Part shown: piece by piece, positions 1-64,000 of the stretch
How positions within the stretch are numbered: the first letter of the stretch is position 1
Layout of the letters: the number at the start of each line of letters is the position of its first letter
Assembly (NCBI RefSeq): GCF_003023845.1
Contig: NZ_PYFT01000001.1
Span: forward strand, 6,262,001-6,326,000
Direction: 5' to 3'
Length of the DNA stretch: 64,000 bases
DNA from: Adhaeribacter arboris
GTDB taxonomy: Bacteria; Bacteroidota; Bacteroidia; Cytophagales; Hymenobacteraceae
Made by a program: the position numbers and the translations under genes
The notes under the pieces: generated by a model
Databases searched by the model: none
The model's input: only the letters and a program-made list of their open reading frames with translations
Told to the model about the DNA's origin: nothing

Positions 1-1034
1 TTACCGGCGAATGGATGCCTGTGCTTTTTTTTAGAAATAACAACGGAATTTTTAAAAATGTGACGCGCCAGACCGGCCTGCCGCCTACCGAAGGCTGGTG
101 GAACAGCTTAACCGCCGGCGATTTCGACAACGATGGAGACCTGGATTACGTAGCCGGAAATCTGGGTCTAAACTCACGCTACAAAGCATCAGCGGAACAA
201 CCGGTAACCTTGGTCGCCAAAGATTTTGATAAAAGCGGCAACATCGACCCGGTAATGGGCTATTACATTCAGGGCAAAAACTATCCGGCTCCGCCGCGCG
301 ACGCGCTCACCGACCAAATGGTAACGATGCGCAAAAGATTTCCGCGTTACTCTGATTACGGCGAAGCAACTTTTGATAAACTATTTACCCCGGAAAAGCT
401 AAAAGATGCCCGGCAATTAAAAAGTCATCGCTTTACTAGCAGTTATATTCAAAACCAGAGCCAGGGCAAATTCAAGATAAAAGCTTTATCTACAGTGGCT
501 CAGGTAGCGCCCGTATTTGGCATGGTAACCACAGATTTTAACCACGACGGCAACCTCGATTTGTTGTTAGTGGGTAATTCCTACGCTACCGAAACCGCCG
601 TGGGCTACTACGATGCCTCGGTGGGCACTTGTTTGGCGGGTACCGGAAAAGGTACTTTTAGATCAATAGCTCCCAAAGTTTCCGGGTTTACTGTAGCTGG
701 CGATACTAAGGCTCTAGCCCAACTCCTTACTACCGGTAATAAGCCCTTGTATTTAGTTACGCAAAATGCCGATAGCCTGAAAGTTTTTACTTCTACCTCC
801 AACCAGAACTACCAGATAATTCCATTGCAGCCCACGGATGCTTATGCCGAGCTGCATTTTACAAACGGCAAAAAACACCGCGAAGAATTTTATTATGGTT
901 CGGGTTATTTGTCACAATCCAGCCGGACATTAATTAGCCAAAACTTAGCTACGGTTTATATTACTGATTTTACCGGGAAGCAGCGGCAAATAGAGCTAGG
1001 TAGCAAAGCGGTTGCCCTACAAAGAACCCGGTAG
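1..1034 (+). CDS. FG-GAP/VCBS-repeat protein with ASPIC/UnbV-like C-terminus (partial)
   Basis: This is the C-terminal end of a larger protein cut by the window edge; the frame is open upstream of the first ATG at 15. Two Asp-rich repeat loops are visible, DFDNDGDLDYVAGN near residue 36 and DFNHDGNLDLLLVG near residue 174. They are typical of FG-GAP/VCBS beta-propeller blades that bind calcium. The segment GSGYLSQSSRTL close to the end resembles the ASPIC/UnbV domain that closes CRTAC1-like secreted proteins of Bacteroidota. Such proteins are usually exported and sit near carbohydrate-degradation loci, but their role is not established. The family call is good; the function is unknown. Confidence 0.75.
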   Translation, partial: TGEWMPVLFFRNNNGIFKNVTRQTGLPPTEGWWNSLTAGDFDNDGDLDYVAGNLGLNSRYKASAEQPVTLVAKDFDKSGNIDPVMGYYIQGKNYPAPPRDALTDQMVTMRKRFPRYSDYGEATFDKLFTPEKLKDARQLKSHRFTSSYIQNQSQGKFKIKALSTVAQVAPVFGMVTTDFNHDGNLDLLLVGNSYATETAVGYYDASVGTCLAGTGKGTFRSIAPKVSGFTVAGDTKALAQLLTTGNKPLYLVTQNADSLKVFTSTSNQNYQIIPLQPTDAYAELHFTNGKKHREEFYYGSGYLSQSSRTLISQNLATVYITDFTGKQRQIELGSKAVALQRTR

Positions 1035-1184
1035 CCGTATAAAAATTTAAAAAAATGCATTACTAATAGTTAATTTGTTAGAAGCCTGGTGTTTACCAGA
1101 AAATAAACTAATTATTAAACCAATGCCACGGAATTAAAACGGAAATAAGTTAAATTACTTCGTTTACTATTGGTCGATTTCGCT

Positions 1185-2822
1185 ATGATTTTTAAAAAAC
1201 AACTCTTTAAACTGCCGCTAGCCATTACTTTATTGGGGTTAGTAGCCTTGTACCTGGCCGCCTTTAAACCCGCCGATGATCCTGCGGTAAGAGCCCAATT
1301 AGCCACCGTTATTGAAAAGTCGATTAAAACCGAGATGCTGAATAAGTGGTATCCGCAAGCGGTAGATAAAGAAGCCGGTGGGTTTCTGAGTACTTTTTCC
1401 TACGATTGGAAACCCGTGGGGGAACAAGACAAAATGGTGGTAACGCAGGCGCGCCACATCTGGTCGAATTCCAAAGCCGCGCAATTATACCCCGACGTAG
1501 ATTATTATCTACCCAGCGCCAAACACGGGGTAGCTTTTCTGCGCGATAAGATGTGGGATAAAACCAGCGGGGGCTTTTTTACTTTGGTAGACCGGCAGGG
1601 CAACGTGAAAGAACAAAACGGGGGCTACGCCGGGGGTGGCAAAAACGCCTACGGCAATGCTTTTGCTATTTATGCTTTGGCGGCTTATTATCAAGCTTCC
1701 GGCGATACCAGCGCCTTAAACCTCGCCAAAAAAACATTTAGGTGGCTCGAAAAATACAGCCACGACCCGGTAAACAAAGGGTACTACCAAACCCTGGCCG
1801 ATGATGGTACGCCCATTCAGCGCACCAGCGAAGTTCCTTCTACTTCCGATGTGGGCTACAAAGACCAGAATAGTTCCATTCACTTGCTCGAAGCTTTTTC
1901 GGAATTATACCTGGTATGGCCCGACCCGTTGGTGCGGGAGCGATTACAGGAAATGCTGGTGCTCATCCGCGATACTTTGGTAAACCCTAAAGGATATTTA
2001 ACCTTATTCTTTACCCCCGATTGGCAGCCCGTTAGTTTCCGCGATTCTTCCGAAGCCGCGATTGATAAGCACCACACCCTGGACGAAGTTTCTTTCGGGC
2101 ACGACATTGAAACCGCTTATTTATTACTGGAAGCTTCGCACATCCTTGGTTTGCCGCACGATACCAAAACCATGGCCGTCGCTAAAAAATTAACCGACCA
2201 CACCATCCGAAACGGTTTCGATAATAAAACGGGCGGGTTTTACGATGCTGGTTATTACTTTAAAGATAAAACGGGTATCACGATTATTAAAGACTCTAAA
2301 AACTGGTGGGCCCAGGCTGAAGGTTTAAATACCTTACTGCTCATGGCCGACCATTTCCCAAAAGACTCCCTGAACTACTTTAGCTTGTTCCAAAAAGAGT
2401 GGAATTACATCAATAAATACATCATCGACCACGAACACGGCGAATGGTTTATGGGCGGTATTGATAAAGAGCCCGACATGAAAACCGCGCAAAAAGGTCA
2501 AATCTGGAAAGCCTCGTACCACCAGTTCCGGTCCTTATCCAACATTGTACAACGCCTGCGGCCGGATAAAACGGCACCTGTTGCCCCTAAAAATTTAAAA
2601 AAGAGCGGCACTACTACTTTGGTTTTGCATTGGGATAAGTCTACCGATAACCGCAATTTAATTGGGTATAATCTGTATCAGAACGGCAAAAAAATAGGAT
2701 TTACGCCTTTAACCAGTTTTGCTATGGCTAATGCCCCTAAGCTAAAAGGTAGTAAAATCACGATTAAAGCCATTGATTACCAAGGCAACCAATCAGCGGT
2801 TAGTGCGGCTATTACGCTTTAA
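1185..2822 (+). CDS. Exported AGE-family (cellobiose/N-acylglucosamine 2-epimerase-like) protein with C-terminal FN3 domain
   Basis: The (alpha/alpha)6-barrel fold of the AGE superfamily is recognisable throughout. The three active-site histidines of cellobiose 2-epimerases are in place: H233 (IHLLEAF), H306 (FGHDIE) and H446 (SYHQFR). An N-terminal hydrophobic segment (residues ~8-26) looks like a signal peptide or anchor. Residues ~460-545 form a fibronectin type III-like domain (DKTAPVAPKNL... LHWDKSTDNRNLIGYNLYQ). An in-frame TTG at 1170 is possible, but the ATG at 1185 gives a better signal peptide. AGE epimerases are normally cytoplasmic, so an exported version with an FN3 tail is unusual. 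The predicted activity is 2-epimerisation of reducing-end sugars in glycans; the substrate is unknown. Confidence 0.85.
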   Translation: MIFKKQLFKLPLAITLLGLVALYLAAFKPADDPAVRAQLATVIEKSIKTEMLNKWYPQAVDKEAGGFLSTFSYDWKPVGEQDKMVVTQARHIWSNSKAAQLYPDVDYYLPSAKHGVAFLRDKMWDKTSGGFFTLVDRQGNVKEQNGGYAGGGKNAYGNAFAIYALAAYYQASGDTSALNLAKKTFRWLEKYSHDPVNKGYYQTLADDGTPIQRTSEVPSTSDVGYKDQNSSIHLLEAFSELYLVWPDPLVRERLQEMLVLIRDTLVNPKGYLTLFFTPDWQPVSFRDSSEAAIDKHHTLDEVSFGHDIETAYLLLEASHILGLPHDTKTMAVAKKLTDHTIRNGFDNKTGGFYDAGYYFKDKTGITIIKDSKNWWAQAEGLNTLLLMADHFPKDSLNYFSLFQKEWNYINKYIIDHEHGEWFMGGIDKEPDMKTAQKGQIWKASYHQFRSLSNIVQRLRPDKTAPVAPKNLKKSGTTTLVLHWDKSTDNRNLIGYNLYQNGKKIGFTPLTSFAMANAPKLKGSKITIKAIDYQGNQSAVSAAITL

Positions 2823-2850
2823 TAAAAGGTTTCACAAAATCTTTTAAAAA

Positions 2851-2880
2851 GTCCCCCTTCGGAGGGGGTAGGGGGAGGAC
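2851..2880. repeat. GC-rich dispersed intergenic repeat
   Basis: A short C/G-homopolymeric hairpin (CCCCCT-TCGG-AGGGGG followed by TAGGGGG) lies just after the epimerase stop. The reverse complement matches the stretch at 16395-16435 (CCCCTNCCCCTCC...GGAGGGG-AGCTTT), so the two are opposite-orientation copies of one dispersed intergenic family common in Bacteroidota. It may also work as a weak transcription stop. Confidence 0.5.
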
Positions 2881-2952
2881 AAACCCAGTAAGGTGCCCTT
2901 AGTACTAACCATTCTTAAAATATTTTAAATTACCTAAATCTATTTTCTAATC

Positions 2953-3816
2953 ATGAAAAAAGTAATTTATTCCTTGAGTTTCGCGGCGCTGGTAGGCTTT
3001 GGAACTACCGATGCTTTGGCGCAAAAAGGAACGCCGATTTTCCCGCAAACGCCAGGCATGGAAGCGTACACGTACCGCGCAAGCTTTAAAAAAGGCGTAG
3101 CCGCTACTCTGGATTCCATTAAAGCCTTGGGCATTACCGAACTGGAAAGCGGAGCAAGTCCCAATGGCCTGACCCCGGAAGCTTACCGCAAAATGCTCGA
3201 CGAACGCGGTTTAACCGTTCCCGCCATTGGCGCCGGTTACGATGATATCGTAAAAGACCCAGCCGAAGTAGCCCGCAAAGCCAAGGTTTTGGGTGCGAAA
3301 TACGTAATGGTAGCCTGGATTCCGCATAAAAAAGAATTTACCCTGGACGATGCCAAAAAAGCTGCTGCCGATTTTAACCAGGCGGGTAAGGTATTGCAGG
3401 AACAAGGCGTTACCTTGTGTTACCACAACCACGGCTACGAGTTTCAGCCGTACCAAAACGGCACCTTATTCGATTACCTCGCCGAAAACACCGACCCCCA
3501 GTACGTGTCTTTTAAAATGGATATGTTGTGGGCGTACCATGGCGGCCAGGACCCGGTGAAATTGCTAAACAAATACGGTAGCCGCTGGAAACTAATGCAC
3601 TTGAAAGATTTACGCAAAGGCGTAAAAGGTGATTTAACCGGCAATACTTCCACCGAAAACGACGTAGTGCTGGGTACCGGCCAATTAGATGTACCTGCTA
3701 TTTTGCTGGCTGCTAAAAAAGTAGGCATCAAGCATTACTTCATCGAAGACGAAAGCCCGCGCTGGAGCAAGCAAGTTCCGAAAACGATGGCATATTTGAA
3801 AAGTTTGAAAGAGTAG
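2953..3816 (+). CDS. Exported sugar isomerase/epimerase-like TIM-barrel protein
   Basis: It is a 287-residue protein of the xylose-isomerase-like TIM barrel (AP endonuclease 2) superfamily. A clear signal peptide ends near residue 23 (ALAQ). Family hallmarks are CYHNHGYEFQ (barrel His residues), the FKMDMLWAYHGG strand with acidic metal ligand, and LMHLKD and YFIEDE near the C-terminus, all expected metal-binding positions. Exported relatives in Bacteroidota occur next to GMC oxidoreductases, and some act as lyases or epimerases on 3-keto-sugars. The broken GMC pair at 4558-6815 makes such a role plausible here, but that is inference. No partner gene overlaps it; a strong terminator lies ~330 bases downstream. 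Confidence 0.8.
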   Translation: MKKVIYSLSFAALVGFGTTDALAQKGTPIFPQTPGMEAYTYRASFKKGVAATLDSIKALGITELESGASPNGLTPEAYRKMLDERGLTVPAIGAGYDDIVKDPAEVARKAKVLGAKYVMVAWIPHKKEFTLDDAKKAAADFNQAGKVLQEQGVTLCYHNHGYEFQPYQNGTLFDYLAENTDPQYVSFKMDMLWAYHGGQDPVKLLNKYGSRWKLMHLKDLRKGVKGDLTGNTSTENDVVLGTGQLDVPAILLAAKKVGIKHYFIEDESPRWSKQVPKTMAYLKSLKE

Positions 3817-3825
3817 TTTTTGTTC

Positions 3826-4080
3826 ACATAGCGGCAGCAATTGCTATGCATCATCATTATGGCATTACTTTGACGCGGATTTACTTCCGGGCCTCGCTAT
3901 TTGAGTAGTAGATTCTCGTTCGCATAGCAGCTGATGCTATGGTTTCTTGTTGAAGTTGTTTCATTGCTTGCTTCTTTGTTCTTTTTGTCTTGACACAAAG
4001 TAAGAGGCCCTCTGCCCCCAGAACCAAAAAAATCAAGACGCTAAAAACTCGCTGAACGCTCAAACAGTTTAGCGTCGGTT
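3826..4080. repeat. Cluster of dispersed intergenic repeats in a gene-poor stretch
   Basis: The 740-base gap between two convergent genes holds no convincing gene. It contains two small CATAGC...GCTATG hairpins (near 3835 and 3926). It also contains a low-complexity stretch (3961-4040, TTTGTTCTTTTTGTCTTGAC and following) that I recognise as a common Bacteroidota intergenic repeat, and a 9-bp inverted repeat GACGCTAAA (4037-4045) / TTTAGCGTC (4068-4076). A minus-strand reading frame across it is not credible as a gene. Confidence 0.5.
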
Positions 4081-4130
4081 TCTGCACCTGGCCCAAGCTA
4101 TTTGTTGCATAGTCAATGGAGGATAATATG

Positions 4131-4206
4131 TAATAAATAGTCATTAAACTAAAAAGCCCCTTGCAGTTATATGCAAGGGGCTTTTTAGTTTAATGACTAT
4201 TTATTA
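4131..4206. terminator. Long perfect palindrome, bidirectional terminator
   Basis: Arms 4131-4165 and 4172-4206 are perfect 35-bp inverted repeats around a 6-base loop. The core AAAAAGCCCCTTGCA / TGCAAGGGGCTTTTT is a classic intrinsic terminator working in both directions, which fits its place between convergent transcription units. The A/T-rich outer 20 bp of perfect pairing goes well beyond what a terminator needs. Confidence 0.8.
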
Positions 4207-4314
4207 TTTCTTTGTTAACTACCTGTTATATTCAAGCCAGAATGAAGAATATTCATGCTGCTTATTTGTTGCAATCATTTAAAATAAACCCTATGCAGTA
4301 GCTAAGCGCAACAG

Positions 4315-4462
4315 ACACCAGTTTGGCTGTGGATGGCCTTCTAAGGTTTCGGTGCGCAGCATTGCGAGGCACGAGCAAAGAAAGCTTAGACCAGCCCGGA
4401 AGAGCCAAACGAGGCCCGCCGGCCATGAGGCAAAACTTGAATCTAACAAGTTAGGTAGCACC
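4315..4462 (+). repeat. Dispersed ~150-bp structured element, copy 1
   Basis: This is one of three related copies in the window (others at 17860-18007 and 31789-31945). Outer arms GTTTGGCT (4321-4328) and AGCCAAAC (4403-4410) pair, and an inner TCTAAG (4340-4345) / CTTAGA (4385-4390) stem pairs inside them. A GTGCGCA...GGCAC stem-like core follows. The element continues through conserved GAGGCCCGCCGGCCATGAGGC to GCACC. It has no coding capacity of its own; the minus-strand frame through it recurs only because the repeat recurs. Confidence 0.75.
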
Positions 4463-4557
4463 AGAGCATGGAGACGGGTACCGGCTCCAAGTAATAGTAT
4501 CAAAAAAGCTATCTTACCTAGTCTTTTGCATAGAAGCTTCTACTATCCTAATATATT

Positions 4558-6273
4558 TTAAATATTTCCTTTCTTCCTTTCTTTAACCGCGTAATCGGCA
4601 GCCCGAGCCGTGAAGGCCATATACGTTAACGAAGGGTTCTGGGTAGAGGTAGAAGTCATGCAGGCGCCATCAGTTACGAATACGTTTTTACAGGCGTGCA
4701 TCTGGTTCCATTTGTTCAGGATGGAGGTTTTCGGGTCTTTGCCCATGCGGACGCCGCCCATTTCGTGAATATCGGAACCCGGAGCACTCTTGGAATCTAC
4801 CGGTTTGATGTTAGTAAACCCAGCTTTGGTAAACATTTCGGTGAATTGCTCCAGGTAATCTTTAATCATTTTCTCGTCGTTGACGTCAAACGCCACCGAA
4901 AAACGGAGTTGCGGAATACCATAGGGGTCTTTCAAGGTTTTATCCAGGGTTATAAAATTACTTTCCTTCGGAATGGTTTCGCCCATCATCCAGGAGCTAA
5001 CGTTCTAGGGGCCTAATATCGGGTTCAACAATTGCTCTTTTAAAGTAGCGCCAATGCCTTCTTTATTTTGCTGCATTCCTCTACCGCCACCAAAACCCGC
5101 CGCGTAACCTCTCAGAAAATCCGTTTCTTGCTTTTGTACATTCCGGAAACGGGGAATGTAGGAGTGATTCGGGGTTTTTCCATCGGTGGTTTTATCCATT
5201 AAACCTTCGAACTGCGCCGAAACACGAGCCCGGTAATTATGGAATGCTACGTATTTGCCTAACACGCCGCTCTCGTTACCCAAGCCATTTTCAAAGCGAG
5301 AAGAGGTAGAATTGAGTAAAATTAAATTCGTATTTATAGCGGATGCATTGACAAAAATAATTTTGGCGTAGTATTCCAGCATTTCTTTGGTGTTGGCATC
5401 TACTACCCGCACCCCAGTGGCTCGGCCTTTTTTATCGTCGTAAATAATAGAATGTACCACCGAATGCGGCCGCAACGTCATTTTGCCGGTTTTAGCTGCC
5501 CAAGGCAGGGTAGAAGCATTGCTGCTGAAATACCCGCCAAACGGACAACCCCGCACGCATAAGGCCCGGTGTTGACACTTGGCCCGGCCTTGCTGGTAAT
5601 GCACTTCTTTGGGCTGAGTAAGGTGGGCGCAGCGGCCCTGAATCATTTGCCGGTCTTGGTAGTTTTTGGCGATTTGATCTTTAAAATAAGCATCGACGCA
5701 ACTCATTTCGGTAGCCGGCAGAAACTCACCGTCGGGGAGGTGCGGTAGCCCGTCTTTGTTACCCGAAATACCGGCAAACTTTTCGACGTAGCTGTACCAG
5801 GGCGCTATGTCTTTGTAACGAATGGGCCAGTCTACGGCAAAACCGTCGCGGGCAGGGCCTTCAAAATCGAAGTCGCTCCAGCGCTGGGTCTGGCGCGCCC
5901 AGAGCAGCGACTTGCCGCCCACGTGGTAACCGCGCGTCCAGTTGAACGGTTTATCTTCGATATAAGGCTGCTCGCCATCTTTTACCACAAAATGCATGGT
6001 GGCTTCGTTAAACAAACCTCTTTTTTTGCTCTCAATCGGATTTTGCTTCTTAATTTCCAGCGGCACCTGGCCCCGGTGTTCAAACTCCCAGGGGTTTAAA
6101 TTGGCGGTGGGGTAATCCACTACGTGTTTTACGTCGCGGCCGCGCTCCAGCACCAGGGTTTTTAAACCTTTGCCGGTTAATTCTTTGGCGGCCCAGCCGC
6201 CGCTAATGCCCGAGCCAATCACAATGGCATCGAAGGTCATTTCTTTTACTGCGTCTATAATTAAATTTGTCAT
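4558..6273 (-). pseudogene. GMC-family FAD oxidoreductase (large subunit) interrupted by an in-frame TAG
   Basis: Two adjacent reading frames (5005-6273, 422 residues; 4558-4989, 143 residues) are the same frame, separated by one TAG at 5007-5005. Joined, they give a full-length ~566-residue GMC oxidoreductase. It has an N-terminal Rossmann FAD site (IGSGISGGWAAKEL), the WTRGYHVGGKSLLWA region, a Cys-rich CQHRALCVRGCPFGGYF segment and the GMC C-terminal domain with HEMGGVRMG and STSTQNPSLTYMA. The stop falls in ILGP-*-NVSSWMMGE, where relatives have GPW, so a TGG-to-TAG change is the simplest explanation. The start overlaps the stop of the partner subunit (TAATG). Relatives oxidise sugars or polyols, including 3-position oxidation of glycosides. 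It is either a pseudogene or a sequencing error. Confidence 0.85.
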
Positions 6274-6815
6274 TATTTCTGTAACTGAGCTTGGGAAGTT
6301 GATGCTGGAACGCAGCCGTAAAAATGCCCCGGAATCATTTTGTAATTAGTATGCTTGGTTAAGTAATACTCGGAAGTGAGATAGCCTTGCAAGGTTAAGT
6401 CTTTCACCAGCTTATAAAACGAAGACCAGTTGGGGTCGATGGAAATTTCCATGGTCGTTAATATTTCTTCGCGTTGTTTGGTGTTGCTGGTAGCAAAGGT
6501 TTTGGCGTAAGTTTGCTTGGCTAGTTGTTCGGCGGTGGCCAAGCCTTCCACCACGTTTTCCTGCACTTCCGGTTCGTAGCAATCGGCAATCATTTTGTGC
6601 ACGAACGTAAAAATTTTTAAATCTTTGGCCCCGGGCGTGTCGGTGGCCGGTAGTATGGTTTCGGTAATTTCGGCCAGCAGGGCTTCTTGTTCCGGCGATA
6701 GGTAAGGCTTTACCGCCAAAATGGAAGTTTCGTTCCAGTTATTCGCCCAAGCCGGCAAAGCCACTAGGCTCCCGAAAGCCAAAGCCATGTTTTTAAGGGC
6801 TACTCGTCTTTTCAT
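6273..6815 (-). CDS. Gluconate 2-dehydrogenase subunit 3-family protein
   Basis: It is a 180-residue small partner subunit of a GMC-type dehydrogenase. The N-terminus (MKRRVALKNMALAFGSLVALPAWA) has a twin-Arg-like start and hydrophobic stretch, consistent with export by Tat. The body (LSPEQEALLAEITETILPATDTPGAK, then a helical region ending in TKHTNYKMIPGHFYGC) matches the gluconate_2-dh3 family. Its stop codon overlaps the start of the GMC gene by one base, so the two are translationally coupled. The family escorts the catalytic subunit to the periplasm and helps hold it in the complex. Because the catalytic subunit is interrupted, this subunit may be orphaned. Confidence 0.85.
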   Translation of the reverse strand: MKRRVALKNMALAFGSLVALPAWANNWNETSILAVKPYLSPEQEALLAEITETILPATDTPGAKDLKIFTFVHKMIADCYEPEVQENVVEGLATAEQLAKQTYAKTFATSNTKQREEILTTMEISIDPNWSSFYKLVKDLTLQGYLTSEYYLTKHTNYKMIPGHFYGCVPASTSQAQLQK

Positions 6816-6897
6816 TTTTAAAATTTCAGCTAATTATTTTATAGTAATCAAAATCGCAAACCAGTAAGTTTTTTAAAATTTTAGAAGCCCCGCGGGC

Positions 6898-8478
6898 TTA
6901 CTTTGCTTTATCTGCCACCGCTGTAGCTGCTTTCTCGGAATTACTCACAAAGGAAATAGACTTACTATCCGGCGACCAGGAGTTTACATTAATGGTGCCT
7001 TGCCCGCCGTACAAGTAGGCGATAACCCGGGGCGCTCCCCCGGCCGTAGGCATTAAACGTAAGGTAACCCGCTGGTAACTGGGGTGCGCATTCGGGTCAA
7101 TATCGGTGGGGAAAGAAATATAAGCGATCCATTTGCCGTCCGGCGAAATGTGCGGAAACCAATTATGGTTTTCATCGAAAGTAATTTGCTCTTTGCCGGA
7201 GCCGTTGGGTTTCATGCGCCAGATTTGCATGGTGCCGGTGGGGTTGGCGTTGTAGTAAATATACTTGCCATCCGGCGAATATTCCGGGCCGTCCACGTGG
7301 CCGGTAGTATTTTTGGTGAGCGCTTCTTCTTTGCCCGTGTTTACATTGGCCCGGTAGATATTGTAAATTTTGCTGCTGTTGCGCTGTCCCACAAAAACTA
7401 CTTCTTTGTTATTCGTGGCCCAGCCGTGCCAGTACGAAGGCGATTCTGGGGTTATTAATTTAGGTATGCCACCAGTTAAAGGCAAAACATACACGTACGA
7501 ACCGCCGGTGGCGCCTTCTTTGCCGCCGCTAATGGCCAGTTGCTTGTTGTCGAAAGAAATGCCGTGGTCGTTGTTGATGCGGGTAACCGCGCCGGTGTTT
7601 AGTTTTTCCGGGGTGCCGCCGGTAACCGGCAGGGTGTATAAAGCACCATTGGCGTTAAAAAGTAATTTTTTGCCATCCGGCAGCCAGTTGGGCGCTTCAA
7701 ACTTATCGGTAGATTCGTGAATAACTTTTCTTTTGCCATCCGCAATGGTCATGGTTTCCAGGCGGCAGCCTAATATGTCCTGCGTTTTAGGTAAGTTTTT
7801 TTGAATTTGGGGGTTCGGGTGATAGATGCTGGCCACGGGTTTGTCGATGCGTACGTTCCAAACCTTGGCTTCCTGTACATCATCCGGATTATGCGACGAA
7901 ATAAAAAGGCCGGCCAGTACGGCGTCCGGCATATCGGGCATCTCTTGGGAGCCGACTTCCTGCAAAGGTTCACCATAATTAGCTACCCGCATCATCATTT
8001 TTTTACCGCTGCGCTCCAGCTGTATTACTTGAAATACGGTTTTCTTGGGGTAAAAAATTTCGTCCTGCGGGTCGCGCATAAAGGCACCGCGCAAGGGGCG
8101 CCACTGTAAAACCGTTAAACCATCGCCGTGCACCACCGCGTTCATGCTGGCCGCCGCTTCATCCGCCGATTCCCGAACCATCCAGCCTATTTTGCGGTGC
8201 GGGTCGCCTTTCTGGCCCACAAATTCAAAATTAGCCGTTAATATAAAATCCCCCTGAATCTTATTGTAGAGGTAGTGAAACTCGTCGCGGTTAAACCAGA
8301 TGTTGCTGCCCCCGCCTTTTATGTTATAGGTTTGCGTGGTGTGGTCGTAAGTAGCACCACCGGTCATTTTGGGTTTACCAATGTCAGCGTTATTCTGAAA
8401 AATACCCACCGGGCTGGTTTGAGCGAATGCACCCGAACCAATTAAAAGAAATAGGGCAATAAATAAAAATTTGGCCAT
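6898..8478 (-). CDS. Exported TolB-like beta-propeller protein with N-terminal DUF1349-like domain
   Basis: It is 526 residues with a clear signal peptide (FALFLLIGSGAFAQ region). Residues ~25-215 look like a concanavalin-like lectin fold (DUF1349 type, GDFILTANFEFVGQKGDPHRKIGWMVR). Residues ~235-515 carry repeated PD40/WD40-like TolB blades (APNWLPDGKKLLFNANG, GPEYSPDGKYIYYNA, FPHISPDGKWIAYIS, SWSPDSKSISFVS). Such proteins are common beside Cytophagales glycan-oxidation loci, but no reaction is assigned. It lies upstream of the GMC pair on the same strand with an 82-base gap. Confidence 0.8.
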   Translation of the reverse strand: MAKFLFIALFLLIGSGAFAQTSPVGIFQNNADIGKPKMTGGATYDHTTQTYNIKGGGSNIWFNRDEFHYLYNKIQGDFILTANFEFVGQKGDPHRKIGWMVRESADEAAASMNAVVHGDGLTVLQWRPLRGAFMRDPQDEIFYPKKTVFQVIQLERSGKKMMMRVANYGEPLQEVGSQEMPDMPDAVLAGLFISSHNPDDVQEAKVWNVRIDKPVASIYHPNPQIQKNLPKTQDILGCRLETMTIADGKRKVIHESTDKFEAPNWLPDGKKLLFNANGALYTLPVTGGTPEKLNTGAVTRINNDHGISFDNKQLAISGGKEGATGGSYVYVLPLTGGIPKLITPESPSYWHGWATNNKEVVFVGQRNSSKIYNIYRANVNTGKEEALTKNTTGHVDGPEYSPDGKYIYYNANPTGTMQIWRMKPNGSGKEQITFDENHNWFPHISPDGKWIAYISFPTDIDPNAHPSYQRVTLRLMPTAGGAPRVIAYLYGGQGTINVNSWSPDSKSISFVSNSEKAATAVADKAK

Positions 8479-8576
8479 CAGGTTATTAAAGAGTTAAATA
8501 GTTAAAATCCGTATAAGTTAAGCAGTTACCCGCAGAAAAATTTAAAATTTTTAAATCTTTCTGCGGATTATAGATA

Positions 8577-9449
8577 TTAAATGTAAATGCGGCTGCCCGA
8601 GTAATTCTGCCGAAATTCTTTGGGCGTGCAACCGTTTTTTTTGCGGAAAATCCGGTTAAAGTAAGAGAGATTATTAAAGCCACAATTGTACGATACTTCG
8701 GCAATGGTTTGGGTGGTGTCAATTAACATCCGCGAAGCGTGCCCCAGCCTAATTTGATTTAAACTTTCGATAAAGGTTTTACCGGTTCGTTTTTTAATAA
8801 ACCGGCTAAACGATACTTCCGGCATATTTACCACGGCGGCCACATCGGCCAGCGAAATTTCTTTGTTATAATTGGCCTGCATAAACTCAAACGCTTTTTC
8901 GATGCGGCGGCTGTGGTAAGTAAACTGCTCGGAGGTAAAAGACGAATTCGATAAAGTGCGCATGTTCGGCGATACCGATAAGTCGTGCAGAATAGAAATC
9001 AGTTCCAATACCGAGGCAAAGCCGTTTTTCTGGGTTAGTTTTTCTAAGCGGGGCTGAAACTTTTCGGTTACTTCCCGGGGAAACGAGATGCCTTTGCTGG
9101 ACCGCTCGAGTAAGTTGCGAATAAAACTTAGCTGGTTACGTTGCAGAAACTTTTCGTCGAATAAATCGGAGTGAAACTGCAACGTAATCTCAAAAATTTC
9201 TTTGCTTTTGCATTGGTGCGTAAACCAACCGTGCGGTAAATTACTCCCTACCAAAACCAATTCTAAATCATCGATTACCTCCACGTGGTCGCCCACTACG
9301 CGTTTAGTGCCGGCCGCATTGGCAATAAAGTTTAATTCCAACTCGTCGTGGTAATGCAGCGGAAAATTAAATTCTTCTTTAATCCGGTGAAAAACGGTAA
9401 AACAATCATTCTGGGTAAGCGGCGTAATTTCGCGGTAAATGGTATTCAT
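8577..9449 (-). CDS. AraC-family transcriptional regulator with cupin sensor domain
   Basis: It is 290 residues. The N-terminal half (residues ~10-100, FPLHYHDELELNFIANAAGTKRVVGDHVEVI) is a cupin-like ligand domain. The C-terminal ~100 residues hold two helix-turn-helix motifs (EISLADVAAVVNMPEVSFSRFIKKRTGKTF and TIAEVSYNCGFNNLSYFNRIFRKKNGCTPKEFR, quoted in parts) typical of AraC/XylS regulators. It is divergent from the GH26 mannanase across a 395-base gap, so it is the likely sugar-responsive regulator of the mannan cluster. That target is inferred from position. Confidence 0.9.
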   Translation of the reverse strand: MNTIYREITPLTQNDCFTVFHRIKEEFNFPLHYHDELELNFIANAAGTKRVVGDHVEVIDDLELVLVGSNLPHGWFTHQCKSKEIFEITLQFHSDLFDEKFLQRNQLSFIRNLLERSSKGISFPREVTEKFQPRLEKLTQKNGFASVLELISILHDLSVSPNMRTLSNSSFTSEQFTYHSRRIEKAFEFMQANYNKEISLADVAAVVNMPEVSFSRFIKKRTGKTFIESLNQIRLGHASRMLIDTTQTIAEVSYNCGFNNLSYFNRIFRKKNGCTPKEFRQNYSGSRIYI

Positions 9450-9844
9450 TAAAATCTAATTCTGGTTGAATGTTATTTAATTAATACTGGAATCTTTTGG
9501 TAAATTGTTAAAATAATATCGGTTTTAACCACAAACATTCTAGCGGCCTCATAAAAAAAGATTCTTCGGATTAGGTTAAAATAGAAATTGAATTTAAGTC
9601 GTCTGGCATATTAAAAACTGGTAAATAGTTGAAAGTAAAGCTGGTTTCTAACTATTCCATTTATGGAACTATGCTTTAATAAACGGAACAAAGCAGATTG
9701 AAAAATTATTACATTATTTTTATAAAGAAAAGTAAAGGGACATTTTGGGCAAGTAATTGATAAAATAGTATTACAATTCTGAAGCTACTTAAATATAAAT
9801 TTGTTTTTCTGATGTATGGTGATTTGTAGTTAAGAAAGAATGCT
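9450..9844. promoter_or_regulatory. AT-rich divergent regulatory region of the mannan cluster
   Basis: A 395-base gene-free gap separates the AraC regulator (minus) from the GH26 gene (plus). TAAATTTG at 9796-9803 fits the Bacteroidota -7 element TAnnTTTG in the right orientation for GH26, ~42 bases before its start. No clear -33 TTTG lies at the usual distance. I see no strong operator palindrome. Confidence 0.4.
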
Positions 9845-11023
9845 ATGGTGTTTACCGGCCAGTGGTTTTGTGAAAAGCTAATTTGTTTTACTGCTTACAG
9901 AAAGCAATTTATTGGAATACTGATTCTTAGCTTTTTCTATGCTTCACTACCGATTCTGGCGCAATCTTTACCCACTAACCCCAAAGCTACCGCCGAAACC
10001 AAAAACCTGTTCGCGAATTTGCAGCGTTTATCCAGCAAAGGCGTGCTATTTGGCCACCACGATGATTTGGCTTACGGTATTGGCTGGAAAGACCAACCCG
10101 GCCGTTCCGATGTAAAAGAAGTGGCGGGCGAATTTCCGGCGGTTTTTGGTTGGGAAATCGGGAAGCTCGAATTTAATAATTCCCTGAGCATTGACAGCGT
10201 GCCGTTTGCGAAAATGCGGGAATACATACAACAAGTATATGCCCAAGGCGGGGTAAATACCATTAGCTGGCATTTAAACAATCCCGTTGAACCCAGCAAA
10301 ACCAGTTGGGACAAAGCTGATTCTACGGTAGTTAAATTATTTGCCGATAAAAAAGCCCGGAAGCGTTACGAAAGTTGGTTAGATAACATGGCCGACTTTA
10401 TGAAAAGCCTGAAAGGCTCGAAAGGCGAAGCTATTCCTATTATATTCCGGCCTTATCACGAGCATACCGGGGGCTGGTTTTGGTGGGGGCGCGGTCACGT
10501 TTCGCCGCCCGATTACGGAAAGCTTTGGCGTTTTACCGTGGATTATTTGCGGAAGAAAAAAGTAAATAACTTATTGTACGCGTACTCCACCGATAAATTT
10601 ACCTCGCGGGAAGATTACCTGCAAAATTGGCACGGCGACGATTACGTGGATATTGTGGGTTTCGACTTGTATCATCGCCCCGAATCCGACCCTTACAACA
10701 CGTTTGTAGCCGATGCCCGCCGCATGGTGGAAACCATAAAGCAAATTGGCCAGGAAAAACGTAAGGTATGGGCTTTTACCGAAACCGGTCAGGAAGCAGT
10801 GCCTTTTGCCAATTGGTGGACGGGTTTTTTATTACCCATTATTCAGGATGCCGGTTTATCTTACGTCATGGTGTGGCGCAACGCCCGTTTAAACCACTTC
10901 TACGCGCCGTACCCGGAGCACGTGAGCGCGAATAATTTTAAATTATTTGCCGCCAACCCCAAAGTTTTGTTCCAAATCAAAACCGCCGCCGAAAACCTAT
11001 ACGCGCCAGCCCCGGCTAATTAG
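9845..11023 (+). CDS. GH26 endo-beta-1,4-mannanase (secreted)
   Basis: It is 392 residues with an N-terminal signal segment (ILILSFFYASLPILAQ, residues ~25-40) and a single GH26 catalytic domain. The acid/base Glu is E206 in FRPYHEHTGGWFWWG. The nucleophile Glu is E313 in WAFTETGQE. The conserved ISWHLNNP motif of the substrate cleft lies at ~140. It hydrolyses internal beta-1,4-mannosidic bonds, releasing manno-oligosaccharides, chiefly mannobiose in enzymes of this type. It is the first gene of a run with the symporter, GH130 and epimerase, the same gene set as the known Bacteroides fragilis mannan pathway. There is no sorting domain or lipobox at the expected place, so it is probably periplasmic. 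Confidence 0.93.
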   Translation: MVFTGQWFCEKLICFTAYRKQFIGILILSFFYASLPILAQSLPTNPKATAETKNLFANLQRLSSKGVLFGHHDDLAYGIGWKDQPGRSDVKEVAGEFPAVFGWEIGKLEFNNSLSIDSVPFAKMREYIQQVYAQGGVNTISWHLNNPVEPSKTSWDKADSTVVKLFADKKARKRYESWLDNMADFMKSLKGSKGEAIPIIFRPYHEHTGGWFWWGRGHVSPPDYGKLWRFTVDYLRKKKVNNLLYAYSTDKFTSREDYLQNWHGDDYVDIVGFDLYHRPESDPYNTFVADARRMVETIKQIGQEKRKVWAFTETGQEAVPFANWWTGFLLPIIQDAGLSYVMVWRNARLNHFYAPYPEHVSANNFKLFAANPKVLFQIKTAAENLYAPAPAN

Positions 11024-11063
11024 AAAATAAACGCACCCACTATTATATTAAATTATTACCTGC

Positions 11064-12938
11064 ATGAAATTAACCACCGTTGATGTTTGCATTATTCTGG
11101 TTTACTTGGTAGCCGTAGTTGTGCTGGGGCTAGTGCTGAAGAAAAGAGCCTCCAAAGATAAAGAAGCGTATATGCTCGGCGGTAAAACCTTGCCGTGGTA
11201 CATGCTGGGCTTATCCAATGCCTCCGATATGTTTGATATTTCGGGCACCATGTGGATGGTAACGCTGGCGTTTGTCTACGGCATGAAAAGCCTCTGGATT
11301 CCCTGGCTATGGCCGGTTTTTAACCAGATTTTTATGATGATGTATTTATCGGTTTGGTTGCGCCGCTCCAACGTAACAACTGGGGCCGAGTGGATAAATA
11401 CGCGTTTTGGTTACGGCAAAGGCGTACTGGCCTCGCATACCATTGTGGTGGTTTTTGCTATTCTGAGCTGCTTGGGTTTTTTGGCGTACGGCTTTGTGGG
11501 CCTGGGTAAGTTCGTGGAAATATTTATTCCGTTTAGCAGCGTTTCGCCTTATTTACCATTCTCGGTACCCGCTGAGTACGTAGCTCACTTCTACGGCGTT
11601 GTTTTTACCGCTTTTGCGGTGTTTTACGCCATTCTGGGCGGCATGACCAGTATTGTCATCGGCGACGTGCTGAAATACGTGATTATGACTATTGCGGCCT
11701 TCGTGATTGCTTACATTGCGATGCAAAACCTGGCGGTAAAAAGTCTGAATGTGCCGGAAGGCTGGTTTACGCCATTTTTCGGCGCTACCCTAAATGATTT
11801 AAACTGGACGGGTATTATTAACGAAGTAAACGCTAAAATCCGCGAAGATAAATTTACCTTATTCGGTATTTTCTTTATGATGATGCTCTTTAAAGGCACC
11901 CTGGCCAGCTTGGCCGGTCCCGCCCCGAACTACGACATGCAGAAGGTGCTTTCTACGAAATCGCCCCAAGATGCCGCTAAAATGAGCGGATTCGTTTCTA
12001 TTTTTCTGTTGCCGGTTCGTTACGCCATGATTATGGGCTTTACCGTACTCGCCCTACTGCACTACGACCAGCTTAATCTGCAATCAGCCACCGGCATCGA
12101 CTTTGAGAAAATTCTACCGGCGGCCATTCTGCAATTTGTTCCGGCCGGTTTAATGGGTTTACTGTTGGCTGGTTTATTAGCCGCTTTCATGGGAACCTTT
12201 GCCGGTACGCTTAACGCCGCGCAAGCCTACCTGGTGAATGATATTTACCTGAAATACGTGAACCCGAATGCTTCCAATAAGCGCATTAGCAACATGAATT
12301 ATATTTCGGGTTTGGGGGTGGCCGTGGTTGGCGTATTAATGGGCTTGTTCGCGAAAGACGTAAACAGCATTTTGCAGTGGATTGTGTCGGCTTTATACGG
12401 CGGGTACGTAGCCGCCAACGTGCTAAAATGGCACTGGTGGCGCTTCAACGCGACCGGTTTCTTCTGGGGCATGCTGGCGGGTATTGTACCGGCTTTAATC
12501 TTGCCGTTGATTTTTAAAGAAACCCTGGAGTTGTATTATTTCCCGGTATTGTTCCTGCTGTCGTTGGCGGGCTGCATTATTGGTTCGCTTTCGGCTCCGC
12601 CTACCGAAGAGGCTACTTTAAAATCTTTCTACAAAAACATCCGGCCCTGGGGCTTCTGGAAACCCATTGATGCTTTGGTGAAAAAAGAAGATCCGGCGTT
12701 CGAGGAAAACAAGAATTTTAAATTAGATGCCTTTAACGTGGTCATCGGGGTAATCGCGCAATGCTGTTTAACCTTGCTCCCCATGTACCTGATTACGCGC
12801 CTGAACAGCCAGTTATTCGTTACTATTGCTATCCTGAGCGTGTGCTTACTTATTTTGAAGAAAACCTGGTGGAACCGCTTGCCCAAAGATAATCCTACGT
12901 TTGAAAATAAACCCAAGAGAGCCTTCGCCGGACATTAA
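11064..12938 (+). CDS. Sodium:solute symporter (SSS family), probable manno-oligosaccharide importer
   Basis: It is a 624-residue polytopic membrane protein with about 14-15 hydrophobic helices. It begins with LTTVDVCIILVYLVAVVVLG and carries the SSS-type region FYAILGGMTSIVIGDVLKYVIM. The loop ASDMFDISGTMWMV early in the protein is typical of sugar-related SSS members. Starting 40 bases after GH26 and followed by GH130 and the 2-epimerase, it is the best candidate for moving mannobiose across the inner membrane with Na+. The substrate is inferred from context only. The length is at the upper end for the family because of C-terminal extra helices. Confidence 0.88.
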   Translation: MKLTTVDVCIILVYLVAVVVLGLVLKKRASKDKEAYMLGGKTLPWYMLGLSNASDMFDISGTMWMVTLAFVYGMKSLWIPWLWPVFNQIFMMMYLSVWLRRSNVTTGAEWINTRFGYGKGVLASHTIVVVFAILSCLGFLAYGFVGLGKFVEIFIPFSSVSPYLPFSVPAEYVAHFYGVVFTAFAVFYAILGGMTSIVIGDVLKYVIMTIAAFVIAYIAMQNLAVKSLNVPEGWFTPFFGATLNDLNWTGIINEVNAKIREDKFTLFGIFFMMMLFKGTLASLAGPAPNYDMQKVLSTKSPQDAAKMSGFVSIFLLPVRYAMIMGFTVLALLHYDQLNLQSATGIDFEKILPAAILQFVPAGLMGLLLAGLLAAFMGTFAGTLNAAQAYLVNDIYLKYVNPNASNKRISNMNYISGLGVAVVGVLMGLFAKDVNSILQWIVSALYGGYVAANVLKWHWWRFNATGFFWGMLAGIVPALILPLIFKETLELYYFPVLFLLSLAGCIIGSLSAPPTEEATLKSFYKNIRPWGFWKPIDALVKKEDPAFEENKNFKLDAFNVVIGVIAQCCLTLLPMYLITRLNSQLFVTIAILSVCLLILKKTWWNRLPKDNPTFENKPKRAFAGH

Positions 12939-13082
12939 ATACAACCAGCAAATTTTTAAAAAAAGTTTCCACATCTGTTGTGTAGTGGATTTTGCCTAAA
13001 GAAAAAACTGGCTGATGAACAAACGAAACCTTTAATCTACTTGACTGAATTTGCCAAATCAGTTATTTAACAGTAAACAAAC

Positions 13083-14300
13083 ATGATTTTTAAAGAACGA
13101 TTAATCCAACTAGAAAAAGCCTATACCCAACTAATTACCCGCCCCAACGAAAAACAGGAATTAGGCAATGGTATCTACGACCGCTATCAATACCCGGTAT
13201 TAACGGCGCAGCACGCCCCGGTTTTCTGGCGCTACGATTTAAATCCGGCAACCAATCCTTACTTAATGGAGCGTTTTGGGATTAATGCCGCCTTTAACGC
13301 CGGCGCTATTAAGCTGGATGGGAAGTATTTGCTGGTGGTGCGGGTAGAAGGCCTGGACCGGAAATCGTTTTTTGCCGTTGCCGAAAGCCCCAACGGCACG
13401 GATAATTTTAAATTCTGGGACCGCCCCATTACCATGCCCGAAACCGAAGACCCGGATATTAACGTGTACGATATGCGCGTGGTGCAGCACCAGGATGGTT
13501 GGATTTACGGCTTATTTTGTACCGAACGCAAAGACCCGAACGCCAAACCCGGCGATGAGTCGTCGGCGTACGCGCAGTGCGGCATTGCCCGCACCCACGA
13601 TTTAGTTAACTGGGAACGTTTACCCGATTTAAAAACTAATTCGCCGCAGCAACGCAACGTGGTTTTGCATCCTGAATTTTACGACGGAAAATACGCACTG
13701 TATACCCGTCCCCAGGATTCTTTTATTGAAGCGGGAACCCGCGGGGGCATTGGTTTTGGTTTGACGGATTCCATGGAAAATGCCGTGGTAAACGAAGAAG
13801 TCATTATCGATGAAAAACGGTACCATACCGTTTACGAAGTAAAAAACGGCCAAGGCCCGGCTCCTATTAAAACCAATAAAGGTTGGTTGCATTTGGCGCA
13901 CGGTGTACGAAACACGGCCGCTGGTTTACGTTACGTACTGTACCTGTTTTTAACCGACCTAAACGATATTACCAAAGTTACGCACAAGCCGGCGGGTTAT
14001 TTTATCGCGCCCGAAGGCGAAGAACGGGTCGGGGATGTATCCAACGTAACGTTTGCCAACGGCTGGATTCTGGACGACGATGGGACCGTATTTATTTACT
14101 ACGCTTCTTCCGATACCCGCATGCACGTGGCTACCTCTACCCTGGACCAACTGCTGGATTACGTGGTTAATACCCCGGAAGATGGATTCCGCTCAGCTGC
14201 TTCGGTGCAGCAACTTAATGCGCTCATCGACCGCAATCGGGCATTTACAGCCATACCGGATAACAATTTTGTATTAAATACCAGCGCCGTTAATAAATGA
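13083..14300 (+). CDS. GH130 4-O-beta-D-mannosyl-D-glucose phosphorylase
   Basis: It is a 405-residue cytoplasmic five-bladed propeller enzyme of GH130. The catalytic Asp is D130 in INVYDMRVV, with phosphate-side residues upstream in [20 protein letters not shown]. It phosphorolyses Man-beta-1,4-Glc to alpha-mannose 1-phosphate and glucose. Its stop overlaps the start of the cellobiose 2-epimerase gene (ATGA), so the enzyme that makes its substrate is translationally coupled to it. That strongly supports the mannosylglucose-specific subgroup rather than a mannan-oligosaccharide phosphorylase. There is no signal peptide. The closeness of the active-site numbering to characterised members adds confidence. 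Confidence 0.92.
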
Positions 14301-15523
14301 GTATTCCGGAAGTAAGTAATACCATAACCGCTACCTTGCAAAACTACCAAACCGAGACCGAAGCGGAAGTGTACCGGATATTGGATTTCTGGGTGCAGCG
14401 GGCCCAGGATGAGCGCGGCGGTTTTATCGGGCAAATGGATAGCTGGGGCCAAGTGAACCCCGGCGCCCCGAAAGGCAGCGTACTAAATGCGCGCATTTTG
14501 TGGTCTTTTTCGGCGGCTTACCGGCATACTCATAAGGAACAGTACCGCCAAATGGCTGATCGGGCCTTTGATTACATTCTTACTTATTTTATCGATCCGG
14601 ATTTTGGCGGTACGTATTGGCAGGTAAGCGCCACAGGAGAACCCCAGAATACCCGCAAACAAATTTACGGCCTGGCTTTTACGATTTACGGTTTAAGCGA
14701 ATACTATTTGGCAACCAAGAACAGCCAGGCCTTGCAAGTAAGTCAGGAGCTTTTCCATTGGATAGAAAAACACAGCTACGATGAAGCCCGAGATGGGTAT
14801 TTGGAAGCGTTTAGCCGCGAAGGGGAACTATTGGAAGATTTACGCTTAAGCGATAAAGACCAGAACGACCCGAAAACCATGAATACGCACTTGCATATTC
14901 TGGAGGCCTACGCCAATTTATACCGCATCTGGCCAAATAAATTTTTAAAAAATCAACTGAAAAAGTTAATCCAGGTTTTTCTGAATCACATCATCGACCG
15001 GGAAACCGGCCATTTAAAACTGTTTTTATCAGCTAATTGGAAACCCACGGTTAACTTAGTTTCTTACGGGCACGATATTGAAGCTTCCTGGCTTTTAGAA
15101 GAAGCGGCTGAAGTATTAGGAAATCCAGCGTTACTAACGGAAGTAAAAGCGGTGGTGGTGCAGATGGCCCAGGTTACCGCCGAAGAACTTCAGCCGGACG
15201 GCAGTTTATACCACGAATGGAATAAAGACACGAACCATTACGATACGCACCGGGAATGGTGGGTAAGCGCCGAAGCCATGGTCGGTTTTTTTAATGCGTT
15301 CGCGTTAACCAGCGAAGAAACTTTCTTGCAACAATCTTTACATTCCTGGCAATTTATTCAAAAACATATGCTGGATAAACAGCACGGCGAATGGCTTTGG
15401 GGTGTATTCAACGATTATTCGCCTATGTTAACTGAAGATAAAATTGGCTTCTGGAAATGCCCCTACCATAATACGCGTGCCTGTTTAGAAGTGGTCAACC
15501 GGTGTAAAACTTTGCTCCAATAA
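14297..15523 (+). CDS. Cellobiose 2-epimerase (AGE family)
   Basis: It is a 408-residue cytoplasmic (alpha/alpha)6-barrel enzyme. Active-site histidines sit at H200 ([10 protein letters not shown]), H259 ([11 protein letters not shown]) and H391 (WKCPYHNTR), at nearly the positions known in thermophilic cellobiose 2-epimerases. It converts the reducing-end mannose of beta-1,4-mannobiose to glucose, giving mannosylglucose for the GH130 enzyme. It overlaps the GH130 gene by 4 bases and has no signal peptide, in contrast to the exported AGE homologue at 1185. Confidence 0.93.
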
Positions 15524-15596
15524 ATTATTTAAAAATCATGGCGGAGCATTCCTTATTTTTAAACCCAATAAGGATAGAGCATAAAACTAGAAACAC

Positions 15597-16097
15597 ATGT
15601 CAGAAAAAAACAAAGAGGTTATTTTTCAGGAAATTAAACAGCAATTAACCGGGCAGCAGTTTGCCATCGATAAACAAGACCAAACCCGGCCTTGGGGCGG
15701 CTTTTTTGTAATCAGCGAAAACCAGGCGCAGCAATTTGCCGACACGTATTTTGACGGGATGCCCATCGAAGATTTAAAAATTTCGGGTAAACTAAGTCCT
15801 AAAATCTTGGTAGTAGCGCCGCACATGCGTCTGTCATGGCAATACCATCACCGCCGGGCCGAAATCTGGAAAGTCATTCAAGGCCAAGTAGGCGTAATCA
15901 CCAGCCCCACTGACGAAGAAGGCGAACTGAAAACCTACGCTGTTGGCGGCCTGATTACCTTGGAACAAGGCGAACGCCACCGCCTGGTTGGCCTGGATGA
16001 TTGGGGCGTGCTGGCCGAAATCTGGCAACATACCGACGCCAATAATCCTTCCGACGAAGAAGACATTATCCGGGTACAAGATGATTTCGGCCGGTAG
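15597..16097 (+). CDS. Cupin-type mannose-6-phosphate isomerase-like protein
   Basis: It is a 166-residue single-domain cupin related to type II phosphomannose isomerases. The first cupin motif is seen at LSWQYHHRRAEIWKVIQGQ (two His and Glu for metal) and the second at LEQGERHRLVGLDDWGVLAEIW. Start residues RPWGGFFVI are typical of the sugar-isomerase branch. In this cluster it would convert mannose-derived phosphate to fructose 6-phosphate after phosphorolysis, but Man-1-P would first need a phosphomannomutase, which is not in the window. It could also act on another phosphosugar. Confidence 0.75.
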   Translation: MSEKNKEVIFQEIKQQLTGQQFAIDKQDQTRPWGGFFVISENQAQQFADTYFDGMPIEDLKISGKLSPKILVVAPHMRLSWQYHHRRAEIWKVIQGQVGVITSPTDEEGELKTYAVGGLITLEQGERHRLVGLDDWGVLAEIWQHTDANNPSDEEDIIRVQDDFGR

Positions 16098-16280
16098 TTT
16101 TTTAAATTTTGAGCATTAAAACGCAAAATCTAAGTTCATAGACTAATGTTATTTTTAAAAATCTCATAGAAGCTATGCAACAAACGGCAGTAGCCAGATG
16201 CAAGGATTAACGCTGCCCTGTTCCGTTGCTCAACGCGTTTTTTTTATGTCTTATCTTTCATAATTGTCAGGAAACCGCAT

Positions 16281-16430
16281 CTCCTTCCCTGTTTTTAGGG
16301 AAGGTGCCGCAGGCAGAAGAGTAAAACAAGACCTGAGCGATAAAACAACTTCATTAAGCAATTAAAGCTGTCGCAGCTAAGCGAACGAAAATCAACCACC
16401 CCTGCCCCTCCTTATCCAAGGAGGGGAGCT
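16281..16430. repeat. Dispersed intergenic hairpin repeats
   Basis: The 394-base gap before GH27 holds no gene. It contains CCTTCCCT (16283-16290) / AGGGAAGG (16297-16304), followed by the recurrent word GTGCCGCAGGCAGAAG. It also contains a perfect hairpin CCCCTCCTT (16405-16413) / AAGGAGGGG (16418-16426). Both are recognisable Bacteroidota intergenic repeats; the second is an opposite-orientation relative of the element at 2851-2880. Confidence 0.55.
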
Positions 16431-16491
16431 TTATTAAAAATTGACAAATAAACTTCTTGATTTCCCTTTGTAACACTTATCTGATTTTTTA

Positions 16492-17721
16492 ATGAAAAGA
16501 ATACTTTTTTTAATTACCGGGTTAATAACCTCCATTTTCGCATTCAGCCAGGGGAACAACTACGCCCAGAACTACAAAAAATTTGATGGATTGGCCATGA
16601 CGCCGCCTATGGGCTGGAACAGTTGGAATAAATTTGCCTGCAACGTTGACGAAAACTTGATTAAGCAAGTGGCTGATGCCATAGTAGCCACCGGGATGAA
16701 AGATGCCGGCTATACTTATATTAATATCGACGATTGCTGGCACGGCGAACGCGACAGTCTAGGATTTATTCACCCGGACCCGAAGCGTTTTCCCTCGGGC
16801 ATGAAAGCCTTAGCCGATTATATTCACTCTAAAGGTTTAAAAATGGGTGTTTACTCCGACGCCGGTTCGCAAACCTGCGGCGGCCGGCCCGGAAGCCGGG
16901 GCTACGAATTTCAGGATGCTCAGATGTACGCCAAGTGGGGCGTCGATTATCTAAAATACGACTGGTGCAACACCGAAGGCTTAAAGGCCGAAGGCGCCTA
17001 CAAAACCATCACCGCTGCTTTACGCAAAGCCGGCCGGCCTATGGTTTTAAGTATCTGCGAATGGGGCAACGATAAACCCTGGATTTGGGGACCAACCGTG
17101 GGCCATTCATGGCGGACAACCGGTGATATTTTCAACTGCTTTGATTGCGTGGAAGACCACGGCTCCTGGAAATCCTGGGGCGTAATGCAAATACTGGACA
17201 AGCAAGAAGGATTGCGCCAGTACGCCGGCCCCGGCCACTGGAACGACCCGGACATGCTGGAAGTAGGCAACGGGATGCCGGAACACCAGGACCGCGCGCA
17301 CTTTACCATGTGGAGCATGATTGCCGCCCCGCTCATTGCCGGTAACGATTTACGCAAAATGAGCAAAGAAACCATTGGCATTCTCACCAACAAAGAAGTA
17401 ATCGCTGTAAATCAGGATAAACTGGGCATTCAAGGCTTTAAATACGCCGCCAAAGATAGCGTAGAAACCTGGTTGAAACCCCTGGAGAATGATAAATGGG
17501 CCGTTGTTTTCCTGAACCGCGGCAAAGCCGCGAAGCCCGTAGAATTTGATTGGCAAAAAACGCCTATTACCGACGATTTCGCGAAAAGAGAACTAAATGC
17601 CGCCAAAACCACCTATAAGCTCCGTAACGTATGGATCAAGAAAGACGCGGGCACTACTAAAAAAGCTTTTAAAGCCACCATCCCGAAGCAAGATGTAGTC
17701 ATGCTGTTATTATCAAAATAG
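16492..17721 (+). CDS. GH27 alpha-galactosidase (secreted)
   Basis: It is 409 residues with an N-terminal signal peptide (LITGLITSIFAFSQ) and a GH27/GH36-clan TIM barrel. It starts at TPPMGWNSWNKF, with the ligand loop INIDDCWHGERD, the nucleophile D157 in YLKYDWCN and the acid/base D212 in RTTGDIF. GPGHWNDPDML follows. A C-terminal beta-sandwich spans ~310-409. It removes alpha-1,6-galactosyl side chains from galactomannan, making the backbone accessible to GH26 and giving oligosaccharides that GH130 can use. A strong intrinsic terminator follows 30 bases downstream. Confidence 0.93.
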   Translation: MKRILFLITGLITSIFAFSQGNNYAQNYKKFDGLAMTPPMGWNSWNKFACNVDENLIKQVADAIVATGMKDAGYTYINIDDCWHGERDSLGFIHPDPKRFPSGMKALADYIHSKGLKMGVYSDAGSQTCGGRPGSRGYEFQDAQMYAKWGVDYLKYDWCNTEGLKAEGAYKTITAALRKAGRPMVLSICEWGNDKPWIWGPTVGHSWRTTGDIFNCFDCVEDHGSWKSWGVMQILDKQEGLRQYAGPGHWNDPDMLEVGNGMPEHQDRAHFTMWSMIAAPLIAGNDLRKMSKETIGILTNKEVIAVNQDKLGIQGFKYAAKDSVETWLKPLENDKWAVVFLNRGKAAKPVEFDWQKTPITDDFAKRELNAAKTTYKLRNVWIKKDAGTTKKAFKATIPKQDVVMLLLSK

Positions 17722-17750
17722 CTATTCTTCGTAAAAAGAATAAAAATTAA

Positions 17751-17784
17751 AAAAGGAAGCTCTTATATGTCAGAGCTTCCTTTT
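17751..17784 (+). terminator. Intrinsic terminator after GH27
   Basis: The perfect inverted repeat AAAAGGAAGCTCT (17751-17763) / AGAGCTTCCTTTT (17772-17784) has an 8-base loop and is followed by T. It ends the GH27 transcript. Confidence 0.85.
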
Positions 17785-17859
17785 TAAGTTTTTAAGCAAA
17801 TATTCGACAAATTTTTAAAAATACCTTTACTTCTAATAAACGGTAACTAAGTAAAAATG

Positions 17860-18007
17860 ACATCAGTTTGGCTGTGAAGGGCCTTTTAAGGTTGTGGTGC
17901 GCAGCATGGTGAGGCACGAACAAAACAAGCTTAGACCAGCCCGGAAGAGCCAAACGGGGCCCACCGGCCACGAGGCAAACAGGGTACGGTTTAAATACAT
18001 CAGCACC
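17860..18007 (+). repeat. Dispersed ~150-bp structured element, copy 2
   Basis: It has the same orientation and architecture as copies 1 and 3. Outer arms are GTTTGGCT (17866-17873) and AGCCAAAC (17948-17955). The inner arms are TTTAAG (17885-17890) and CTTAGA (17930-17935), where a C-to-T change relative to the other copies keeps a G-U wobble. It ends with GCACC. It lies between GH27 and the large GH26 gene, outside coding sequence. Confidence 0.75.
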
Positions 18008-18136
18008 ATTGACTTGAGACTTGAAAAGGCTCAACAGAGAAGCCAGCCCTAATAGAAATACTAATTCTTTTACAATTTAATAGAGTATAAAATTTTAATC
18101 AAACTAGGTTTAATTCAGAAATTCCTAAAACAAGGA

Positions 18137-18168
18137 TTTCCGGACAGATAATTCAATCTGTCCGGAAA
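18137..18168. repeat. 12-bp perfect inverted repeat
   Basis: TTTCCGGACAGA (18137-18148) pairs with TCTGTCCGGAAA (18157-18168) across an 8-base spacer. There is no T-run on either side, so it is less like a terminator than an operator or an RNA hairpin. It lies ~295 bases before the large GH26 gene. The rest of 18169-18461 is AT-rich with no gene. Confidence 0.5.
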
Positions 18169-18461
18169 CCCAATCTTAAATCGGCATACTTTAGTTACAT
18201 GTTAATCAAAGTACAAAAAGTAAGGTGAAGTTGTTGGGTTAATGTTACAATTTGATAAAATAGTACTTACCTAAGAAAAGTAGAATAATTAAATTTGATA
18301 AATGTCATTTTTTCAAATATAACTACTTACTGGTATGTATCATCATTTTGTTTTTACTCATTCTGAACCCTAAAAAAATTATTTTTAAGCCCCTTTCTGC
18401 TCTAGTCTCAAGTTAATCAATCTGTTTACTAACTGATTTAATCACCTTTTCAAAACTGTTT

Positions 18462-21308
18462 ATGATGCAACAAATTTATCTTTGGATGAAAAACCGTGGC
18501 TATAACTTTTCGATAATAGCTGTTTTTGCACTTAGTTTTTTTATAACATTTTTATCATTGGCGCAAACTGCCGAAATTAAATCGGAAGCGGAAAATGCGA
18601 GTCATGTTTTAACCGGTTTAGAAATTGCGAATGCCATTCCTGGTTTTTCCGGTACGGGCTACGCCTGGGGGTTTGACAATAGTACCGACAATATTCTCTT
18701 TAACTTTTCCATTCCAACCGCCGGTAAATACGAACTATCGGTTATCTACACTTCTCCTTACGGGGAGAAAAAAACTTCCATGCAGCTCGACCAACTGGCC
18801 AGTACGGAACAACAATTCCTGAATACCGGGCAAGGGTTTAACGCTCTAAAAACCGGCGCATACGAATTAACCGCCGGGCAACATACGCTTCGGTTTACGC
18901 ATAATTGGGGATATTATGGCATCGACTATATTTTAGTTAAACCCGTTGCTAGCGGCCCCCTCGTCGGAGTAGACTTGGTAGACGGCAAGGCCGAAGCCGA
19001 AGTTGGTATTTTAAGCGGCGTAGCGGTGGCAACTACCCCTACCGGCTATACGGGTAGCGGTTACGTAAATGGTTTTGATAATGCGACCGATAAATTAACG
19101 ATACACTTTAACGGGAAAGCCGGTTTATACGAATTGCAGATTGGCTATACCGCACCCTACGGCGAAAAAGGCTACGATTTTTCGGTAAATGCCGAAACGG
19201 GCAGCGGTATGTTTGCCAATACCGGTAATACTTTTTCTGTTAAAACGGCGGGTAAATTTCTGCTGCATAATGGGGTAAATACTTTTACCCTGAATAATGG
19301 CTGGGGTTACTATGGCATTGATTACATTAAACTAATACCATCTATCGCGCCTCTGCCGGTAAAACCACCCAAGCAGTTGGTAGATGCCCAAGCTTCGCAA
19401 GCTACCCGGGCTTTATTTTCTTACCTGATTGACCAGTACGGTACCAAAACGCTGTCGGGGCAGCAAGATGATGTAGATTATGTCTTACAGACCACCGGCA
19501 AAGAGCCGGCTATCGGAGCTTTTGATTTAATCGACTATTCGCCTTCCCGGATTGAAAATGGCGCTAATCCCGAAGGGACATCAGAAAGATACATTGCCTG
19601 GGCGAAGAAAAACGAGGGTAACGGGATTATTACGCTGGCCTGGCACTGGAATGCGCCCACTGATTTAATAAACGAAGCGCCGGACAAATTATGGTGGTCG
19701 GGTTTTTATACCCGGGCTACCACCTTCGATTTAGCCGCTGCTTTAGCCAATAAACAAGGCGAAAAATACAAACTTTTAATCCGAGATATAGATGCCATTG
19801 CGGTGCAATTGAAGAAATTCCAGGATGCCGACGTATCGGTATTGTGGCGGCCCTTGCACGAAGCCGCCGGTACTTGGTTCTGGTGGGGGGCGAAAGGTCC
19901 GGAAGCCTACAAAGAACTGTGGCGCATTCTGTACGACCGTTTACAAAATCATCACCAACTGCATAACCTTATCTGGGTGTTTACCAGCGATACCAAAATA
20001 GAGTGGTACCCGGGCGATGCGTACGTAGACGTGATCGGGATGGATATTTACACCAACGCGGCCGATAACATGAGCGGCAACTGGGCGTCGATGATGGATC
20101 TGTACGGCGGCCGGAAATTGGTTACCTTATCTGAAAGTGGCACCTTGCCTATTCCGGATAGAGTGCGGGGTTATGGCACCTGGTGGTCCTGGTTCGCTAT
20201 CTGGAACGGCGAATATATTAAAAACCAGCCGGTAGAATTATTAAAATCCGTTTATAACGACGAAGACGTGATTACCCGCAACGAGCTGCCGAACTGGCGC
20301 GTGTACGGCCGGCCAACCGTATCGGTAACGGATCCGGCTAACAACGGCCAGTTCCTGGTTTGCGAAACCCCGGTACTTACCGCGCAAGCTGCCGATAAAG
20401 AAGGGCGAGTAACACAAGTAGCTTTTTGGGCCAGCGGCACTTTACTGGGTACCGATACGACACCGGGCGACGGATGGAAACTCGAATGGAAAAATGCTCC
20501 GGTGGGTACCTACCAAATTATCGCCGAAGCCACCGATAACGAAGGCAACTCTACTAAATCAACCGCGGTTACGATTACGGTTAAACCAGATGTACAAGCT
20601 CCCGTTATTGCGTTAAAGGCTCCCAAACTAGTTATCCCGGCCGAAGACCATTTACTTAAAACCATTAGCCTGAGCAGTTTTATCGCTTCGGTTACGGATA
20701 ACTGCGGTCCGGCGCCCATCGTCCGCGTTAAATCGGTAAGCAGTGACGAAGCGGCAACGGGCGGGGGCAGCGGTAATACCAAGGTTGATATTATCATCAG
20801 CCCGGATGGCCAATCGGTACAGGTAAGAGCCGAACGGGCGGGAACCGGCGATGGCCGGGTATACGTGCTTACCGTGGAAGCTTTAGACCGGGCCGGCAAT
20901 GTAGGATTAGCAACGTACCAGGTACAAATACCAAAAAGTGCCAGTAAACCAGCCATTGCCGGAACACCGGTGTACACCGTTACTGGTAATTACGCGCAAA
21001 CCATCGCTGCTCGCCAAACTACTTCGGCCGAAGTACCAGCGAAAGTAACACCGGCGGTAAAAGTTTATCCGAACCCGGCGAAAGGCAATTACTTAACCGT
21101 GGAAGTATTTGCCGCGGCAAAACAAGAAGTAAACTTAACTCTACGCAACACCAACTCCCAAAACGTGGTAAATTCCCGCCATGCCTTACAAGCCGGCGTT
21201 AACCATATTCAAGTGCCCTTGGCAAAAGTAACGGATGGATTCTACATGCTGCAAGTGCAGGACGGGAAAGAAGTTGTATCCAGAAAAGTAATTATTTCGA
21301 AACAGTAG
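18462..21308 (+). CDS. Multidomain GH26 mannanase: CBM35-CBM35-GH26-Ig-like-T9SS sorting domain
   Basis: It is 948 residues. The order is signal peptide (to ~35, LSLAQ); two tandem CBM35-like carbohydrate-binding domains (~37-160 and ~176-292, both ending NxWGYYGIDYI); GH26 catalytic domain (~305-590) with acid/base E467 in WRPLHEAAGTWFWWG and nucleophile E558 in TLSESG; Ig-like domain (~605-700); HYR-like beta domain (~705-820); and a C-terminal T9SS type A sorting domain (VKVYPNPAKG ... GFYMLQVQDGKEVVSRKVIIS). It is predicted to be exported by T9SS and anchored or released at the cell surface, where it starts mannan cleavage. It has its own leader and terminator. An alternative ATG lies 3 bases in. 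Confidence 0.92.
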   Translation: MMQQIYLWMKNRGYNFSIIAVFALSFFITFLSLAQTAEIKSEAENASHVLTGLEIANAIPGFSGTGYAWGFDNSTDNILFNFSIPTAGKYELSVIYTSPYGEKKTSMQLDQLASTEQQFLNTGQGFNALKTGAYELTAGQHTLRFTHNWGYYGIDYILVKPVASGPLVGVDLVDGKAEAEVGILSGVAVATTPTGYTGSGYVNGFDNATDKLTIHFNGKAGLYELQIGYTAPYGEKGYDFSVNAETGSGMFANTGNTFSVKTAGKFLLHNGVNTFTLNNGWGYYGIDYIKLIPSIAPLPVKPPKQLVDAQASQATRALFSYLIDQYGTKTLSGQQDDVDYVLQTTGKEPAIGAFDLIDYSPSRIENGANPEGTSERYIAWAKKNEGNGIITLAWHWNAPTDLINEAPDKLWWSGFYTRATTFDLAAALANKQGEKYKLLIRDIDAIAVQLKKFQDADVSVLWRPLHEAAGTWFWWGAKGPEAYKELWRILYDRLQNHHQLHNLIWVFTSDTKIEWYPGDAYVDVIGMDIYTNAADNMSGNWASMMDLYGGRKLVTLSESGTLPIPDRVRGYGTWWSWFAIWNGEYIKNQPVELLKSVYNDEDVITRNELPNWRVYGRPTVSVTDPANNGQFLVCETPVLTAQAADKEGRVTQVAFWASGTLLGTDTTPGDGWKLEWKNAPVGTYQIIAEATDNEGNSTKSTAVTITVKPDVQAPVIALKAPKLVIPAEDHLLKTISLSSFIASVTDNCGPAPIVRVKSVSSDEAATGGGSGNTKVDIIISPDGQSVQVRAERAGTGDGRVYVLTVEALDRAGNVGLATYQVQIPKSASKPAIAGTPVYTVTGNYAQTIAARQTTSAEVPAKVTPAVKVYPNPAKGNYLTVEVFAAAKQEVNLTLRNTNSQNVVNSRHALQAGVNHIQVPLAKVTDGFYMLQVQDGKEVVSRKVIISKQ

Positions 21309-21327
21309 CATTCTTTTTTTCTCCCGG

Positions 21328-21360
21328 AAGCAGCAGCAAGTTTCTTGATGCTGCTTTTTT
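21328..21360 (+). terminator. Intrinsic terminator after the large GH26 gene
   Basis: AAGCAGCAGCAAG (21328-21340) pairs with TTGATGCTGCTT across a TTTC loop and is followed by a T-run. It lies 20 bases past the stop codon. Confidence 0.8.
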
Positions 21361-21480
21361 ATTTTACCTGTACGTTTAGAGTTAGAAGCATGTTAAAATT
21401 TAAAATTTTTAAAAAACAGATTTCAACAACCAACAGTACTGTACATTTACTGCTAACAATTACTCAAAATTAAAAAATTC

Positions 21481-22470
21481 ATGGCTTATACTCCTCACCC
21501 GGAACGTTACGCGACCATGCCTTACCGCCGTTGCGGTAAAAGCGGTTTAAAATTACCGGCTTTGTCGCTGGGCTTATGGCATAACTTCGGCCACGTAGAT
21601 GTGCTGGAAAATTCACGCCAAATTATTTATATGGCTTTTGATAAAGGCGTTACCCATTTCGATTTAGCCAACAACTACGGTCCGCCGCCCGGCTCCGCCG
21701 AAGAAAACTTCGGGAAGATTTTAAAGCAGGACTTTGCCGGTTACCGCGACGAGTTAATTATTTCTTCTAAAGCCGGTTATACCATGTGGGGCGGACCGTA
21801 CGGCGATTGGGGTTCTAAAAAATACCTGGTTGCCAGCCTGGATCAAAGCTTGCAGCGCATGGGTTTAGAATACGTGGATATTTTTTATCATCATCGTCCC
21901 GACCCCGAAACGCCCCTGGAAGAAACCATGGGCGCTTTGGATTTAATTGTACGGCAAGGCAAGGCACTTTACGCGGGTATCTCGAATTACCGGCCCGAAG
22001 AAGCGGCGCAGGCTATGGCAATTTTAAAAAAACTGGGTACGCCCTGCCTCATTCATCAGCCCAAATATTCCATGTTCGAACGTTGGGTAGAAGACGGCTT
22101 ACTGGATTTGCTGGAGCAGGAAGGGGTGGGCTGTATTCCTTTTTCGCCGTTAGCGCAAGGCTTGCTCACGAATAAATACCTGGGCGGCATTCCCGCTGAC
22201 TCCCGGGCCGCTAAAGAAACCGGCGCCCTCCAAGAAGAACAAATTACCCAAGATAAGCTTTCGCAGATTAAAAGATTAAACGCTCTGGCCGAGCAGCGCG
22301 GACAAACCCTGGCCCAAATGGCCTTAGCCTGGCTGCTGAAAGATTCCCGGATTACTTCGGTTTTAATTGGCGCGAGCAAACCCGAGCAATTGCTCGATTC
22401 GTTGAAGTGTTTGGATAGCCCAGAATTTAGCGGAGAAGAGTTAAACGCGATTGAGGAAATTCTAGCCTAA
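21481..22470 (+). CDS. Aldo/keto reductase (YghZ/L-glyceraldehyde-3-phosphate reductase-like)
   Basis: It is a 329-residue (beta/alpha)8 NAD(P)H-dependent reductase. The opening MPYRRCGKSGLKLPALSLGLWHNFG and the FDLANNYGPPPGSAEENFGKIL segment (catalytic Asp-Tyr pair) are typical of the AKR14/YghZ group, as are YVDIFYHHRPDPETPLEETM and the C-terminal SVLIGASKPEQL cofactor-binding motif. It lies at the end of the mannan cluster on the same strand but behind a terminator, so co-regulation is uncertain. Likely substrates are small aldehydes or sugars. Confidence 0.88.
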   Translation: MAYTPHPERYATMPYRRCGKSGLKLPALSLGLWHNFGHVDVLENSRQIIYMAFDKGVTHFDLANNYGPPPGSAEENFGKILKQDFAGYRDELIISSKAGYTMWGGPYGDWGSKKYLVASLDQSLQRMGLEYVDIFYHHRPDPETPLEETMGALDLIVRQGKALYAGISNYRPEEAAQAMAILKKLGTPCLIHQPKYSMFERWVEDGLLDLLEQEGVGCIPFSPLAQGLLTNKYLGGIPADSRAAKETGALQEEQITQDKLSQIKRLNALAEQRGQTLAQMALAWLLKDSRITSVLIGASKPEQLLDSLKCLDSPEFSGEELNAIEEILA

Positions 22471-22551
22471 GCTTTCTAAAAGCCGAAACCGCGTAAATGA
22501 AGAAGCCTGCTTCTGCCAAATAGTATTTAAAGACCTTCATAACTTATAAAT

Positions 22552-22576
22552 AAAAGGGGGCCTCATGCCCTCTTTT
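22552..22576. terminator. Intrinsic terminator between convergent genes
   Basis: AAAAGGGGGC (22552-22561) pairs with GCCCTCTTTT (22567-22576), with one G-T wobble, and is followed by T-rich DNA. It serves the aldo/keto reductase and may also stop the convergent response regulator transcript. Confidence 0.75.
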
Positions 22577-22699
22577 TATTTATTCTGTTTTTAGATTAGC
22601 TATACTTCAAGCGGCAAGCTTGAAACAGGATAATAGAATTAGAAGAACACAAAGCAGATATTCTGCTGATTGTTTCACCGGAGAAGGGTGGGAAGAGCG

Positions 22700-23350
22700 T
22701 TATACCAATTTCTCGTCCAAAGCTTTTCTTACCAATTCCACCGCATTTTTTACTTTCAAGCGTTTCATCATGCTGGCTCGGTGATTATCTACGGTGCGCA
22801 CGCTTAAATTTAATTTTTCGGCAATTTCGCGACTGTTCGAACCCTCTACAATAAATTTTAGGACGGCTTTTTCTTGTTTGGATAGTTTCTTTTTCGGGGC
22901 AGGTGGAGTTTCCGGTTCTTTAAGCTTTTGCAGGTAAGATTCTACAATTACATTTGAAACCGAAGGGCTAAAATACTTTTCGCCGGTAGCTACGCTCCGG
23001 ATGGCCCGGAGCATTTCTTCGCGCGTATTATCTTTTAACAAATAACCGTAAGCTCCCGCTTCTACCGATTTTAAAATGTAGTCTTCGTCGTGGTGCATGG
23101 AGAGTACCAGGCAGCGGGTGTTAGGGTAGAGCTTACTTACCTGGGCGGTGGCTTCAATCCCGGTCATCACGGGCATGGCAATATCAATTAATAATATATC
23201 CGGTGCTAGCTCTTTTACTTTGGTAAGTGCTTCGGCTCCATTTTGAGCCTCCCCCACAATTTCCAAGTCAGTGGAGTTTTCCAGCATCGAGCGAATGCCA
23301 TTCCGGACCAGCGTATGGTCATCGGCGAGTAATACTTTTATTTTAGTCAT
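22700..23350 (-). CDS. NarL/FixJ-family response regulator
   Basis: It is 216 residues. The receiver domain (1-120) has the acidic pair D10/D11 and phospho-acceptor D56 in ILLIDIAMP. The C-terminal LuxR-type helix-turn-helix is at ~150-210 (LSKQEKAVLKFIVEGSNSREIAEKLNLSVRTVDNHRASMMKRL, quoted in part). Its start overlaps the end of the sensor kinase gene by 8 bases, so they form one operon. Lying beside the nitrate/nitrite genes, and with a NarX-like partner, it probably controls them. That target is inference; NarL-like family members bind TACYYMT heptamers. Confidence 0.92.
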   Translation of the reverse strand: MTKIKVLLADDHTLVRNGIRSMLENSTDLEIVGEAQNGAEALTKVKELAPDILLIDIAMPVMTGIEATAQVSKLYPNTRCLVLSMHHDEDYILKSVEAGAYGYLLKDNTREEMLRAIRSVATGEKYFSPSVSNVIVESYLQKLKEPETPPAPKKKLSKQEKAVLKFIVEGSNSREIAEKLNLSVRTVDNHRASMMKRLKVKNAVELVRKALDEKLV

Positions 23351-24821
23351 GGTCGAGAGCCAGGAAAGGTACTTTTACGTGTATTTGGGTGCCTTCGCCG
23401 GGTTTAGAGCTAATGTTTAGTTTGCCATTTAATAAAAATACGCGTTCTTTCATGTTGCTGATGCCTTGCGCCAAACTATTATTCCCGGTAGGTAAAATTA
23501 AATTAGCATGGGCGAATCCCTGGCCATTATCGGAAATAGATAGGTGAATGTATTTCTTTTTTGCCTGAAGCTCAACCTGTATAGCATTGGCTTTGGCGTA
23601 TTTTACGGCATTGTGCAGCGCTTCCTGACTTACCCGGTAAAGGCCGATTTCGGTATTTTTAGCTAATCTTTTCCCGTTCCAGTTGGTGGTAAAGGAAATG
23701 TTTACGTTGGCGCCCGAGGCTACCTGGTTGGTTAATAATTTCAAAGCAGAAGCCAAACCAAAATCACTTAACACGGCAGGCATTAAATTAAAAGAAATAG
23801 TGCGGGCTTCCGTTATGGTTTGACTTACTAACTGGCGCAATTCGTTTAAATGCTGTTGAGTAGGCGCGGTAGGCGGCACGGCATCACTGGTTTTTTCGAT
23901 GCCGTATTTAAGAGCCGTAAGCATTTGGCCCAAGCCATCGTGAATTTCCCGAGCAACCCGTTTTCGTTCTTCTTCCTGACCTTCAATCAGGTACGTCGAG
24001 CGAAGCTTTTGTTCATTTATCTCTTGCTGGTATTTCTGATTTGTAGCTTCCAGTAAAGCTTCCTTGGTTTCGGCCAACAATTTATTGGCCTGAAGTAATT
24101 CGTTGTTAACTTTTTGGGTTTGCTCCTTGGCTTGAATAAGCTGCTGAATGGTGCTTTTAATTTGAGTAACGGCGGGCCGGAACACAAATAAAGCCTCCAG
24201 TAACAAAATGCCTAAGGTAAAGAACAACACAATGTTCTCCATCCGTTGGGAATTATTTACCCGCTCGGAGGCTTCGGCATCGTATTGAAATACAATCTGG
24301 TCCATGGACTGCAAATAAGCCCGTTCATTTTTCAGAAGGGTACTCATACGAGTGCGTAATTTTAGAGGTGCTGCCGTTGGGGTGAGATGCGTATGATAGT
24401 ACTTGTTGATAGCTTGGGCATTCTCGAACAAAACGTGAAAAAGCGGGTCCATGCGGGAAAACTTTTGCCGGATAGCGGCGCTGTTGTTTACAGGAATATG
24501 TAAATAAACGATATAACCGTTCTTTAACCCCTCATGACTTTTCTGCCACAAGTTTAAGGCTTCTTGCAAATCATTTATATATATAGGAGTAGCCGTTGAA
24601 TTTTGCTGGTGGTAAAGTAAAACGATTGTTTTGCAAATTTTCTGACTTAACATCCGCTGCCTCCCGGCAATATTTATGATGCGGGAATCGGTAAGTTGGC
24701 GCTGTAAAGAACGCTGTACTAATAATTGTCCCACCAATAAAAGCAAAGCTATCGCCGTAAGCGCCAATAAATAAAGGCGAGTAATTTTTTTAGATATGTT
24801 TGCATCAATAGTAGAACTCAT
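23343..24821 (-). CDS. NarX-like sensor histidine kinase with PilJ/P-box sensor domain
   Basis: It is a 492-residue membrane kinase. TM1 is at ~14-34 and TM2 at ~196-216, enclosing a ~160-residue periplasmic helical domain. Right after TM1 comes INIAGRQRMLSQKICK (residues ~50-64), which closely resembles the P-box of nitrate sensors and PilJ-type domains. A coiled-coil linker (~220-280) leads to HisKA_3 with phospho-acceptor H294 (REIHDGLGQ) and a HATPase_c domain (DNGQGFA, GISNMKERV, GEGTQIHV). The periplasmic P-box and the divergent nirB gene point to nitrate/nitrite sensing. The ligand is not proven. Confidence 0.88.
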   Translation of the reverse strand: MSSTIDANISKKITRLYLLALTAIALLLLVGQLLVQRSLQRQLTDSRIINIAGRQRMLSQKICKTIVLLYHQQNSTATPIYINDLQEALNLWQKSHEGLKNGYIVYLHIPVNNSAAIRQKFSRMDPLFHVLFENAQAINKYYHTHLTPTAAPLKLRTRMSTLLKNERAYLQSMDQIVFQYDAEASERVNNSQRMENIVLFFTLGILLLEALFVFRPAVTQIKSTIQQLIQAKEQTQKVNNELLQANKLLAETKEALLEATNQKYQQEINEQKLRSTYLIEGQEEERKRVAREIHDGLGQMLTALKYGIEKTSDAVPPTAPTQQHLNELRQLVSQTITEARTISFNLMPAVLSDFGLASALKLLTNQVASGANVNISFTTNWNGKRLAKNTEIGLYRVSQEALHNAVKYAKANAIQVELQAKKKYIHLSISDNGQGFAHANLILPTGNNSLAQGISNMKERVFLLNGKLNISSKPGEGTQIHVKVPFLALDHD

Positions 24822-25601
24822 ATTTACATACAGTACGAAACAGCCTAATTTTTAAACTCTCGATTTAAGATAGAGAGTCATTCGGAGATTTAGGTGCGAT
24901 TGGCTAGGTAGTTACTATTAGGTAAAAAGCTTTAGAAGATTTTTTTTGATAATTTTTAAACTCCCATTCAATATTGAGTAATTCTACTCAATTTACTCCT
25001 TAGGTATGGTTCTCCCGGTAAGAAGTGCCTTGATGCCAGGTTATACTTAAAATTCTTCTACTAAAATCCGAAAGCCAAATGAAAGCTTTAAATAACTAGT
25101 TGATTTCCTCTCAAATAAATCGAATTACCTCTCTTTTATATCTCCTTCTAATAAATTTTCTCTTCAAAATAGCGTTTCAGCTTTAAAATTTAACCTGCTT
25201 ATTAAATATTTTATGCTTTCATCCTCTTATTACCTCAAAATTGATTAGTATTTATTTAAAAAAGAAGCTATTTATTTAAATAAATTATTAATTGATTAAA
25301 CAATCCAAAATTACCCTCTAAAAATTAAAGCCTATTTTGTTAAAAAACTAAATTTTACTGGATACCCATCAGAAAATAACCAACTAATGAAAAATTAAGT
25401 ACTTTTACTCAAGTTAATGTTAAAAAAATAGGTACTTTAATTTAAAACACCATAGTTTTATTAAAATGACCTAAAATTTAAGCTTAGCATTCGAAAAAAG
25501 TAGTAATATTCAAAATGGAGCTTCGAAAATTAGAGTAGGATTTGAAAAAGCCTCCGAGATAAAGATTGTCAAAAAGTACTAGCAACGAAAACAGAAAACG
25601 T
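24822..25601. promoter_or_regulatory. Long AT-rich divergent regulatory region between the two-component system and nirB
   Basis: A ~750-base gene-free gap. It holds a perfect inverted repeat ATTGAGTA (24973-24980) / TACTCAAT (24985-24992). It also holds three exact matches to the NarL heptamer TACYYMT: TACCTCT 25126-25132, TACCCAT 25363-25369, and TACCTAT on the minus strand at 25434-25428. A direct repeat of RGTACTTTWA (25398-25407, 25431-25440) lies 33 bases apart. By base composition roughly one heptamer match would be expected by chance, so enrichment is modest. No clear TAnnTTTG promoter was found. Confidence 0.35.
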
Positions 25602-28112
25602 ATGAGCCGTTTAGTAGCGCAACCACAACATATAGTAGTAATCGGAAATGGCATGGTGGGTTTTAAGTTTTGCGAAAAACTAGTTGCTAAAGCCCAGCCG
25701 GGTACTTTCCAAATTACCGTTTTCGGGGAAGAACCTCGTCCCGCTTACGACCGCGTACATCTAAGCGCGTATTTTTCCGGTACAACCGCCGAAGAGCTAA
25801 CCATGGCGCCGGTAGAGTGGTACGCGCAGAATAACATCAATCTGCATTTAGGCGAATTAGTTACCAGTGTAGATGCTACTACCCAAACTATTACCACCCA
25901 TAAAGGAGAATCCATCAGCTACGATAAGTTAATATTAGCTACTGGCTCCAGCGCTTTTGTGCCACCCATTAACGGCGTGGAAAAAGAAGGCGTTTTCGTG
26001 TACCGCACCATCGAAGATTTAGATGCCATGCTGGAATACGCGCCTAAAGCCAGAACTGCCGCTGTTATTGGGGGTGGTTTATTGGGTCTGGAAGCGGCCA
26101 AAGCCGCGGTGGATATGGGCTTAACCACGCACGTCATAGAGTTTGCTTCCCGGTTAATGCCGCGGCAACTCGACGAAGCCGGGTCCGAAATGTTGAAGCG
26201 AAAACTCGAAAGCCTGGGCATCAGCATCTATTTAAATAAAAGTACTACCGCCATTCTGGGAGAACCGGGGGTAGAAAAAATGCTTTTTGCGGATGGGAGT
26301 GAGTTGAATGTAGATATGATTATTGTGTCGGCGGGTATTAAGCCGCGCGATGAATTAGCGATTAAAGCTGGTTTGGCCGTGGGGCCACGGGGTGGTATCA
26401 TGGTGAATGATAATTTACAAACGTCGGATGCAAATATTTACGCTATCGGCGAGAGTGCTTTACACGGTGGCATGATTTACGGCTTGGTAGCTCCTGGTTA
26501 TGATATGGCCGATACGGTTGTAACTAACTTGTTGGGCGGCGAGAAAACCTTTAAAGGTTTCGATATGTCTACCAAACTGAAATTAATTGGCGTAGATGTA
26601 GCTAGTTTTGGGGATGCTTTTGCCAGCCCGGCCACGAGCCGCTCCATAGTTTTCGAAGACAAAGCCAAAGGTATTTACAAGCGCATTAACATTTCGGAAG
26701 ACGGCAAATACTTAGTAGGTGGTATTTTGGTAGGCGATGCCGGCAACTACAACATGCTGCTGCAAACGGTACAGAATAAAATTATCCTTCCCCAAGACCC
26801 GGAAGATTTAATCCTGGGTTCCCGGGGTGGTGCCTCCGAATCGGCCGGAGCCGGTGTAATGAGTTTGCCCGACGAAGCTTTAATTTGCTCCTGCGAAAAC
26901 GTAAGTAAAGGCGATATCTGTTCGTCGGTAACCGACGGAACCTGCACCGATGTGGCCGGCATAAAAAAATGCACCAAAGCCGGAACGGGTTGCGGGGGCT
27001 GCGTACCGATGGTGAATGATTTACTCAATGCTACCTTAAAGCAGATGGGTAAAGAAGTGAAAAAAGTATTGTGCGAGCACTTTGATTATTCCCGGCAAGA
27101 GTTACTTGATCTTGTAAAAGTGAACAACATCCGCAGCTACGACGAATTGCTGCACAGCCACGGTCGCGGCGATGGTTGCGAGGTGTGCAAACCAGCCGTG
27201 GCTTCTATCATGGCTAGCACCTGGAACGAACTTATTTTAAAACAAGCCACCATCCAGGATACCAACGACCGCTATCTCGCCAATATCCAGAAAGGCGGCA
27301 CGTATTCGGTTGTGCCTCGCATTGCCGGTGGCGAAATTACCCCGGAAAAATTAATCGTAATTGGGCAAGTAGCCGCTAAATATGGCTTATACACCAAAAT
27401 TACGGGTGGCCAGCGCATTGATATGTTTGGCGCCCGCGTAGATCAGTTGCCCGATATTTGGGAAGAATTAATAAATGCCGGTTTTGAAAGTGGTCATGCT
27501 TACGGCAAAAGCTTACGTACCGTGAAAAGCTGCGTGGGGTCTACCTGGTGCCGCTACGGCTTACACGACTCCGTAGGATTTGCTATTCAGGTAGAAGAAC
27601 GTTACCGGGGTTTGCGTTCGCCGCACAAACTAAAAGGCGGCGTTTCGGGTTGCGTACGCGAATGTGCCGAAGCCCAATCGAAAGACTTTGGTATTATTGC
27701 TACCGAAAAAGGTTGGAACTTGTACATCTGCGGCAACGGTGGGGCCAAACCGCAGCACGCCCAGCTTTTCGCCACCGACCTCGACACCGAAACCTGCATT
27801 AAATACCTCGACCGGTTCCTGATGTTCTACATTAAAACGGCCGAACCCTTAAACCGTACCGCTACCTGGTTAAACAAAATGGAAGGCGGAATGGAATACC
27901 TGCGTCAGGTAATTGTGGAAGATTCTTTAGGAATTTGCGCCGACCTGGATCGTGAGATGCAGTTTATGGTAGATACTTATGCCTGTGAATGGAAAGAAGT
28001 AGTAAATAATCCGGAGTTGCGCCAGCGCTTCCAACACTTCATTAACACTCCCGAACCCGATCCATCTATCCGCTTTAAACCTGAACGGGGCCAAAAAGTA
28101 CCGGTGGTTTAA
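25602..28112 (+). CDS. nirB: NAD(P)H-dependent assimilatory nitrite reductase, large subunit
   Basis: It is 836 residues from the ATG at 25602. A TTG at 25566 would add 12 residues, but the ATG places the FAD motif (VVIGNGMVG) at the usual distance. The order is FAD/NAD(P)H domain (~1-415, second dinucleotide fold AAVIGGGLLGLEAA); BFD-like [2Fe-2S] domain (ICSCENV...CGGCVP, ~428-480); a second BFD-like Cys pair (GCEVC, ~525); a ferredoxin-like half domain; and the sirohaem/[4Fe-4S] domain with C644, C650, C684 and C688 (SCVGSTWC, SGCVREC). It reduces nitrite to ammonium with six electrons in the cytoplasm. nirD follows 100 bases downstream. Confidence 0.95.
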   Translation: MSRLVAQPQHIVVIGNGMVGFKFCEKLVAKAQPGTFQITVFGEEPRPAYDRVHLSAYFSGTTAEELTMAPVEWYAQNNINLHLGELVTSVDATTQTITTHKGESISYDKLILATGSSAFVPPINGVEKEGVFVYRTIEDLDAMLEYAPKARTAAVIGGGLLGLEAAKAAVDMGLTTHVIEFASRLMPRQLDEAGSEMLKRKLESLGISIYLNKSTTAILGEPGVEKMLFADGSELNVDMIIVSAGIKPRDELAIKAGLAVGPRGGIMVNDNLQTSDANIYAIGESALHGGMIYGLVAPGYDMADTVVTNLLGGEKTFKGFDMSTKLKLIGVDVASFGDAFASPATSRSIVFEDKAKGIYKRINISEDGKYLVGGILVGDAGNYNMLLQTVQNKIILPQDPEDLILGSRGGASESAGAGVMSLPDEALICSCENVSKGDICSSVTDGTCTDVAGIKKCTKAGTGCGGCVPMVNDLLNATLKQMGKEVKKVLCEHFDYSRQELLDLVKVNNIRSYDELLHSHGRGDGCEVCKPAVASIMASTWNELILKQATIQDTNDRYLANIQKGGTYSVVPRIAGGEITPEKLIVIGQVAAKYGLYTKITGGQRIDMFGARVDQLPDIWEELINAGFESGHAYGKSLRTVKSCVGSTWCRYGLHDSVGFAIQVEERYRGLRSPHKLKGGVSGCVRECAEAQSKDFGIIATEKGWNLYICGNGGAKPQHAQLFATDLDTETCIKYLDRFLMFYIKTAEPLNRTATWLNKMEGGMEYLRQVIVEDSLGICADLDREMQFMVDTYACEWKEVVNNPELRQRFQHFINTPEPDPSIRFKPERGQKVPVV

Positions 28113-28212
28113 GGCTTATTAATCAATGTTTTACTGAAAATTAAAAGATAGATTTTGGGCTATCCGGCCAGCGGCTTGCCTGATTTTTTAAAAAATTAAA
28201 AAATTAACGATC

Positions 28213-28584
28213 ATGATACAAACGCCTCCTTCTGCCGACCGCCTTGCTGCTGTTTCTTTTTGGTTTAAAGCCGCCGAAGTAAGCGCCTTCCCGGAAAACG
28301 GTGGGGCCTGCGTGAAATACCAGGACCAACAAATTGCGGTATATCACTTTGCCAAGCGCAACGAGTGGTATGCTTCTCAGAACTTATGTCCGCATAAACA
28401 GCAAATGATTTTAGCGCGCGGCCTTATCGGCGACCAGTGCGGCGAACCCAAAGTGGCTTGTCCGTTTCACAAAAAAACCTTCTCGTTGCTAACCGGTGAA
28501 AACCTGAACGGCGAGTGCTACCACATTGAAACTTACCCGGTTAAAATTGAAGACGGCTACGTGTACATCGGTTTGCGGGATTAA
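28213..28584 (+). CDS. nirD: Nitrite reductase small subunit, Rieske type
   Basis: It is a 123-residue single Rieske-fold domain. The [2Fe-2S] ligands are intact, C59-x-H61 (NLCPHKQQ) and C83-x2-H86 (VACPFHKKTF), unlike some NirD proteins that have lost them. The C-terminus (YPVKIEDGYVYIGL) is typical. It partners NirB in the cytoplasmic nitrite reductase and probably tunes electron flow. It lies directly downstream of nirB and is followed by a REPIN-like element that may end or stabilise the nirBD message. Confidence 0.92.
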   Translation: MIQTPPSADRLAAVSFWFKAAEVSAFPENGGACVKYQDQQIAVYHFAKRNEWYASQNLCPHKQQMILARGLIGDQCGEPKVACPFHKKTFSLLTGENLNGECYHIETYPVKIEDGYVYIGLRD

Positions 28585-28615
28585 GGTACCAAATATAAAA
28601 ATTTAAAAAATCACT

Positions 28616-28758
28616 GCTGGCGCGAGCGTCCACGCTCGTGTCTACCATGTGGGAGGCCTCCGGCCGGGCGAACCGATACAATTTTTTAAAATCAGCAACA
28701 AGTTTCTACCGGCCAGAGGCCGGACGATAATCATCACGAGCGAAGACGCTCGCGATAG
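28616..28758. repeat. REPIN-like nested palindrome, copy 1
   Basis: A 143-bp element of two nested inverted repeats. The outer arms are 28621-28640 (CGCGAGCGTCCACGCTCGTG) and 28735-28754, which pair at 18 of 20 positions. The inner arms are near 28653-28667 and 28709-28723 (GGCCTCCGGCCGG / CCGGCCAGAGGCC). Each outer arm is itself a small palindrome. A second copy in the same orientation lies at 35581-35724, so the pair brackets the porin, narK and nitrate reductase genes. Confidence 0.75.
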
Positions 28759-28802
28759 AATTTTCAACATTAGTTAATCCACCAGTCTAACCGCCGAAAA
28801 TT

Positions 28803-30260
28803 ATGAAGAAAATATACATTATCCCTTTTCTTATCTTATTTACTTACCAAGCGCAAGCGCAATTCACGTTATCGGGGCAATTGCGTACCCGCACCGAGTT
28901 ACGCGATGGATTTGGCAATTTACCGAACAAAGGCGCTTCCCCGGCATTTTTTACTTCGCAACGTGCCCGCCTGAATGTGGGCTACAGCTTAGAGAAAATT
29001 AAATTTTTTACCGCTATTCAGGATGTGCGCATTTGGGGTCAGGACGCTTCCACGATAAGCAACGCCGACGGCAATAAATTAATGCTGCACGAAATGTGGG
29101 CCGAAGTTGCGCTCGCGAATGCCGCTGATTCAACGGCAGCCTTTAAAGGTTTAGATTACTTAGGATTAAAAATTGGCCGTCAGGAGATTAGTTACGACGA
29201 TCAACGCTTATTAGGTAACCTCGACTGGTTGCAGCAAGCCCGTCGGCACGATGCGGCCATTTTAAAATTAATGCACAAAGGCGTGCAGTTAGATGTGGGA
29301 GTGGCTTATAACCAAAATACCGAAACCAAAGAAGGCAGAATATACGTGCCGGGCAATGTGCCTACGGGAACAGCTACTGGGCAGATTCCGGTAACCGGAA
29401 CGGTTAACCCAGCGGGTACCAACGGCATCGGGCAAATGTATAAATCGTTTCAGTACGTTTACCTGAGCAAAAAAGTCGGCGCATTTAAGGTGTCGGGCTT
29501 ATTCTTTAAAGACGATTTTCAAAAATCTACGGTAACCCCAACGAGCCGGGTATTTACAAAAGGTCTGAACAGTCGGTTAACAACGGGCTTTAACGCGGCT
29601 TTACTGCCTAGCCCCACCAATAAATTAACCCTGAATATTTCGGCTTATCAGCAAGGCCACCAAAACAAAGAAGGTAATCCTTTAGATGCTTATTTTGCCA
29701 GCATTTACAGCAGCTATTCTTTCGGCGCCTTTTCGGCGGGACCCGGCTTTGATTTTTATTCCGGCAACAACGGGGAACATGCTACCAAAGTAAATCATCG
29801 TTTCGACCCACTGTACGGTACGCCGCATAAGTTTGGCGGTTTAATGGATTATTTTTACGCCGCTGATGGCCACGGTCCGGCTGGTTTGAAAGATTTTTAT
29901 GTAAAGAGTCGCTACACCAAAGGCAATTTCTCCACGAACGTAGACCTGCACCAATTTTTATCCGGCAACCAGATTGCCTACCGCGAAAATAACGCGGATG
30001 CTTTAACCCGCTACCAATCTAACCTGGGCACCGAAGTAGATGTGATTTCTACTTTTACTTACGGCAAATACATCACCTTTGAAGCGGGTTATGCCCATAT
30101 GTTCGGTACTAATTCGCTCAACCGCATCAAAACTTCCGGGTTTCCGGCCGCTAATAACACTTACCTGCCCAAGCAGCGCCAGGCCAACTGGGCTTACCTC
30201 ATGATCAACATCAAACCTGAATTTCTGGCTACTAAAGCTACCCCACAACCTAAATCCTAA
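28803..30260 (+). CDS. Alginate-export-like outer-membrane beta-barrel
   Basis: It is 485 residues with a signal peptide (IIPFLILFTYQAQAQ). The body alternates amphipathic strands typical of a large barrel (FTLSGQLRTRTELRDGFGN at the start; DYLGLKIGRQEISYDDQRLLGNLDWLQQ resembles the alginate_exp family). The end is an aromatic-rich strand (NWAYLMINIKPEF). Located between nirD and narK, it is a candidate channel for nitrate/nitrite entry through the outer membrane. That is inference from position, since family members pass various small anions and sugars. It starts 45 bases after the REPIN element and is followed at 39 bases by narK. Confidence 0.8.
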   Translation: MKKIYIIPFLILFTYQAQAQFTLSGQLRTRTELRDGFGNLPNKGASPAFFTSQRARLNVGYSLEKIKFFTAIQDVRIWGQDASTISNADGNKLMLHEMWAEVALANAADSTAAFKGLDYLGLKIGRQEISYDDQRLLGNLDWLQQARRHDAAILKLMHKGVQLDVGVAYNQNTETKEGRIYVPGNVPTGTATGQIPVTGTVNPAGTNGIGQMYKSFQYVYLSKKVGAFKVSGLFFKDDFQKSTVTPTSRVFTKGLNSRLTTGFNAALLPSPTNKLTLNISAYQQGHQNKEGNPLDAYFASIYSSYSFGAFSAGPGFDFYSGNNGEHATKVNHRFDPLYGTPHKFGGLMDYFYAADGHGPAGLKDFYVKSRYTKGNFSTNVDLHQFLSGNQIAYRENNADALTRYQSNLGTEVDVISTFTYGKYITFEAGYAHMFGTNSLNRIKTSGFPAANNTYLPKQRQANWAYLMINIKPEFLATKATPQPKS

Positions 30261-30299
30261 AAAAATTAAAAATAATTTACTAACCATAACCTATCAGTC

Positions 30300-31673
30300 A
30301 TGACGCTACTATCCAGCCCTAAAGTCGGTAAAGCCACCAAAATCAAGATTTTTAGTTTCGCCGGCCCGCACATGCGTACGTTTCACATTACTTGGTTTGC
30401 CTTTTTTCTTTGCTTTGTTGCCTGGTTTGGCGTGGCCCCTCTCATGCCGGTAATCCGCGAAGAGTTTCATTTAACTAAAGCCCAAATTGGGAATATCATC
30501 ATCTCCTCGGTAGGTATTACCATTTTTGCCCGATTGTTTATCGGCTGGCTCTGCGATAAAATCGGCCCCCGGATTACCTACAGCATTATTTTAATTCTGG
30601 GTTCATTGCCGGTAATGTTTATTGGTTTAAGCAACAGCTACGAATCTTTTTTGCTGTTCCGGTTAGCCATTGGCGTAATTGGGGCTTCGTTTGTGGTAAC
30701 CCAGTTTCATACCTCGTTAATGTTTGCACCTAACGTAGTTGGCACCGCTAATGCTACTACGGCGGGTTGGGGCAACATGGGCGGCGGCGCTACCCAAATA
30801 ATAATGCCTTTAATATTTGCCGGGTTTATAGGCTTAGGTTACGTAGATGCTTCAGCGTGGCGCTATGCGATGGTAGTGCCGGGGGTATTGTTATTCTTGA
30901 TGGGAATTGCCTATTATAAATTTACCCAGGATACTCCCGAAGGCAACATGGCCGATTTAAAAAAGAACGATCCGGCTTACCGCATGAAAGCCGCCGAGAG
31001 CAAAGGCGCTTTCTGGAAAGCCTGTAAAGATATCCGGGTATGGATGTTGTTTTTAATCTACGGCGCCTGCTTCGGTATCGAAATTACCATCGATAACATT
31101 GCCGCCATTTACTATTTCGATAAATTTAAGCTGAACTTGGAAACCGCTGGTTTAATTGCCGGTCTGTTCGGGATGATGAATATTTTTGCCCGTACTCTGG
31201 GTGGCTATTTCGGCGACAAAGCTGGTATCCGCTACGGTTTAAAAGGCAGGGTTTTATTTCTTGCCTTTGCCTTGTTCATGGAAGGTGTAGCTTTAATTCT
31301 TTTCTCCCAAATGACGGTTTTGCCGATAGCCATTGCCGCCATGTTGTTCTTTAGCTTATTCGTGAAAATGTCGGAAGGAGCCACCTTTTCGGTAGTGCCA
31401 TTCATCAATAAAAAAGCCATTGGTTCGGTATCCGGTATTGTAGGTGCCGGCGGAAACGTAGGTGCCGTATTAGCCGGTTTTCTCCTGAAAGACGAATCCC
31501 TAACCTATAGCGATGCCTTATTTGTCATTGGTTGCACGGTAATGGCCGTATCGTTTGCCTCGTTCCTGGTACGTTTCACCAAAGCCCACGAAGCCGAAGC
31601 CCAGCAAGAAATGAACGAATCTTTAGGCACCGTCTCAAGCAATACAGAAACCCAGGTACCAGCCATGGCCTAA
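30300..31673 (+). CDS. narK: Nitrate/nitrite MFS transporter (NarK/NasA family)
   Basis: It is a 457-residue, 12-helix major facilitator. Nitrate-porter signatures are GWGNMGGGATQIIMP in helix 5 and VGAGGNVGAVLAGF in helix 11, the two glycine-rich motifs that line the substrate path in the NNP family. The N-terminus (FAGPHMRTFHITWFAFFLCFVAWFGVAPLMPVIREE) is also typical. It moves nitrate into, or nitrite out of, the cytoplasm, feeding the nitrate reductase gene that follows. It is co-directional with the porin, and a 352-base repeat-filled gap separates it from the reductase. Confidence 0.93.
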   Translation: MTLLSSPKVGKATKIKIFSFAGPHMRTFHITWFAFFLCFVAWFGVAPLMPVIREEFHLTKAQIGNIIISSVGITIFARLFIGWLCDKIGPRITYSIILILGSLPVMFIGLSNSYESFLLFRLAIGVIGASFVVTQFHTSLMFAPNVVGTANATTAGWGNMGGGATQIIMPLIFAGFIGLGYVDASAWRYAMVVPGVLLFLMGIAYYKFTQDTPEGNMADLKKNDPAYRMKAAESKGAFWKACKDIRVWMLFLIYGACFGIEITIDNIAAIYYFDKFKLNLETAGLIAGLFGMMNIFARTLGGYFGDKAGIRYGLKGRVLFLAFALFMEGVALILFSQMTVLPIAIAAMLFFSLFVKMSEGATFSVVPFINKKAIGSVSGIVGAGGNVGAVLAGFLLKDESLTYSDALFVIGCTVMAVSFASFLVRFTKAHEAEAQQEMNESLGTVSSNTETQVPAMA

Positions 31674-31692
31674 ATCAGAATCGCGAATTTTT

Positions 31693-31722
31693 AATCACTG
31701 ATTTCACGGATTACGCGGATTC
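31693..31722. repeat. Short dispersed repeat
   Basis: AATCACTGATTTCACGGATT and the following ACGCGGATTC belong to a word-like repeat (ATCACTGATT-ACGCGGATT type) that I recognise from intergenic DNA of many Bacteroidota. It lies 20 bases past the narK stop. Confidence 0.5.
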
Positions 31723-31788
31723 GAGAATAAGCAAATTTTAAAAACATACTCTTGAAATTCCAAGACAAGCAGTTACTAAGAAAACTGA

Positions 31789-31945
31789 CAGCAGTTTGGC
31801 TGTTGAGGGCCTTCTAAGGTTCCGGTTCTGCGCAGCAGAATTCCGCAGACGGAGTCGAGGAAAGGAAGCTTAGACCGCCCGAAAGAGCCAAACGAGGCCC
31901 GCCGGCCATGAGGCAAACAGGGTACTGGTCAAATAAGATAGCACC
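31789..31945 (+). repeat. Dispersed ~150-bp structured element, copy 3
   Basis: Outer arms are GTTTGGCT (31794-31801) and AGCCAAAC (31886-31893). Inner arms are TCTAAG (31813-31818) and CTTAGA (31869-31874). The central part differs strongly from copies 1 and 2 (CTGCGCAGCAG hairpin, then a purine-rich stretch), while the stems and the GAGGCCCGCCGGCCATGAGGC tail (31893 on) are kept. That pattern is expected if structure matters. It lies 80 bases upstream of the nitrate reductase gene. Confidence 0.75.
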
Positions 31946-31950
31946 GCAGC

Positions 31951-31975
31951 CATCGGGGATTGCAAATCCCCAGCC
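31951..31975. repeat. Hairpin in the nitrate reductase leader
   Basis: GGGGATT (31955-31961) and AATCCCC (31965-31971) form a perfect stem with a 3-base loop. The flanking ATCG and CGAT can extend it with a small bulge. It lies ~55 bases before the ATG and is probably a dispersed repeat rather than a dedicated regulator. Confidence 0.45.
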
Positions 31976-32025
31976 GATAGACTCCCGAATGGCAAACCCG
32001 GAAGAGCAAAAATAAAAAGAAGCAA

Positions 32026-35000
32026 ATGAAAAAGAATAAGAGCCATCGTTTTAAAACTACCTGTTCGTACTGCGGCGTAGGCTGCGGCATTGTGGTGGAG
32101 CAAGACGCGAAAGGTAAAATTCGGGTTGAAGGCGATGCGGAGCATCCAGTAAACAGAGGCATGCTTTGCTCCAAAGGATTGAATTTGCATTATGTTGTTT
32201 CGGACCATTCTGATCGGTTGTTGTATCCTGAAATGCGTTGGGCCAAAAATCAACCACGCCAACGGGTAAGCTGGGATACGGCTCTGGACCGGGCCGCTGC
32301 CGTTTTTAAAACCATTATTGACAAGTACGGACCCGATTCGGTAGGTTTTTATGCTTCGGGGCAATGCCTCACCGAAGAATATTACATTGTAAACAAACTG
32401 GTAAAAGGCTATCTGGGAACAAATAACCTCGATACCAATTCCCGGTTGTGCATGAGTTCGGCGGTGGTAGGTTATAAAATGGCGCTCGGCGAAGATGCCG
32501 TTCCGGCCAGCTACGAAGATATCGAACTAGCCGATTGCTTTTTGATTGCTGGCGCCAATCCAGCCTGGTGCCATCCTATACTTTTCCGTCGCTTAGAGCA
32601 GCACAAAGAACAACATCCGGAAATAAAAGTAATTGTAGTAGACCCGCGTCGGACACAAACCTGCGCTTTGGCCGACCTACATTTGCAAATAAATCCGGGT
32701 ACCGATATTGTCCTGTATCATGCCATTGCCCGTTACCTCATCGAAGAAAATTTAATTGATGAAACTTTCCTCCTGAACCATTCCGATGGCTTTGAAGAAT
32801 TTAAAAATTTTATTTTTCAGACTAGTTTAGAAGAAGCGGCTTATACCTGCGATGTTCCCGTAGCTGAAATTAAATTGGCTGCCACTTACATTGGCAATGC
32901 CAATGGGTTTATTTCGATGTGGGCGATGGGCTTGAACCAGAGCGTAATTGGAGTAGACAAAAATTTAGCTTTATTGAACTTATCCCTTATAACCGGGCAG
33001 ATTGGGAAACCAGGTTCCGGGCCTTTATCCTTAACGGGTCAACCAAACGCCATGGGTGGCCGAGAGGTGGGTGGTATGGCTAATTTATTATCGGCGCACC
33101 GTGATTTAGCTAACCCCGTGCACCGGCAGGAAGTGGCTAATTATTGGGGAGTGCCCAGTGTACCCGCCCAACCCGGTCTCACTGCCACCGAAATGTTTCA
33201 GGCTTTGCGCGACGATAAATTAAAAGCAGTCTGGATTATTTGTACCAATCCATTGGTAAGTTTACCCGATGCAGGCTTAATTGAAGAAGCTCTGAAGAAA
33301 GCCCGTTTTGTGGTGGTTCAGGATATCTCGAACAAAGCCGATACCTTACAATACGCCGATTTAGTGCTTCCAGCCGCCGGTTGGCTCGAAAAATCCGGCA
33401 CCATGACTAACTCCGAGCGTCGTATTAGCTACCTAAATAAAGTAGTATCTCCTCCCGGTGAAGCTTTGCCCGATGTAGAGATTCTTTGCCGCTTTGCCAA
33501 GAAAATGAATTTCTCGGGGTTTGATTACAAACGAACCGATGAAATTTACGAAGAGCATGCCCGCCTGACCAAAGGAACCAATATTGATATAAGCGGTTTA
33601 AATTACGAAGCGTTACAAGAAAAACGCAGTATTCAATGGCCGGTTCCGGCCTTAGGCCACGAAGGTACGCCCCGTTTGTTCACTGACCATCAGTTTTATA
33701 CCCCCAATAAACGCGCTAAAATCTTAACGCCAGCTTCGGTGTATAACCAGTCGGAGCCGATAAGTCCGGAGTTCCCGCTTATTTTAACCACTGGCCGGAT
33801 ACGCGACCAATGGCATACCATGACCCGGACGGGAAAAGTTAATAAACTAAAACAGCATTTAGGCAAACCCTTCCTGGAAATTAACCCGATTGATGCCGCT
33901 TTGCGGGATATTAATGAGGGAGATACCGTTGAAATTGTAAGCCAGCGCGGCAAAGTTCGGGTAAATGCTGTAGTTACTACCGATATTAAAACGGGTGTTA
34001 TATTTCTGCCCATGCACTGGGGTAAAATATTAAACCGCGATTTTGGCCGCACCAACAATTTAACCAATACCTTGGTCGACCCGAAATCGAAAGAGCCAGA
34101 TTTTAAATTTTCGGCGGTACAAGTACAGAAATACCAGAAACCATTCGAGAAAGTAGTCATTATTGGAGCCGGAGCTGCCGCCTACCGCTTTATAAATACC
34201 TACCGGGAGAAAAATATTGCCGATGATATTCATGTGTTCTCGCAGGAAGCGCATCCGTTTTATAACCGCGTGTTATTGCCCGAATACTTGAATGGCCATT
34301 TAAACTGGGAACAACTCGAAAAATTTAAAAATGGTGAACTGGCTAAGTTAGACGTGTATCTACACGAATCTACGGGTATCCGGTCCATCAACCGGGTAGC
34401 CAAAACCGTTACCGATACGCACGGCAAAGTACATACTTACGATAAGCTGGTTATTGCTACGGGCAGCCGGGCCTTTGTTCCGAAAGATGTACCTATGGAA
34501 TTACCCGGTATTTTTACGATGCGTAATCGCGGTGATGCCGACCGTTTAAAAACTTTCCTGAATCACCAGGGCCACGTGGTAATTGTAGGAGGAGGTTTAT
34601 TGGGCTTAGAGTTAGCGGCTTCCCTGCGCGAAATAGATATACAGGTATCCATTGTGCAACTGAGCTCGCGGCTTATGGAGCGGCAACTCGATTTAATTTC
34701 CGGGGATTTGCTACGCGAGCACATCGACGAGATGGATGTTAAAGTTTATTTTAACGACCAGGTACAAACTATTTTCCCAAATAAAAACGAACCAGGCTTA
34801 GTTGTAAATTTAAAAAGTGGTAAATCTTTGCCTTGCAACGCAGTGGTTTACGCCGTAGGAACGCGCCCCAACGTAGAATTAGCTCTGGAAGCTCAGATTG
34901 CCTGTGGCCGCGGAATTTTAGTAAACGATTACTTACAAACTACTACCGACCCAGATATTTTTGCCATGGGCGAAGTAGCCGAATTTAACGGGGTAGTCAA

Positions 35001-35553
35001 TGGTATTACGGCAGCTGCCGAACAGCAAGCAGATGTTGCCGCCCGTTTCCTGGCCGGTGATTTCAGTAGTTATTATTCCGGCTCTATATTCATGAATATT
35101 TTAAAGCTGGCCGATTTGGACTTGTGTTCTTTAGGACTTGTAGAGGTGCCGGATAATAGCCCAGATTACGAAGAAGTAATCTTCACGGATAAAGCCAAGC
35201 GCTATTACAAAAAATGCATTATTCATCAGGATAAACTGGTTGGGGCAATTTTAATGGGCGATAAAAGTGAATTTGCCGAGTTTAAAACGCTCATTGAAAA
35301 CAAAATTGAATTATCGGAGAAGCGTATGGAGTTGCTTCGGTCCGGTAAACCGATTGCTCCGGTAATAGGAAAACTGGTTTGTTCTTGCAATAACGTGGGT
35401 GAGGGAAATTTAACCTCTATGGTACAAGGAGGCTGCACCGATTTCCGGCAACTTTGTCAACAGTCCGGCGCGGGCTTGGGCTGTGGCTCCTGCAAACCAG
35501 AAGTAAAAGCTATTTTGGAACGGGCTCTACCGTCAGAGCCAATTTCGGTGTAG
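32026..35553 (+). CDS. nasA: Single-chain NAD(P)H nitrate reductase: Mo-bisMGD catalytic domain fused to FAD reductase and BFD-like [2Fe-2S] domain
   Basis: It is 1175 residues. The N-terminal ~700 residues are an assimilatory nitrate reductase (molybdopterin oxidoreductase). The [4Fe-4S] ligands are C13, C16, C20 and C48 (CSYCGVGC ... LCSKG), with YASGQCLTEEYYIVNK, SLTGQPNAMGGREVGG and the C-terminal molydop_binding region (TGRIRDQWHTMTRTGK). Residues ~705-1100 are an FAD/NAD(P)H reductase related to the N-terminal part of NirB (VVIIGAGAAAYRF, VVIVGGGLLGLELAAS, VYAVGTRPN). Residues ~1117-1170 are a BFD-like [2Fe-2S] domain (LVCSCNNVG ... GCGSCKP). This joins NasA- and NasB-like functions in one chain, so no separate electron donor subunit would be needed. 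It is cytoplasmic. Confidence 0.93.
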   Translation: MKKNKSHRFKTTCSYCGVGCGIVVEQDAKGKIRVEGDAEHPVNRGMLCSKGLNLHYVVSDHSDRLLYPEMRWAKNQPRQRVSWDTALDRAAAVFKTIIDKYGPDSVGFYASGQCLTEEYYIVNKLVKGYLGTNNLDTNSRLCMSSAVVGYKMALGEDAVPASYEDIELADCFLIAGANPAWCHPILFRRLEQHKEQHPEIKVIVVDPRRTQTCALADLHLQINPGTDIVLYHAIARYLIEENLIDETFLLNHSDGFEEFKNFIFQTSLEEAAYTCDVPVAEIKLAATYIGNANGFISMWAMGLNQSVIGVDKNLALLNLSLITGQIGKPGSGPLSLTGQPNAMGGREVGGMANLLSAHRDLANPVHRQEVANYWGVPSVPAQPGLTATEMFQALRDDKLKAVWIICTNPLVSLPDAGLIEEALKKARFVVVQDISNKADTLQYADLVLPAAGWLEKSGTMTNSERRISYLNKVVSPPGEALPDVEILCRFAKKMNFSGFDYKRTDEIYEEHARLTKGTNIDISGLNYEALQEKRSIQWPVPALGHEGTPRLFTDHQFYTPNKRAKILTPASVYNQSEPISPEFPLILTTGRIRDQWHTMTRTGKVNKLKQHLGKPFLEINPIDAALRDINEGDTVEIVSQRGKVRVNAVVTTDIKTGVIFLPMHWGKILNRDFGRTNNLTNTLVDPKSKEPDFKFSAVQVQKYQKPFEKVVIIGAGAAAYRFINTYREKNIADDIHVFSQEAHPFYNRVLLPEYLNGHLNWEQLEKFKNGELAKLDVYLHESTGIRSINRVAKTVTDTHGKVHTYDKLVIATGSRAFVPKDVPMELPGIFTMRNRGDADRLKTFLNHQGHVVIVGGGLLGLELAASLREIDIQVSIVQLSSRLMERQLDLISGDLLREHIDEMDVKVYFNDQVQTIFPNKNEPGLVVNLKSGKSLPCNAVVYAVGTRPNVELALEAQIACGRGILVNDYLQTTTDPDIFAMGEVAEFNGVVNGITAAAEQQADVAARFLAGDFSSYYSGSIFMNILKLADLDLCSLGLVEVPDNSPDYEEVIFTDKAKRYYKKCIIHQDKLVGAILMGDKSEFAEFKTLIENKIELSEKRMELLRSGKPIAPVIGKLVCSCNNVGEGNLTSMVQGGCTDFRQLCQQSGAGLGCGSCKPEVKAILERALPSEPISV

Positions 35554-35580
35554 TTGATTGTTAATTGGGCCTTTGCTCAT

Positions 35581-35724
35581 TGCTGGCGCGAGCGTCCTCG
35601 CTCGTGTCTACTATCCGGGAGGCCTCTGGCCGGGCAAAACGATTAACTTAAATTAAAAGTAAATAAAGTTGCTACCGGCCAGAGGCCGGACGATAAGCAT
35701 CACGAGCGAAGACGCTCGCGATAG
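35581..35724. repeat. REPIN-like nested palindrome, copy 2
   Basis: Outer arms are 35587-35606 (CGCGAGCGTCCTCGCTCGTG) and 35701-35720, pairing at 19 of 20 positions. The inner arms GGCCTCTGGCCGG and CCGGCCAGAGGCC pair perfectly. The loop between the inner arms is AT-rich and not conserved with copy 1, while both stems are. It lies 28 bases after the nitrate reductase stop. Confidence 0.75.
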
Positions 35725-35824
35725 GGAACTGGATAGCAAATTGAAATAGATATTTGGCTAAAAGTAAAATTGTTGAATATCTAACCTTTCAACTTTTTAA
35801 CTTTTCAACCTTAAAACCTAAACC

Positions 35825-37282
35825 ATGGAAAAGAGAGATTTAGTCCGGGTATTTGCCCGTGGGGGAGTAGTTTCGCCGGGAGATTTAAAGCAGATTCTGA
35901 CTACGGCCAGTGAGCTGGGGAACGAGGTAATTCATTTTGGGTCACGGCAGGATATTCTGTTTCCGGTTAGTATTCGCAGTAAAACTATTCTGGACACAAC
36001 TTTTCAGGCAATTCGCACCGATTATGATTTTGGGGGCAAACACTACGAAAATATAGTTAGTTCGTACGTGGCTTCCGATATATTACCCGCTACCAGCTGG
36101 CTGCACTCCGATACCTACTTGTATATTCTGGATGATTTCGACCGTTACCGGCCTCAATTAAAAGTAAATATTGCCGACCCTAGGCAAACACTAGTGCCTC
36201 TTTTTACCGGAAATTTAAATTTTGTGGCTTCTAAGCAGGAAAATTATTGGTATTTGTATCTAAGCCTACCCGAGTACGGCAATAAATTACTTTGCTGGCC
36301 AGCCTTAATCTATACATTTGATGTGGTGCGTACGGTAAAAGCCCTGGAAGCTGTTTACCTGGAGCAACCTAATTTACCCATCACCGGTTTGTATGACCAA
36401 ACCAATGCCAGCATAAAGGCAAACAACCGGCCTCTGCAAAGTGAATTGGAATTACCTACTGTGCCTTTCCCGACGTATGAGGGCATGAATAAAATGTCCG
36501 GTGATAAATACTGGCTGGGACTTTACTGGCGCAATAACCAGTATACCATTAATTTCCTACAGGCACTCTGCGATTTATGCGTGCAAACTAATATTGGTAA
36601 AATCAGCATAACGCCCTGGAAATCGTTTATTATTAAAGGAATTGCCGAACGCGATAAAATAAAATTTGAAAAGCTGCTGGGTAAATTTGGCATAAACATG
36701 CGGCATTCGTCGCTGGAATTAAACTGGCACTTACCGGTACTCGACGAAGAAGCTTTGCAGTTGAAACGTTATCTCGTGCGCAGCTTCGACCAGAACGACA
36801 TTTGTACGGAAGGATTAACGTTTGCGATAAAAACTGTTCCGATGAATTTATTTACCTCTATCGTCATCGAGAAAAATCCGGCTTCAAAGTATTCCGATAA
36901 ATACGAACTGCTGCCCACTTACAATGTACTGTACTGCCGCGATTTTAACCCGAACAAACGCGATTACCTGACTTACGCGAAAGATGTATTGCAGGAGGAC
37001 TTAGCCCCTTTGCTCATGGAGTTAAGCCGTTTGTACTACGAGCAATTAGATTACGAACCCGAAGTAAAAATAAATAAGCCAGCTGTAGAGCAAAAAACGT
37101 TACACCCGGTTTACCAATGTTCGCATTGCCTAACGGTATACGACCAAACTTTCGGCGACGAAACTGCCGGTGTTCCGGCTGGAGTAACTTTTGAAGAGTT
37201 GCCTAAAACCTACGTTTGTTCGTTGTGCGAAGCTCCTAAAAACGACTTTGTTAGGCTGCATTTAGAAAAAGCACCTCTTTAA
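35825..37282 (+). CDS. Sirohaem-reductase-like protein without catalytic cysteines, fused to C-terminal rubredoxin
   Basis: It is 485 residues. The N-terminus (VRVFARGGVVSPGDLKQILTTASELGN...) resembles the ferredoxin-like half domain of nitrite/sulfite reductases. A second half domain appears at ~230-310, with ISITPWKSFIIKGI matching the family's LTPWQ-type motif. The CX5C/CX3C ligands for the sirohaem-coupled [4Fe-4S] cluster are absent, so it is probably not a catalytic nitrite reductase. Residues ~428-478 are a rubredoxin with C432, C435, C465 and C468 (YQCSHC ... VCSLCEAP). It lies 271 bases after the nitrate reductase on the same strand. An electron-transfer or assembly role in nitrate/nitrite reduction is inferred. 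No gene name is safe. Confidence 0.75.
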   Translation: MEKRDLVRVFARGGVVSPGDLKQILTTASELGNEVIHFGSRQDILFPVSIRSKTILDTTFQAIRTDYDFGGKHYENIVSSYVASDILPATSWLHSDTYLYILDDFDRYRPQLKVNIADPRQTLVPLFTGNLNFVASKQENYWYLYLSLPEYGNKLLCWPALIYTFDVVRTVKALEAVYLEQPNLPITGLYDQTNASIKANNRPLQSELELPTVPFPTYEGMNKMSGDKYWLGLYWRNNQYTINFLQALCDLCVQTNIGKISITPWKSFIIKGIAERDKIKFEKLLGKFGINMRHSSLELNWHLPVLDEEALQLKRYLVRSFDQNDICTEGLTFAIKTVPMNLFTSIVIEKNPASKYSDKYELLPTYNVLYCRDFNPNKRDYLTYAKDVLQEDLAPLLMELSRLYYEQLDYEPEVKINKPAVEQKTLHPVYQCSHCLTVYDQTFGDETAGVPAGVTFEELPKTYVCSLCEAPKNDFVRLHLEKAPL

Positions 37283-37408
37283 AAAATTGAGTCAGTATTA
37301 ACCAAAAAGAATTTTGTGAGATGTTTTATGAAAGAAGCAAATTGAAAAAGTATGTAGTTCTCATTTCTAATTCATAATTTCTAATTTTTAATTTGGCGAA
37401 GCTCTGGC

Positions 37409-38281
37409 TTACTTTATTTCCAGGTAACCGCCTTGCTCTAAAATATGATAGCGGTCTTGCAAGGGTTTAGAAAGTCTTATTTTTACTTCGGCTGGGTAGC
37501 CCTTAGCCCAGAAGCGGTCCCGTTCATCATAAGTCATAGTACTATGGTGCTGGGGTAATATATAGTCTGGCGAAAGCCGGTTTATCAGCATTACGGAATT
37601 ATCAATGTACGTATTATGCTCGGTAGGAGAGAAAAAGAGCACATCTATCTTTTCCTGAAAAAGTTGGTCTTCCAGTAAAACGGAATCGCCGGGTTGCAGA
37701 AAGCGTTTGCCGCCAACGGTAATTACATAACCACAATCTTGTAAATTAGCTTCGAAATACACCGCGAAGTTTGCGTTGCCATGAATGGCCCGAATGGGCT
37801 CTATTTTGGCGCCCAATAGTTCAAAAGGCTCTCTTGGTTTCGCTACCCTAATCCGTGCCTGCGGTATACCTAATTCCTGAGCTGTTTTCAAGCAACTTTC
37901 CGGCAGTACAAAAATGCATTTCGAATTTTTTATAAATATTTTGGCTGTTTTCGGGTCAAAATGGTCGCTGTGCGCGTGAGTAACCAAGTAAATATCTAGT
38001 TCCGGGGCAATTTCCAGTGCAGAAACCGGGGCAGGAGCGCTCCGGCCGCCATATTCCAAAGCTAAATCGGTACTAATCAATAAATCTCCTGATTGAATTA
38101 ACCAACCATTGTGCCCGGTCCACCAGATAGCTGTTCCGGATGTATGCTTTTTGATTTGCTCCAGAATAGTATTGGTAGTCCCAGGAGTTTTAGAAGGCTT
38201 TCCGGTTTGCCCAAAGCCATTTGTTACAAAACCGCCTATTAGTAGCAGTAATACGAAACTAAGTGTAAAATATTTTTTCAT
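37409..38281 (-). CDS. Exported MBL-fold metallo-hydrolase (UlaG-like)
   Basis: It is 290 residues with a signal peptide (LSFVLLLLIGGFVTNGFGQ). The zinc site LVTHAHSDHFD (HxHxDH) and GHNGWLIQSGDLLISTDLALEYGG are typical of the metallo-beta-lactamase fold. Further His ligands come in AIHGNANFAVYF and LPQHHSTM. It is convergent with the rubredoxin fusion and divergent from moeA, so it is not part of either operon. The substrate is unknown. Confidence 0.82.
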   Translation of the reverse strand: MKKYFTLSFVLLLLIGGFVTNGFGQTGKPSKTPGTTNTILEQIKKHTSGTAIWWTGHNGWLIQSGDLLISTDLALEYGGRSAPAPVSALEIAPELDIYLVTHAHSDHFDPKTAKIFIKNSKCIFVLPESCLKTAQELGIPQARIRVAKPREPFELLGAKIEPIRAIHGNANFAVYFEANLQDCGYVITVGGKRFLQPGDSVLLEDQLFQEKIDVLFFSPTEHNTYIDNSVMLINRLSPDYILPQHHSTMTYDERDRFWAKGYPAEVKIRLSKPLQDRYHILEQGGYLEIK

Positions 38282-38500
38282 AAATTCAGGAGTAAAATTA
38301 AGCTATTAAGGGTAGCAGGAAAGGAGGATTTACGTTTTCTAAAATAAACAGTATAAGGTATATTTAAAAATAGTCTAGTATCCAGTGATTGAATCAAGCA
38401 GTAACTATTTTAGATTGGCCGTTTTAAAACGTAAAGCTCCTGGTTCTAAACTTTCTCAATTCGCTGAAATTTGTTTAAGTTAGAGCCTTTTTGAAAGTTT

Positions 38501-39718
38501 ATGATAACAGTTGACGAAGCTTTTGCCAGAATAATTGCCAATAAAATTGATTTGCCTGTTACCGAAATTGCTTTAGATGAAGCGGTTGGGAAAGTATTAC
38601 AGGAGCCGGTTTATGCCGACCGGGATTTTCCGCCGTACCATCGCGTAACTATGGATGGCATTGCCATTCGGTATGAGACGTACAAAGCTGGTGAAGACAC
38701 ATTTCAGATAGAAGGTTTGCAACTAGCCGGAGCCCCTGCCCAAAAGCTAACTAATGCGGATGGCTGCCTCGAAGTAATGACGGGGGCTATTTTACCCCAG
38801 AATACGGATACTGTTATCCGTTACGAAGATGTAAGTATAACGGAACGACGCGGTAAACGGTATGCACATATTCTGGCGGCCCCCAAAATGCGCTTGCTGA
38901 ATGTACACCAGCAAGGTTTTGACCGACGGGCGAACGATTTATTAATTCCGGAAGGTACCGTGCTTTCGCCCGCTGAGATAGCAGTGGCGGCTACTGTTGG
39001 TAAATCTAGTTTAAAAGTTACGCAAGTGCCTCGGGTAGCTATTATCTCTACTGGCGATGAGTTGGTAGATGTTACGCAAACCCCTTTACCGCACCAAATC
39101 CGGAAATCGAATGGTTATATGTTGCAAGCGGCAATGCGAGAACAGGGTATTACCGCTGATTTATTTCATTTGGTTGACGATAAGCCTTTGCTTTTACAGG
39201 AGCTGCAAAAGTTAATTAACCAATACAATGTGCTGGTATTGAGTGGGGGAGTAAGCAAAGGTAAAGCCGATTTTATACCGGAAGTCCTCCGTGAATTGGG
39301 AGTGCAACAACTTTTTCACGAAGTAGCGCAACGCCCTGGTAAACCTTTCTGGTTCGGAAAGCATGCTGCCGGACCAGTAGTTTTTGCTTTGCCAGGTAAC
39401 CCGGTTTCTACGTTTGTTTGTTATTATAAATATGTTCAGCCTTGGTTATGGACGGTTTTAGGAGCTTCCGCTAGCTGGACTATGCAAGCCAGCTTAACCA
39501 CTGAGGTTACTTTTAACCCAAAGCTTACATATTTTTTGCCGGTAAAAGTATTTGTTACGTCAACTGGCTTGTGGCGGGCTCAACCCGTTTCAATTGGTGG
39601 CTCCGGCGACTTTGCTGCCTTAATGACTGCCGACGGCTTTTTAGAACTTCCCCCGGACCAAACCAAATTTTCGGCCGGAGAATCTTTTCCTATTATTTGT
39701 TTCAGAAGATTTTTTTAG
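38501..39718 (+). CDS. moeA: Molybdopterin molybdotransferase MoeA
   Basis: It is a 405-residue cytoplasmic enzyme that inserts molybdate into adenylated molybdopterin. Visible features are PPYHRVTMDGIAIRYE (substrate loop), MTGAILPQNTDTVIRYEDV, the MoCF-like domain with ISTGDELVD and LSGGVSKGKADFIPEVL, and the ALPGNPVSTFVCYYKYV motif. The C-terminal domain is complete. It starts the plus-strand part of the cofactor cluster that would serve the nitrate reductase. Confidence 0.93.
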   Translation: MITVDEAFARIIANKIDLPVTEIALDEAVGKVLQEPVYADRDFPPYHRVTMDGIAIRYETYKAGEDTFQIEGLQLAGAPAQKLTNADGCLEVMTGAILPQNTDTVIRYEDVSITERRGKRYAHILAAPKMRLLNVHQQGFDRRANDLLIPEGTVLSPAEIAVAATVGKSSLKVTQVPRVAIISTGDELVDVTQTPLPHQIRKSNGYMLQAAMREQGITADLFHLVDDKPLLLQELQKLINQYNVLVLSGGVSKGKADFIPEVLRELGVQQLFHEVAQRPGKPFWFGKHAAGPVVFALPGNPVSTFVCYYKYVQPWLWTVLGASASWTMQASLTTEVTFNPKLTYFLPVKVFVTSTGLWRAQPVSIGGSGDFAALMTADGFLELPPDQTKFSAGESFPIICFRRFF

Positions 39719-39904
39719 TAAAATCTGCCTTCATATAAATCAAACATAGGAACCGGAAGAATAAAAATATTCTTACTTCTCACCACCAAAATAGAGGGAG
39801 TTTTTAAGAAAAAACGGGTAATAAAGTTTTGAGTAATTCTCTAAATTCAGAATTTAATAAGTAAAATGCAGTGTTGTTTTTTGCTTTAATTTATTCTGAA
39901 AGAG

Positions 39905-40843
39905 ATGACCATCCAGAAAAATAACTTTAACTTTTTAACGAGCCCAACCGATAGAAGAGCCTTTATTTCCTCTTTAACCAAGGCTGTTGGAACTTCCGTG
40001 TTACTAACCAGCCCTTTAATTTCAAGCGCTGAAGAATTCAATTTTCCTCAGCAATCTTATACGGTAAAACAAATTATTGATTTATTTCTGAAGGAGATAC
40101 CGGAAGCCCCCTTCGACAAAACCGTAGATACTTTAAAATCGGGTAACGCCGATACTAAAGTTACCGGCATAGTAACTACCATGTTCGCTACGGTAGAAGT
40201 AATCCGGAAAGCGATTGACTTAAAAGCTAATTTTATAATTGCGCACGAGCCTACTTTTTATAACCATTTAGATGAAACCGATTGGCTGGAAAAAGACGAT
40301 GTGTATCAATATAAAGCAAATTTGTTAAAGCAACATAATATTGCCGTTTGGCGCAACCATGATTACCTGCATACCCATAAGCCTGATGGCGTAATGGCCG
40401 GACTAGTAGCGGCTTTAGGATGGCAAAAATACGTTCAACCAGAATCCCCGGCCCGTTTTGTATTACCTGATACTTCTTTTAAAGATGTCGTTGCGCATGT
40501 AAAAACTAAGTTAAACATACAGATAGTGCGCTACGTGGGGGAACCTGCGCAATCCTGCCGGAAAATATTGCTTTTACCCGGGGCATCTGGTGCCAGAAGA
40601 CATATCGCGGAAATAGAAAGAGAAAAGCCCGATGTGGTGCTTTGCGGGGAAGCTCAGGAATGGGAAACGGTAGAATACGTGCGCGATGCCCGCGCTAAAG
40701 GCGATAAACTGTCGCTGGTATTATTGGGACACGCGGTGAGCGAAGAACCCGGTGCAGAATGGATGGCTACGTGGCTTAAATCGAAGGTGCCCGGCTTAAA
40801 GGTAACGCATGTGGTATCTAAGAACCCGCTTTCTTTTATGTAA
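39905..40843 (+). CDS. Exported NIF3-like dinuclear-metal protein
   Basis: It is 312 residues. The body matches NIF3/YbgI proteins: KVTGIVTTMFATVEVIRKAIDLKANFIIAHEPTFYNH carries the His/Glu metal ligands, with AVWRNHDYLHTHKPDGV and a C-terminal GEAQEWETVEYVRDA region. The N-terminus has TDRRAFISSLTKAVGTSVLL, a twin-Arg signal-like segment, which is unusual because NIF3 proteins are normally cytoplasmic. It lies between moeA and moaC. Relatives have been annotated as GTP cyclohydrolase type 2, so a pterin link is conceivable but unproven. Confidence 0.75.
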   Translation: MTIQKNNFNFLTSPTDRRAFISSLTKAVGTSVLLTSPLISSAEEFNFPQQSYTVKQIIDLFLKEIPEAPFDKTVDTLKSGNADTKVTGIVTTMFATVEVIRKAIDLKANFIIAHEPTFYNHLDETDWLEKDDVYQYKANLLKQHNIAVWRNHDYLHTHKPDGVMAGLVAALGWQKYVQPESPARFVLPDTSFKDVVAHVKTKLNIQIVRYVGEPAQSCRKILLLPGASGARRHIAEIEREKPDVVLCGEAQEWETVEYVRDARAKGDKLSLVLLGHAVSEEPGAEWMATWLKSKVPGLKVTHVVSKNPLSFM

Positions 40844-40897
40844 GGATAAAGTTAAATAATTAGCTCTGCTTGTACTTGAAGTTATTACAACATAATT

Positions 40898-41221
40898 TTA
40901 ATGCCGGCAGTCTAAATCTTTTTCTACTATTATTCTCAACTGTTGGTCATTACCTAATTCAATCAGGTCGTCAAATCCAATTAAATCGGTATCTACCCAT
41001 TTCTGCGCCATTGGTTCCGGAATAAAAACCGTAATCGTGTTTCCGGTAAAACGAATATTTACTTCTTTGTCCGAAGTTTGTTGTAAGATATAACGCAGAG
41101 CATTGGTCTTGTCGGGGCTGAAGACAATAGTTTCCTCAACCTGGCCCGTTTCCGCAAATTGAGTAACTTCCGCTTCTGAGAGGCGCAAGCGCAAACTGTT
41201 TCCCTGAATTCTGAGTTTCAT
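40898..41221 (-). CDS. Small conserved hypothetical protein (DUF7009-like, tentative)
   Basis: It is 107 residues with no signal peptide. It opens MKLRIQGNSLRLRLSEAEV, then beta-rich segments NIRFTGNTITVFIPEPMAQKWVDTDLIGFDD, and ends DCRH. I recall similar ~110-residue proteins beside molybdenum cofactor genes in Bacteroidota and tentatively place it with DUF7009, but I cannot check. It is in reverse orientation between the NIF3-like gene and moaC. The function is unknown. Confidence 0.7.
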   Translation of the reverse strand: MKLRIQGNSLRLRLSEAEVTQFAETGQVEETIVFSPDKTNALRYILQQTSDKEVNIRFTGNTITVFIPEPMAQKWVDTDLIGFDDLIELGNDQQLRIIVEKDLDCRH

Positions 41222-41230
41222 AGTATATTA

Positions 41231-41275
41231 GTTCATTGTCCATAGTCCACAAACCATAGTTAACAGTCAATGAAC
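41231..41275. repeat. Word-type inverted repeat upstream of moaC
   Basis: GTTCATTG (41231-41238) and CAATGAAC (41268-41275) are perfect inverted words enclosing GTCCATAGTCCAC (41238-41250). That 13-mer recurs at 61890-61902 and, inverted, at 51466-51478. It is one member of the word-repeat family described in the findings. Confidence 0.55.
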
Positions 41276-41379
41276 CAAAGAATTATTGTTAAATTGTTTA
41301 GGAGGATAATTTAGCCTTCCTTTCGCAAACGTACAATGTATTACGTAAAACATACAATCAAAATAACTTTTAAACTTTC

Positions 41380-41406
41380 TAACTTTTCAACCTGCAACTT
41401 GTAACT
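41380..41406. repeat. Word-type repeat at the moaC start
   Basis: TAACTTTTCAACC (41380-41392) runs into AACCTGCAACTTGTAACT (41389-41406), six bases before the moaC ATG. The 18-mer is repeated exactly at 43314-43331, just past the moaE stop. The first 13-mer is repeated at 35798-35810, ahead of the rubredoxin fusion. Confidence 0.55.
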
Positions 41407-41411
41407 AAATA

Positions 41412-41897
41412 ATGGAACCAGAGAAAACTTTTTCGCACCTGGATGAGGCCGGAAATCCGGCCATGGTGGATGTAAGTGCGAAATCTCAAACCAAACGCAC
41501 CGCTATTGCCCAAAGTATTGTGGTTTTGGGCGATGAAATTATGAGCCATTTAAGTAACGGTGATATCCAGACTAAAAAAGGACCAGTATTTCAAACGGCT
41601 ATTATTGCCGGTACCATGGGCGCCAAGAAAACTTCAGACCTGATTCCCTTATGTCACCCGTTGGGTCTGGAAAACTGTAAATTCCAGGTTCAGGTAAATG
41701 AAGCGAACGAAGTAGTAATTCAATGCACGGCCAGCTTAACCGGTAAAACCGGGGTCGAAATGGAAGCTTTGACCGGTGCAAGTGTAGCGGCCTTAACTAT
41801 TTACGATATGTGCAAAGCTTTTTCGCACGACATTGTTATAAAAGAAACCCGATTAATCAGTAAAACCGGAGGTAAAAGTGATTTCACCAGAAAATAA
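41412..41897 (+). CDS. moaC: Cyclic pyranopterin monophosphate synthase MoaC
   Basis: It is 161 residues. It catalyses the second half of the first step of cofactor synthesis, together with MoaA. Family hallmarks are FSHLDEAGNPAMVDVSAKSQTKRTA at the start, the LIPLCHPLGLENC active-site loop, and EMEALTGASVAALTIYDMCKA with IKETRLISKTGGKS at the end. Its last 20 bases overlap the GTG start of the next gene. Confidence 0.95.
   Translation: MEPEKTFSHLDEAGNPAMVDVSAKSQTKRTAIAQSIVVLGDEIMSHLSNGDIQTKKGPVFQTAIIAGTMGAKKTSDLIPLCHPLGLENCKFQVQVNEANEVVIQCTASLTGKTGVEMEALTGASVAALTIYDMCKAFSHDIVIKETRLISKTGGKSDFTRK
41868..41872 (+). promoter_or_regulatory. Ribosome binding site deciding the GTG start of the MobA fusion
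   Basis: GGAGG at 41868-41872 lies 5 bases before GTG at 41878. Good Shine-Dalgarno sequences are rare in Bacteroidota, and no ATG in frame lies nearby, so this site supports the GTG start inside moaC. Confidence 0.6.
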
Positions 41898-43056
41898 ACC
41901 AGCGCATCAAAAGCATGTTTCTTTAAGCCGGCCTACCTTGGGGAGTTTTGGAAGAACCGAACTGGCAATCTTGGGAACCCCCTGCGGAAATATTAAAAAA
42001 CTAGCCTTTGCGATTACCCAAAATTTATCGGCAAAATTAAAAATTGCTTATGTAGATGCCGACCATAAAAGTGCGGATGCCGCAGCGAGTAATGGTCCGG
42101 ATGTAAATACTGCCTTAGCCTACGGCAGTTTTCTGGAGTATACCGATAAAATTACTTTTCAACGCCTGGATTACCGGACTAACTGGAATGAATACCAGCA
42201 GAAAGCATTTTTTCAATCAGCAGATTTAATTTTGGTAAACGGCAACCATTTTCTGGCACAAGCCCAGGTAATTGTTATTGACCCGGCAAAGCCTTTAGAG
42301 AAGAAGCTGGATAAATTAACCAATGTACAATTAATATTACTGCAGGAAGGTGTAATGAAGGTACCAGATTTTATCCAGGCGCATTTAAAGGATACAGCTC
42401 AAATACCTGTTTATTCTATCGAGGACCCGGAAAATATTACCCGTTCTATTTATAGTTATTACCTGAAATCTATTCCGCCCCTGAATGGATTGGTTTTAGC
42501 TGGAGGTAAAAGCACCCGCATGCAAAGCGACAAAGGCTTATTGCGTTATCACGAGCAAGACCAGCGCACGCACGTTTACCATATGCTAAGGTCATTTTGT
42601 GCCGAAGTGTTTATATCCTGCAATGCCGCTCAGGCAGTTGATTTAGAAGGAAGACTACCGTACCTCGAAGACCGTTTTTTGAATTTGGGACCACAAGGCG
42701 GAATTTTAACGGCCTTGCAATACAATCCTAACGCAGCCTGGTTGGCCGTAGCCTGCGATTTGCCTTTTTTAAGTAAAGAAACCCTGGATTATTTAGTACA
42801 GCACCGCGACCCAACTAAAATGGCTACTGCCTTTTATGATTCAGATGGTAAATTTCCGGAACCTTTGCTTACTATTTGGGAGCCGCGTAGCTTTCCAGCA
42901 TTGTTACAATTTCTAAGTTTAGGTTATTCCTGCCCACGAAAAGCTTTAATTAACTCCGATGTTAAGCTGTTAACTATTCCGGATACAGAAGAATTGCGTA
43001 ATGTAAATGACCAGCAAGCGTATAACGAAGCAATAACAAAGTTGCAGCCTAAATAG
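41878..43056 (+). CDS. mobA: Molybdenum cofactor guanylyltransferase MobA with N-terminal degenerate MobB-like domain
   Basis: It is 392 residues. The C-terminal domain (from ~200) is a MobA nucleotidyltransferase: LNGLVLAGGKSTRMQSDKG, LGPQGGILTAL and AVACDLPFLS. It attaches GMP to molybdopterin, needed for the bis-MGD nitrate reductase. The N-terminal ~195 residues resemble MobB P-loop proteins (ELAILGTPCGNIKKLAFAI, then KIAYVDADHKSAD), but the Walker A lysine-serine/threonine is missing, so GTP binding there is doubtful. It starts at GTG and overlaps moaC by 20 bases. Confidence 0.85.
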   Translation: MISPENKPAHQKHVSLSRPTLGSFGRTELAILGTPCGNIKKLAFAITQNLSAKLKIAYVDADHKSADAAASNGPDVNTALAYGSFLEYTDKITFQRLDYRTNWNEYQQKAFFQSADLILVNGNHFLAQAQVIVIDPAKPLEKKLDKLTNVQLILLQEGVMKVPDFIQAHLKDTAQIPVYSIEDPENITRSIYSYYLKSIPPLNGLVLAGGKSTRMQSDKGLLRYHEQDQRTHVYHMLRSFCAEVFISCNAAQAVDLEGRLPYLEDRFLNLGPQGGILTALQYNPNAAWLAVACDLPFLSKETLDYLVQHRDPTKMATAFYDSDGKFPEPLLTIWEPRSFPALLQFLSLGYSCPRKALINSDVKLLTIPDTEELRNVNDQQAYNEAITKLQPK

Positions 43057-43058
43057 AG

Positions 43059-43250
43059 ATGGCCAAGAAAAAGATATAATTTTATATCTTAAATGAGGAG
43101 AAAAATGATTACGCCTTCTGGATGTCGAAGACACCGGAAGAACGTATCTACGCGTTGGAACATCTTCGAAATCAATATTTAACCGATAGTAATGGAATTA
43201 GACAAAGACTTCAAAGAGTTCTTTCCATTACTAAACCAAAACAAGGTTGA
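43059..43250 (+). pseudogene. Remnant of a small antitoxin-like gene with an in-frame TAA
   Basis: Reading from the ATG at 43059 gives MAKKKI, a TAA stop at 43077-43079, and then an open frame to TGA at 43248. The second part, NEEKNDYAFWMSKTPEER and IYALEHLRNQYL...RLQRVLSIT, matches the pattern of small ~65-residue proteins that sit next to nucleotidyltransferase-type toxins. No toxin partner is present. The remnant could restart at the ATG at 43122 (42 residues). Family recognition is from memory only. Confidence 0.4.
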
Positions 43251-43313
43251 ATAATTTTGTAAAGTTTACAATTTGCCGGACGGCTGAAATAATTAATTCA
43301 ACTTGCAACTAAT

Positions 43314-43331
43314 AACCTGCAACTTGTAACT
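43314..43331. repeat. Word-type repeat at the moaE stop
   Basis: An exact 18-base copy of AACCTGCAACTTGTAACT, also found at the moaC start, ends 3 bases from the moaE stop. A related word AACTTGCAACTAA precedes it at 43300. Confidence 0.55.
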
Positions 43332-43333
43332 TA

Positions 43334-43744
43334 TTATGGATGCGCTGCTACCCAAACTTCCCCGTCCTCGAATATTTCTTTCTTCCAGATAGGTACGATT
43401 TCTTTTAGAGTATCAATGATAAATTCGCAAGCTTCAAAAGACGCTTTGCGGTGAGGGGTTGAAACGGCAATTACTACGGCAGCTTCGCCTATGGGCAATA
43501 CCCCAGTGCGGTGTACGATAGCTACTTTTTGTACTGGCCAGCGCGCTGACGCCATATCGGCAAGTTCCTGCATTTTTTTCACAGCCATGGACTCGTAGGC
43601 TTCAAATTCTAAATGCACAACTGTTTTTTTCTGGGTATTATTTCTAACAGTACCAATAAACACATTTATAGCCCCGGCACCATCGGCTTGTACCGCAGCT
43701 ATTATTTCCTCTGTATTTATTTGTTGGTCGGTTAAGGCAATCAT
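43334..43744 (-). CDS. moaE: Molybdopterin synthase catalytic subunit MoaE
   Basis: It is 136 residues. It uses the MoaD thiocarboxylate to build the dithiolene of molybdopterin. The pattern GAGAINVFIGTVRNNTQKKTVVHLEFEAYESMA, then VAIVHRTGVLPIGEAAVVIAVSTPHRKASFEACEFIID and PIWKKEIFEDGEVWVAAHP, is canonical and carries the conserved Lys and Arg residues. It lies on the minus strand downstream of moaD, with a 163-base gap bracketed by inverted word repeats. Confidence 0.95.
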   Translation of the reverse strand: MIALTDQQINTEEIIAAVQADGAGAINVFIGTVRNNTQKKTVVHLEFEAYESMAVKKMQELADMASARWPVQKVAIVHRTGVLPIGEAAVVIAVSTPHRKASFEACEFIIDTLKEIVPIWKKEIFEDGEVWVAAHP

Positions 43745-43760
43745 AATAGTATTGGGTATC

Positions 43761-43900
43761 AGGTAGTAAGTATCAGGAATCTGAAAGATGAATAATCAAT
43801 TTAAATTAATAAGTTGTAAATATTTAAAGCAAATAGTAGCAAGAGAACTAAGTAGTAAGAAATTATACTACTTAATCTTAATACCTGATACTTGCTACCT
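43761..43900. repeat. Inverted word repeat bracketing the moaD-moaE gap
   Basis: AGGTAGTAAGTATCAGG (43761-43777, beside the moaE start) and CCTGATACTTGCTACCT (43884-43900, beside the moaD stop) are inverted at 16 of 17 positions. In the moaDE transcript they can form a stem across the whole intercistronic gap. The 15-mer ACCTGATACTTGCTA (43883-43897) recurs in the nuoE-nuoF gap. Confidence 0.65.
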
Positions 43901-43907
43901 ACTTTCG

Positions 43908-44150
43908 TTATCCTCCACTTACAGGTGGAATCAAAGCAATTTCATCATTTGGTTTTAAAATTACTTCGGGTTTTGCATACTCATCGTTTACAGCTACTAA
44001 TACCGAATGCAATTTATTTAATCCCGGATAGGTAATTTTTAAATTCTGCATTAAGTCCTCAACCTTGGCCGATTCCGGAATATCTACAGACGTCCAAGCC
44101 TGGCCAATAATATCTTTGGTAATGCCAAACAATCGAATTTTTAATTGCAT
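43908..44150 (-). CDS. moaD: Molybdopterin synthase sulfur-carrier subunit MoaD
   Basis: It is an 80-residue ubiquitin-fold protein ending in PPVSGG, the Gly-Gly tail that is adenylated and thiocarboxylated. The LKPNDEIALIPPVSGG ending is typical of MoaD. It is divergent from moaA across ~107 bases and upstream of moaE. The activating MoeB-type enzyme is not in this window. Confidence 0.93.
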   Translation of the reverse strand: MQLKIRLFGITKDIIGQAWTSVDIPESAKVEDLMQNLKITYPGLNKLHSVLVAVNDEYAKPEVILKPNDEIALIPPVSGG

Positions 44151-44257
44151 AGATTTAAATAATAAATACTTGTTAAAGTTAACTAATTTATAATAGAATT
44201 GGTTATCTATTTACAATCTCGAAATTTTCTCTTACTTTCGGTAGTAAGCACAGGATT

Positions 44258-45265
44258 ATGACGAAATCACGCACGCAAATAGTAGATAACCACGGTCGAC
44301 CCCTCACGTATGTTCGTTTGGCGGTTACGGATCGGTGTAATTTGCGCTGCTTTTATTGCATGCCCGCCGAAGGAATTGATTACCTCCCCAAAAAACAACT
44401 GCTCACTTACGAAGAAATGGAGCGCATGCTGCAGGTGCTGGCGGGTTTAGGTATTAGCAAAGTACGCATTACGGGGGGTGAGCCATTTCTGCGGAAAGAT
44501 TTAGTTTATTTTCTGCGGCAGGTAAAAGCTATTCCGGGTATTGAGGAAATACATATTACTACTAACGGCGTACTTACCGAGCAATATATTCCGGATTTAG
44601 TAAAATTAGGCATTAACTCGGTTAACCTGAGCCTGGATACCTTAGACCGGGAGCGATTCCATAAAATTACCCGTCGCGATGAATTTGAAAAAGTGATGCA
44701 AACCTATCATGCATTGCTAGCTAATCAGATTCCGGTAAAAATTAATGCGGTTGTGATGGAAGGACAAAATATTGAAGATATTGTACCCTTGGCAGCCCTT
44801 ACCAAAGAGCATCCGGTTTCGGTTAGGTTTATTGAAGAAATGCCTTTTAATGGCGAAGGCCAGCACTATCCTAAAGTTACCTGGAATTACCGTAAAATTT
44901 TAGAGGAATTGCAAGCTGCTTTTCCAGATTTACACAAAGTTTCGGATGCGCCTCATTCTACGGCTAATCATTATTCTGTTCCGGGCTACAAAGGAAACAT
45001 TGGAGTAATTGCGGCCTTCTCCCGGACTTTTTGTGGTACCTGTAATCGCATTCGAGTAACGGCTCAAGGCGGTTTAAAAACCTGTCTTTACGGCAATGAT
45101 GTGCTGAATGTAAGAGATATTTTGCGGAGTGGTGCTTCTGAGACTGTACTTACAGATGAGTTACTGAAAGCCTTTAATAATCGGGCTAAGGATGGATACG
45201 AAGTTGAAGCGCAACGACCAATTTTATTACCTGTATTTGAATCTATGTCTATGATTGGAGGATAA
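44258..45265 (+). CDS. moaA: GTP 3',8-cyclase MoaA
   Basis: It is a 335-residue radical SAM enzyme that starts molybdopterin synthesis from GTP. The N-terminal [4Fe-4S] cluster ligands C27, C31 and C34 are in DRCNLRCFYCMP, followed by KVRITGGEPFLRKD. The C-terminal cluster has CGTC and a third Cys in GGLKTCLYG. The C-terminus is Gly-Gly (SMIGG), which in MoaA reaches into the active site. A near-consensus -7 TACTTTCG lies ~20 bases before the start codon. A terminator follows. Confidence 0.95.
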   Translation: MTKSRTQIVDNHGRPLTYVRLAVTDRCNLRCFYCMPAEGIDYLPKKQLLTYEEMERMLQVLAGLGISKVRITGGEPFLRKDLVYFLRQVKAIPGIEEIHITTNGVLTEQYIPDLVKLGINSVNLSLDTLDRERFHKITRRDEFEKVMQTYHALLANQIPVKINAVVMEGQNIEDIVPLAALTKEHPVSVRFIEEMPFNGEGQHYPKVTWNYRKILEELQAAFPDLHKVSDAPHSTANHYSVPGYKGNIGVIAAFSRTFCGTCNRIRVTAQGGLKTCLYGNDVLNVRDILRSGASETVLTDELLKAFNNRAKDGYEVEAQRPILLPVFESMSMIGG

Positions 45266-45290
45266 CTCCTTTTTCTAGCTTGAACATAAA

Positions 45291-45320
45291 AAAAGCGGCT
45301 CTGGTAACAAAGCCGCTTTT
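45291..45320. terminator. Bidirectional terminator between moaA and nuoN
   Basis: AAAAGCGGCT (45291-45300) and AGCCGCTTTT (45311-45320) form a perfect stem with A/T runs on both sides. It can end moaA on the plus strand and the nuo operon on the minus strand. Confidence 0.85.
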
Positions 45321-45338
45321 CCTTTTTTAAGGAGTATC

Positions 45339-46718
45339 TTACAATATATCGCTGAATAAACCTGGAAAGATGCCTAATACAATTGTTAGAACCGCGATAA
45401 AAATCAAGGTAAAAGTAGTAAAAGCATCTACTTCTAAACGTTCGCCGCTAGGTTCGCGCATATACATGGCAATTACTACCCGAAAATAATAATAAATACC
45501 AACCATCGACATTAAGATACCTACTACCACCAGCCACAATAAATCTTTTTCCAGAACGCTGCCAAAAATAAAGAACTTACCAAAGAAGCCTCCCGTTAAC
45601 GGAATACCTGCTAAGGAAAGCATGGAAACCGTCATAGCAAAAGCTAAAAGCGGATTGGTCCGACTTAAGCCGTTAAAAGCAGCATAACTTTCATCGCCTT
45701 CTCGCTGGTCGGAAACAATCTTTAAAATTCCGAAGGCGGCTACAGTTGCTACTGAGTAAGCCAGAGAATAAAAGAAAATGGCATTTTCCGAACGGCTGTT
45801 TAAAGCTAGCAGAGCCAACATCAGATAGCCCGCATGGGAAATACTTGAATAAGCCATCATCCGCTTAAAAGAATCTTGCGCAGCGGCGGCAATATTACCT
45901 ATCACTAAGGTAATAACCGTCATGGCTACCAAGGTAGGGAACCAGAATGAATAAGCGCCAGCAAAAGAAACAGAAAGTAATTTGTAAAAGGCCGCAAATC
46001 CCGCCACTTTTACTACCGTCGACATAAAACCGGTAAATATGGCTGGCGTACCTTCGTATACATCTGGGGTCCAGAAGTGAAAAGGAGCGGCAGACACCTT
46101 AAACGAAATGCCAATTAAAACCAATAACAACCCCAATCCTAGCATGGGCGACATATCAGTAGTTCCGGTATTAGCAGCTGCGCTAATTTCAGTAATATAA
46201 AAGGTACCGGTTGCGCCGTAAATTAAAGCTATACCAAAAAGTAAAATTCCGGTAGTAAACGAACCCATTAAAAAATATTTTAAAGCAGCTTCGTTGGAGC
46301 GTAAGCTTCGTTTTTCACTTCCTGCCAGCACATACATGCTTATGGATAAAATTTCTATTCCGATAAATAGCATCAGCATGTTTTCATAGGCAACCATCAT
46401 TACAGCCCCAACCAACGAGAACAATATTAAGGCAAAATATTCTGCTAGATTATCATCATTTAACCGGATATAACGAGTAGAAAAAGGTAAAATAAGGAGG
46501 CTGGTTAATACTACCACGCTGGTAAAAGCTACCGCAAAATTATCTACGGTAAGCATATTGTTAAAATAACTTTCGGTTTGGTTCCAATCCGCAAGATTTG
46601 CGCCAAGTACAATTATCAGGAACAATAACGCCAATGGCAAGAGAATCCGATTAGATTTCAGAAAACCCAGAAAGAGGTTTAAAATGCCGAAAGAAGTAAG
46701 TAAAATAATGGATACCAT
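45339..46718 (-). CDS. nuoN: NADH-quinone oxidoreductase subunit N
   Basis: It is 459 residues from the ATG at 46718 (MVSIILLTSFGILNLFLGFL). An ATG at 46745 would add 9 residues, but that stretch is made of intergenic word repeats, so I prefer the inner start. It is an antiporter-like proton-pumping membrane subunit with about 14 helices; the conserved region ISFKVSAAPFHFWTPDVYEGTPAIFTGFMSTVVK carries the key charged residues. It is the last gene of the nuo operon, just before the terminator. Confidence 0.93.
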   Translation of the reverse strand: MVSIILLTSFGILNLFLGFLKSNRILLPLALLFLIIVLGANLADWNQTESYFNNMLTVDNFAVAFTSVVVLTSLLILPFSTRYIRLNDDNLAEYFALILFSLVGAVMMVAYENMLMLFIGIEILSISMYVLAGSEKRSLRSNEAALKYFLMGSFTTGILLFGIALIYGATGTFYITEISAAANTGTTDMSPMLGLGLLLVLIGISFKVSAAPFHFWTPDVYEGTPAIFTGFMSTVVKVAGFAAFYKLLSVSFAGAYSFWFPTLVAMTVITLVIGNIAAAAQDSFKRMMAYSSISHAGYLMLALLALNSRSENAIFFYSLAYSVATVAAFGILKIVSDQREGDESYAAFNGLSRTNPLLAFAMTVSMLSLAGIPLTGGFFGKFFIFGSVLEKDLLWLVVVGILMSMVGIYYYFRVVIAMYMREPSGERLEVDAFTTFTLIFIAVLTIVLGIFPGLFSDIL

Positions 46719-46744
46719 ATTGTAGTTGCTATTAGCATTTAGCA

Positions 46745-46817
46745 TTTACCATTTATCAACTTCCATTTACCAATCATTATTTTTGTGATTTCTCAATAAT
46801 TGACAAATGGTAAATGG
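46745..46817. repeat. Inverted word repeat in the nuoM-nuoN gap
   Basis: CCATTTACCA (46763-46772) pairs with TGGTAAATGG (46808-46817), and ACCATTTATCAA (46749-46760) pairs with TTGACAAATGGT (46800-46811) at 11 of 12. The words also run into the upstream nuoN start candidate (AGCATTTAGCATTTACC). Confidence 0.6.
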
Positions 46818-46835
46818 TACCTGGTAATTGTATAA

Positions 46836-48284
46836 CTATCTATTTATAATATTTAATAACTGATTAATGGACGGTTCGGAAATACTTAGGAACGTGTTAG
46901 GGTGTAAACCAATCCAGAAAACCATTACCACCAACGGGATTAATACGGCCTTCTCCGTTCTGGTTAAATCCTTGAAATTAGCCGTTGCCGGATTTTGCTC
47001 GCCAAACATCACCCGCTGAAACATACGTAGCATATAAACGGCTCCCAAAATAATAGTTAAACCGGCAATAGCACCTAACCAGGCATTGTAATTGTAAACT
47101 CCCATCAACAATAAAAACTCGCCCACAAACCCGTTGGTTAAAGGTAAGGCCACTGTTCCGAGCAACAAAATCATGAAGTAAATAGATAAAGCCGGCGTGC
47201 TTTGGGTAATACCTCCTAAACCTTCTATATCGCGGGTATGCGTACGGCGGTAAATAATATCAATAATGAAGAATAAACCCGTAACGTTTATACCATGGCT
47301 CAGCATTTGAATCATGCCGCCTTGTAAGCCTTGCTCATTTAAGGTAAAAATACCCGCTGCAATTAAACCAACGTGCGCAATAGAAGAATAGGCTAATAGA
47401 CGTTTTAAATCGCGTTGGCGAATGGCAATAATAGAACCGTAAATAATGCCGATAACCGACAGTACGAGTACCAGTACATCCCATTGACTTACGCCTAGAG
47501 GCACCACCGGCAGTAACCAACGAATAACTCCATAAATCCCCATCTTAAGCATAATACCGGAAAGCAGCATAGTAGCGGGTGCAGGAGATTCAGTATACGT
47601 ATCGGGTTGCCAGGTATGAAAAGGGAATACCGGCATTTTAATAGCAAAAGCAAGAAACAAGAACCAGAATATCCAACTCTGGCTGCTCGCATCCAGGTTT
47701 AATTGGTAAAAAGCATTGATGTCGGAGGTGTGATTACCTGGAGTTTGAAAGTACAGGTAAATAAAACCAACCAACATAAACAGCGAGCCAATAATGGTGT
47801 ACAAGAAAAACTTAAACGTTATGGCAATCCGTCGCTCGCCACCCCAAACAGCCGCAATAAAGTAAATCGGAATTAAAGCTACTTCCCAGAAAAAGTAAAA
47901 TAAGAAGGCATCAAATGAAACAAACACCCCAATCAACCCAGTCTGCATGAGTAAAATTAGTGCGTAAAAAGCCGTTGGGTTCTTATATGAATGTGGGAAT
48001 GAGGCTAGGATAATGAGTGGCACCAAAAAGGTAGTCAGAAAAACCATGAGCAAACTGATACCATCCATGCCGATGCTAAACGTAATCCCCACCGATGGAA
48101 TCCAGTCTTTAACTAAAGTAAATTGGGGAGCCACCGAAGGTTCAAACTGCACCATGGCATAAAGTGCCAATAAAAACTCCAGAATGGCAGCACCGAAAGC
48201 GAATTTTTTGGCCGTGTTACCTTTTAAAAACAAAACCAACAAGGCCGCCGCCGCGGGCCAGAAAAGTAATAAAGCTGTTACCAT
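46836..48284 (-). CDS. nuoM: NADH-quinone oxidoreductase subunit M
   Basis: It is a 482-residue antiporter-like proton-pumping subunit of the complex I membrane arm. Conserved elements are LVKDWIPSVGITFSIGMDGISLLMV at the start, FFWEVALIPIYFIAAVWGG with the helix-5 Glu, and FAIKMPVFPFHTWQPDTYTESPAPATMLLSGIMLKMG with the key Lys. It starts 10 bases after nuoL, so the two are tightly coupled. Confidence 0.95.
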   Translation of the reverse strand: MVTALLLFWPAAAALLVLFLKGNTAKKFAFGAAILEFLLALYAMVQFEPSVAPQFTLVKDWIPSVGITFSIGMDGISLLMVFLTTFLVPLIILASFPHSYKNPTAFYALILLMQTGLIGVFVSFDAFLFYFFWEVALIPIYFIAAVWGGERRIAITFKFFLYTIIGSLFMLVGFIYLYFQTPGNHTSDINAFYQLNLDASSQSWIFWFLFLAFAIKMPVFPFHTWQPDTYTESPAPATMLLSGIMLKMGIYGVIRWLLPVVPLGVSQWDVLVLVLSVIGIIYGSIIAIRQRDLKRLLAYSSIAHVGLIAAGIFTLNEQGLQGGMIQMLSHGINVTGLFFIIDIIYRRTHTRDIEGLGGITQSTPALSIYFMILLLGTVALPLTNGFVGEFLLLMGVYNYNAWLGAIAGLTIILGAVYMLRMFQRVMFGEQNPATANFKDLTRTEKAVLIPLVVMVFWIGLHPNTFLSISEPSINQLLNIINR

Positions 48285-48294
48285 CTTTTTCTTG

Positions 48295-50247
48295 CTACCA
48301 GAATCTAAAATTTAATATTATTATAAGAACAATGCTGAGAACCATTGCAAAAATATAAAACCCAATATCTCCGGTTTGTAGTAATCGCAAGGAGCGGCCA
48401 CCACCTATTACCCCTTTCCCAAAACCATTTATCACCGGGTCAATAATACTTTGCTCAATAAACCGGTACACATTTGTCGAGAGCCACATTACGGGTCGTA
48501 CTATTAGAGCATTGTAAATTTCATCGATGTAATATTTATGGTAAATCAGGTTATGCAAAGGAGAGAGACGAGCACTTTCTTCGGCAGGTACGGTACGGTT
48601 CTTCACGTAAGTTATGTAAGCAACTATAATAGCCAATACAGCTACTCCTACTGAGATGGCCATCAGCATGTATTCTGTTGAATGAGATAACTCCGCTGCC
48701 TCAAACATCGTTGGGTTAGCAATTCGAGCATTGTTAAATACCGGCGATAAGAAATCAGCTAAATAATGGCGAGCGCCAAATACCGCCGGCATGCCCATAA
48801 AACCACCAATAGTAGAAAGAATTGCCAGAATGATTAATGGCAATGTCATGCTGGATGGCGACTCGTGTAAATGATGACGTTGCTCTTCTGTGCCCCGGAA
48901 AGTACCAAAAAACGTTAAGTACAGTAGCCGGAACATGTAAAATGCTGTCATAAATGAGGCAAATACCCCGAATGCCCACATAATTTTACTATGTTCCCAA
49001 ACGTGCGCCAGCAATTCATCTTTCGAGAAGAAACCGGCAAAAGGCGGAATCCCTGAGATAGCTAAGGTACCAACAAAAAAGGTTATAAAAGTTATGGGTA
49101 ATTTTTTGCGCAAACCACCCATCATTCGGATATCCTGTTCGCCGCTCATTGCATGAATCACTGAACCTGCACCTAAGAACAATAAAGCTTTGAAGAAGGC
49201 GTGGGTAAGTACGTGGAACATAGAAGAAGAGTAGGCAGTTACTCCTAAGGCTAAAAACATGTAACCTAATTGGCTGACAGTAGAATAAGCAAGAACTTTT
49301 TTAACATCGTTCTGAGCCAAACCAATAGTAGCGGCAAATACAGCAGTGATTAATCCAATTATGGCAATTACATGCAGCGTATCGGGTGCTAAACTATACA
49401 ACACGTTAGAACGCAATACCATGTAAATACCGGCTGTAACCATGGTGGCCGCGTGAATGAGAGCCGAAACCGGAGTTGGTCCCGCCATCGCATCGGGTAA
49501 CCAAGTGTAAAGCGGTAATTGGGCACTTTTACCCATAGCTCCTATAAAAAGTAATAAAGTTATGGTAACCATTACGGGAGCATTGAGCAGGTTCGGTATT
49601 TGGGTAGCTTTACTAAATACTTCCGCATAAGCTACACTTTCAAAAGTGTTAAAAATTAAGAAAATGCCTAATAGAAAACCTAAGTCACCAATGCGGTTCA
49701 TGATAAAAGCTTTCTTCGCGGCATTATTATAATTCTGGTTTTTATTCCAAAAACCGATTAATAAATAAGAACACAAACCAACACCTTCCCAGCCGAAAAA
49801 CATTAAAACGTAATTGGAGCCCATTACGAGCAGCAACATGGAGAAAATGAACAAATTTAGAAAGGCGAAAAACTTTCCGAAATTCTCATCATGATGCATA
49901 TAGCCAATGGAATATACATGAATGACAAAACCTACACCCGTAACCAGCAGCAACATAATAAGAGATAGCTGGTCGATTTGGAAGGAAATGGGAATCTGCA
50001 GATTACCGACTGAAACCCAGTTAAAAATATCAGTAAGATAGGGTTGGCCGTTAAAAGTAAAAAATAGGTAAAGCGACAAAAGAAAGGAGATAAAAACGGT
50101 TGCTGAACCAATAAATCCAGCCAATCCAACAGGTAATTTACGGTTGCCTAAGCCGTTAATAAGAAATCCGATAAATGGCAGCAAAGGGATTAATAAACAG
50201 ATTAACGCCATTGCTGGATTATTTGCAGGCATTGCGACTTCTTGCAT
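48295..50247 (-). CDS. nuoL: NADH-quinone oxidoreductase subunit L
   Basis: It is a 650-residue, 16-helix distal proton-pumping subunit with the long amphipathic C-terminal helix expected after the antiporter domain. Motifs are FFGWEGVGLCSYLLIGFW (Glu of helix 5), GKSAQLPLYTWLPDAMAGPTPVSALIHAATMVTAG and YSTVSQLGYMFLALG. The C-terminal region YIDEIYNALIVRPVMWLS and a last hydrophobic helix are complete. Confidence 0.95.
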   Translation of the reverse strand: MQEVAMPANNPAMALICLLIPLLPFIGFLINGLGNRKLPVGLAGFIGSATVFISFLLSLYLFFTFNGQPYLTDIFNWVSVGNLQIPISFQIDQLSLIMLLLVTGVGFVIHVYSIGYMHHDENFGKFFAFLNLFIFSMLLLVMGSNYVLMFFGWEGVGLCSYLLIGFWNKNQNYNNAAKKAFIMNRIGDLGFLLGIFLIFNTFESVAYAEVFSKATQIPNLLNAPVMVTITLLLFIGAMGKSAQLPLYTWLPDAMAGPTPVSALIHAATMVTAGIYMVLRSNVLYSLAPDTLHVIAIIGLITAVFAATIGLAQNDVKKVLAYSTVSQLGYMFLALGVTAYSSSMFHVLTHAFFKALLFLGAGSVIHAMSGEQDIRMMGGLRKKLPITFITFFVGTLAISGIPPFAGFFSKDELLAHVWEHSKIMWAFGVFASFMTAFYMFRLLYLTFFGTFRGTEEQRHHLHESPSSMTLPLIILAILSTIGGFMGMPAVFGARHYLADFLSPVFNNARIANPTMFEAAELSHSTEYMLMAISVGVAVLAIIVAYITYVKNRTVPAEESARLSPLHNLIYHKYYIDEIYNALIVRPVMWLSTNVYRFIEQSIIDPVINGFGKGVIGGGRSLRLLQTGDIGFYIFAMVLSIVLIIILNFRFW

Positions 50248-50330
50248 CTACAATTTAGGTTTATGGGAATCTATCTTGGGTAATTTACTTATGAAATTAA
50301 GTTTCTTGGAAGAACTCTATATATAAGGAG

Positions 50331-50660
50331 CTACCATTTTAAATTATTTAAGATATTAATATCTGTTGACCGAATATTTCGGTAAATCATAACAATAATT
50401 GCCAAACCAACGCACACTTCGGCGGCTGCTACGGCCATTATAAAAAATACAAAAATTTGAGCGTTGGCATCGGAACGATATGCTGAAAAGGCAGTAAGCA
50501 ATAAGTTTACTGCATTTAGCATGAGTTCAATGCACATAAATATGATAATGGCATTTCGGCGGGTTAAAACCCCCGTTACACCAATAACAAAAAGAGTAGT
50601 ACTAAAAAACAGGTAATAATTTAAAGGTATGGTACGGATTACCTCAGGTATTTGATCCAT
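50331..50660 (-). CDS. nuoK: NADH-quinone oxidoreductase subunit K
   Basis: It is a 109-residue, three-helix membrane subunit. The ATG at 50660 (MDQIPEVIRTIPLNYYLFFST) is preferred over a TTG six bases upstream. Conserved features are NAIIIFMCIELMLNAVNLLL (helix-2 Glu) and FFIMAVAAAEVCVGLAIIVMIYR (second Glu), both part of the proton path. It is separated from nuoJ by a 222-base gap with a terminator and possible promoter. Confidence 0.95.
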   Translation of the reverse strand: MDQIPEVIRTIPLNYYLFFSTTLFVIGVTGVLTRRNAIIIFMCIELMLNAVNLLLTAFSAYRSDANAQIFVFFIMAVAAAEVCVGLAIIVMIYRNIRSTDINILNNLKW

Positions 50661-50711
50661 GGGCAAATGATAGAAGCGTTAGCTATAGGTTTTATTTTCT
50701 CCACGAAGCCG

Positions 50712-50719
50712 CAAAGTTA
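50712..50719 (-). promoter_or_regulatory. Possible -7 promoter element upstream of nuoK
   Basis: TAACTTTG on the minus strand (50719-50712) fits TAnnTTTG and lies ~52 bases before the nuoK start. The -33 position has only a weak TTAT in place of TTTG. It lies just past the nuoJ terminator, so a separate nuoKLMN transcript is possible. Confidence 0.4.
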
Positions 50720-50823
50720 CTTCATTTTTGATAAAACCATAATTTATCTCCCATCTTCTTTTGTAAAAGCATTTGGTTAAATCATGAATATATAGCTTTA
50801 CCAATAACTTCGAAAAATAGCTT

Positions 50824-50868
50824 AAAAAAGAAAAGGGATAGTATCATGTATACCATCCCTTTTCTTTT
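50824..50868 (-). terminator. Intrinsic terminator downstream of nuoJ, inside the nuo operon
   Basis: On the minus strand AAAGAAAAGGGATGGTAT can pair with ATACTATCCCTTTTCTTT (one mismatch), followed by a T-rich tail. It begins 15 bases after the nuoJ stop. It should reduce or stop read-through into nuoKLMN. Confidence 0.7.
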
Positions 50869-50882
50869 CTTATTATTTTAAT

Positions 50883-51395
50883 CTAAAAATGCCGCTCGCC
50901 GGTTTCTTTTTTTCCTAACATTACGGCGCCTACCATGGCAGCTAAGAACAGTACCGATGCTAGCTCAAAGGGCAATAAGTAGTTTTTGAATAATACCTTG
51001 CCTAGGTTTTCTACTAAACCAATTTGCGAATTAAAGGTAGCCGCATTATAGCCTTCGACGGGAGCATCTTTTAAAGCAGCTACCATAACTATTAGCAGCA
51101 TACCACCTGAAATAACCCCCGCCACTTTCACTAAAGCGGATTTATGCTGCTCTGTTTCTTTGTTTAAGTTTAAAAACATAATTACGAACAGAAACAAAAC
51201 CATAATAGCCCCGGCATAAACAATTACATTAACTGCCGCTAAAAATTGAGCATTCAATAAAATATAATGTCCTGATAACGAAAAAAAGGTAAGTATCAGG
51301 AACAATACACTATATACCGGGTTTCTTGAAAATACTACTCCTAGTGCAGCAATCAGGGTTAGAAAAGTTAGAAAATAAAATAGGCTACCGGTCAT
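50883..51395 (-). CDS. nuoJ: NADH-quinone oxidoreductase subunit J
   Basis: It is a 170-residue membrane subunit with five helices. The conserved helix-3 segment VIVYAGAIMVLFLFVIMFLN contains the pi-bulge tyrosine-glycine region of complex I. The start FYFLTFLTLIAALGVVFSRNPVYSVLFLILTFFSLSGHYILL is canonical. It follows nuoI by 99 bases, and a terminator lies right after it. Confidence 0.94.
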   Translation of the reverse strand: MTGSLFYFLTFLTLIAALGVVFSRNPVYSVLFLILTFFSLSGHYILLNAQFLAAVNVIVYAGAIMVLFLFVIMFLNLNKETEQHKSALVKVAGVISGGMLLIVMVAALKDAPVEGYNAATFNSQIGLVENLGKVLFKNYLLPFELASVLFLAAMVGAVMLGKKETGERHF

Positions 51396-51420
51396 AATTT
51401 AGTTTGTAGTTTGTAGGCGA

Positions 51421-51494
51421 TAATCCATGGTGCGCAGACTATCGACAATAAAAATTTAGGAAACTGTGGACTATGGACTATCGTCTGTGGTCTA
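51421..51494. repeat. Word-type repeats in the nuoI-nuoJ gap
   Basis: The gap holds GTGGACTATGGAC (51466-51478), the inverted copy of the 13-mer at 41238-41250 and 61890-61902, and related words with GACTATCG. AGTTTGTAGTTTGTAGG (51401-51417) is a tandem seven-base stutter. Confidence 0.5.
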
Positions 51495-52025
51495 TTAATA
51501 ACGATATTTAATGTTTTCTTTCGAGTTGCCTGCATCTAGTGGCTCCAGCAAACGGTCTTTACCGTAAATAAACTCATCACGTTCGTAACGGGGCGGAGCC
51601 ATTTTATTATTTTGTAAGAATACAGCCTCTTTCGGACAAGCTTCTTCGCATAATCCGCAGAAAATGCAACGTAACATGTTAATCTCGTACGTTACAGCGT
51701 ATTTTTCTTCACGGTACAAATTTTCTTCTCCTTTCTTACGCTCGCCGGCAACCATGGTAATGGCTTCGGCCGGACAGGCTACAGCGCATAAACCACAGGC
51801 GGTACAGCGCTCCCGATTTTGTTCGTCACGACGTAATACGTGCAAACCCCGAAACTCTTTACCAATTGGTCGTTGCTGTTCCGGGTATTGAATAGTTGCT
51901 TTTTTCTTAAAAAAATGGCGCATGGTAATAGAAAGCCCTTGGAAAACAGCCGGTAAATACATTTTTTCGGCCATTGTCATTGGTTTTTTCTCTACCAATT
52001 TTGCTCTATGAGTTAAGGATTGCAT
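51495..52025 (-). CDS. nuoI: NADH-quinone oxidoreductase subunit I
   Basis: It is a 176-residue ferredoxin-like subunit holding clusters N6a and N6b. Two CX2CX2CX3CP motifs are visible: CTACGLCAVACPAEA and CIFCGLCEEACPKEA. It passes electrons from NuoG toward NuoB. The N-terminal amphipathic region binds the membrane arm. Confidence 0.95.
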   Translation of the reverse strand: MQSLTHRAKLVEKKPMTMAEKMYLPAVFQGLSITMRHFFKKKATIQYPEQQRPIGKEFRGLHVLRRDEQNRERCTACGLCAVACPAEAITMVAGERKKGEENLYREEKYAVTYEINMLRCIFCGLCEEACPKEAVFLQNNKMAPPRYERDEFIYGKDRLLEPLDAGNSKENIKYRY

Positions 52026-52116
52026 ATAATCTCCTATATTTTAAATGCTGTTGTCTGAACTATACGATACAATTTCAGACGGTACTATATTATTTCTTGC
52101 AGTGCTAAACTGAAAA

Positions 52117-53175
52117 TTACCAGCCTAATTTTTCACCTAACAAAATACCTCCACCAGTTAAAACTATATTTAAGATGGCAAGTGGAATCAATATTTTCCA
52201 GCCTAAATTCATTAGCTGGTCGTAGCGGAAACGCGGCAAGGTCCAACGTACCCACATGAAGAAGAAGATAAAAAAGAAAATCTTCCCAAATAAAACTACT
52301 GTTCCTAAAATGGTAACAATATTATGCGCTAACAGTGGGTCACTGGAAATATGAGCCTCTAACCAATCCATTCCAGGAAAATTAAAACCACCAAAGTACA
52401 ACGTGCTCATCACCGCCGAAGCAACGAAAATATTAATGTACTCCGCGAATAAATAAAGCCCTAGTTTCATGGATGAATATTCGGTGTGGTAGCCGCCAAT
52501 TAACTCGGTTTCGCACTCCGGTAAGTCAAAGGGAGTACGGTTAGTTTCGGCAAAAGCACAAACCAGGAAAATAATAAAGCCTAACGGCTGGTACCAGATA
52601 TTCCAGTTAAAACCGTGTTGCTGCAGAGAAATTTCGCGTAAGGATAAAGTTCCGGTCATCATTAGAATGGCTATTATGGAAAGACCCATTGCCAGTTCGT
52701 AGGAAATGTTCTGCGAAGCAGCCCGTACCGCACCTAGTAACGAAAATTTGTTGTTAGATGCCCAACCACCAATCATAACGCCGTACACGCCCAAAGAAAC
52801 CACCCCGAAAATATAGAGCATTCCTATGTTTACTTCGATAGCCTGTAAGCGAATTTCCGGTAAACCATCAAATCGTAGTGTATTGCCAAATGGAATAACG
52901 GCACTGCTCATGCAAGCAGTTAACATAGCCAGCGACGGACCGGCAATAAACAACCATTTATTAGATTTGGCCGGAATAAATTCTTCTTTAAAAAACATTT
53001 TCACTGCGTCAGCAAGCGGCTGAGCTAAGCCAAACGGACCCGCCCGGTTTGGACCTATCCGGTCTTGTAAAAAAGCCGCAACCTTACGTTCAGCGTAAGT
53101 AGAATAAGTAGCAATTAACAAGGTAATACCAAAAATGGTAACAATGATAAGCGCCTGAATGGCTAAAATAGGCAT
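52117..53175 (-). CDS. nuoH: NADH-quinone oxidoreductase subunit H
   Basis: It is a 352-residue, eight-helix subunit that forms the quinone entry channel. Motifs are AERKVAAFLQDRIGPNRAGPFGLAQPLADAVKMFFKEE, FAETNRTPFDLPECETELIGGYHTEYSS and WVRWTLPRFRYDQLM, with the expected acidic residues. It starts 6 bases after nuoG. Confidence 0.95.
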   Translation of the reverse strand: MPILAIQALIIVTIFGITLLIATYSTYAERKVAAFLQDRIGPNRAGPFGLAQPLADAVKMFFKEEFIPAKSNKWLFIAGPSLAMLTACMSSAVIPFGNTLRFDGLPEIRLQAIEVNIGMLYIFGVVSLGVYGVMIGGWASNNKFSLLGAVRAASQNISYELAMGLSIIAILMMTGTLSLREISLQQHGFNWNIWYQPLGFIIFLVCAFAETNRTPFDLPECETELIGGYHTEYSSMKLGLYLFAEYINIFVASAVMSTLYFGGFNFPGMDWLEAHISSDPLLAHNIVTILGTVVLFGKIFFFIFFFMWVRWTLPRFRYDQLMNLGWKILIPLAILNIVLTGGGILLGEKLGW

Positions 53176-53181
53176 GTTGCT

Positions 53182-54180
53182 TTAAGATATAAAAGGTCTT
53201 GGAAAATTATTTAATTCATCAACCGTACTCTGCGGTAAATCCGGAATGAGTTGTGGATTAAGTACCGGAAGTTCGTAATGGTTGGCCGAGATTACCGAAG
53301 CGCGGGCAATATGCCGCGGACCTTCTACAGTCCAGTCGTTCATTTCTTTTTTCTCAAACCGGCACTCGTTACAAATAAAATCTACCACTTCGCCGTACTC
53401 ATTCTTTCGGGCAGTTACGCGTAAAACATCACTACCCCGAGTCCAAAGTATTACCTTACCCGCACATTTAGGACAATCGCGATGCGCATCTAAAGGTTTA
53501 GTAAACCATACCCGATTTTTAAACCGGAAAGTTTTATCTGTCAAAGCGCCTACCGGGCATACATCAATGACGTTGCCGGAGAATTCATTATCAATTACAT
53601 TCTCGATGTACGTGCCAATTTCAGAAGCATCACCACGGCCTAATACTCCGTGTACGCGCTTATTAGTAAGTTGATCAGCCGTATATACACAACGGTAGCA
53701 CAAAATACAGCGATTCATGTGTAATTGAATCAGCGGACCGATATCTTGTTTCTCAAAGGTACGACGGTCCTCCTCGTAACGGGTAGCCGAAGTGCCATGC
53801 TCGTACGAAAAGTTTTGCAAATCGCACTCACCCGCTTGGTCGCACACCGGACAATCCAATGGATGGTTGATTAAAAGCATTTCTACTACCCCTTTCCGCG
53901 CTTCCAGCACCTGGGGGGATAGCGTATTTTCTACTACCATACCGTCCTGAACTGGCGTTACGCACGAAGCCACCAATTTCGGCATGGGGCGGGGGTCTTT
54001 TGCGGAGCCAGCAGTTACTTTTACTAAACAAGCACGGCATTTACCACCGCTACCTTTTAAAGGAGTATAGTAACACATGGCGGGAGGCACTACATCGCCA
54101 CCTATTTTACGGGCTGCATTTAAGATAGTAGTACCATCTGGAATTTCTACCTCAATACCGTCGAAAGTTATTTTTGCCAT
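53182..54180 (-). CDS. nuoG: NADH-quinone oxidoreductase subunit G, short form
   Basis: It is 332 residues, versus about 800-900 in enterobacteria. The N-terminal [2Fe-2S] domain (CYYTPLKGSGGKCRACLVKV ... CVTP), the His-Cys cluster (HPLDCPVCDQAGECDLQ) and the double-cluster domain (CILCYRCV ... VCPVGAL) are complete, so electron transfer should work. After them only a remnant of the molybdopterin Fe4S4 domain remains (CPKC ... ICNECRF, two Cys pairs), and the large Mo-like domain is gone. Short NuoG is common in Bacteroidota. Confidence 0.93.
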   Translation of the reverse strand: MAKITFDGIEVEIPDGTTILNAARKIGGDVVPPAMCYYTPLKGSGGKCRACLVKVTAGSAKDPRPMPKLVASCVTPVQDGMVVENTLSPQVLEARKGVVEMLLINHPLDCPVCDQAGECDLQNFSYEHGTSATRYEEDRRTFEKQDIGPLIQLHMNRCILCYRCVYTADQLTNKRVHGVLGRGDASEIGTYIENVIDNEFSGNVIDVCPVGALTDKTFRFKNRVWFTKPLDAHRDCPKCAGKVILWTRGSDVLRVTARKNEYGEVVDFICNECRFEKKEMNDWTVEGPRHIARASVISANHYELPVLNPQLIPDLPQSTVDELNNFPRPFIS

Positions 54181-54428
54181 TTATATTTAGTCGTCAGTTG
54201 CTGGTTTTAGTTTTGAGATGCATTTATCTCATTTATCAAATTAAACCAGCATTTATTATTACATAATTTAATCAAACGTCCTCTCTGGTTGAGTGCACTT
54301 AAAGAATTTTATTTTTCCTAAGTGTCGCTTAACGGAGAGAAATTTCAGAATCAATAAATTAAGTTTACCATGTAAGAAAACTTAAAATTACTTTACTCAT
54401 TCAATATCTAGCATTCAACGTCTAACAT
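54181..54428. other. Gene-free gap between nuoF and nuoG
   Basis: 248 bases with no gene. Near the nuoG start lies CAGTTGCTGGTTTTAG, partly inverted by TTAAACCAG (54241-54249), with a small hairpin GAGAT/ATCTC between. Near the nuoF stop are stuttering words (ATCTAGCATT, ACGTCTAACATCTAA). Confidence 0.4.
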
Positions 54429-55775
54429 CTAAACTAAAGCTGCTTCTTCTGCTCCACGGTAAACCGCACCTGGCTGCGTAGCTGCTCCCGGATGTTTTAC
54501 ATGCCACTCAAATTCTTCCCGGAAATGACGCACTGCACTTGCTACTGGCCAAGCGGCAGCATCACCAAGCGGGCAAATAGTATTTCCTTCAATTTGTTTA
54601 GATACGTTTACGAGTAAATCAATGTCATGCATGTGGCCGTGACCGTGTTCAATGCGGTGTAGGATTTTTTCCATCCAACCGGTGCCTTCGCGGCAAGGAC
54701 TGCACTGTCCGCACGATTCATGGTGGTAGAAACGAGCAAAATTCCAGGTATTACGCACAATACACGTCGTATCGTCCATAGCAATAAAACCACCGGAACC
54801 CAGCATAGTACCGCTCACAAAACCACCTTCCGATAATGATTCATAGGTCATTACCCGGGGTACTCCTTCGGCCGTTTTCAGGAATAAATGGGCTGGTAAA
54901 ATTGGTACGGATGAACCACCGGCTACAACCGCTTTAAACTGTCGGCCTTTCCAGATACCACCGCAGTATTCATCTGAAAATAAGAATTCTTCGACAGGTA
55001 AACCCAATTCAATTTCATAAACGCCAGGCTTATTTAAATGGCCCCCGGCTGAAATCAATTTGGTGCCGGTGCTACGGCCTACGCCAATTTTAGCGTATTC
55101 TTCACCGGTATTATTTACAATCCAGGGTACCGAAGCAATAGATTCTACGTTATTTACTACGGTTGGGCAAGCGTATAAGCCTTGCACTGCCGGAAATGGT
55201 GGTTTATTACGAGGATTTCCTCGCTTGCCTTCTAAAGATTCCAGTAATGCTGTTTCTTCGCCGCAAATATAGGCTCCGCCGCCTGGATGCACGTGCAAAT
55301 CTAACGAATAGCCAGATCCCAGAATATTTTCTCCTAAGAAGCCAGCCGCGTATGCTTCGGCAATTGCTTTTTCCAAAATCCGTAGCACAAACATAAGTTC
55401 ACCACGAATATAAATGTAAGAAGTACGGGCACCCAAGGCATAACTGGAGGTAATCATACCTTCAATCAGTGCGTGCGGAATTTTTTCCATTAACACGCGA
55501 TCTTTAAAGGTGCCTGGCTCGGATTCGTCGGCGTTGCAAACCAAATAACGTGGTTTACCTTCTGGTTTAGCCAAAAAGCTCCATTTCATGCCGGTAGGAA
55601 ATCCGGCCCCACCGCGACCTCTTAAACCCGATTTTTTCACTTCTTCCACCACTTCTTCCGAAGTCATAGTTTTTAGCGCTTTTTCCACGGAGCGGTAACC
55701 ACCCATTTTGCGGTAAACCGCTAACGTGTGAATGTCGGGTACGTTAATATGTTCGGTTAATATTTTTCTTCCCAT
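54429..55775 (-). CDS. nuoF: NADH-quinone oxidoreductase subunit F
   Basis: It is 448 residues from the ATG at 55775 ([16 protein letters not shown]); a TTG at 55793 is less likely. It is the NADH-oxidising subunit with [21 protein letters not shown] (NADH/FMN glycine loop), [14 protein letters not shown] and [19 protein letters not shown] (here [10 protein letters not shown]). The N3 cluster motif is [12 protein letters not shown] with a distant Cys in [10 protein letters not shown]. Confidence 0.95.
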
Positions 55776-55790
55776 TTTTCTTCTTAGATT

Positions 55791-55896
55791 CAAGTATCAG
55801 GACACAAGTATCAAGACTATCAAATTCAATCTTTTATTATTCAGACTACAGTTTCAGATTCAAAATCATATAAAAAATCTGGCTACCTGATACTTG
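55791..55896. repeat. Inverted word repeat bracketing the nuoE-nuoF gap
   Basis: CAAGTATCAG (55791-55800, beside the nuoF start) and CTGATACTTG (55887-55896, beside the nuoE stop) are perfectly inverted. ACCTGATACTTGCTA (55885-55899) is identical to the word in the moaD-moaE gap 12 kb away. Confidence 0.65.
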
Positions 55897-55911
55897 CTAT
55901 CTGCTACTAAA

Positions 55912-56421
55912 TTATTCTTTTCTCAAATCGTCGAGCAACTTATCAGTACTGTCCGGATCCAGATTTTCGTAATATTTTTCCCGGATTTGCAGCATAGGAC
56001 CCATCCCGCAAGCCGCTAAACATTCTACGGTTTTTAAAGTAAACATACCATCCGCTGACGTTCCTCCTACCTTACAACCTAATTGGTGTTCTAGATGTTC
56101 GATTAACTGGTCCGCGCCGCGCAACATGCAAGGACCGGTACGGCAAACTTCCAGCACATGCTTGCCCACCGGTTTTAAATTAAACATAGTGTAAAAAGTA
56201 GCTACCTCATACACTTCAATGGGAGTAATACCTAAAATTTCAGCCACTTTATCCTGTACCTCTGCGCTTACCCAACCACCAAATTCAGCTTGAGCGATAT
56301 GTAAAACTGGTAAAATCGCTGATTTTTTTCTATCTGGTGGATAATGAGAGATGTAACGCTGGATTTCGGCCATTGCTGCATCCGAAAATTGAATGTCGTT
56401 GGTTATTGTTGTATTATCCAT
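55912..56421 (-). CDS. nuoE: NADH-quinone oxidoreductase subunit E
   Basis: It is a 169-residue thioredoxin-like [2Fe-2S] subunit (cluster N1a). The four ligands are in VCRTGPCMLRGADQ and VECLAACGMGPMLQI. The N-terminal helical region (SAILPVLHIAQAEFGGWVS) is typical. It forms the dehydrogenase module with NuoF and NuoG. Confidence 0.95.
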   Translation of the reverse strand: MDNTTITNDIQFSDAAMAEIQRYISHYPPDRKKSAILPVLHIAQAEFGGWVSAEVQDKVAEILGITPIEVYEVATFYTMFNLKPVGKHVLEVCRTGPCMLRGADQLIEHLEHQLGCKVGGTSADGMFTLKTVECLAACGMGPMLQIREKYYENLDPDSTDKLLDDLRKE

Positions 56422-56558
56422 CTTACATTTAACGGAGATAAACTCTTAAAGCTGAGGCGCTGAAAGCTTCAGTAGTTTATTTACCTGCGTGTTCTATAGC
56501 TAAATTATTTTTTATAAAACTAAATCCCTAATTTTCAACTCCTTACTAATAATCAATA

Positions 56559-57812
56559 TTAAGCATCTAACTCTCCGGCAATTACATTCATGCTACTCAG
56601 AATAACAATTGCATCCGAAAGCGAAGTGCCCACTACCATTTCAGGGTAAGCTTGGTAGTAAATAAAGCAAGGCCGCCGGAAGTGTAAGCGGTAAGGTGCT
56701 CTACCACCATCACTAATCAAGTAAAAACCTAGTTCACCGTTTCCGCCTTCTACCGAATGGTAGACTTCGCCTACGGGAGCATCAATTTCACCCATTATAA
56801 TTTTAAAATGATAGATAAGTGCCTCCATATTGCGGTACACTTCCTGCTTGGGCGGCAAGTAGTATTCCGGCGCATCGGCGTGGTAGGGTCCTTCGGGTAA
56901 ATTTTCTAGAGCTTGCCCAATAATGCGCAGACTTTGCCAGATTTCTTCGTTCCGTACTAAGAAGCGGTCGTAAGTATCGCCTTTGGTACCTACCGGAATT
57001 TCAAAATCAAAATCCTGGTAAGAAGAATACGGATTCATAACCCGTACATCGTAATCTACACCAGCAGCTCGCAGGTTTGGTCCGGTAAAACCGTAGTTTA
57101 AGGCACGTTCAGGAGTAATAGGCCCTACATCCACGGTGCGATCCATAAAAATGCGGTTCCGGTTAAACAACGATTCAAACTCACGCATTACAGCCGGAAA
57201 TTCTTTTATCCATTTACGCAATTTTTCTAAAGCAGTAGGAGAGAAATCTCTTTCCATGCCTCCAATCCGACCCATGTTAGTAGTAAGGCGAGCTCCGCAG
57301 ATTTCTTCGTAAATTTCGTATACTTTTTCCCGTTCCTGAAATACATACAAGAAGCCGGTAAAAGCCCCTGTATCTACACCCAGAATAGAGTTACAAATAA
57401 GATGATCGGTAATCCGGGCCAGCTCCATTACAATTACACGCATGTAATCGGCCCGTTTAGGCGTTTTTACCCCCAGTAATTTCTCTACTGTCATCCACCA
57501 GCCCATATTATTAATGGGAGAGGAACAATAATTTAAGCGGTCGGTAAGCGGAGTAATTTGGTAAAACGGACGGCGTTCCGCAATTTTTTCGAATGCCCGG
57601 TGAATGTAACCAATAGTGGGTACGCCCGAAACAATCTTTTCACCATCCATTTGTAATATATTCTGGAATACACCGTGCGTAGCTGGGTGAGTAGGGCCCA
57701 GGTTAAGCGTAGTTAATTCCCGTTCGTGATCTCCATAATTCTGGATAGTGCCGGAAGCATTTCCGGACAATATGCCAGTATTGGAAGAAATACTATTTTT
57801 AATATCTGCCAT
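56559..57812 (-). CDS. nuoD: NADH-quinone oxidoreductase subunit D
   Basis: It is a 417-residue, 49-kDa-type subunit derived from hydrogenase large subunits, forming the quinone site with NuoB. Conserved elements are LNLGPTHPATHGVFQNILQMDGEKI (quinone-site His), GYIHRAFEKIAERRPFYQITPLTDRLNYCSS and APVGEVYHSVEGGNGELGFYLISDGG. It is separate from nuoC, not fused. Confidence 0.95.
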   Translation of the reverse strand: MADIKNSISSNTGILSGNASGTIQNYGDHERELTTLNLGPTHPATHGVFQNILQMDGEKIVSGVPTIGYIHRAFEKIAERRPFYQITPLTDRLNYCSSPINNMGWWMTVEKLLGVKTPKRADYMRVIVMELARITDHLICNSILGVDTGAFTGFLYVFQEREKVYEIYEEICGARLTTNMGRIGGMERDFSPTALEKLRKWIKEFPAVMREFESLFNRNRIFMDRTVDVGPITPERALNYGFTGPNLRAAGVDYDVRVMNPYSSYQDFDFEIPVGTKGDTYDRFLVRNEEIWQSLRIIGQALENLPEGPYHADAPEYYLPPKQEVYRNMEALIYHFKIIMGEIDAPVGEVYHSVEGGNGELGFYLISDGGRAPYRLHFRRPCFIYYQAYPEMVVGTSLSDAIVILSSMNVIAGELDA

Positions 57813-57826
57813 ATTTATAATTGTTG

Positions 57827-57930
57827 GTTATTCGTTGTCAGAATTTAACAACCGACCTGGAACAACAAATAGCTGCTTTTAGATTACCCTGGTTACTGAA
57901 GTAAGTATTTAAATTCTAACAACAAACAAC
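57827..57930. repeat. Inverted word repeat bracketing the nuoC-nuoD gap
   Basis: The segment 57827-57847 (GTTATTCGTTGTC-AGAATTTA) pairs with 57910-57930 at 18 of 21 positions (TAAATTCTAACAACAAACAAC). The two arms abut the nuoD start and lie just before the nuoC stop. Confidence 0.6.
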
Positions 57931-57942
57931 TACTAGCCAAAT

Positions 57943-58449
57943 TTATCGTCCGAAGAAAGTGTCTACCTTGTCTTCGCGCGTGCCATCCTCTAAGGCGTAT
58001 TGTTTCCGTAGAGGATGATAATTCATGTCTTCTACATTTAAAATCCGAATCAGATTTGGATGTCCTTCAAAGATAACCCCATAAAAGTCATACGTTTCAC
58101 GCTCCATCCAATTAGCCGTAGAATATAAATTCGTTAAGGTAGGAACCCTTGGATCTTCGATCGGGAAGAATATTTTAATCCGGATTCGAACGTTGTGCAC
58201 TAAACTATGTACATGATAAACCACGCCCAGTTCTGCGTCTTGCTTTTCCGGGTAATGAACGCCGCACATAGTAGTGAGAAAATTCATTTGCATATACTCA
58301 TCGTGATACAAATATTCGAGAAGCGGAAGCAAGCTGTCGCGGGTGGTGGTAAGAGTTAATAAACCGTAAGGCTCCCAAATATCAAAAAGGGAATCGCCAA
58401 ATTTTTTAGTTAAGTTTTCGAGAAGAATCTGATTCGTAAGCGGCTCCAT
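57943..58449 (-). CDS. nuoC: NADH-quinone oxidoreductase subunit C
   Basis: It is a 168-residue, 30-kDa-type subunit. Typical segments are FLTTMCGVHYPEKQDAELGVVYHVHSL and PTLTNLYSTANWMERETYDFYGVIFEGHPNLIRIL, ending near HPLRKQYALEDGTRED. It starts 3 bases after nuoB. It supports the quinone module together with NuoD. Confidence 0.94.
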   Translation of the reverse strand: MEPLTNQILLENLTKKFGDSLFDIWEPYGLLTLTTTRDSLLPLLEYLYHDEYMQMNFLTTMCGVHYPEKQDAELGVVYHVHSLVHNVRIRIKIFFPIEDPRVPTLTNLYSTANWMERETYDFYGVIFEGHPNLIRILNVEDMNYHPLRKQYALEDGTREDKVDTFFGR

Positions 58450-58452
58450 GCG

Positions 58453-58995
58453 TTATTTGATGTTATAAGACTCTAATAAAGCCTGGTACTCCGGTGAGTT
58501 CCGGCGACGCAAGGATTCATCGCGTACCAAATCTTGAATACGCATTAAACCATCCAAAACCTGTTCAGGCCGGGGTGGACAACCTGCCACGTACACATCC
58601 ACCGGTATAATCCGGTCAATACCTTGTAATACGCTATAGGTATCAAAAATACCGCCGCTAGTAGCACAAGCTCCCATAGCTAGTACCCAGCGAGGTTCGG
58701 CCATTTGTTCGTAAACTTGTTTTACAATAGGCGCCATTTTCTTAGCAATAGTACCCATGACCATCAATAAATCCGCCTGACGCGGGGAAAAGCTAGGACG
58801 TTCGGAGCCGAATCGGGAAATATCGTAGTGCGAACCCATAGTTGCCATAAACTCAATGCCGCAGCACGAGGTAGCAAACGGCAAAGGCCACAACGAGTGG
58901 CTCCGGGCTAATCCAACTACTTTTTCTAAGGATGTGGCAAAAAAACCGGCGCCTTCATAGCCATCCGGGGCATCTACCATTTTTATATCTGCCAT
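58453..58995 (-). CDS. nuoB: NADH-quinone oxidoreductase subunit B
   Basis: It is a 180-residue PSST-type subunit carrying cluster N2. The ligands are in [12 protein letters not shown] (two adjacent Cys), MGACATSGG and [11 protein letters not shown]. It hands electrons to quinone at the interface with NuoD. Confidence 0.95.
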
Positions 58996-59021
58996 AAAAT
59001 TTCTGTTCTTGATTTAGATAC

Positions 59022-59042
59022 TTAGAACGGGTAACGTTCTAA
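59022..59042. repeat. Small hairpin in the nuoB leader
   Basis: TTAGAACG (59022-59029) and CGTTCTAA (59035-59042) form a perfect 8-bp stem with a 5-base loop in the nuoA-nuoB gap. Function unknown. Confidence 0.45.
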
Positions 59043-59088
59043 AATCCAACATTTATTAGCTTATAAAAGTTTTAACTATTTGGGATTG

Positions 59089-59469
59089 CTACTCCCACTT
59101 CAGGATACCTTTTTTAATAACGTAAAAGAAACCTATTAGCAACAACGCCATAAATACCAGCATTTGTATAAATCCATCGAAGCCAAATTCTTTGAAATTT
59201 ACCGCCCAAGGGTAAAGAAAAATGATTTCTACGTCGAATAATACAAATAATATGGCTGTCATGAAGTATTTATAAGAAATAGGTGTACGGGCATTCCCTA
59301 CCGACTCAATACCACTCTCCCAGGCGGCGTCTTTTACTTTACTGTGCCGTTTGGGGCCAATAAGGTGCGTTACCACCATCGAGAAAACAACAAATCCTAA
59401 AGCGGCGGCAAACTGAATTAATATGGGTAAGTAGTCTGAAGGTAATTGATTTACGGGGGCTGTTTCCAT
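59089..59469 (-). CDS. nuoA: NADH-quinone oxidoreductase subunit A
   Basis: It is a 126-residue, three-helix membrane subunit and the first gene of the 14-gene operon. The loop KDAAWESGIESVGNARTPISYKYFMTAILFVLFDVEIIFLYPWA is canonical, though the usual Cys of YECG is replaced by Ser (WESG). A good promoter lies ~30-60 bases upstream. Confidence 0.95.
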   Translation of the reverse strand: METAPVNQLPSDYLPILIQFAAALGFVVFSMVVTHLIGPKRHSKVKDAAWESGIESVGNARTPISYKYFMTAILFVLFDVEIIFLYPWAVNFKEFGFDGFIQMLVFMALLLIGFFYVIKKGILKWE

Positions 59470-59499
59470 TCCTTAAGGTTCCGTTTATGAAATTTGGAG

Positions 59500-59530
59500 C
59501 AAAAGTACGCATTAATTAGAAAGATTCAAA
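59500..59530 (-). promoter_or_regulatory. Bacteroidota-type promoter of the nuo operon
   Basis: On the minus strand TTTG (59530-59527), a 19-base spacer and TACTTTTG (59507-59500) match the consensus TTTG-N19-TAnnTTTG exactly. The -7 element lies 31 bases before the nuoA ATG, giving a short leader. Confidence 0.75.
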
Positions 59531-59638
59531 TAAAGCAGCATTTGTTAAGACTCCGCCTTCTAGAAAGTTTAAGAATAAAAATGACCTGTTCCGCCGGTAA
59601 ATAAAAAGCAAGAAGTATCAGGTTCATTGCAAAAATTA

Positions 59639-59673
59639 ATTTTCTTTATTCCTGAATCAGGATTAAAGAAAAT
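59639..59673. repeat. Near-perfect 35-bp palindrome upstream of the nuo promoter
   Basis: Arms 59639-59655 (ATTTTCTTTATTCCTGA) and 59657-59673 are inverted at 16 of 17 positions around a single base. It lies ~110 bases upstream of the nuo promoter and ~205 bases past the hydrolase stop, with no T-run beyond the arms. It could be an operator or a terminator for the minus-strand hydrolase's neighbourhood. The rest of 59531-59879 is AT-rich with no gene. Confidence 0.5.
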
Positions 59674-59879
59674 ATTTAAAGTAGGTAATTAGCAATAACA
59701 AGACGGATATAATTTGCTAGGGCACATTCAGGGTCTTCTGCTTTAACTATATACCCCAGAAAGAATTAAAAGGATACCTGCTCACCGATAATACTACCTA
59801 AAATAAACTCGACGAGCACAAATCAAGAGCTTACTTAATCGACAATATCAAATTATTAAGACAAGCTGTAGTAAAATTT

Positions 59880-60824
59880 TTACTTACTTACAGCAGTAGT
59901 ATTTTTTATTATATTGCTGGCTATCATCCAATTATAGAAACGCTCAAACCAATCATCCGGTGTCGTTGGATTTTTTAAACCAAAGCCATGACCGCCCTTT
60001 GGGTAAATATGCAATTCAGCGGGAATACTAAGCTGTTGCAAGGCTTGGTAAAATAAAATGCTATTGGCGGGTGGTACCACTTTATCGTCGGAGGCGTGAA
60101 TTAGAAAAGTGGGCGGAGTTTGCGCCGTAACTTGTTGCTCGTTCGAATATTCTTTTAATTTTTCCGGTGAAGCATTTTTACCGATTAAATTATCGAAAGA
60201 ACCTTGATGCACTACGCCGGGCCGACTGCTAATAACCGGATAAACTAGTATCATAAAATCTGGTCGTACTGAAACATTATCAGGATTAGGAATAACGGCT
60301 TTTTGAAAATGCGTACCGGCCGTAGAAGCCAGGTGGCCACCCGCGGAAAATCCCATAATGCCAATCCGGTTGGGGTCTACCTGCCATTCGGTTGCTCTTT
60401 TGCGTACTACCCGAATGGCTTGCTGGGCATCTTGTAAAGGAGCAATTTCGGGGTTAGTGGAGGTTTTAGCACTTGGTAAGCGGTATTTTACCACGAAAGC
60501 AGCAATACCTTTTTCATTTAGTTTCCGGGCAACATCCGAACCTTCGTGCTCGGCTGCTAATATAGAGTAACCACCTCCGGGGCATATAACCACGGCTGCA
60601 CCAGTAGCTTTTTCTTTAGAGGGTAAATAAATAGTAAGCGTAGGATTGCGGACCAGGCTGATGCGCAGAATACCATCCTTTTCTGTTTTTTCTTCGTTCG
60701 GACCGGGTTTGGCATTTGGGATATTGCCTTCGTACAAGGGTAATTCCATAGGTTTCGTTTGGGCAAGCGCCGAGCTTACATTCAGGCTGAAAAGCGCTAA
60801 CAGAAGAATAGCTAATTTTTTCAT
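59880..60824 (-). CDS. Exported alpha/beta-hydrolase (BD-FAE/acetyl-esterase-like)
   Basis: It is 314 residues from the ATG at 60824, which gives a clean signal peptide (LAILLLALFSLNVSSALAQ); an upstream ATG at 60845 adds 7 residues. The fold markers are VVICPGGGYSILAAEHEG (oxyanion region), GIMGFSAGGHLAST (nucleophile Ser in GxSxG), IHASDDKVVPP (Asp) and GGHGFGL (catalytic His). Relatives deacetylate plant polysaccharides, including acetylated xylan and glucomannan, so it could assist mannan use, although it is far from the mannan cluster. Confidence 0.85.
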   Translation of the reverse strand: MKKLAILLLALFSLNVSSALAQTKPMELPLYEGNIPNAKPGPNEEKTEKDGILRISLVRNPTLTIYLPSKEKATGAAVVICPGGGYSILAAEHEGSDVARKLNEKGIAAFVVKYRLPSAKTSTNPEIAPLQDAQQAIRVVRKRATEWQVDPNRIGIMGFSAGGHLASTAGTHFQKAVIPNPDNVSVRPDFMILVYPVISSRPGVVHQGSFDNLIGKNASPEKLKEYSNEQQVTAQTPPTFLIHASDDKVVPPANSILFYQALQQLSIPAELHIYPKGGHGFGLKNPTTPDDWFERFYNWMIASNIIKNTTAVSK

Positions 60825-61101
60825 AGAACAATCAAGAAAACACAAGATAAAGTTTCTGCTAAAACTACTGTATTTTATTTTCTTATTGTAACAATTACTG
60901 CAAGTATTACTTACTACTGTTTTGCCAGACTAGTCAGTAATGGTAGAGAATTGTAGTTACAAGAATAATATCCTACCTTGATTTACCCATATCATTTAGT
61001 GAGCAACTTTAATTATATCAAGGCTAGGAATAAATTACCTTGGTTGACTAAGCTTAAGAAAAAAGAATTATCTTCTTCTTTATAATCGAAAAAATTAAAA
61101 C

Positions 61102-61880
61102 TTACCGACGCTTAATATAATCTTCTAATTCGCGAATACTAGCATCGTAGGAAAATGCTTCATTGATGAAGTAAAAGTTGCGCCGATCGCAGGTAGCTTT
61201 ATAAGCAAATTTGGCAAATTCCAGTCGAGTATTTTCGTGTTGAAACTGCTCCAGAATCGCTTTTAAATCTTCAGCTAGAACACTATTTTGGCTCAAGGCC
61301 TGCCGGGCAATAGATTCTTTGCTACTTTCAGTGTTTCTGGCGGCCATAGTTTGCAATAAACGATCTACCTGTTGTTTTCCAGAATATCCCGGCATTGTTC
61401 GGTGGGATTCTCACGCTCTGGTTCTTCGTACCGGTTGTCCGGGTCGTATCGGTCATCATTACGCTCGTAATCGTTGTTACCATAGGGCTCGGGTTCCTGG
61501 TATCGTGGTAAAGGCGGACGCCGGTTAGGATAATTGGGCCGTAAAGGTAATTCGACTACTTTTCGTACGAATGCCTGCCGTCCATATTCCATTACTTGTA
61601 ACATAAATTCGCTTTGCCGCCCAGGTTCTATAAATATTTGGGTTCGGTGAACTAAAACACCCCGACGGCCCGGTATTCGAAATTCGGCAGTATGATAGCC
61701 ATCTGGAATGTCGTACAAGCGGACGACATTCGTTCCGCCCCGATTCACGAATCTGCCATCAAAAATAAACTGAAAGGCTTCACCTCACTTACTGAAGAAA
61801 GTGGCGGTTGCGCTCGGAAAACCAAGCACATTTTGAGTCCAGAAAAAGAGTCCGCAAAATAAAATAACCAGACGTTTCAT
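61102..61880 (-). pseudogene. DUF4476-family secreted protein broken by a TGA and a frameshift
   Basis: The gene starts at ATG 61880 with a signal peptide (MKRLVILFCGLFFWTQNVLG). The frame meets TGA at 61787-61785 right after ATATFFSK, then continues with GEAFQFIFDGRFVNRGG and the N-terminal DUF4476 beta region to 61365. The C-terminal DUF4476 helices (VDRLLQTMAARNTE ... FAKFAYKATCDRRNFYFINEAF) lie in another frame (61102-61395). At least one stop and one frameshift therefore separate parts of one protein. A Pro/Asp/Glu/Arg-rich linker lies between. It is either a decayed gene or an error-rich stretch of assembly. Confidence 0.75.
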
Positions 61881-61992
61881 ATTTATTTAGTCCATAGTCC
61901 ACGGTCGAAAGACTACAGACAGATATATCTTTTAAAGGTTTAGAAAATAATTCCCGAAGACTATACTTATATAAATAAAAGCCAATTATTAT

Positions 61993-62039
61993 GCCAATAA
62001 AAAAGCTGTTACGGGAACCGTAACAGCTTTTTTATTGGC
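61993..62039 (-). terminator. Intrinsic terminator after the PurM-like gene
   Basis: Arms 61993-62014 and 62018-62039 are perfect 22-bp inverted repeats (core AAAAAAGCTGTTACGG) with a 3-base loop and T-rich DNA on the transcript side. It begins 16 bases past the stop. Confidence 0.85.
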
Positions 62040-62054
62040 CTTTATCCACGCAAA

Positions 62055-63218
62055 CTAATAGATGAATTCGCCGTATTTACTTTGAATAGTAAGCTTATTA
62101 TTTTCGCTTGCTTCTACATGGCCGATTATCTGAGCTTCGATGTTAAAAGATTTGGCAATGGCAATTAGATCAGATGCGTAAGCTTTCTCCAGGTATATTT
62201 CTAAGCGATGCCCCATGTTAAATACCTTATACATTTCGGCCCAATCAGTCTTGCTTTCTTTTTGAATAATATGAAACAAAGGAGGTGTCTCAAACAAATT
62301 ATTTTTAATTATGTGTACCTCATCGGTAAAATGCAGCACCTTGGTTTGTCCGCCACCGCTACAATGCACCATGCCGTGAAGATTTGCCCGGTGTTGGTTA
62401 AGGATTTCTTTTACAACGGGGGCATAAGTGCGGGTAGGGGAGAGGACTAATTTACCTACGTCTAAACCCGTGTCAACAACCGGGTCAGTAAGTTTATATT
62501 TGCCGGAATAAATTAAATCTTGCGGTACGCCCGGATCAAAGCTTTCCGGGTATTTAGCCGCTAAATATTTATGAAAAACATCATGCCGGGCTGACGTTAA
62601 GCCGTTGCTGCCCATACCGCCGTTGTATTCGGTTTCGTAGGTCGCTTGCCCAAAAGAGGCAAAGCCTACAATTACATCACCCGGTTGAATAGAATGGTTA
62701 GAAATTACTTCGTCGCGGCGCATGCGGGCAGTAACCGTGCTATCTACAATTATGGTCCGTACTAAATCGCCTACATCGGCCGTTTCGCCACCAGTGCTGT
62801 AAATGCCAATACCATTATCACGAAGCATCTGCAAAATTTCTTCGGTACCGTTAATAATAGCCGCAATTACTTCGCCGGGTACCAGATTTTTGTTCCGGCC
62901 AATGGTAGATGAGAGCAAAATAGTATCGGTCGCTCCTACACACAGTAAATCATCGGTATTCATGATAATGGCGTCTTGCGCAATACCTTTCCAAACCGAT
63001 AAATCGCCGGTTTCGCGCCAGTAAAGGTAAGCCAGCGACGATTTGGTACCAGCGCCGTCGGCATGCATAATATTGCAGTAATCCGGATCGCCACCCAATA
63101 TATCCGGAATAATTTTACAGAATGCCTTTGGAAAGAGCCCTTTATCAATATTTTTAATAGCTGCGTGCACGTCTTCTTTCGAGGCCGAAACACCCCGGCG
63201 CAGATACCTGTTTTCCAT
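62055..63218 (-). CDS. purM: AIR synthase-like protein (phosphoribosylformylglycinamidine cyclo-ligase, PurM family)
   Basis: It is 387 residues. The PurM/SelD fold shows VSASKEDVHAAIKNIDKG at the start, the nucleotide-binding ADGAGTKSSLAYLYW, DAIIMNTDDLLCVGATD, YSTGGETADVGDLVRT and GDVIVGFASFGQ. The C-terminal half has LHGMVHCSGGGQTKVLHF. Bacteroidota use this slightly divergent, longer PurM in purine synthesis (FGAM to AIR with ATP). No other pur gene is adjacent. The family is secure; assignment as the housekeeping PurM is likely. Confidence 0.85.
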   Translation of the reverse strand: MENRYLRRGVSASKEDVHAAIKNIDKGLFPKAFCKIIPDILGGDPDYCNIMHADGAGTKSSLAYLYWRETGDLSVWKGIAQDAIIMNTDDLLCVGATDTILLSSTIGRNKNLVPGEVIAAIINGTEEILQMLRDNGIGIYSTGGETADVGDLVRTIIVDSTVTARMRRDEVISNHSIQPGDVIVGFASFGQATYETEYNGGMGSNGLTSARHDVFHKYLAAKYPESFDPGVPQDLIYSGKYKLTDPVVDTGLDVGKLVLSPTRTYAPVVKEILNQHRANLHGMVHCSGGGQTKVLHFTDEVHIIKNNLFETPPLFHIIQKESKTDWAEMYKVFNMGHRLEIYLEKAYASDLIAIAKSFNIEAQIIGHVEASENNKLTIQSKYGEFIY

Positions 63219-63223
63219 GATTT

Positions 63224-63251
63224 AGTTGCTAGTTGCTAGTTGCTGGTTGTT
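63224..63251. repeat. Tandem seven-base word repeat at the purM start
   Basis: TAGTTGC is repeated nearly four times (63224-63251, TAGTTGCTAGTTGCTAGTTG and on) directly before the purM ATG. An inverted relative, AACCAGTAATCAGCAACTAA (63384-63403), lies at the other end of the gap beside the OmpA stop. Confidence 0.6.
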
Positions 63252-63300
63252 AGATTTACCACGCCTGAAAAATCGTAAACGATATACAACGATGCAAAAA

Positions 63301-63332
63301 TAAGAAAGCCGCTCTAATAAGCGGCTTTCTTA
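63301..63332 (-). terminator. Intrinsic terminator after the OmpA-family gene
   Basis: TAAGAAAGCCGCT (63301-63313) pairs perfectly with AGCGGCTTTCTTA (63320-63332), loop CTAATA. It ends the OmpA-family transcript on the minus strand. TATTTTTG (63302-63295, minus) overlaps it and fits a -7 element for purM, without a clear -33. Confidence 0.8.
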
Positions 63333-63406
63333 TATTATTTCCTTTAAGATTTTTAAATATTTGTCTGAATTAACTAATATCGATCAACCAGTAATCAGCA
63401 ACTAAA

Positions 63407-64000
63407 TTATTGGGCAATCTTAGTTACTTTAAACTCCGTACGGCGGTTACGCTGGTGTTCCTCTTCGGTTTTAGCATTCTTCACAATCAAACGGGTTTCG
63501 CCGTAACCTTTGGCCGTAATCCGGTTCGGAGCGATACCTTTCGAAATAATATAATCTACTGCCGATTGGGCCCGTCGTTGCGACAGGTCTAAGTTATAGG
63601 CATCTTTTCCGCGCACGTCGGTATGGGAGCTAAGCTCGATGGTAATTTTAGGATTGTCGTTTAAAGTTTGAACAATCTTATCGAGTTCTATAGCGGCATC
63701 CGGACGAATATTGGCTTTATCCAGGTCGTAATAGATGTTTTCGACTACAATGGCTTTATCCTTCACGATTTTACTTAAAACTAAATCAGCGGTCAGGCGA
63801 ATGTCGGTTTCTGGTTTCGTAAGTTGTGCCTGCGGCGGAGTTTTTCCAATAGTAGATACGGTCTGGCGGGCAGCAAAATAACCGGGATTTTCGGCCAATA
63901 TAGAATATGCCGTGGCCGTGTCTAGTTTAAAGCTTAGTTTGCCATCCGGGGTGGTAAAAGCCTGATCAACGGCTGTGCCTTTAGCGTCCTGCAATTCTAC
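63407..64000 (-). CDS. OmpA-family outer-membrane/peptidoglycan-binding protein (C-terminal part)
   Basis: The C-terminal ~197 residues of a gene that continues past the right edge; the frame is open through the last base. Residues ~75-190 form an OmpA/Pal peptidoglycan-binding domain: IYYDLDKANIRPDAAIELDKIV, ELSSHTDVRGKDAYNLDLSQRRAQSAVDYI and GYGETR...HQRNRRTEFKV with the Asp and Arg that grip diaminopimelate. The preceding part resembles a carboxypeptidase-regulatory-like beta domain (LSFKLDTATAYSILAENPGYFAARQ), common in large Bacteroidota OmpA proteins. Confidence 0.9.
   Translation of the reverse strand, partial: VELQDAKGTAVDQAFTTPDGKLSFKLDTATAYSILAENPGYFAARQTVSTIGKTPPQAQLTKPETDIRLTADLVLSKIVKDKAIVVENIYYDLDKANIRPDAAIELDKIVQTLNDNPKITIELSSHTDVRGKDAYNLDLSQRRAQSAVDYIISKGIAPNRITAKGYGETRLIVKNAKTEEEHQRNRRTEFKVTKIAQ

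Follow-up and report, generated by a model that had tools for sequence, protein, structure and literature searches.

Inverted pairs of heptad arrays bracket intercistronic gaps in Adhaeribacter arboris and may form a hairpin element maintained at the DNA level

Why should a short word next to the stop codon of one gene recur, inverted, next to the start codon of the following gene? The question is raised by the window, a stretch of 64,000 nucleotides of the Adhaeribacter arboris genome, in which a first-pass annotation had reported such pairs in six gaps between co-directional genes. These pairs are a real observation. The four matches given as examples were all found as claimed: 16/17 for 43761-43777 versus 43884-43900, 10/10 for 55791-55800 versus 55887-55896, 18/21 for 57827-57847 versus 57910-57930 and 10/10 for 46763-46772 versus 46808-46817. 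The mapped arms, in window coordinates, were as follows.

43761..43780, moaE/moaD gap (43745-43907), left arm, word AGTATCA/GGTAGTA
43881..43900, moaE/moaD right arm, inverted copy; score 15.0, reached by 0/1000 shuffles
46746..46772, nuoM/nuoN gap (46746-46835), left arm, word CATTTAC, with the reverse of the usual polarity
46800..46822, nuoM/nuoN right arm, GGTAAAT
51415..51437, nuoI/nuoJ gap (51396-51494), left arm, GTCCATA-type word; score 10.5, reached by 0/1000 shuffles
51464..51486, nuoI/nuoJ right arm
55791..55801, nuoE/nuoF gap (55776-55911), left arm on the nuoF start side, word AGTATCA
55886..55896, nuoE/nuoF right arm on the nuoE stop side
57827..57848, nuoC/nuoD gap (57813-57942), left arm, word GTTNTTC/GTTGTTA
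57909..57930, nuoC/nuoD right arm; score 14.5, reached by 0/1000 shuffles
63230..63255, ompA-like/purM-like gap (63219-63406), left arm, word AGTTGCT
63379..63404, ompA-like/purM-like right arm; the loop between these two arms holds a GC-rich stem with a T-run

Each gap was compared with 1000 dinucleotide shuffles of itself, counting those that reached the observed score. All six gaps stood above their shuffles, with counts of zero for nuoI/nuoJ, nuoC/nuoD, moaE/moaD and ompA/purM, five for nuoE/nuoF and ten for nuoM/nuoN. Four other gaps of the window gave 500 (nuoK/nuoL), 936 (nuoD/nuoE), 880 (61749-62054) and 999 (the divergent gap 41222-41411, whose ends scored 6).

The scan was extended to the window and a further 100 loci, each of 20 kb, together 2.06 Mb with 1106 gaps of 50-1000 bp, as delimited by our own ORF/hexamer caller (coding fraction 0.80), so that small genes are overlooked in some gaps and a number of starts are placed too far downstream. 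Inverted end-pairs scoring at least 14 were present in 34/907 co-directional and convergent gaps and in 1/199 divergent gaps, counts that contain some non-heptad pairs (one REPIN and a few plain or terminator-like stems). They were found in 26/716 co-directional gaps (0.05 % in shuffles, 0.09 % with arms taken from other gaps) and 8/191 convergent gaps (0 % and 0.10 %), the corresponding controls for divergent gaps being 0.03 % and 0.05 %. Bracketed gaps thus far exceeded both shuffled and cross-paired ends, as the first-pass annotation had proposed to check. Its placement of the pairs between co-directional genes was correct and not exclusive, since convergent gaps were bracketed too. The bracketed share of co-directional gaps was 3.6 to 6.6 %, depending on the threshold, and is therefore not a majority. 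Pairing at scores of at least 14 was a property of gaps (20/762) as opposed to genes (1/887), and the possibility of genes flanked by inverted repeats was rejected on the latter count.

The stuttering of the words was equally borne out, the unit being mainly seven or eight bases instead of the 7-12 initially suggested. Fourfold RGT occurred 52 times at period 7 and 40 times at period 8, against 5 and 3 in the reversed controls, and only 0-2 times at periods 5, 6, 9, 10 and 11. Heptad units varied within and between arrays. Arrays scoring at least 12 were concentrated at stop ends (36/767) and start ends (28/889) of gaps, with a single one in 618 mid-gap windows, and their polarity was nearly fixed: 30/36 stop arrays were G-rich and 28/28 start arrays C-rich. 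At three further sites of the window no partner was noted.

41238..41250, GTCCATAGTCCAC word at one end of the divergent gap 41222-41411, without inverted match
41365..41406, unpaired array of AACTTTC/AACTTGC words, a different type, at the opposite end of that gap, before the start at 41412
43300..43331, array directly after the moaE stop in the convergent gap 43057-43333, without a noted counterpart at the far end

Words were shared between distant loci at the positions initially reported: ACCTGATACTTGCTA at 43883 and 55885 (moaDE and nuoEF), GTCCATAGTCCAC at 41238 and 61890 and inverted at 51466, and AACCTGCAACTTGTAACT at 41389 and 43314. Eleven GTDB genome stretches, ten of them labelled Bacteroidota, contained the 22-mer GACCATAGTCCATAGTCCATAG, which was accompanied by an inverted partner scoring at least 15 in six of the 11. 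A universal vocabulary was rejected: CAACTTGCAACTTGCAAC was present in 1/118 genomes of the phylum, namely this one, and its reversed control in 2/118.

Comparison with relatives revealed filled and empty sites. Two junctions are empty here.

53176..53181, nuoG/nuoH junction, 6 nt
58450..58452, nuoB/nuoC junction, 3 nt

In seven relatives the nuoG/nuoH junction measured 43-143 nt as called. The nuoB/nuoC junction comprised 2-5 nt in 14/20 species and 66-90 nt in 6/20, filled sites holding a heptad or a plain hairpin. A strong nuoB/nuoC hairpin was found in 20/21 species of two genera; by eye, 13/21 were written in heptad words, which varied by species and agreed between the two arms. Relatives thus carried the same word on both arms even where that word differed from one species to another. 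The test for compensation suggested by the first-pass annotation did not as a rule count against it: arms generally kept matching, though the match was lost at nuoC/nuoD of G003 and at the nuoF start arm of G001, a half-changed state in which the start-side word present in G002, G003, G004, G006, G008 and G013 is absent. Orthologous gaps shared by this genome with G003 (180 kb) and G004 (100 kb) were few, 23 and 28. The moaE/moaD gap retained its word type in both, and the nuoM/nuoN arm appeared in G003 as a 29-nt version with a score of 29.

Among 38 species pairs with orthologous brackets, which are not independent events, 24 had switched type at both ends, 13 displayed the same type and one was intermediate; since switched pairs were selected for both members still matching, half-changed states are hidden in this count. 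At nuoB/nuoC, the 105 pairs formed by the 15/21 species scoring at least 9 comprised 83 switched, 12 in-between and 10 same-type cases. Loop homology in species pairs with switched arms was weak (P = 0.0035 for G015/G019 and P = 0.0005 for G185/G016, the better ones among many pairs). Whether close pairs conserve start-side arrays better was judged on four gaps (median 0.93 versus 0.79 in 26 array-free gaps), too few for such a claim.

We give about an even chance to the view that these gaps hold a sequence-free DNA hairpin element, the arms of which undergo slippage and are rewritten from one another. It would consist of two short arrays of heptads (7-8 bp), one inverted relative to the other, extending from just after a stop to the next gene boundary; because of this span the insert itself makes the gap, as was shown at two junctions. 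Slippage within an arm would amplify and homogenise the 7-8 bp units, as their period and stutter suggest. During replication the nascent strand would then fold onto the partner arm and copy it, one arm being rewritten through quasipalindrome template switching; arms did switch words between species with their mutual complementarity retained. Co-directional and convergent gaps would tolerate inserts and divergent promoter regions would lose them, which is the distribution observed, tolerance being its presumed reason. Slippage, recopying and tolerance together would keep the hairpin as DNA, without demonstrable selection of an mRNA fold. Purely local slippage and copying do not account for the same vocabulary turning up at unlinked loci as well as in other Bacteroidota. 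Spacer inversion is a known by-product of template switching; inversion was seen in 0/86 orthologous loop pairs, a weak test as only 6/86 align even directly, and the copying of one arm from the other was not directly observed in the gaps compared. The same loop pairs bear, to the same limited extent, on invertible promoters, whose segment between phase-variable inverted repeats would occur in both orientations. Our broader proposal, for which the chances appear slightly less than even, is a class of intercistronic elements inherited by shape in part of the Bacteroidota, in which both arms of a stop-adjacent hairpin are time and again overwritten with new heptad words via slippage and fold-back copying, so that sister species retain the hairpin in orthologous gaps and share neither arm.

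An RNA hairpin selected across the spacer, which would stabilise the mRNA, shield its ends or couple or insulate translation while its arms drift and keep pairing, is possible and rather unlikely. The near-absence of brackets from divergent gaps agrees with it, and the hairpin of 20/21 species at nuoB/nuoC may mean selection for the fold; the homologous junction nevertheless dispenses with a hairpin in 14/20 species. A strict terminator pattern, which overlooks looser stems such as the one in 63219-63406, was displayed by 0/25 co-directional bracket loops versus 22/337 comparison gaps, a difference that was not significant. These loops had a median length of 86 nt, unlike the short loop in the GC-rich stem that precedes the T-run of intrinsic terminators; some plain convergent matches are probably terminators. 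Mismatches on the sense strand comprised 49 G.U and 43 A.C (p = 0.60), as opposed to 81 and 18 in terminator-like control stems. Rapid recopying would itself wipe out a G.U signal, so this test is compatible with an RNA function. Folding energies of brackets did not differ between sense and antisense (p = 0.94, 0.48 and 0.11 in three sets), whereas those of non-bracket gaps did (median +1.3 kcal/mol, p = 0.002, n = 337). In convergent gaps, where a start codon is absent, stuttered bracketing was as frequent as in co-directional ones (8/191 versus 27/716 at scores of at least 12 with stutter in an arm; 2/199 in divergent gaps). A fold serving to bring stop and start together, as suggested earlier, is therefore not supported, and translation coupling as a purpose is likewise unsupported given the convergent gaps and the strand tests. 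Rfam families gave no match above gathering score in the whole window. A promoter motif was located in 2/20 loops versus 64/337 (shuffled expectation 1.1/20), which is suggestive only.

A REP- or MITE-like mobile inverted-repeat element with fast-evolving ends, served by a transposase in trans, is a less probable origin and we regard it as distinctly unlikely. Filled and empty sites exist, and the mobile hairpin evoked by the first-pass annotation came nearer to the evidence in this respect; a search for Y1 transposases linked none to the heptad words. REPs are intergenic inverted units lying mostly between co-directional or convergent genes and predominantly downstream of coding regions, and their families share a conserved core with a GTAG or CGTC tag, as described in the available text of PMC3733652. 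The heptad brackets display the same placement, and the spread of GACCATAGTCCATAGTCCATAG with its inverted partners also suits a mobile element; unlike REPs and REPINs, they possess neither a common core nor one word, and 25/31 loops were without match in another sampled gap. No target duplication was recognised by eye. The only Y1_Tnp match (27 bits) of the genome was flanked by its own, different and conserved GTAG-type REPIN-like element, without heptad words. On these flanks, a RAYT/REPIN system was rejected as the agent of the heptad words.

Two unrelated heptad habits, the first following stops and the second preceding starts (e.g. translation enhancers), might create apparent pairing if words are few; this is very improbable. 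It could draw on the nearly fixed polarity of both arrays, on array types that differ from one end of the divergent gap 41222-41411 to the other, on the description by MacGregor of heptamers at the start side alone (available text of PMC4679880), and on partners of score at least 10.5 missing for 8/23 start arrays and 19/33 gaps with stop arrays. It was largely refuted by arms of the same word type taken from other gaps, which reached a median of 11.0 as opposed to 18.5 for own-gap arms (33 gaps), only 8 % of 108 such cross pairs attaining the own-gap score; the cross-paired control also spoke against it. In addition, start arrays (at least 12 in the last 60 nt) were rarer where no stop lies upstream, with 5/368 divergent versus 23/521 co-directional start ends (p = 0.011). 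An origin of the arrays at stops, with later copying to starts, received too little support (partners in 15/23 start-array versus 14/33 stop-array gaps, p = 0.11). Chance or composition alone, despite short AT-rich words and gaps such as nuoM/nuoN and nuoE/nuoF that are singly only moderately unlikely, can practically be dismissed in view of the gap scan, the pairing across gaps and the nuoB/nuoC hairpin of relatives.

The proposed DNA-level hairpin has to be placed among known systems. Integron attC sites, which go with an integrase gene and with R-box ends at the borders of cassettes, are hairpins after stops with a retained fold and a variable sequence. The brackets resemble them in these last features and differ in that the nuo genes compared keep the same neighbours from one relative to the next. 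REP/REPIN palindromes and TAACTGA heptamers are the closest known systems, and neither is a full fit. TAACTGA direct repeats form forward arrays just before starts in five Bacteroidetes, and Flexibacter litoralis has one reverse array of seven just after a stop (MacGregor 2015, PMC4679880, in its available text). Tandem heptamers directly upstream of starts are found here too, and TAACTGA fits this start-side pattern. It is, however, one fixed word in direct repeats, and the sets of the main genome include just one inverted repeat, whereas in the brackets it is the inverted pair that persists, in changing words; the available portion of PMC4679880 describes no pairing of gap ends. Homogenisation of inverted-repeat arms by template switching is documented in the accessible parts of PMC8604942 and PMC8794818, and its link to transcription in that of PMC3820800. 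Such quasipalindrome correction makes both arms identical and, in the same sources, can build stems in one step. It is a mutation process and not an element, and the cases described in the available text of PMC8604942 are short-armed (e.g. from 5 to 16 bp), unlike arms of 20-30 bp replaced again and again with heptad arrays at one site. Among the best matches in the open-licence PMC literature, no named class beyond those compared here was found.

Compensatory change in paired arms is usually taken to prove that an RNA structure is under selection. In the brackets, complementary arms differ wholesale from species to species and display no sense-strand RNA signature, as DNA-level recopying would give. 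If this reading is true, the brackets would offer a natural system for watching bacterial hairpins arise, persist and vanish, would call for caution in covariation-based RNA discovery, and would provide a lead on the stuttering words of Bacteroidota intergenic DNA.

The first-pass annotation had reported short words inverted at both ends of six co-directional gaps of the window (nuoM/nuoN, nuoI/nuoJ, nuoE/nuoF, nuoC/nuoD, moaE/moaD and ompA/purM), here called brackets, and all of its coordinates and words were recovered. The observed score, which measures the inverted match between gap ends, was reached by 10, 0, 5, 0, 0 and 0 of 1000 dinucleotide shuffles, respectively. Its gene names held for the proteins tested with NCBIfam and Pfam, purM being weak (104 bits, with the cut-off at 236). 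NuoB, C, D, E, F, I, M, MoaD and MoaE matched the same-named NCBIfam models (for NuoC, NuoE and MoaE the best hit fell short of its curated cut-off), and Pfam matched NuoH, NuoG, NuoJ, an antiporter-type protein at the NuoN position and the OmpA-domain protein.

Brackets were sought in the window plus 100 loci of 20 kb (2.064 Mb of the same genome, 1577 genes according to our own caller) by matching the 80 nt at one end of each gap against the reverse-complemented 80 nt at the other. The 1106 gaps of 50-1000 bp comprised 716 co-directional, 191 convergent and 199 divergent ones, of which 26, 8 and 1, respectively, scored at least 14. Shuffled ends reached this score in 0.05 %, 0 % and 0.03 % of cases and ends cross-paired from other gaps in 0.09 %, 0.10 % and 0.05 %, while direct matches numbered one, zero and zero. 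Brackets were commoner in non-divergent than in divergent gaps (p = 0.008 at scores of at least 14; p = 0.0006 at 11 or more). Among the 53 gaps scoring at least 12, stutter was displayed in an arm by 27/34 co-directional, 8/17 convergent and 2/2 divergent gaps, against a background of 126/1622 gap ends. The non-heptad remainder included a REPIN-like element (window 28585-28802), other plain repeats and terminator-looking convergent stems. A co-directional gap (L111:10437-10707) carried 50-nt non-heptad arms of an ATTACGC/GCGTAAT-like repeat. The sole strong divergent bracket (L118:16510-16875, score 30) had 60-nt arms of AGTTGAAA/AGTTGCA words and may hide a missed small gene. Other dispersed non-heptad 14-mers were GGCCTTCTAAGGTT and GAGGCCCGCCGGCC, present in 13 and 10 of 1078 examined gaps.

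In co-directional gaps scoring at least 12, the stop-side arm began a median of 4 nt past the stop and the start-side arm lay a median of 18.5 nt upstream of the start. Stutter arrays of that score occurred at 21/521 co-directional and 15/246 convergent stop ends, at 23/521 co-directional and 5/368 divergent start ends, and in 1/618 mid-gap windows. Their polarity was almost fixed in gene sense, G exceeding C in 30 of 36 stop arrays and C exceeding G in all 28 start arrays; that of the window's nuoM/nuoN bracket was reversed. The most frequent skeleton was RGT plus four or five bases: at periods 7 and 8, fourfold RGT was counted 52 and 40 times, where the reversed control gave 5 and 3; periods 5, 6 and 9-11 yielded zero to two each. 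One divergent gap (window 41222-41411) displayed an array upstream of each start, the two being of different word types, without inverted match.

Inverted matches of at least 14 spanned 20 of 762 gaps of 160 bp or more; pairing across the gene instead was dismissed (1/887). Arms matched their own partner with a median of 18.5 (33 gaps), versus 11.0 for same-type arms from other gaps (108 cross pairs). Per-base identity fell to ~0.3 outside the arms (25 gaps), and 25 of 31 loops matched no other sampled gap. A partner arm scoring at least 10.5 was found in 15/23 start-array and 14/33 stop-array gaps, so that some arrays lacked a good partner.

Among 282 gaps from the 20-kb nuo regions of 20 relatives (genomes numbered G001 onwards), 23 scored at least 12, part of them being terminators or other repeat families (cross-paired arms 14/4121; direct matches 4/282; divergent gaps 0/21). 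In G011, G015 and G016 (stretches L052, L058 and L056), the same nuo gaps were bracketed by a different repeat, GTCATGCTGAGC...GAAGCATCTC, apparently of a dispersed REP-type family. The nuoB/nuoC junction was read in 20 species, namely the window genome and 19 relatives (the genes are not adjacent in G025). Stop-to-start spacing was 2-5 nt in 14 of these and 66-90 nt in G010, G011, G015, G016, G019 and G020, all six of which fold as a hairpin. Likewise, a nuoG/nuoH spacing of 6 nt in the window compared with called lengths of 43-143 nt in G008, G010, G011, G013, G015, G016 and G019; by eye, late start calls inflated the lengths in G008 and G009 (258 nt). Both junctions thus display the same filled and empty states, and the gap itself is the element. 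Brackets appear to know gene ends because an insert in a tight junction creates the gap, and its arms become the gap ends.

The nuoB/nuoC words were surveyed in all eight genomes of one genus and in 13 of a second (G011, G016, G020 and ten stretches chosen by position from 31 genomes searched; in nine of these ten the NuoB stop lay outside the view, and the first bases of the gap may be missing). Folding energy was below all 100 shuffles in 20 of the 21 species (z -3.4 to -9.7), the exception being G178 with no significant fold (24/100 shuffles). By eye, 13 species displayed heptad-type stem words and seven others plain or GC-rich stems.

Heptad-type stem words at nuoB/nuoC, as read by eye
GCTNTTN: G015, G184
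GGTAGTC: G156, G023
AGTANTG: G019, G157, G160, G185
TAGGAG: G010, G155, G176
TTAGAGC: G161, G164

Self-identity, computed on 18 of these 21 sequences (G178, G011 and G020 excluded), was 0.469 at lag 7 and 0.428 at lag 14; the remaining lags between 3 and 13 gave 0.22-0.30. The 15 species scoring at least 9 gave 105 pairs, of which 83 were switched (different word type at both ends), 12 in between and 10 the same. For orthologous brackets in the relatives' nuo gaps, 24 of 38 species pairs were switched, 13 the same and one intermediate; nuoB/nuoC contributes three of these pairs, and non-heptad families account for some of the brackets. Such counts represent non-independent species pairs from gaps that still match, which under-represents half-changed states. 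One such state was observed on the nuoF side between G001 and G002 (96.5 % median protein identity over 27 reciprocal best hits). In one gap, G001 displayed TTCGATT-type words (score 9.5, 94 nt) and G002 GGTATCA-type words at both ends (score 15.0, 552 nt). The nuoC/nuoD word was kept alike across G001, G002, G008 and G013, and the window's nuoC/nuoD bracket had no counterpart in G003 (score 6.0).

Our preferred reading, held to be about as likely as not, is a DNA-level cycle. Slippage in one arm would homogenise its heptad units, and fold-back template switching would then recopy that arm onto its partner. Paired arms, their in-register identity, the period, word switches and strand symmetry are the observed part of this cycle. 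Published reports describe homogenisation of inverted-repeat arms by template switching between them (PMC8604942), hairpins arising and being maintained through it (PMC8794818) and, in yeast, its link to transcription (PMC3820800). Two points weigh against the cycle: none of 86 loop pairs had an inverted spacer, although this test is weak as just six align directly, and the vocabulary common to different loci requires something beyond slippage and template switching.

An RNA-level role of the hairpins is doubtful. In arms of co-directional brackets scoring at least 11 (45 from the own genome, 25 from relatives), sense-strand mismatches were G.U in 49 cases and A.C in 43 (p = 0.60), compared with 81 and 18 in imperfect terminator-like stems of 175 own-genome co-directional gaps. 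Sense and antisense folding energies did not differ for the nuoB/nuoC set (n = 21, p = 0.94), own-genome brackets (n = 28, p = 0.48) or relatives' brackets (n = 19, p = 0.11); in non-bracket co-directional gaps the sense strand was weaker by a median of 1.3 kcal/mol (n = 337, p = 0.002). These tests leave room for an RNA function because rapid recopying of arms would wipe out the same signal. A mobile origin of the heptad brackets seems improbable. The coupling of stop and start proposed initially is spoken against as the brackets' reason by both strand tests and by convergent gaps being equally bracketed.

The exact 22-mer GACCATAGTCCATAGTCCATAG was found in 11 stretches from ten genome records (one Chitinophaga bin having two) of an 84,980-species collection, in a scan that may omit records close to the window's genome. 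Ten were labelled Bacteroidota (Chitinophaga, Mucilaginibacter, Chryseosolibacter, Algoriphagus and unnamed bins) and one an Omnitrophota bin. An inverted partner within 600 nt scored at least 15 in six stretches and 10.0 in L152; four had none of at least 10. Inward of the GTCCATA arms, L144, L146 and L151 displayed a second array of CATTCGA-like type, as though brackets were nested. CAACTTGCAACTTGCAAC occurred in one of 118 phylum-wide genomes, the window's own, and its reversed control in two, and a universal single word was discarded. Bracket architecture therefore extends past the family, and single words are not universal.

As described by MacGregor (PMC4679880), TAACTGA heptamers lie upstream of starts, with one reversed array past a stop; these are direct repeats of a single word, whereas the present brackets are inverted pairs of variable words. 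The genome also encodes a Y1 transposase (176 aa, Pfam Y1_Tnp, 27 bits; L143:1160-2160, around G000:C1:4633078-4633263), with a REPIN-like element of ~150 bp (GCGAGCG stems, GGTAGGCCT core) on either side. Kin of this element lie in window gap 28585-28802 and its orthologous gaps in G003 and G004; it is distinct from the heptad bracket. REPs (PMC3733652) occupy the same kinds of gaps and have conserved cores, a feature that brackets do not share. Heptad brackets belong among intergenic inverted-repeat elements, set apart by keeping the hairpin rather than the sequence.
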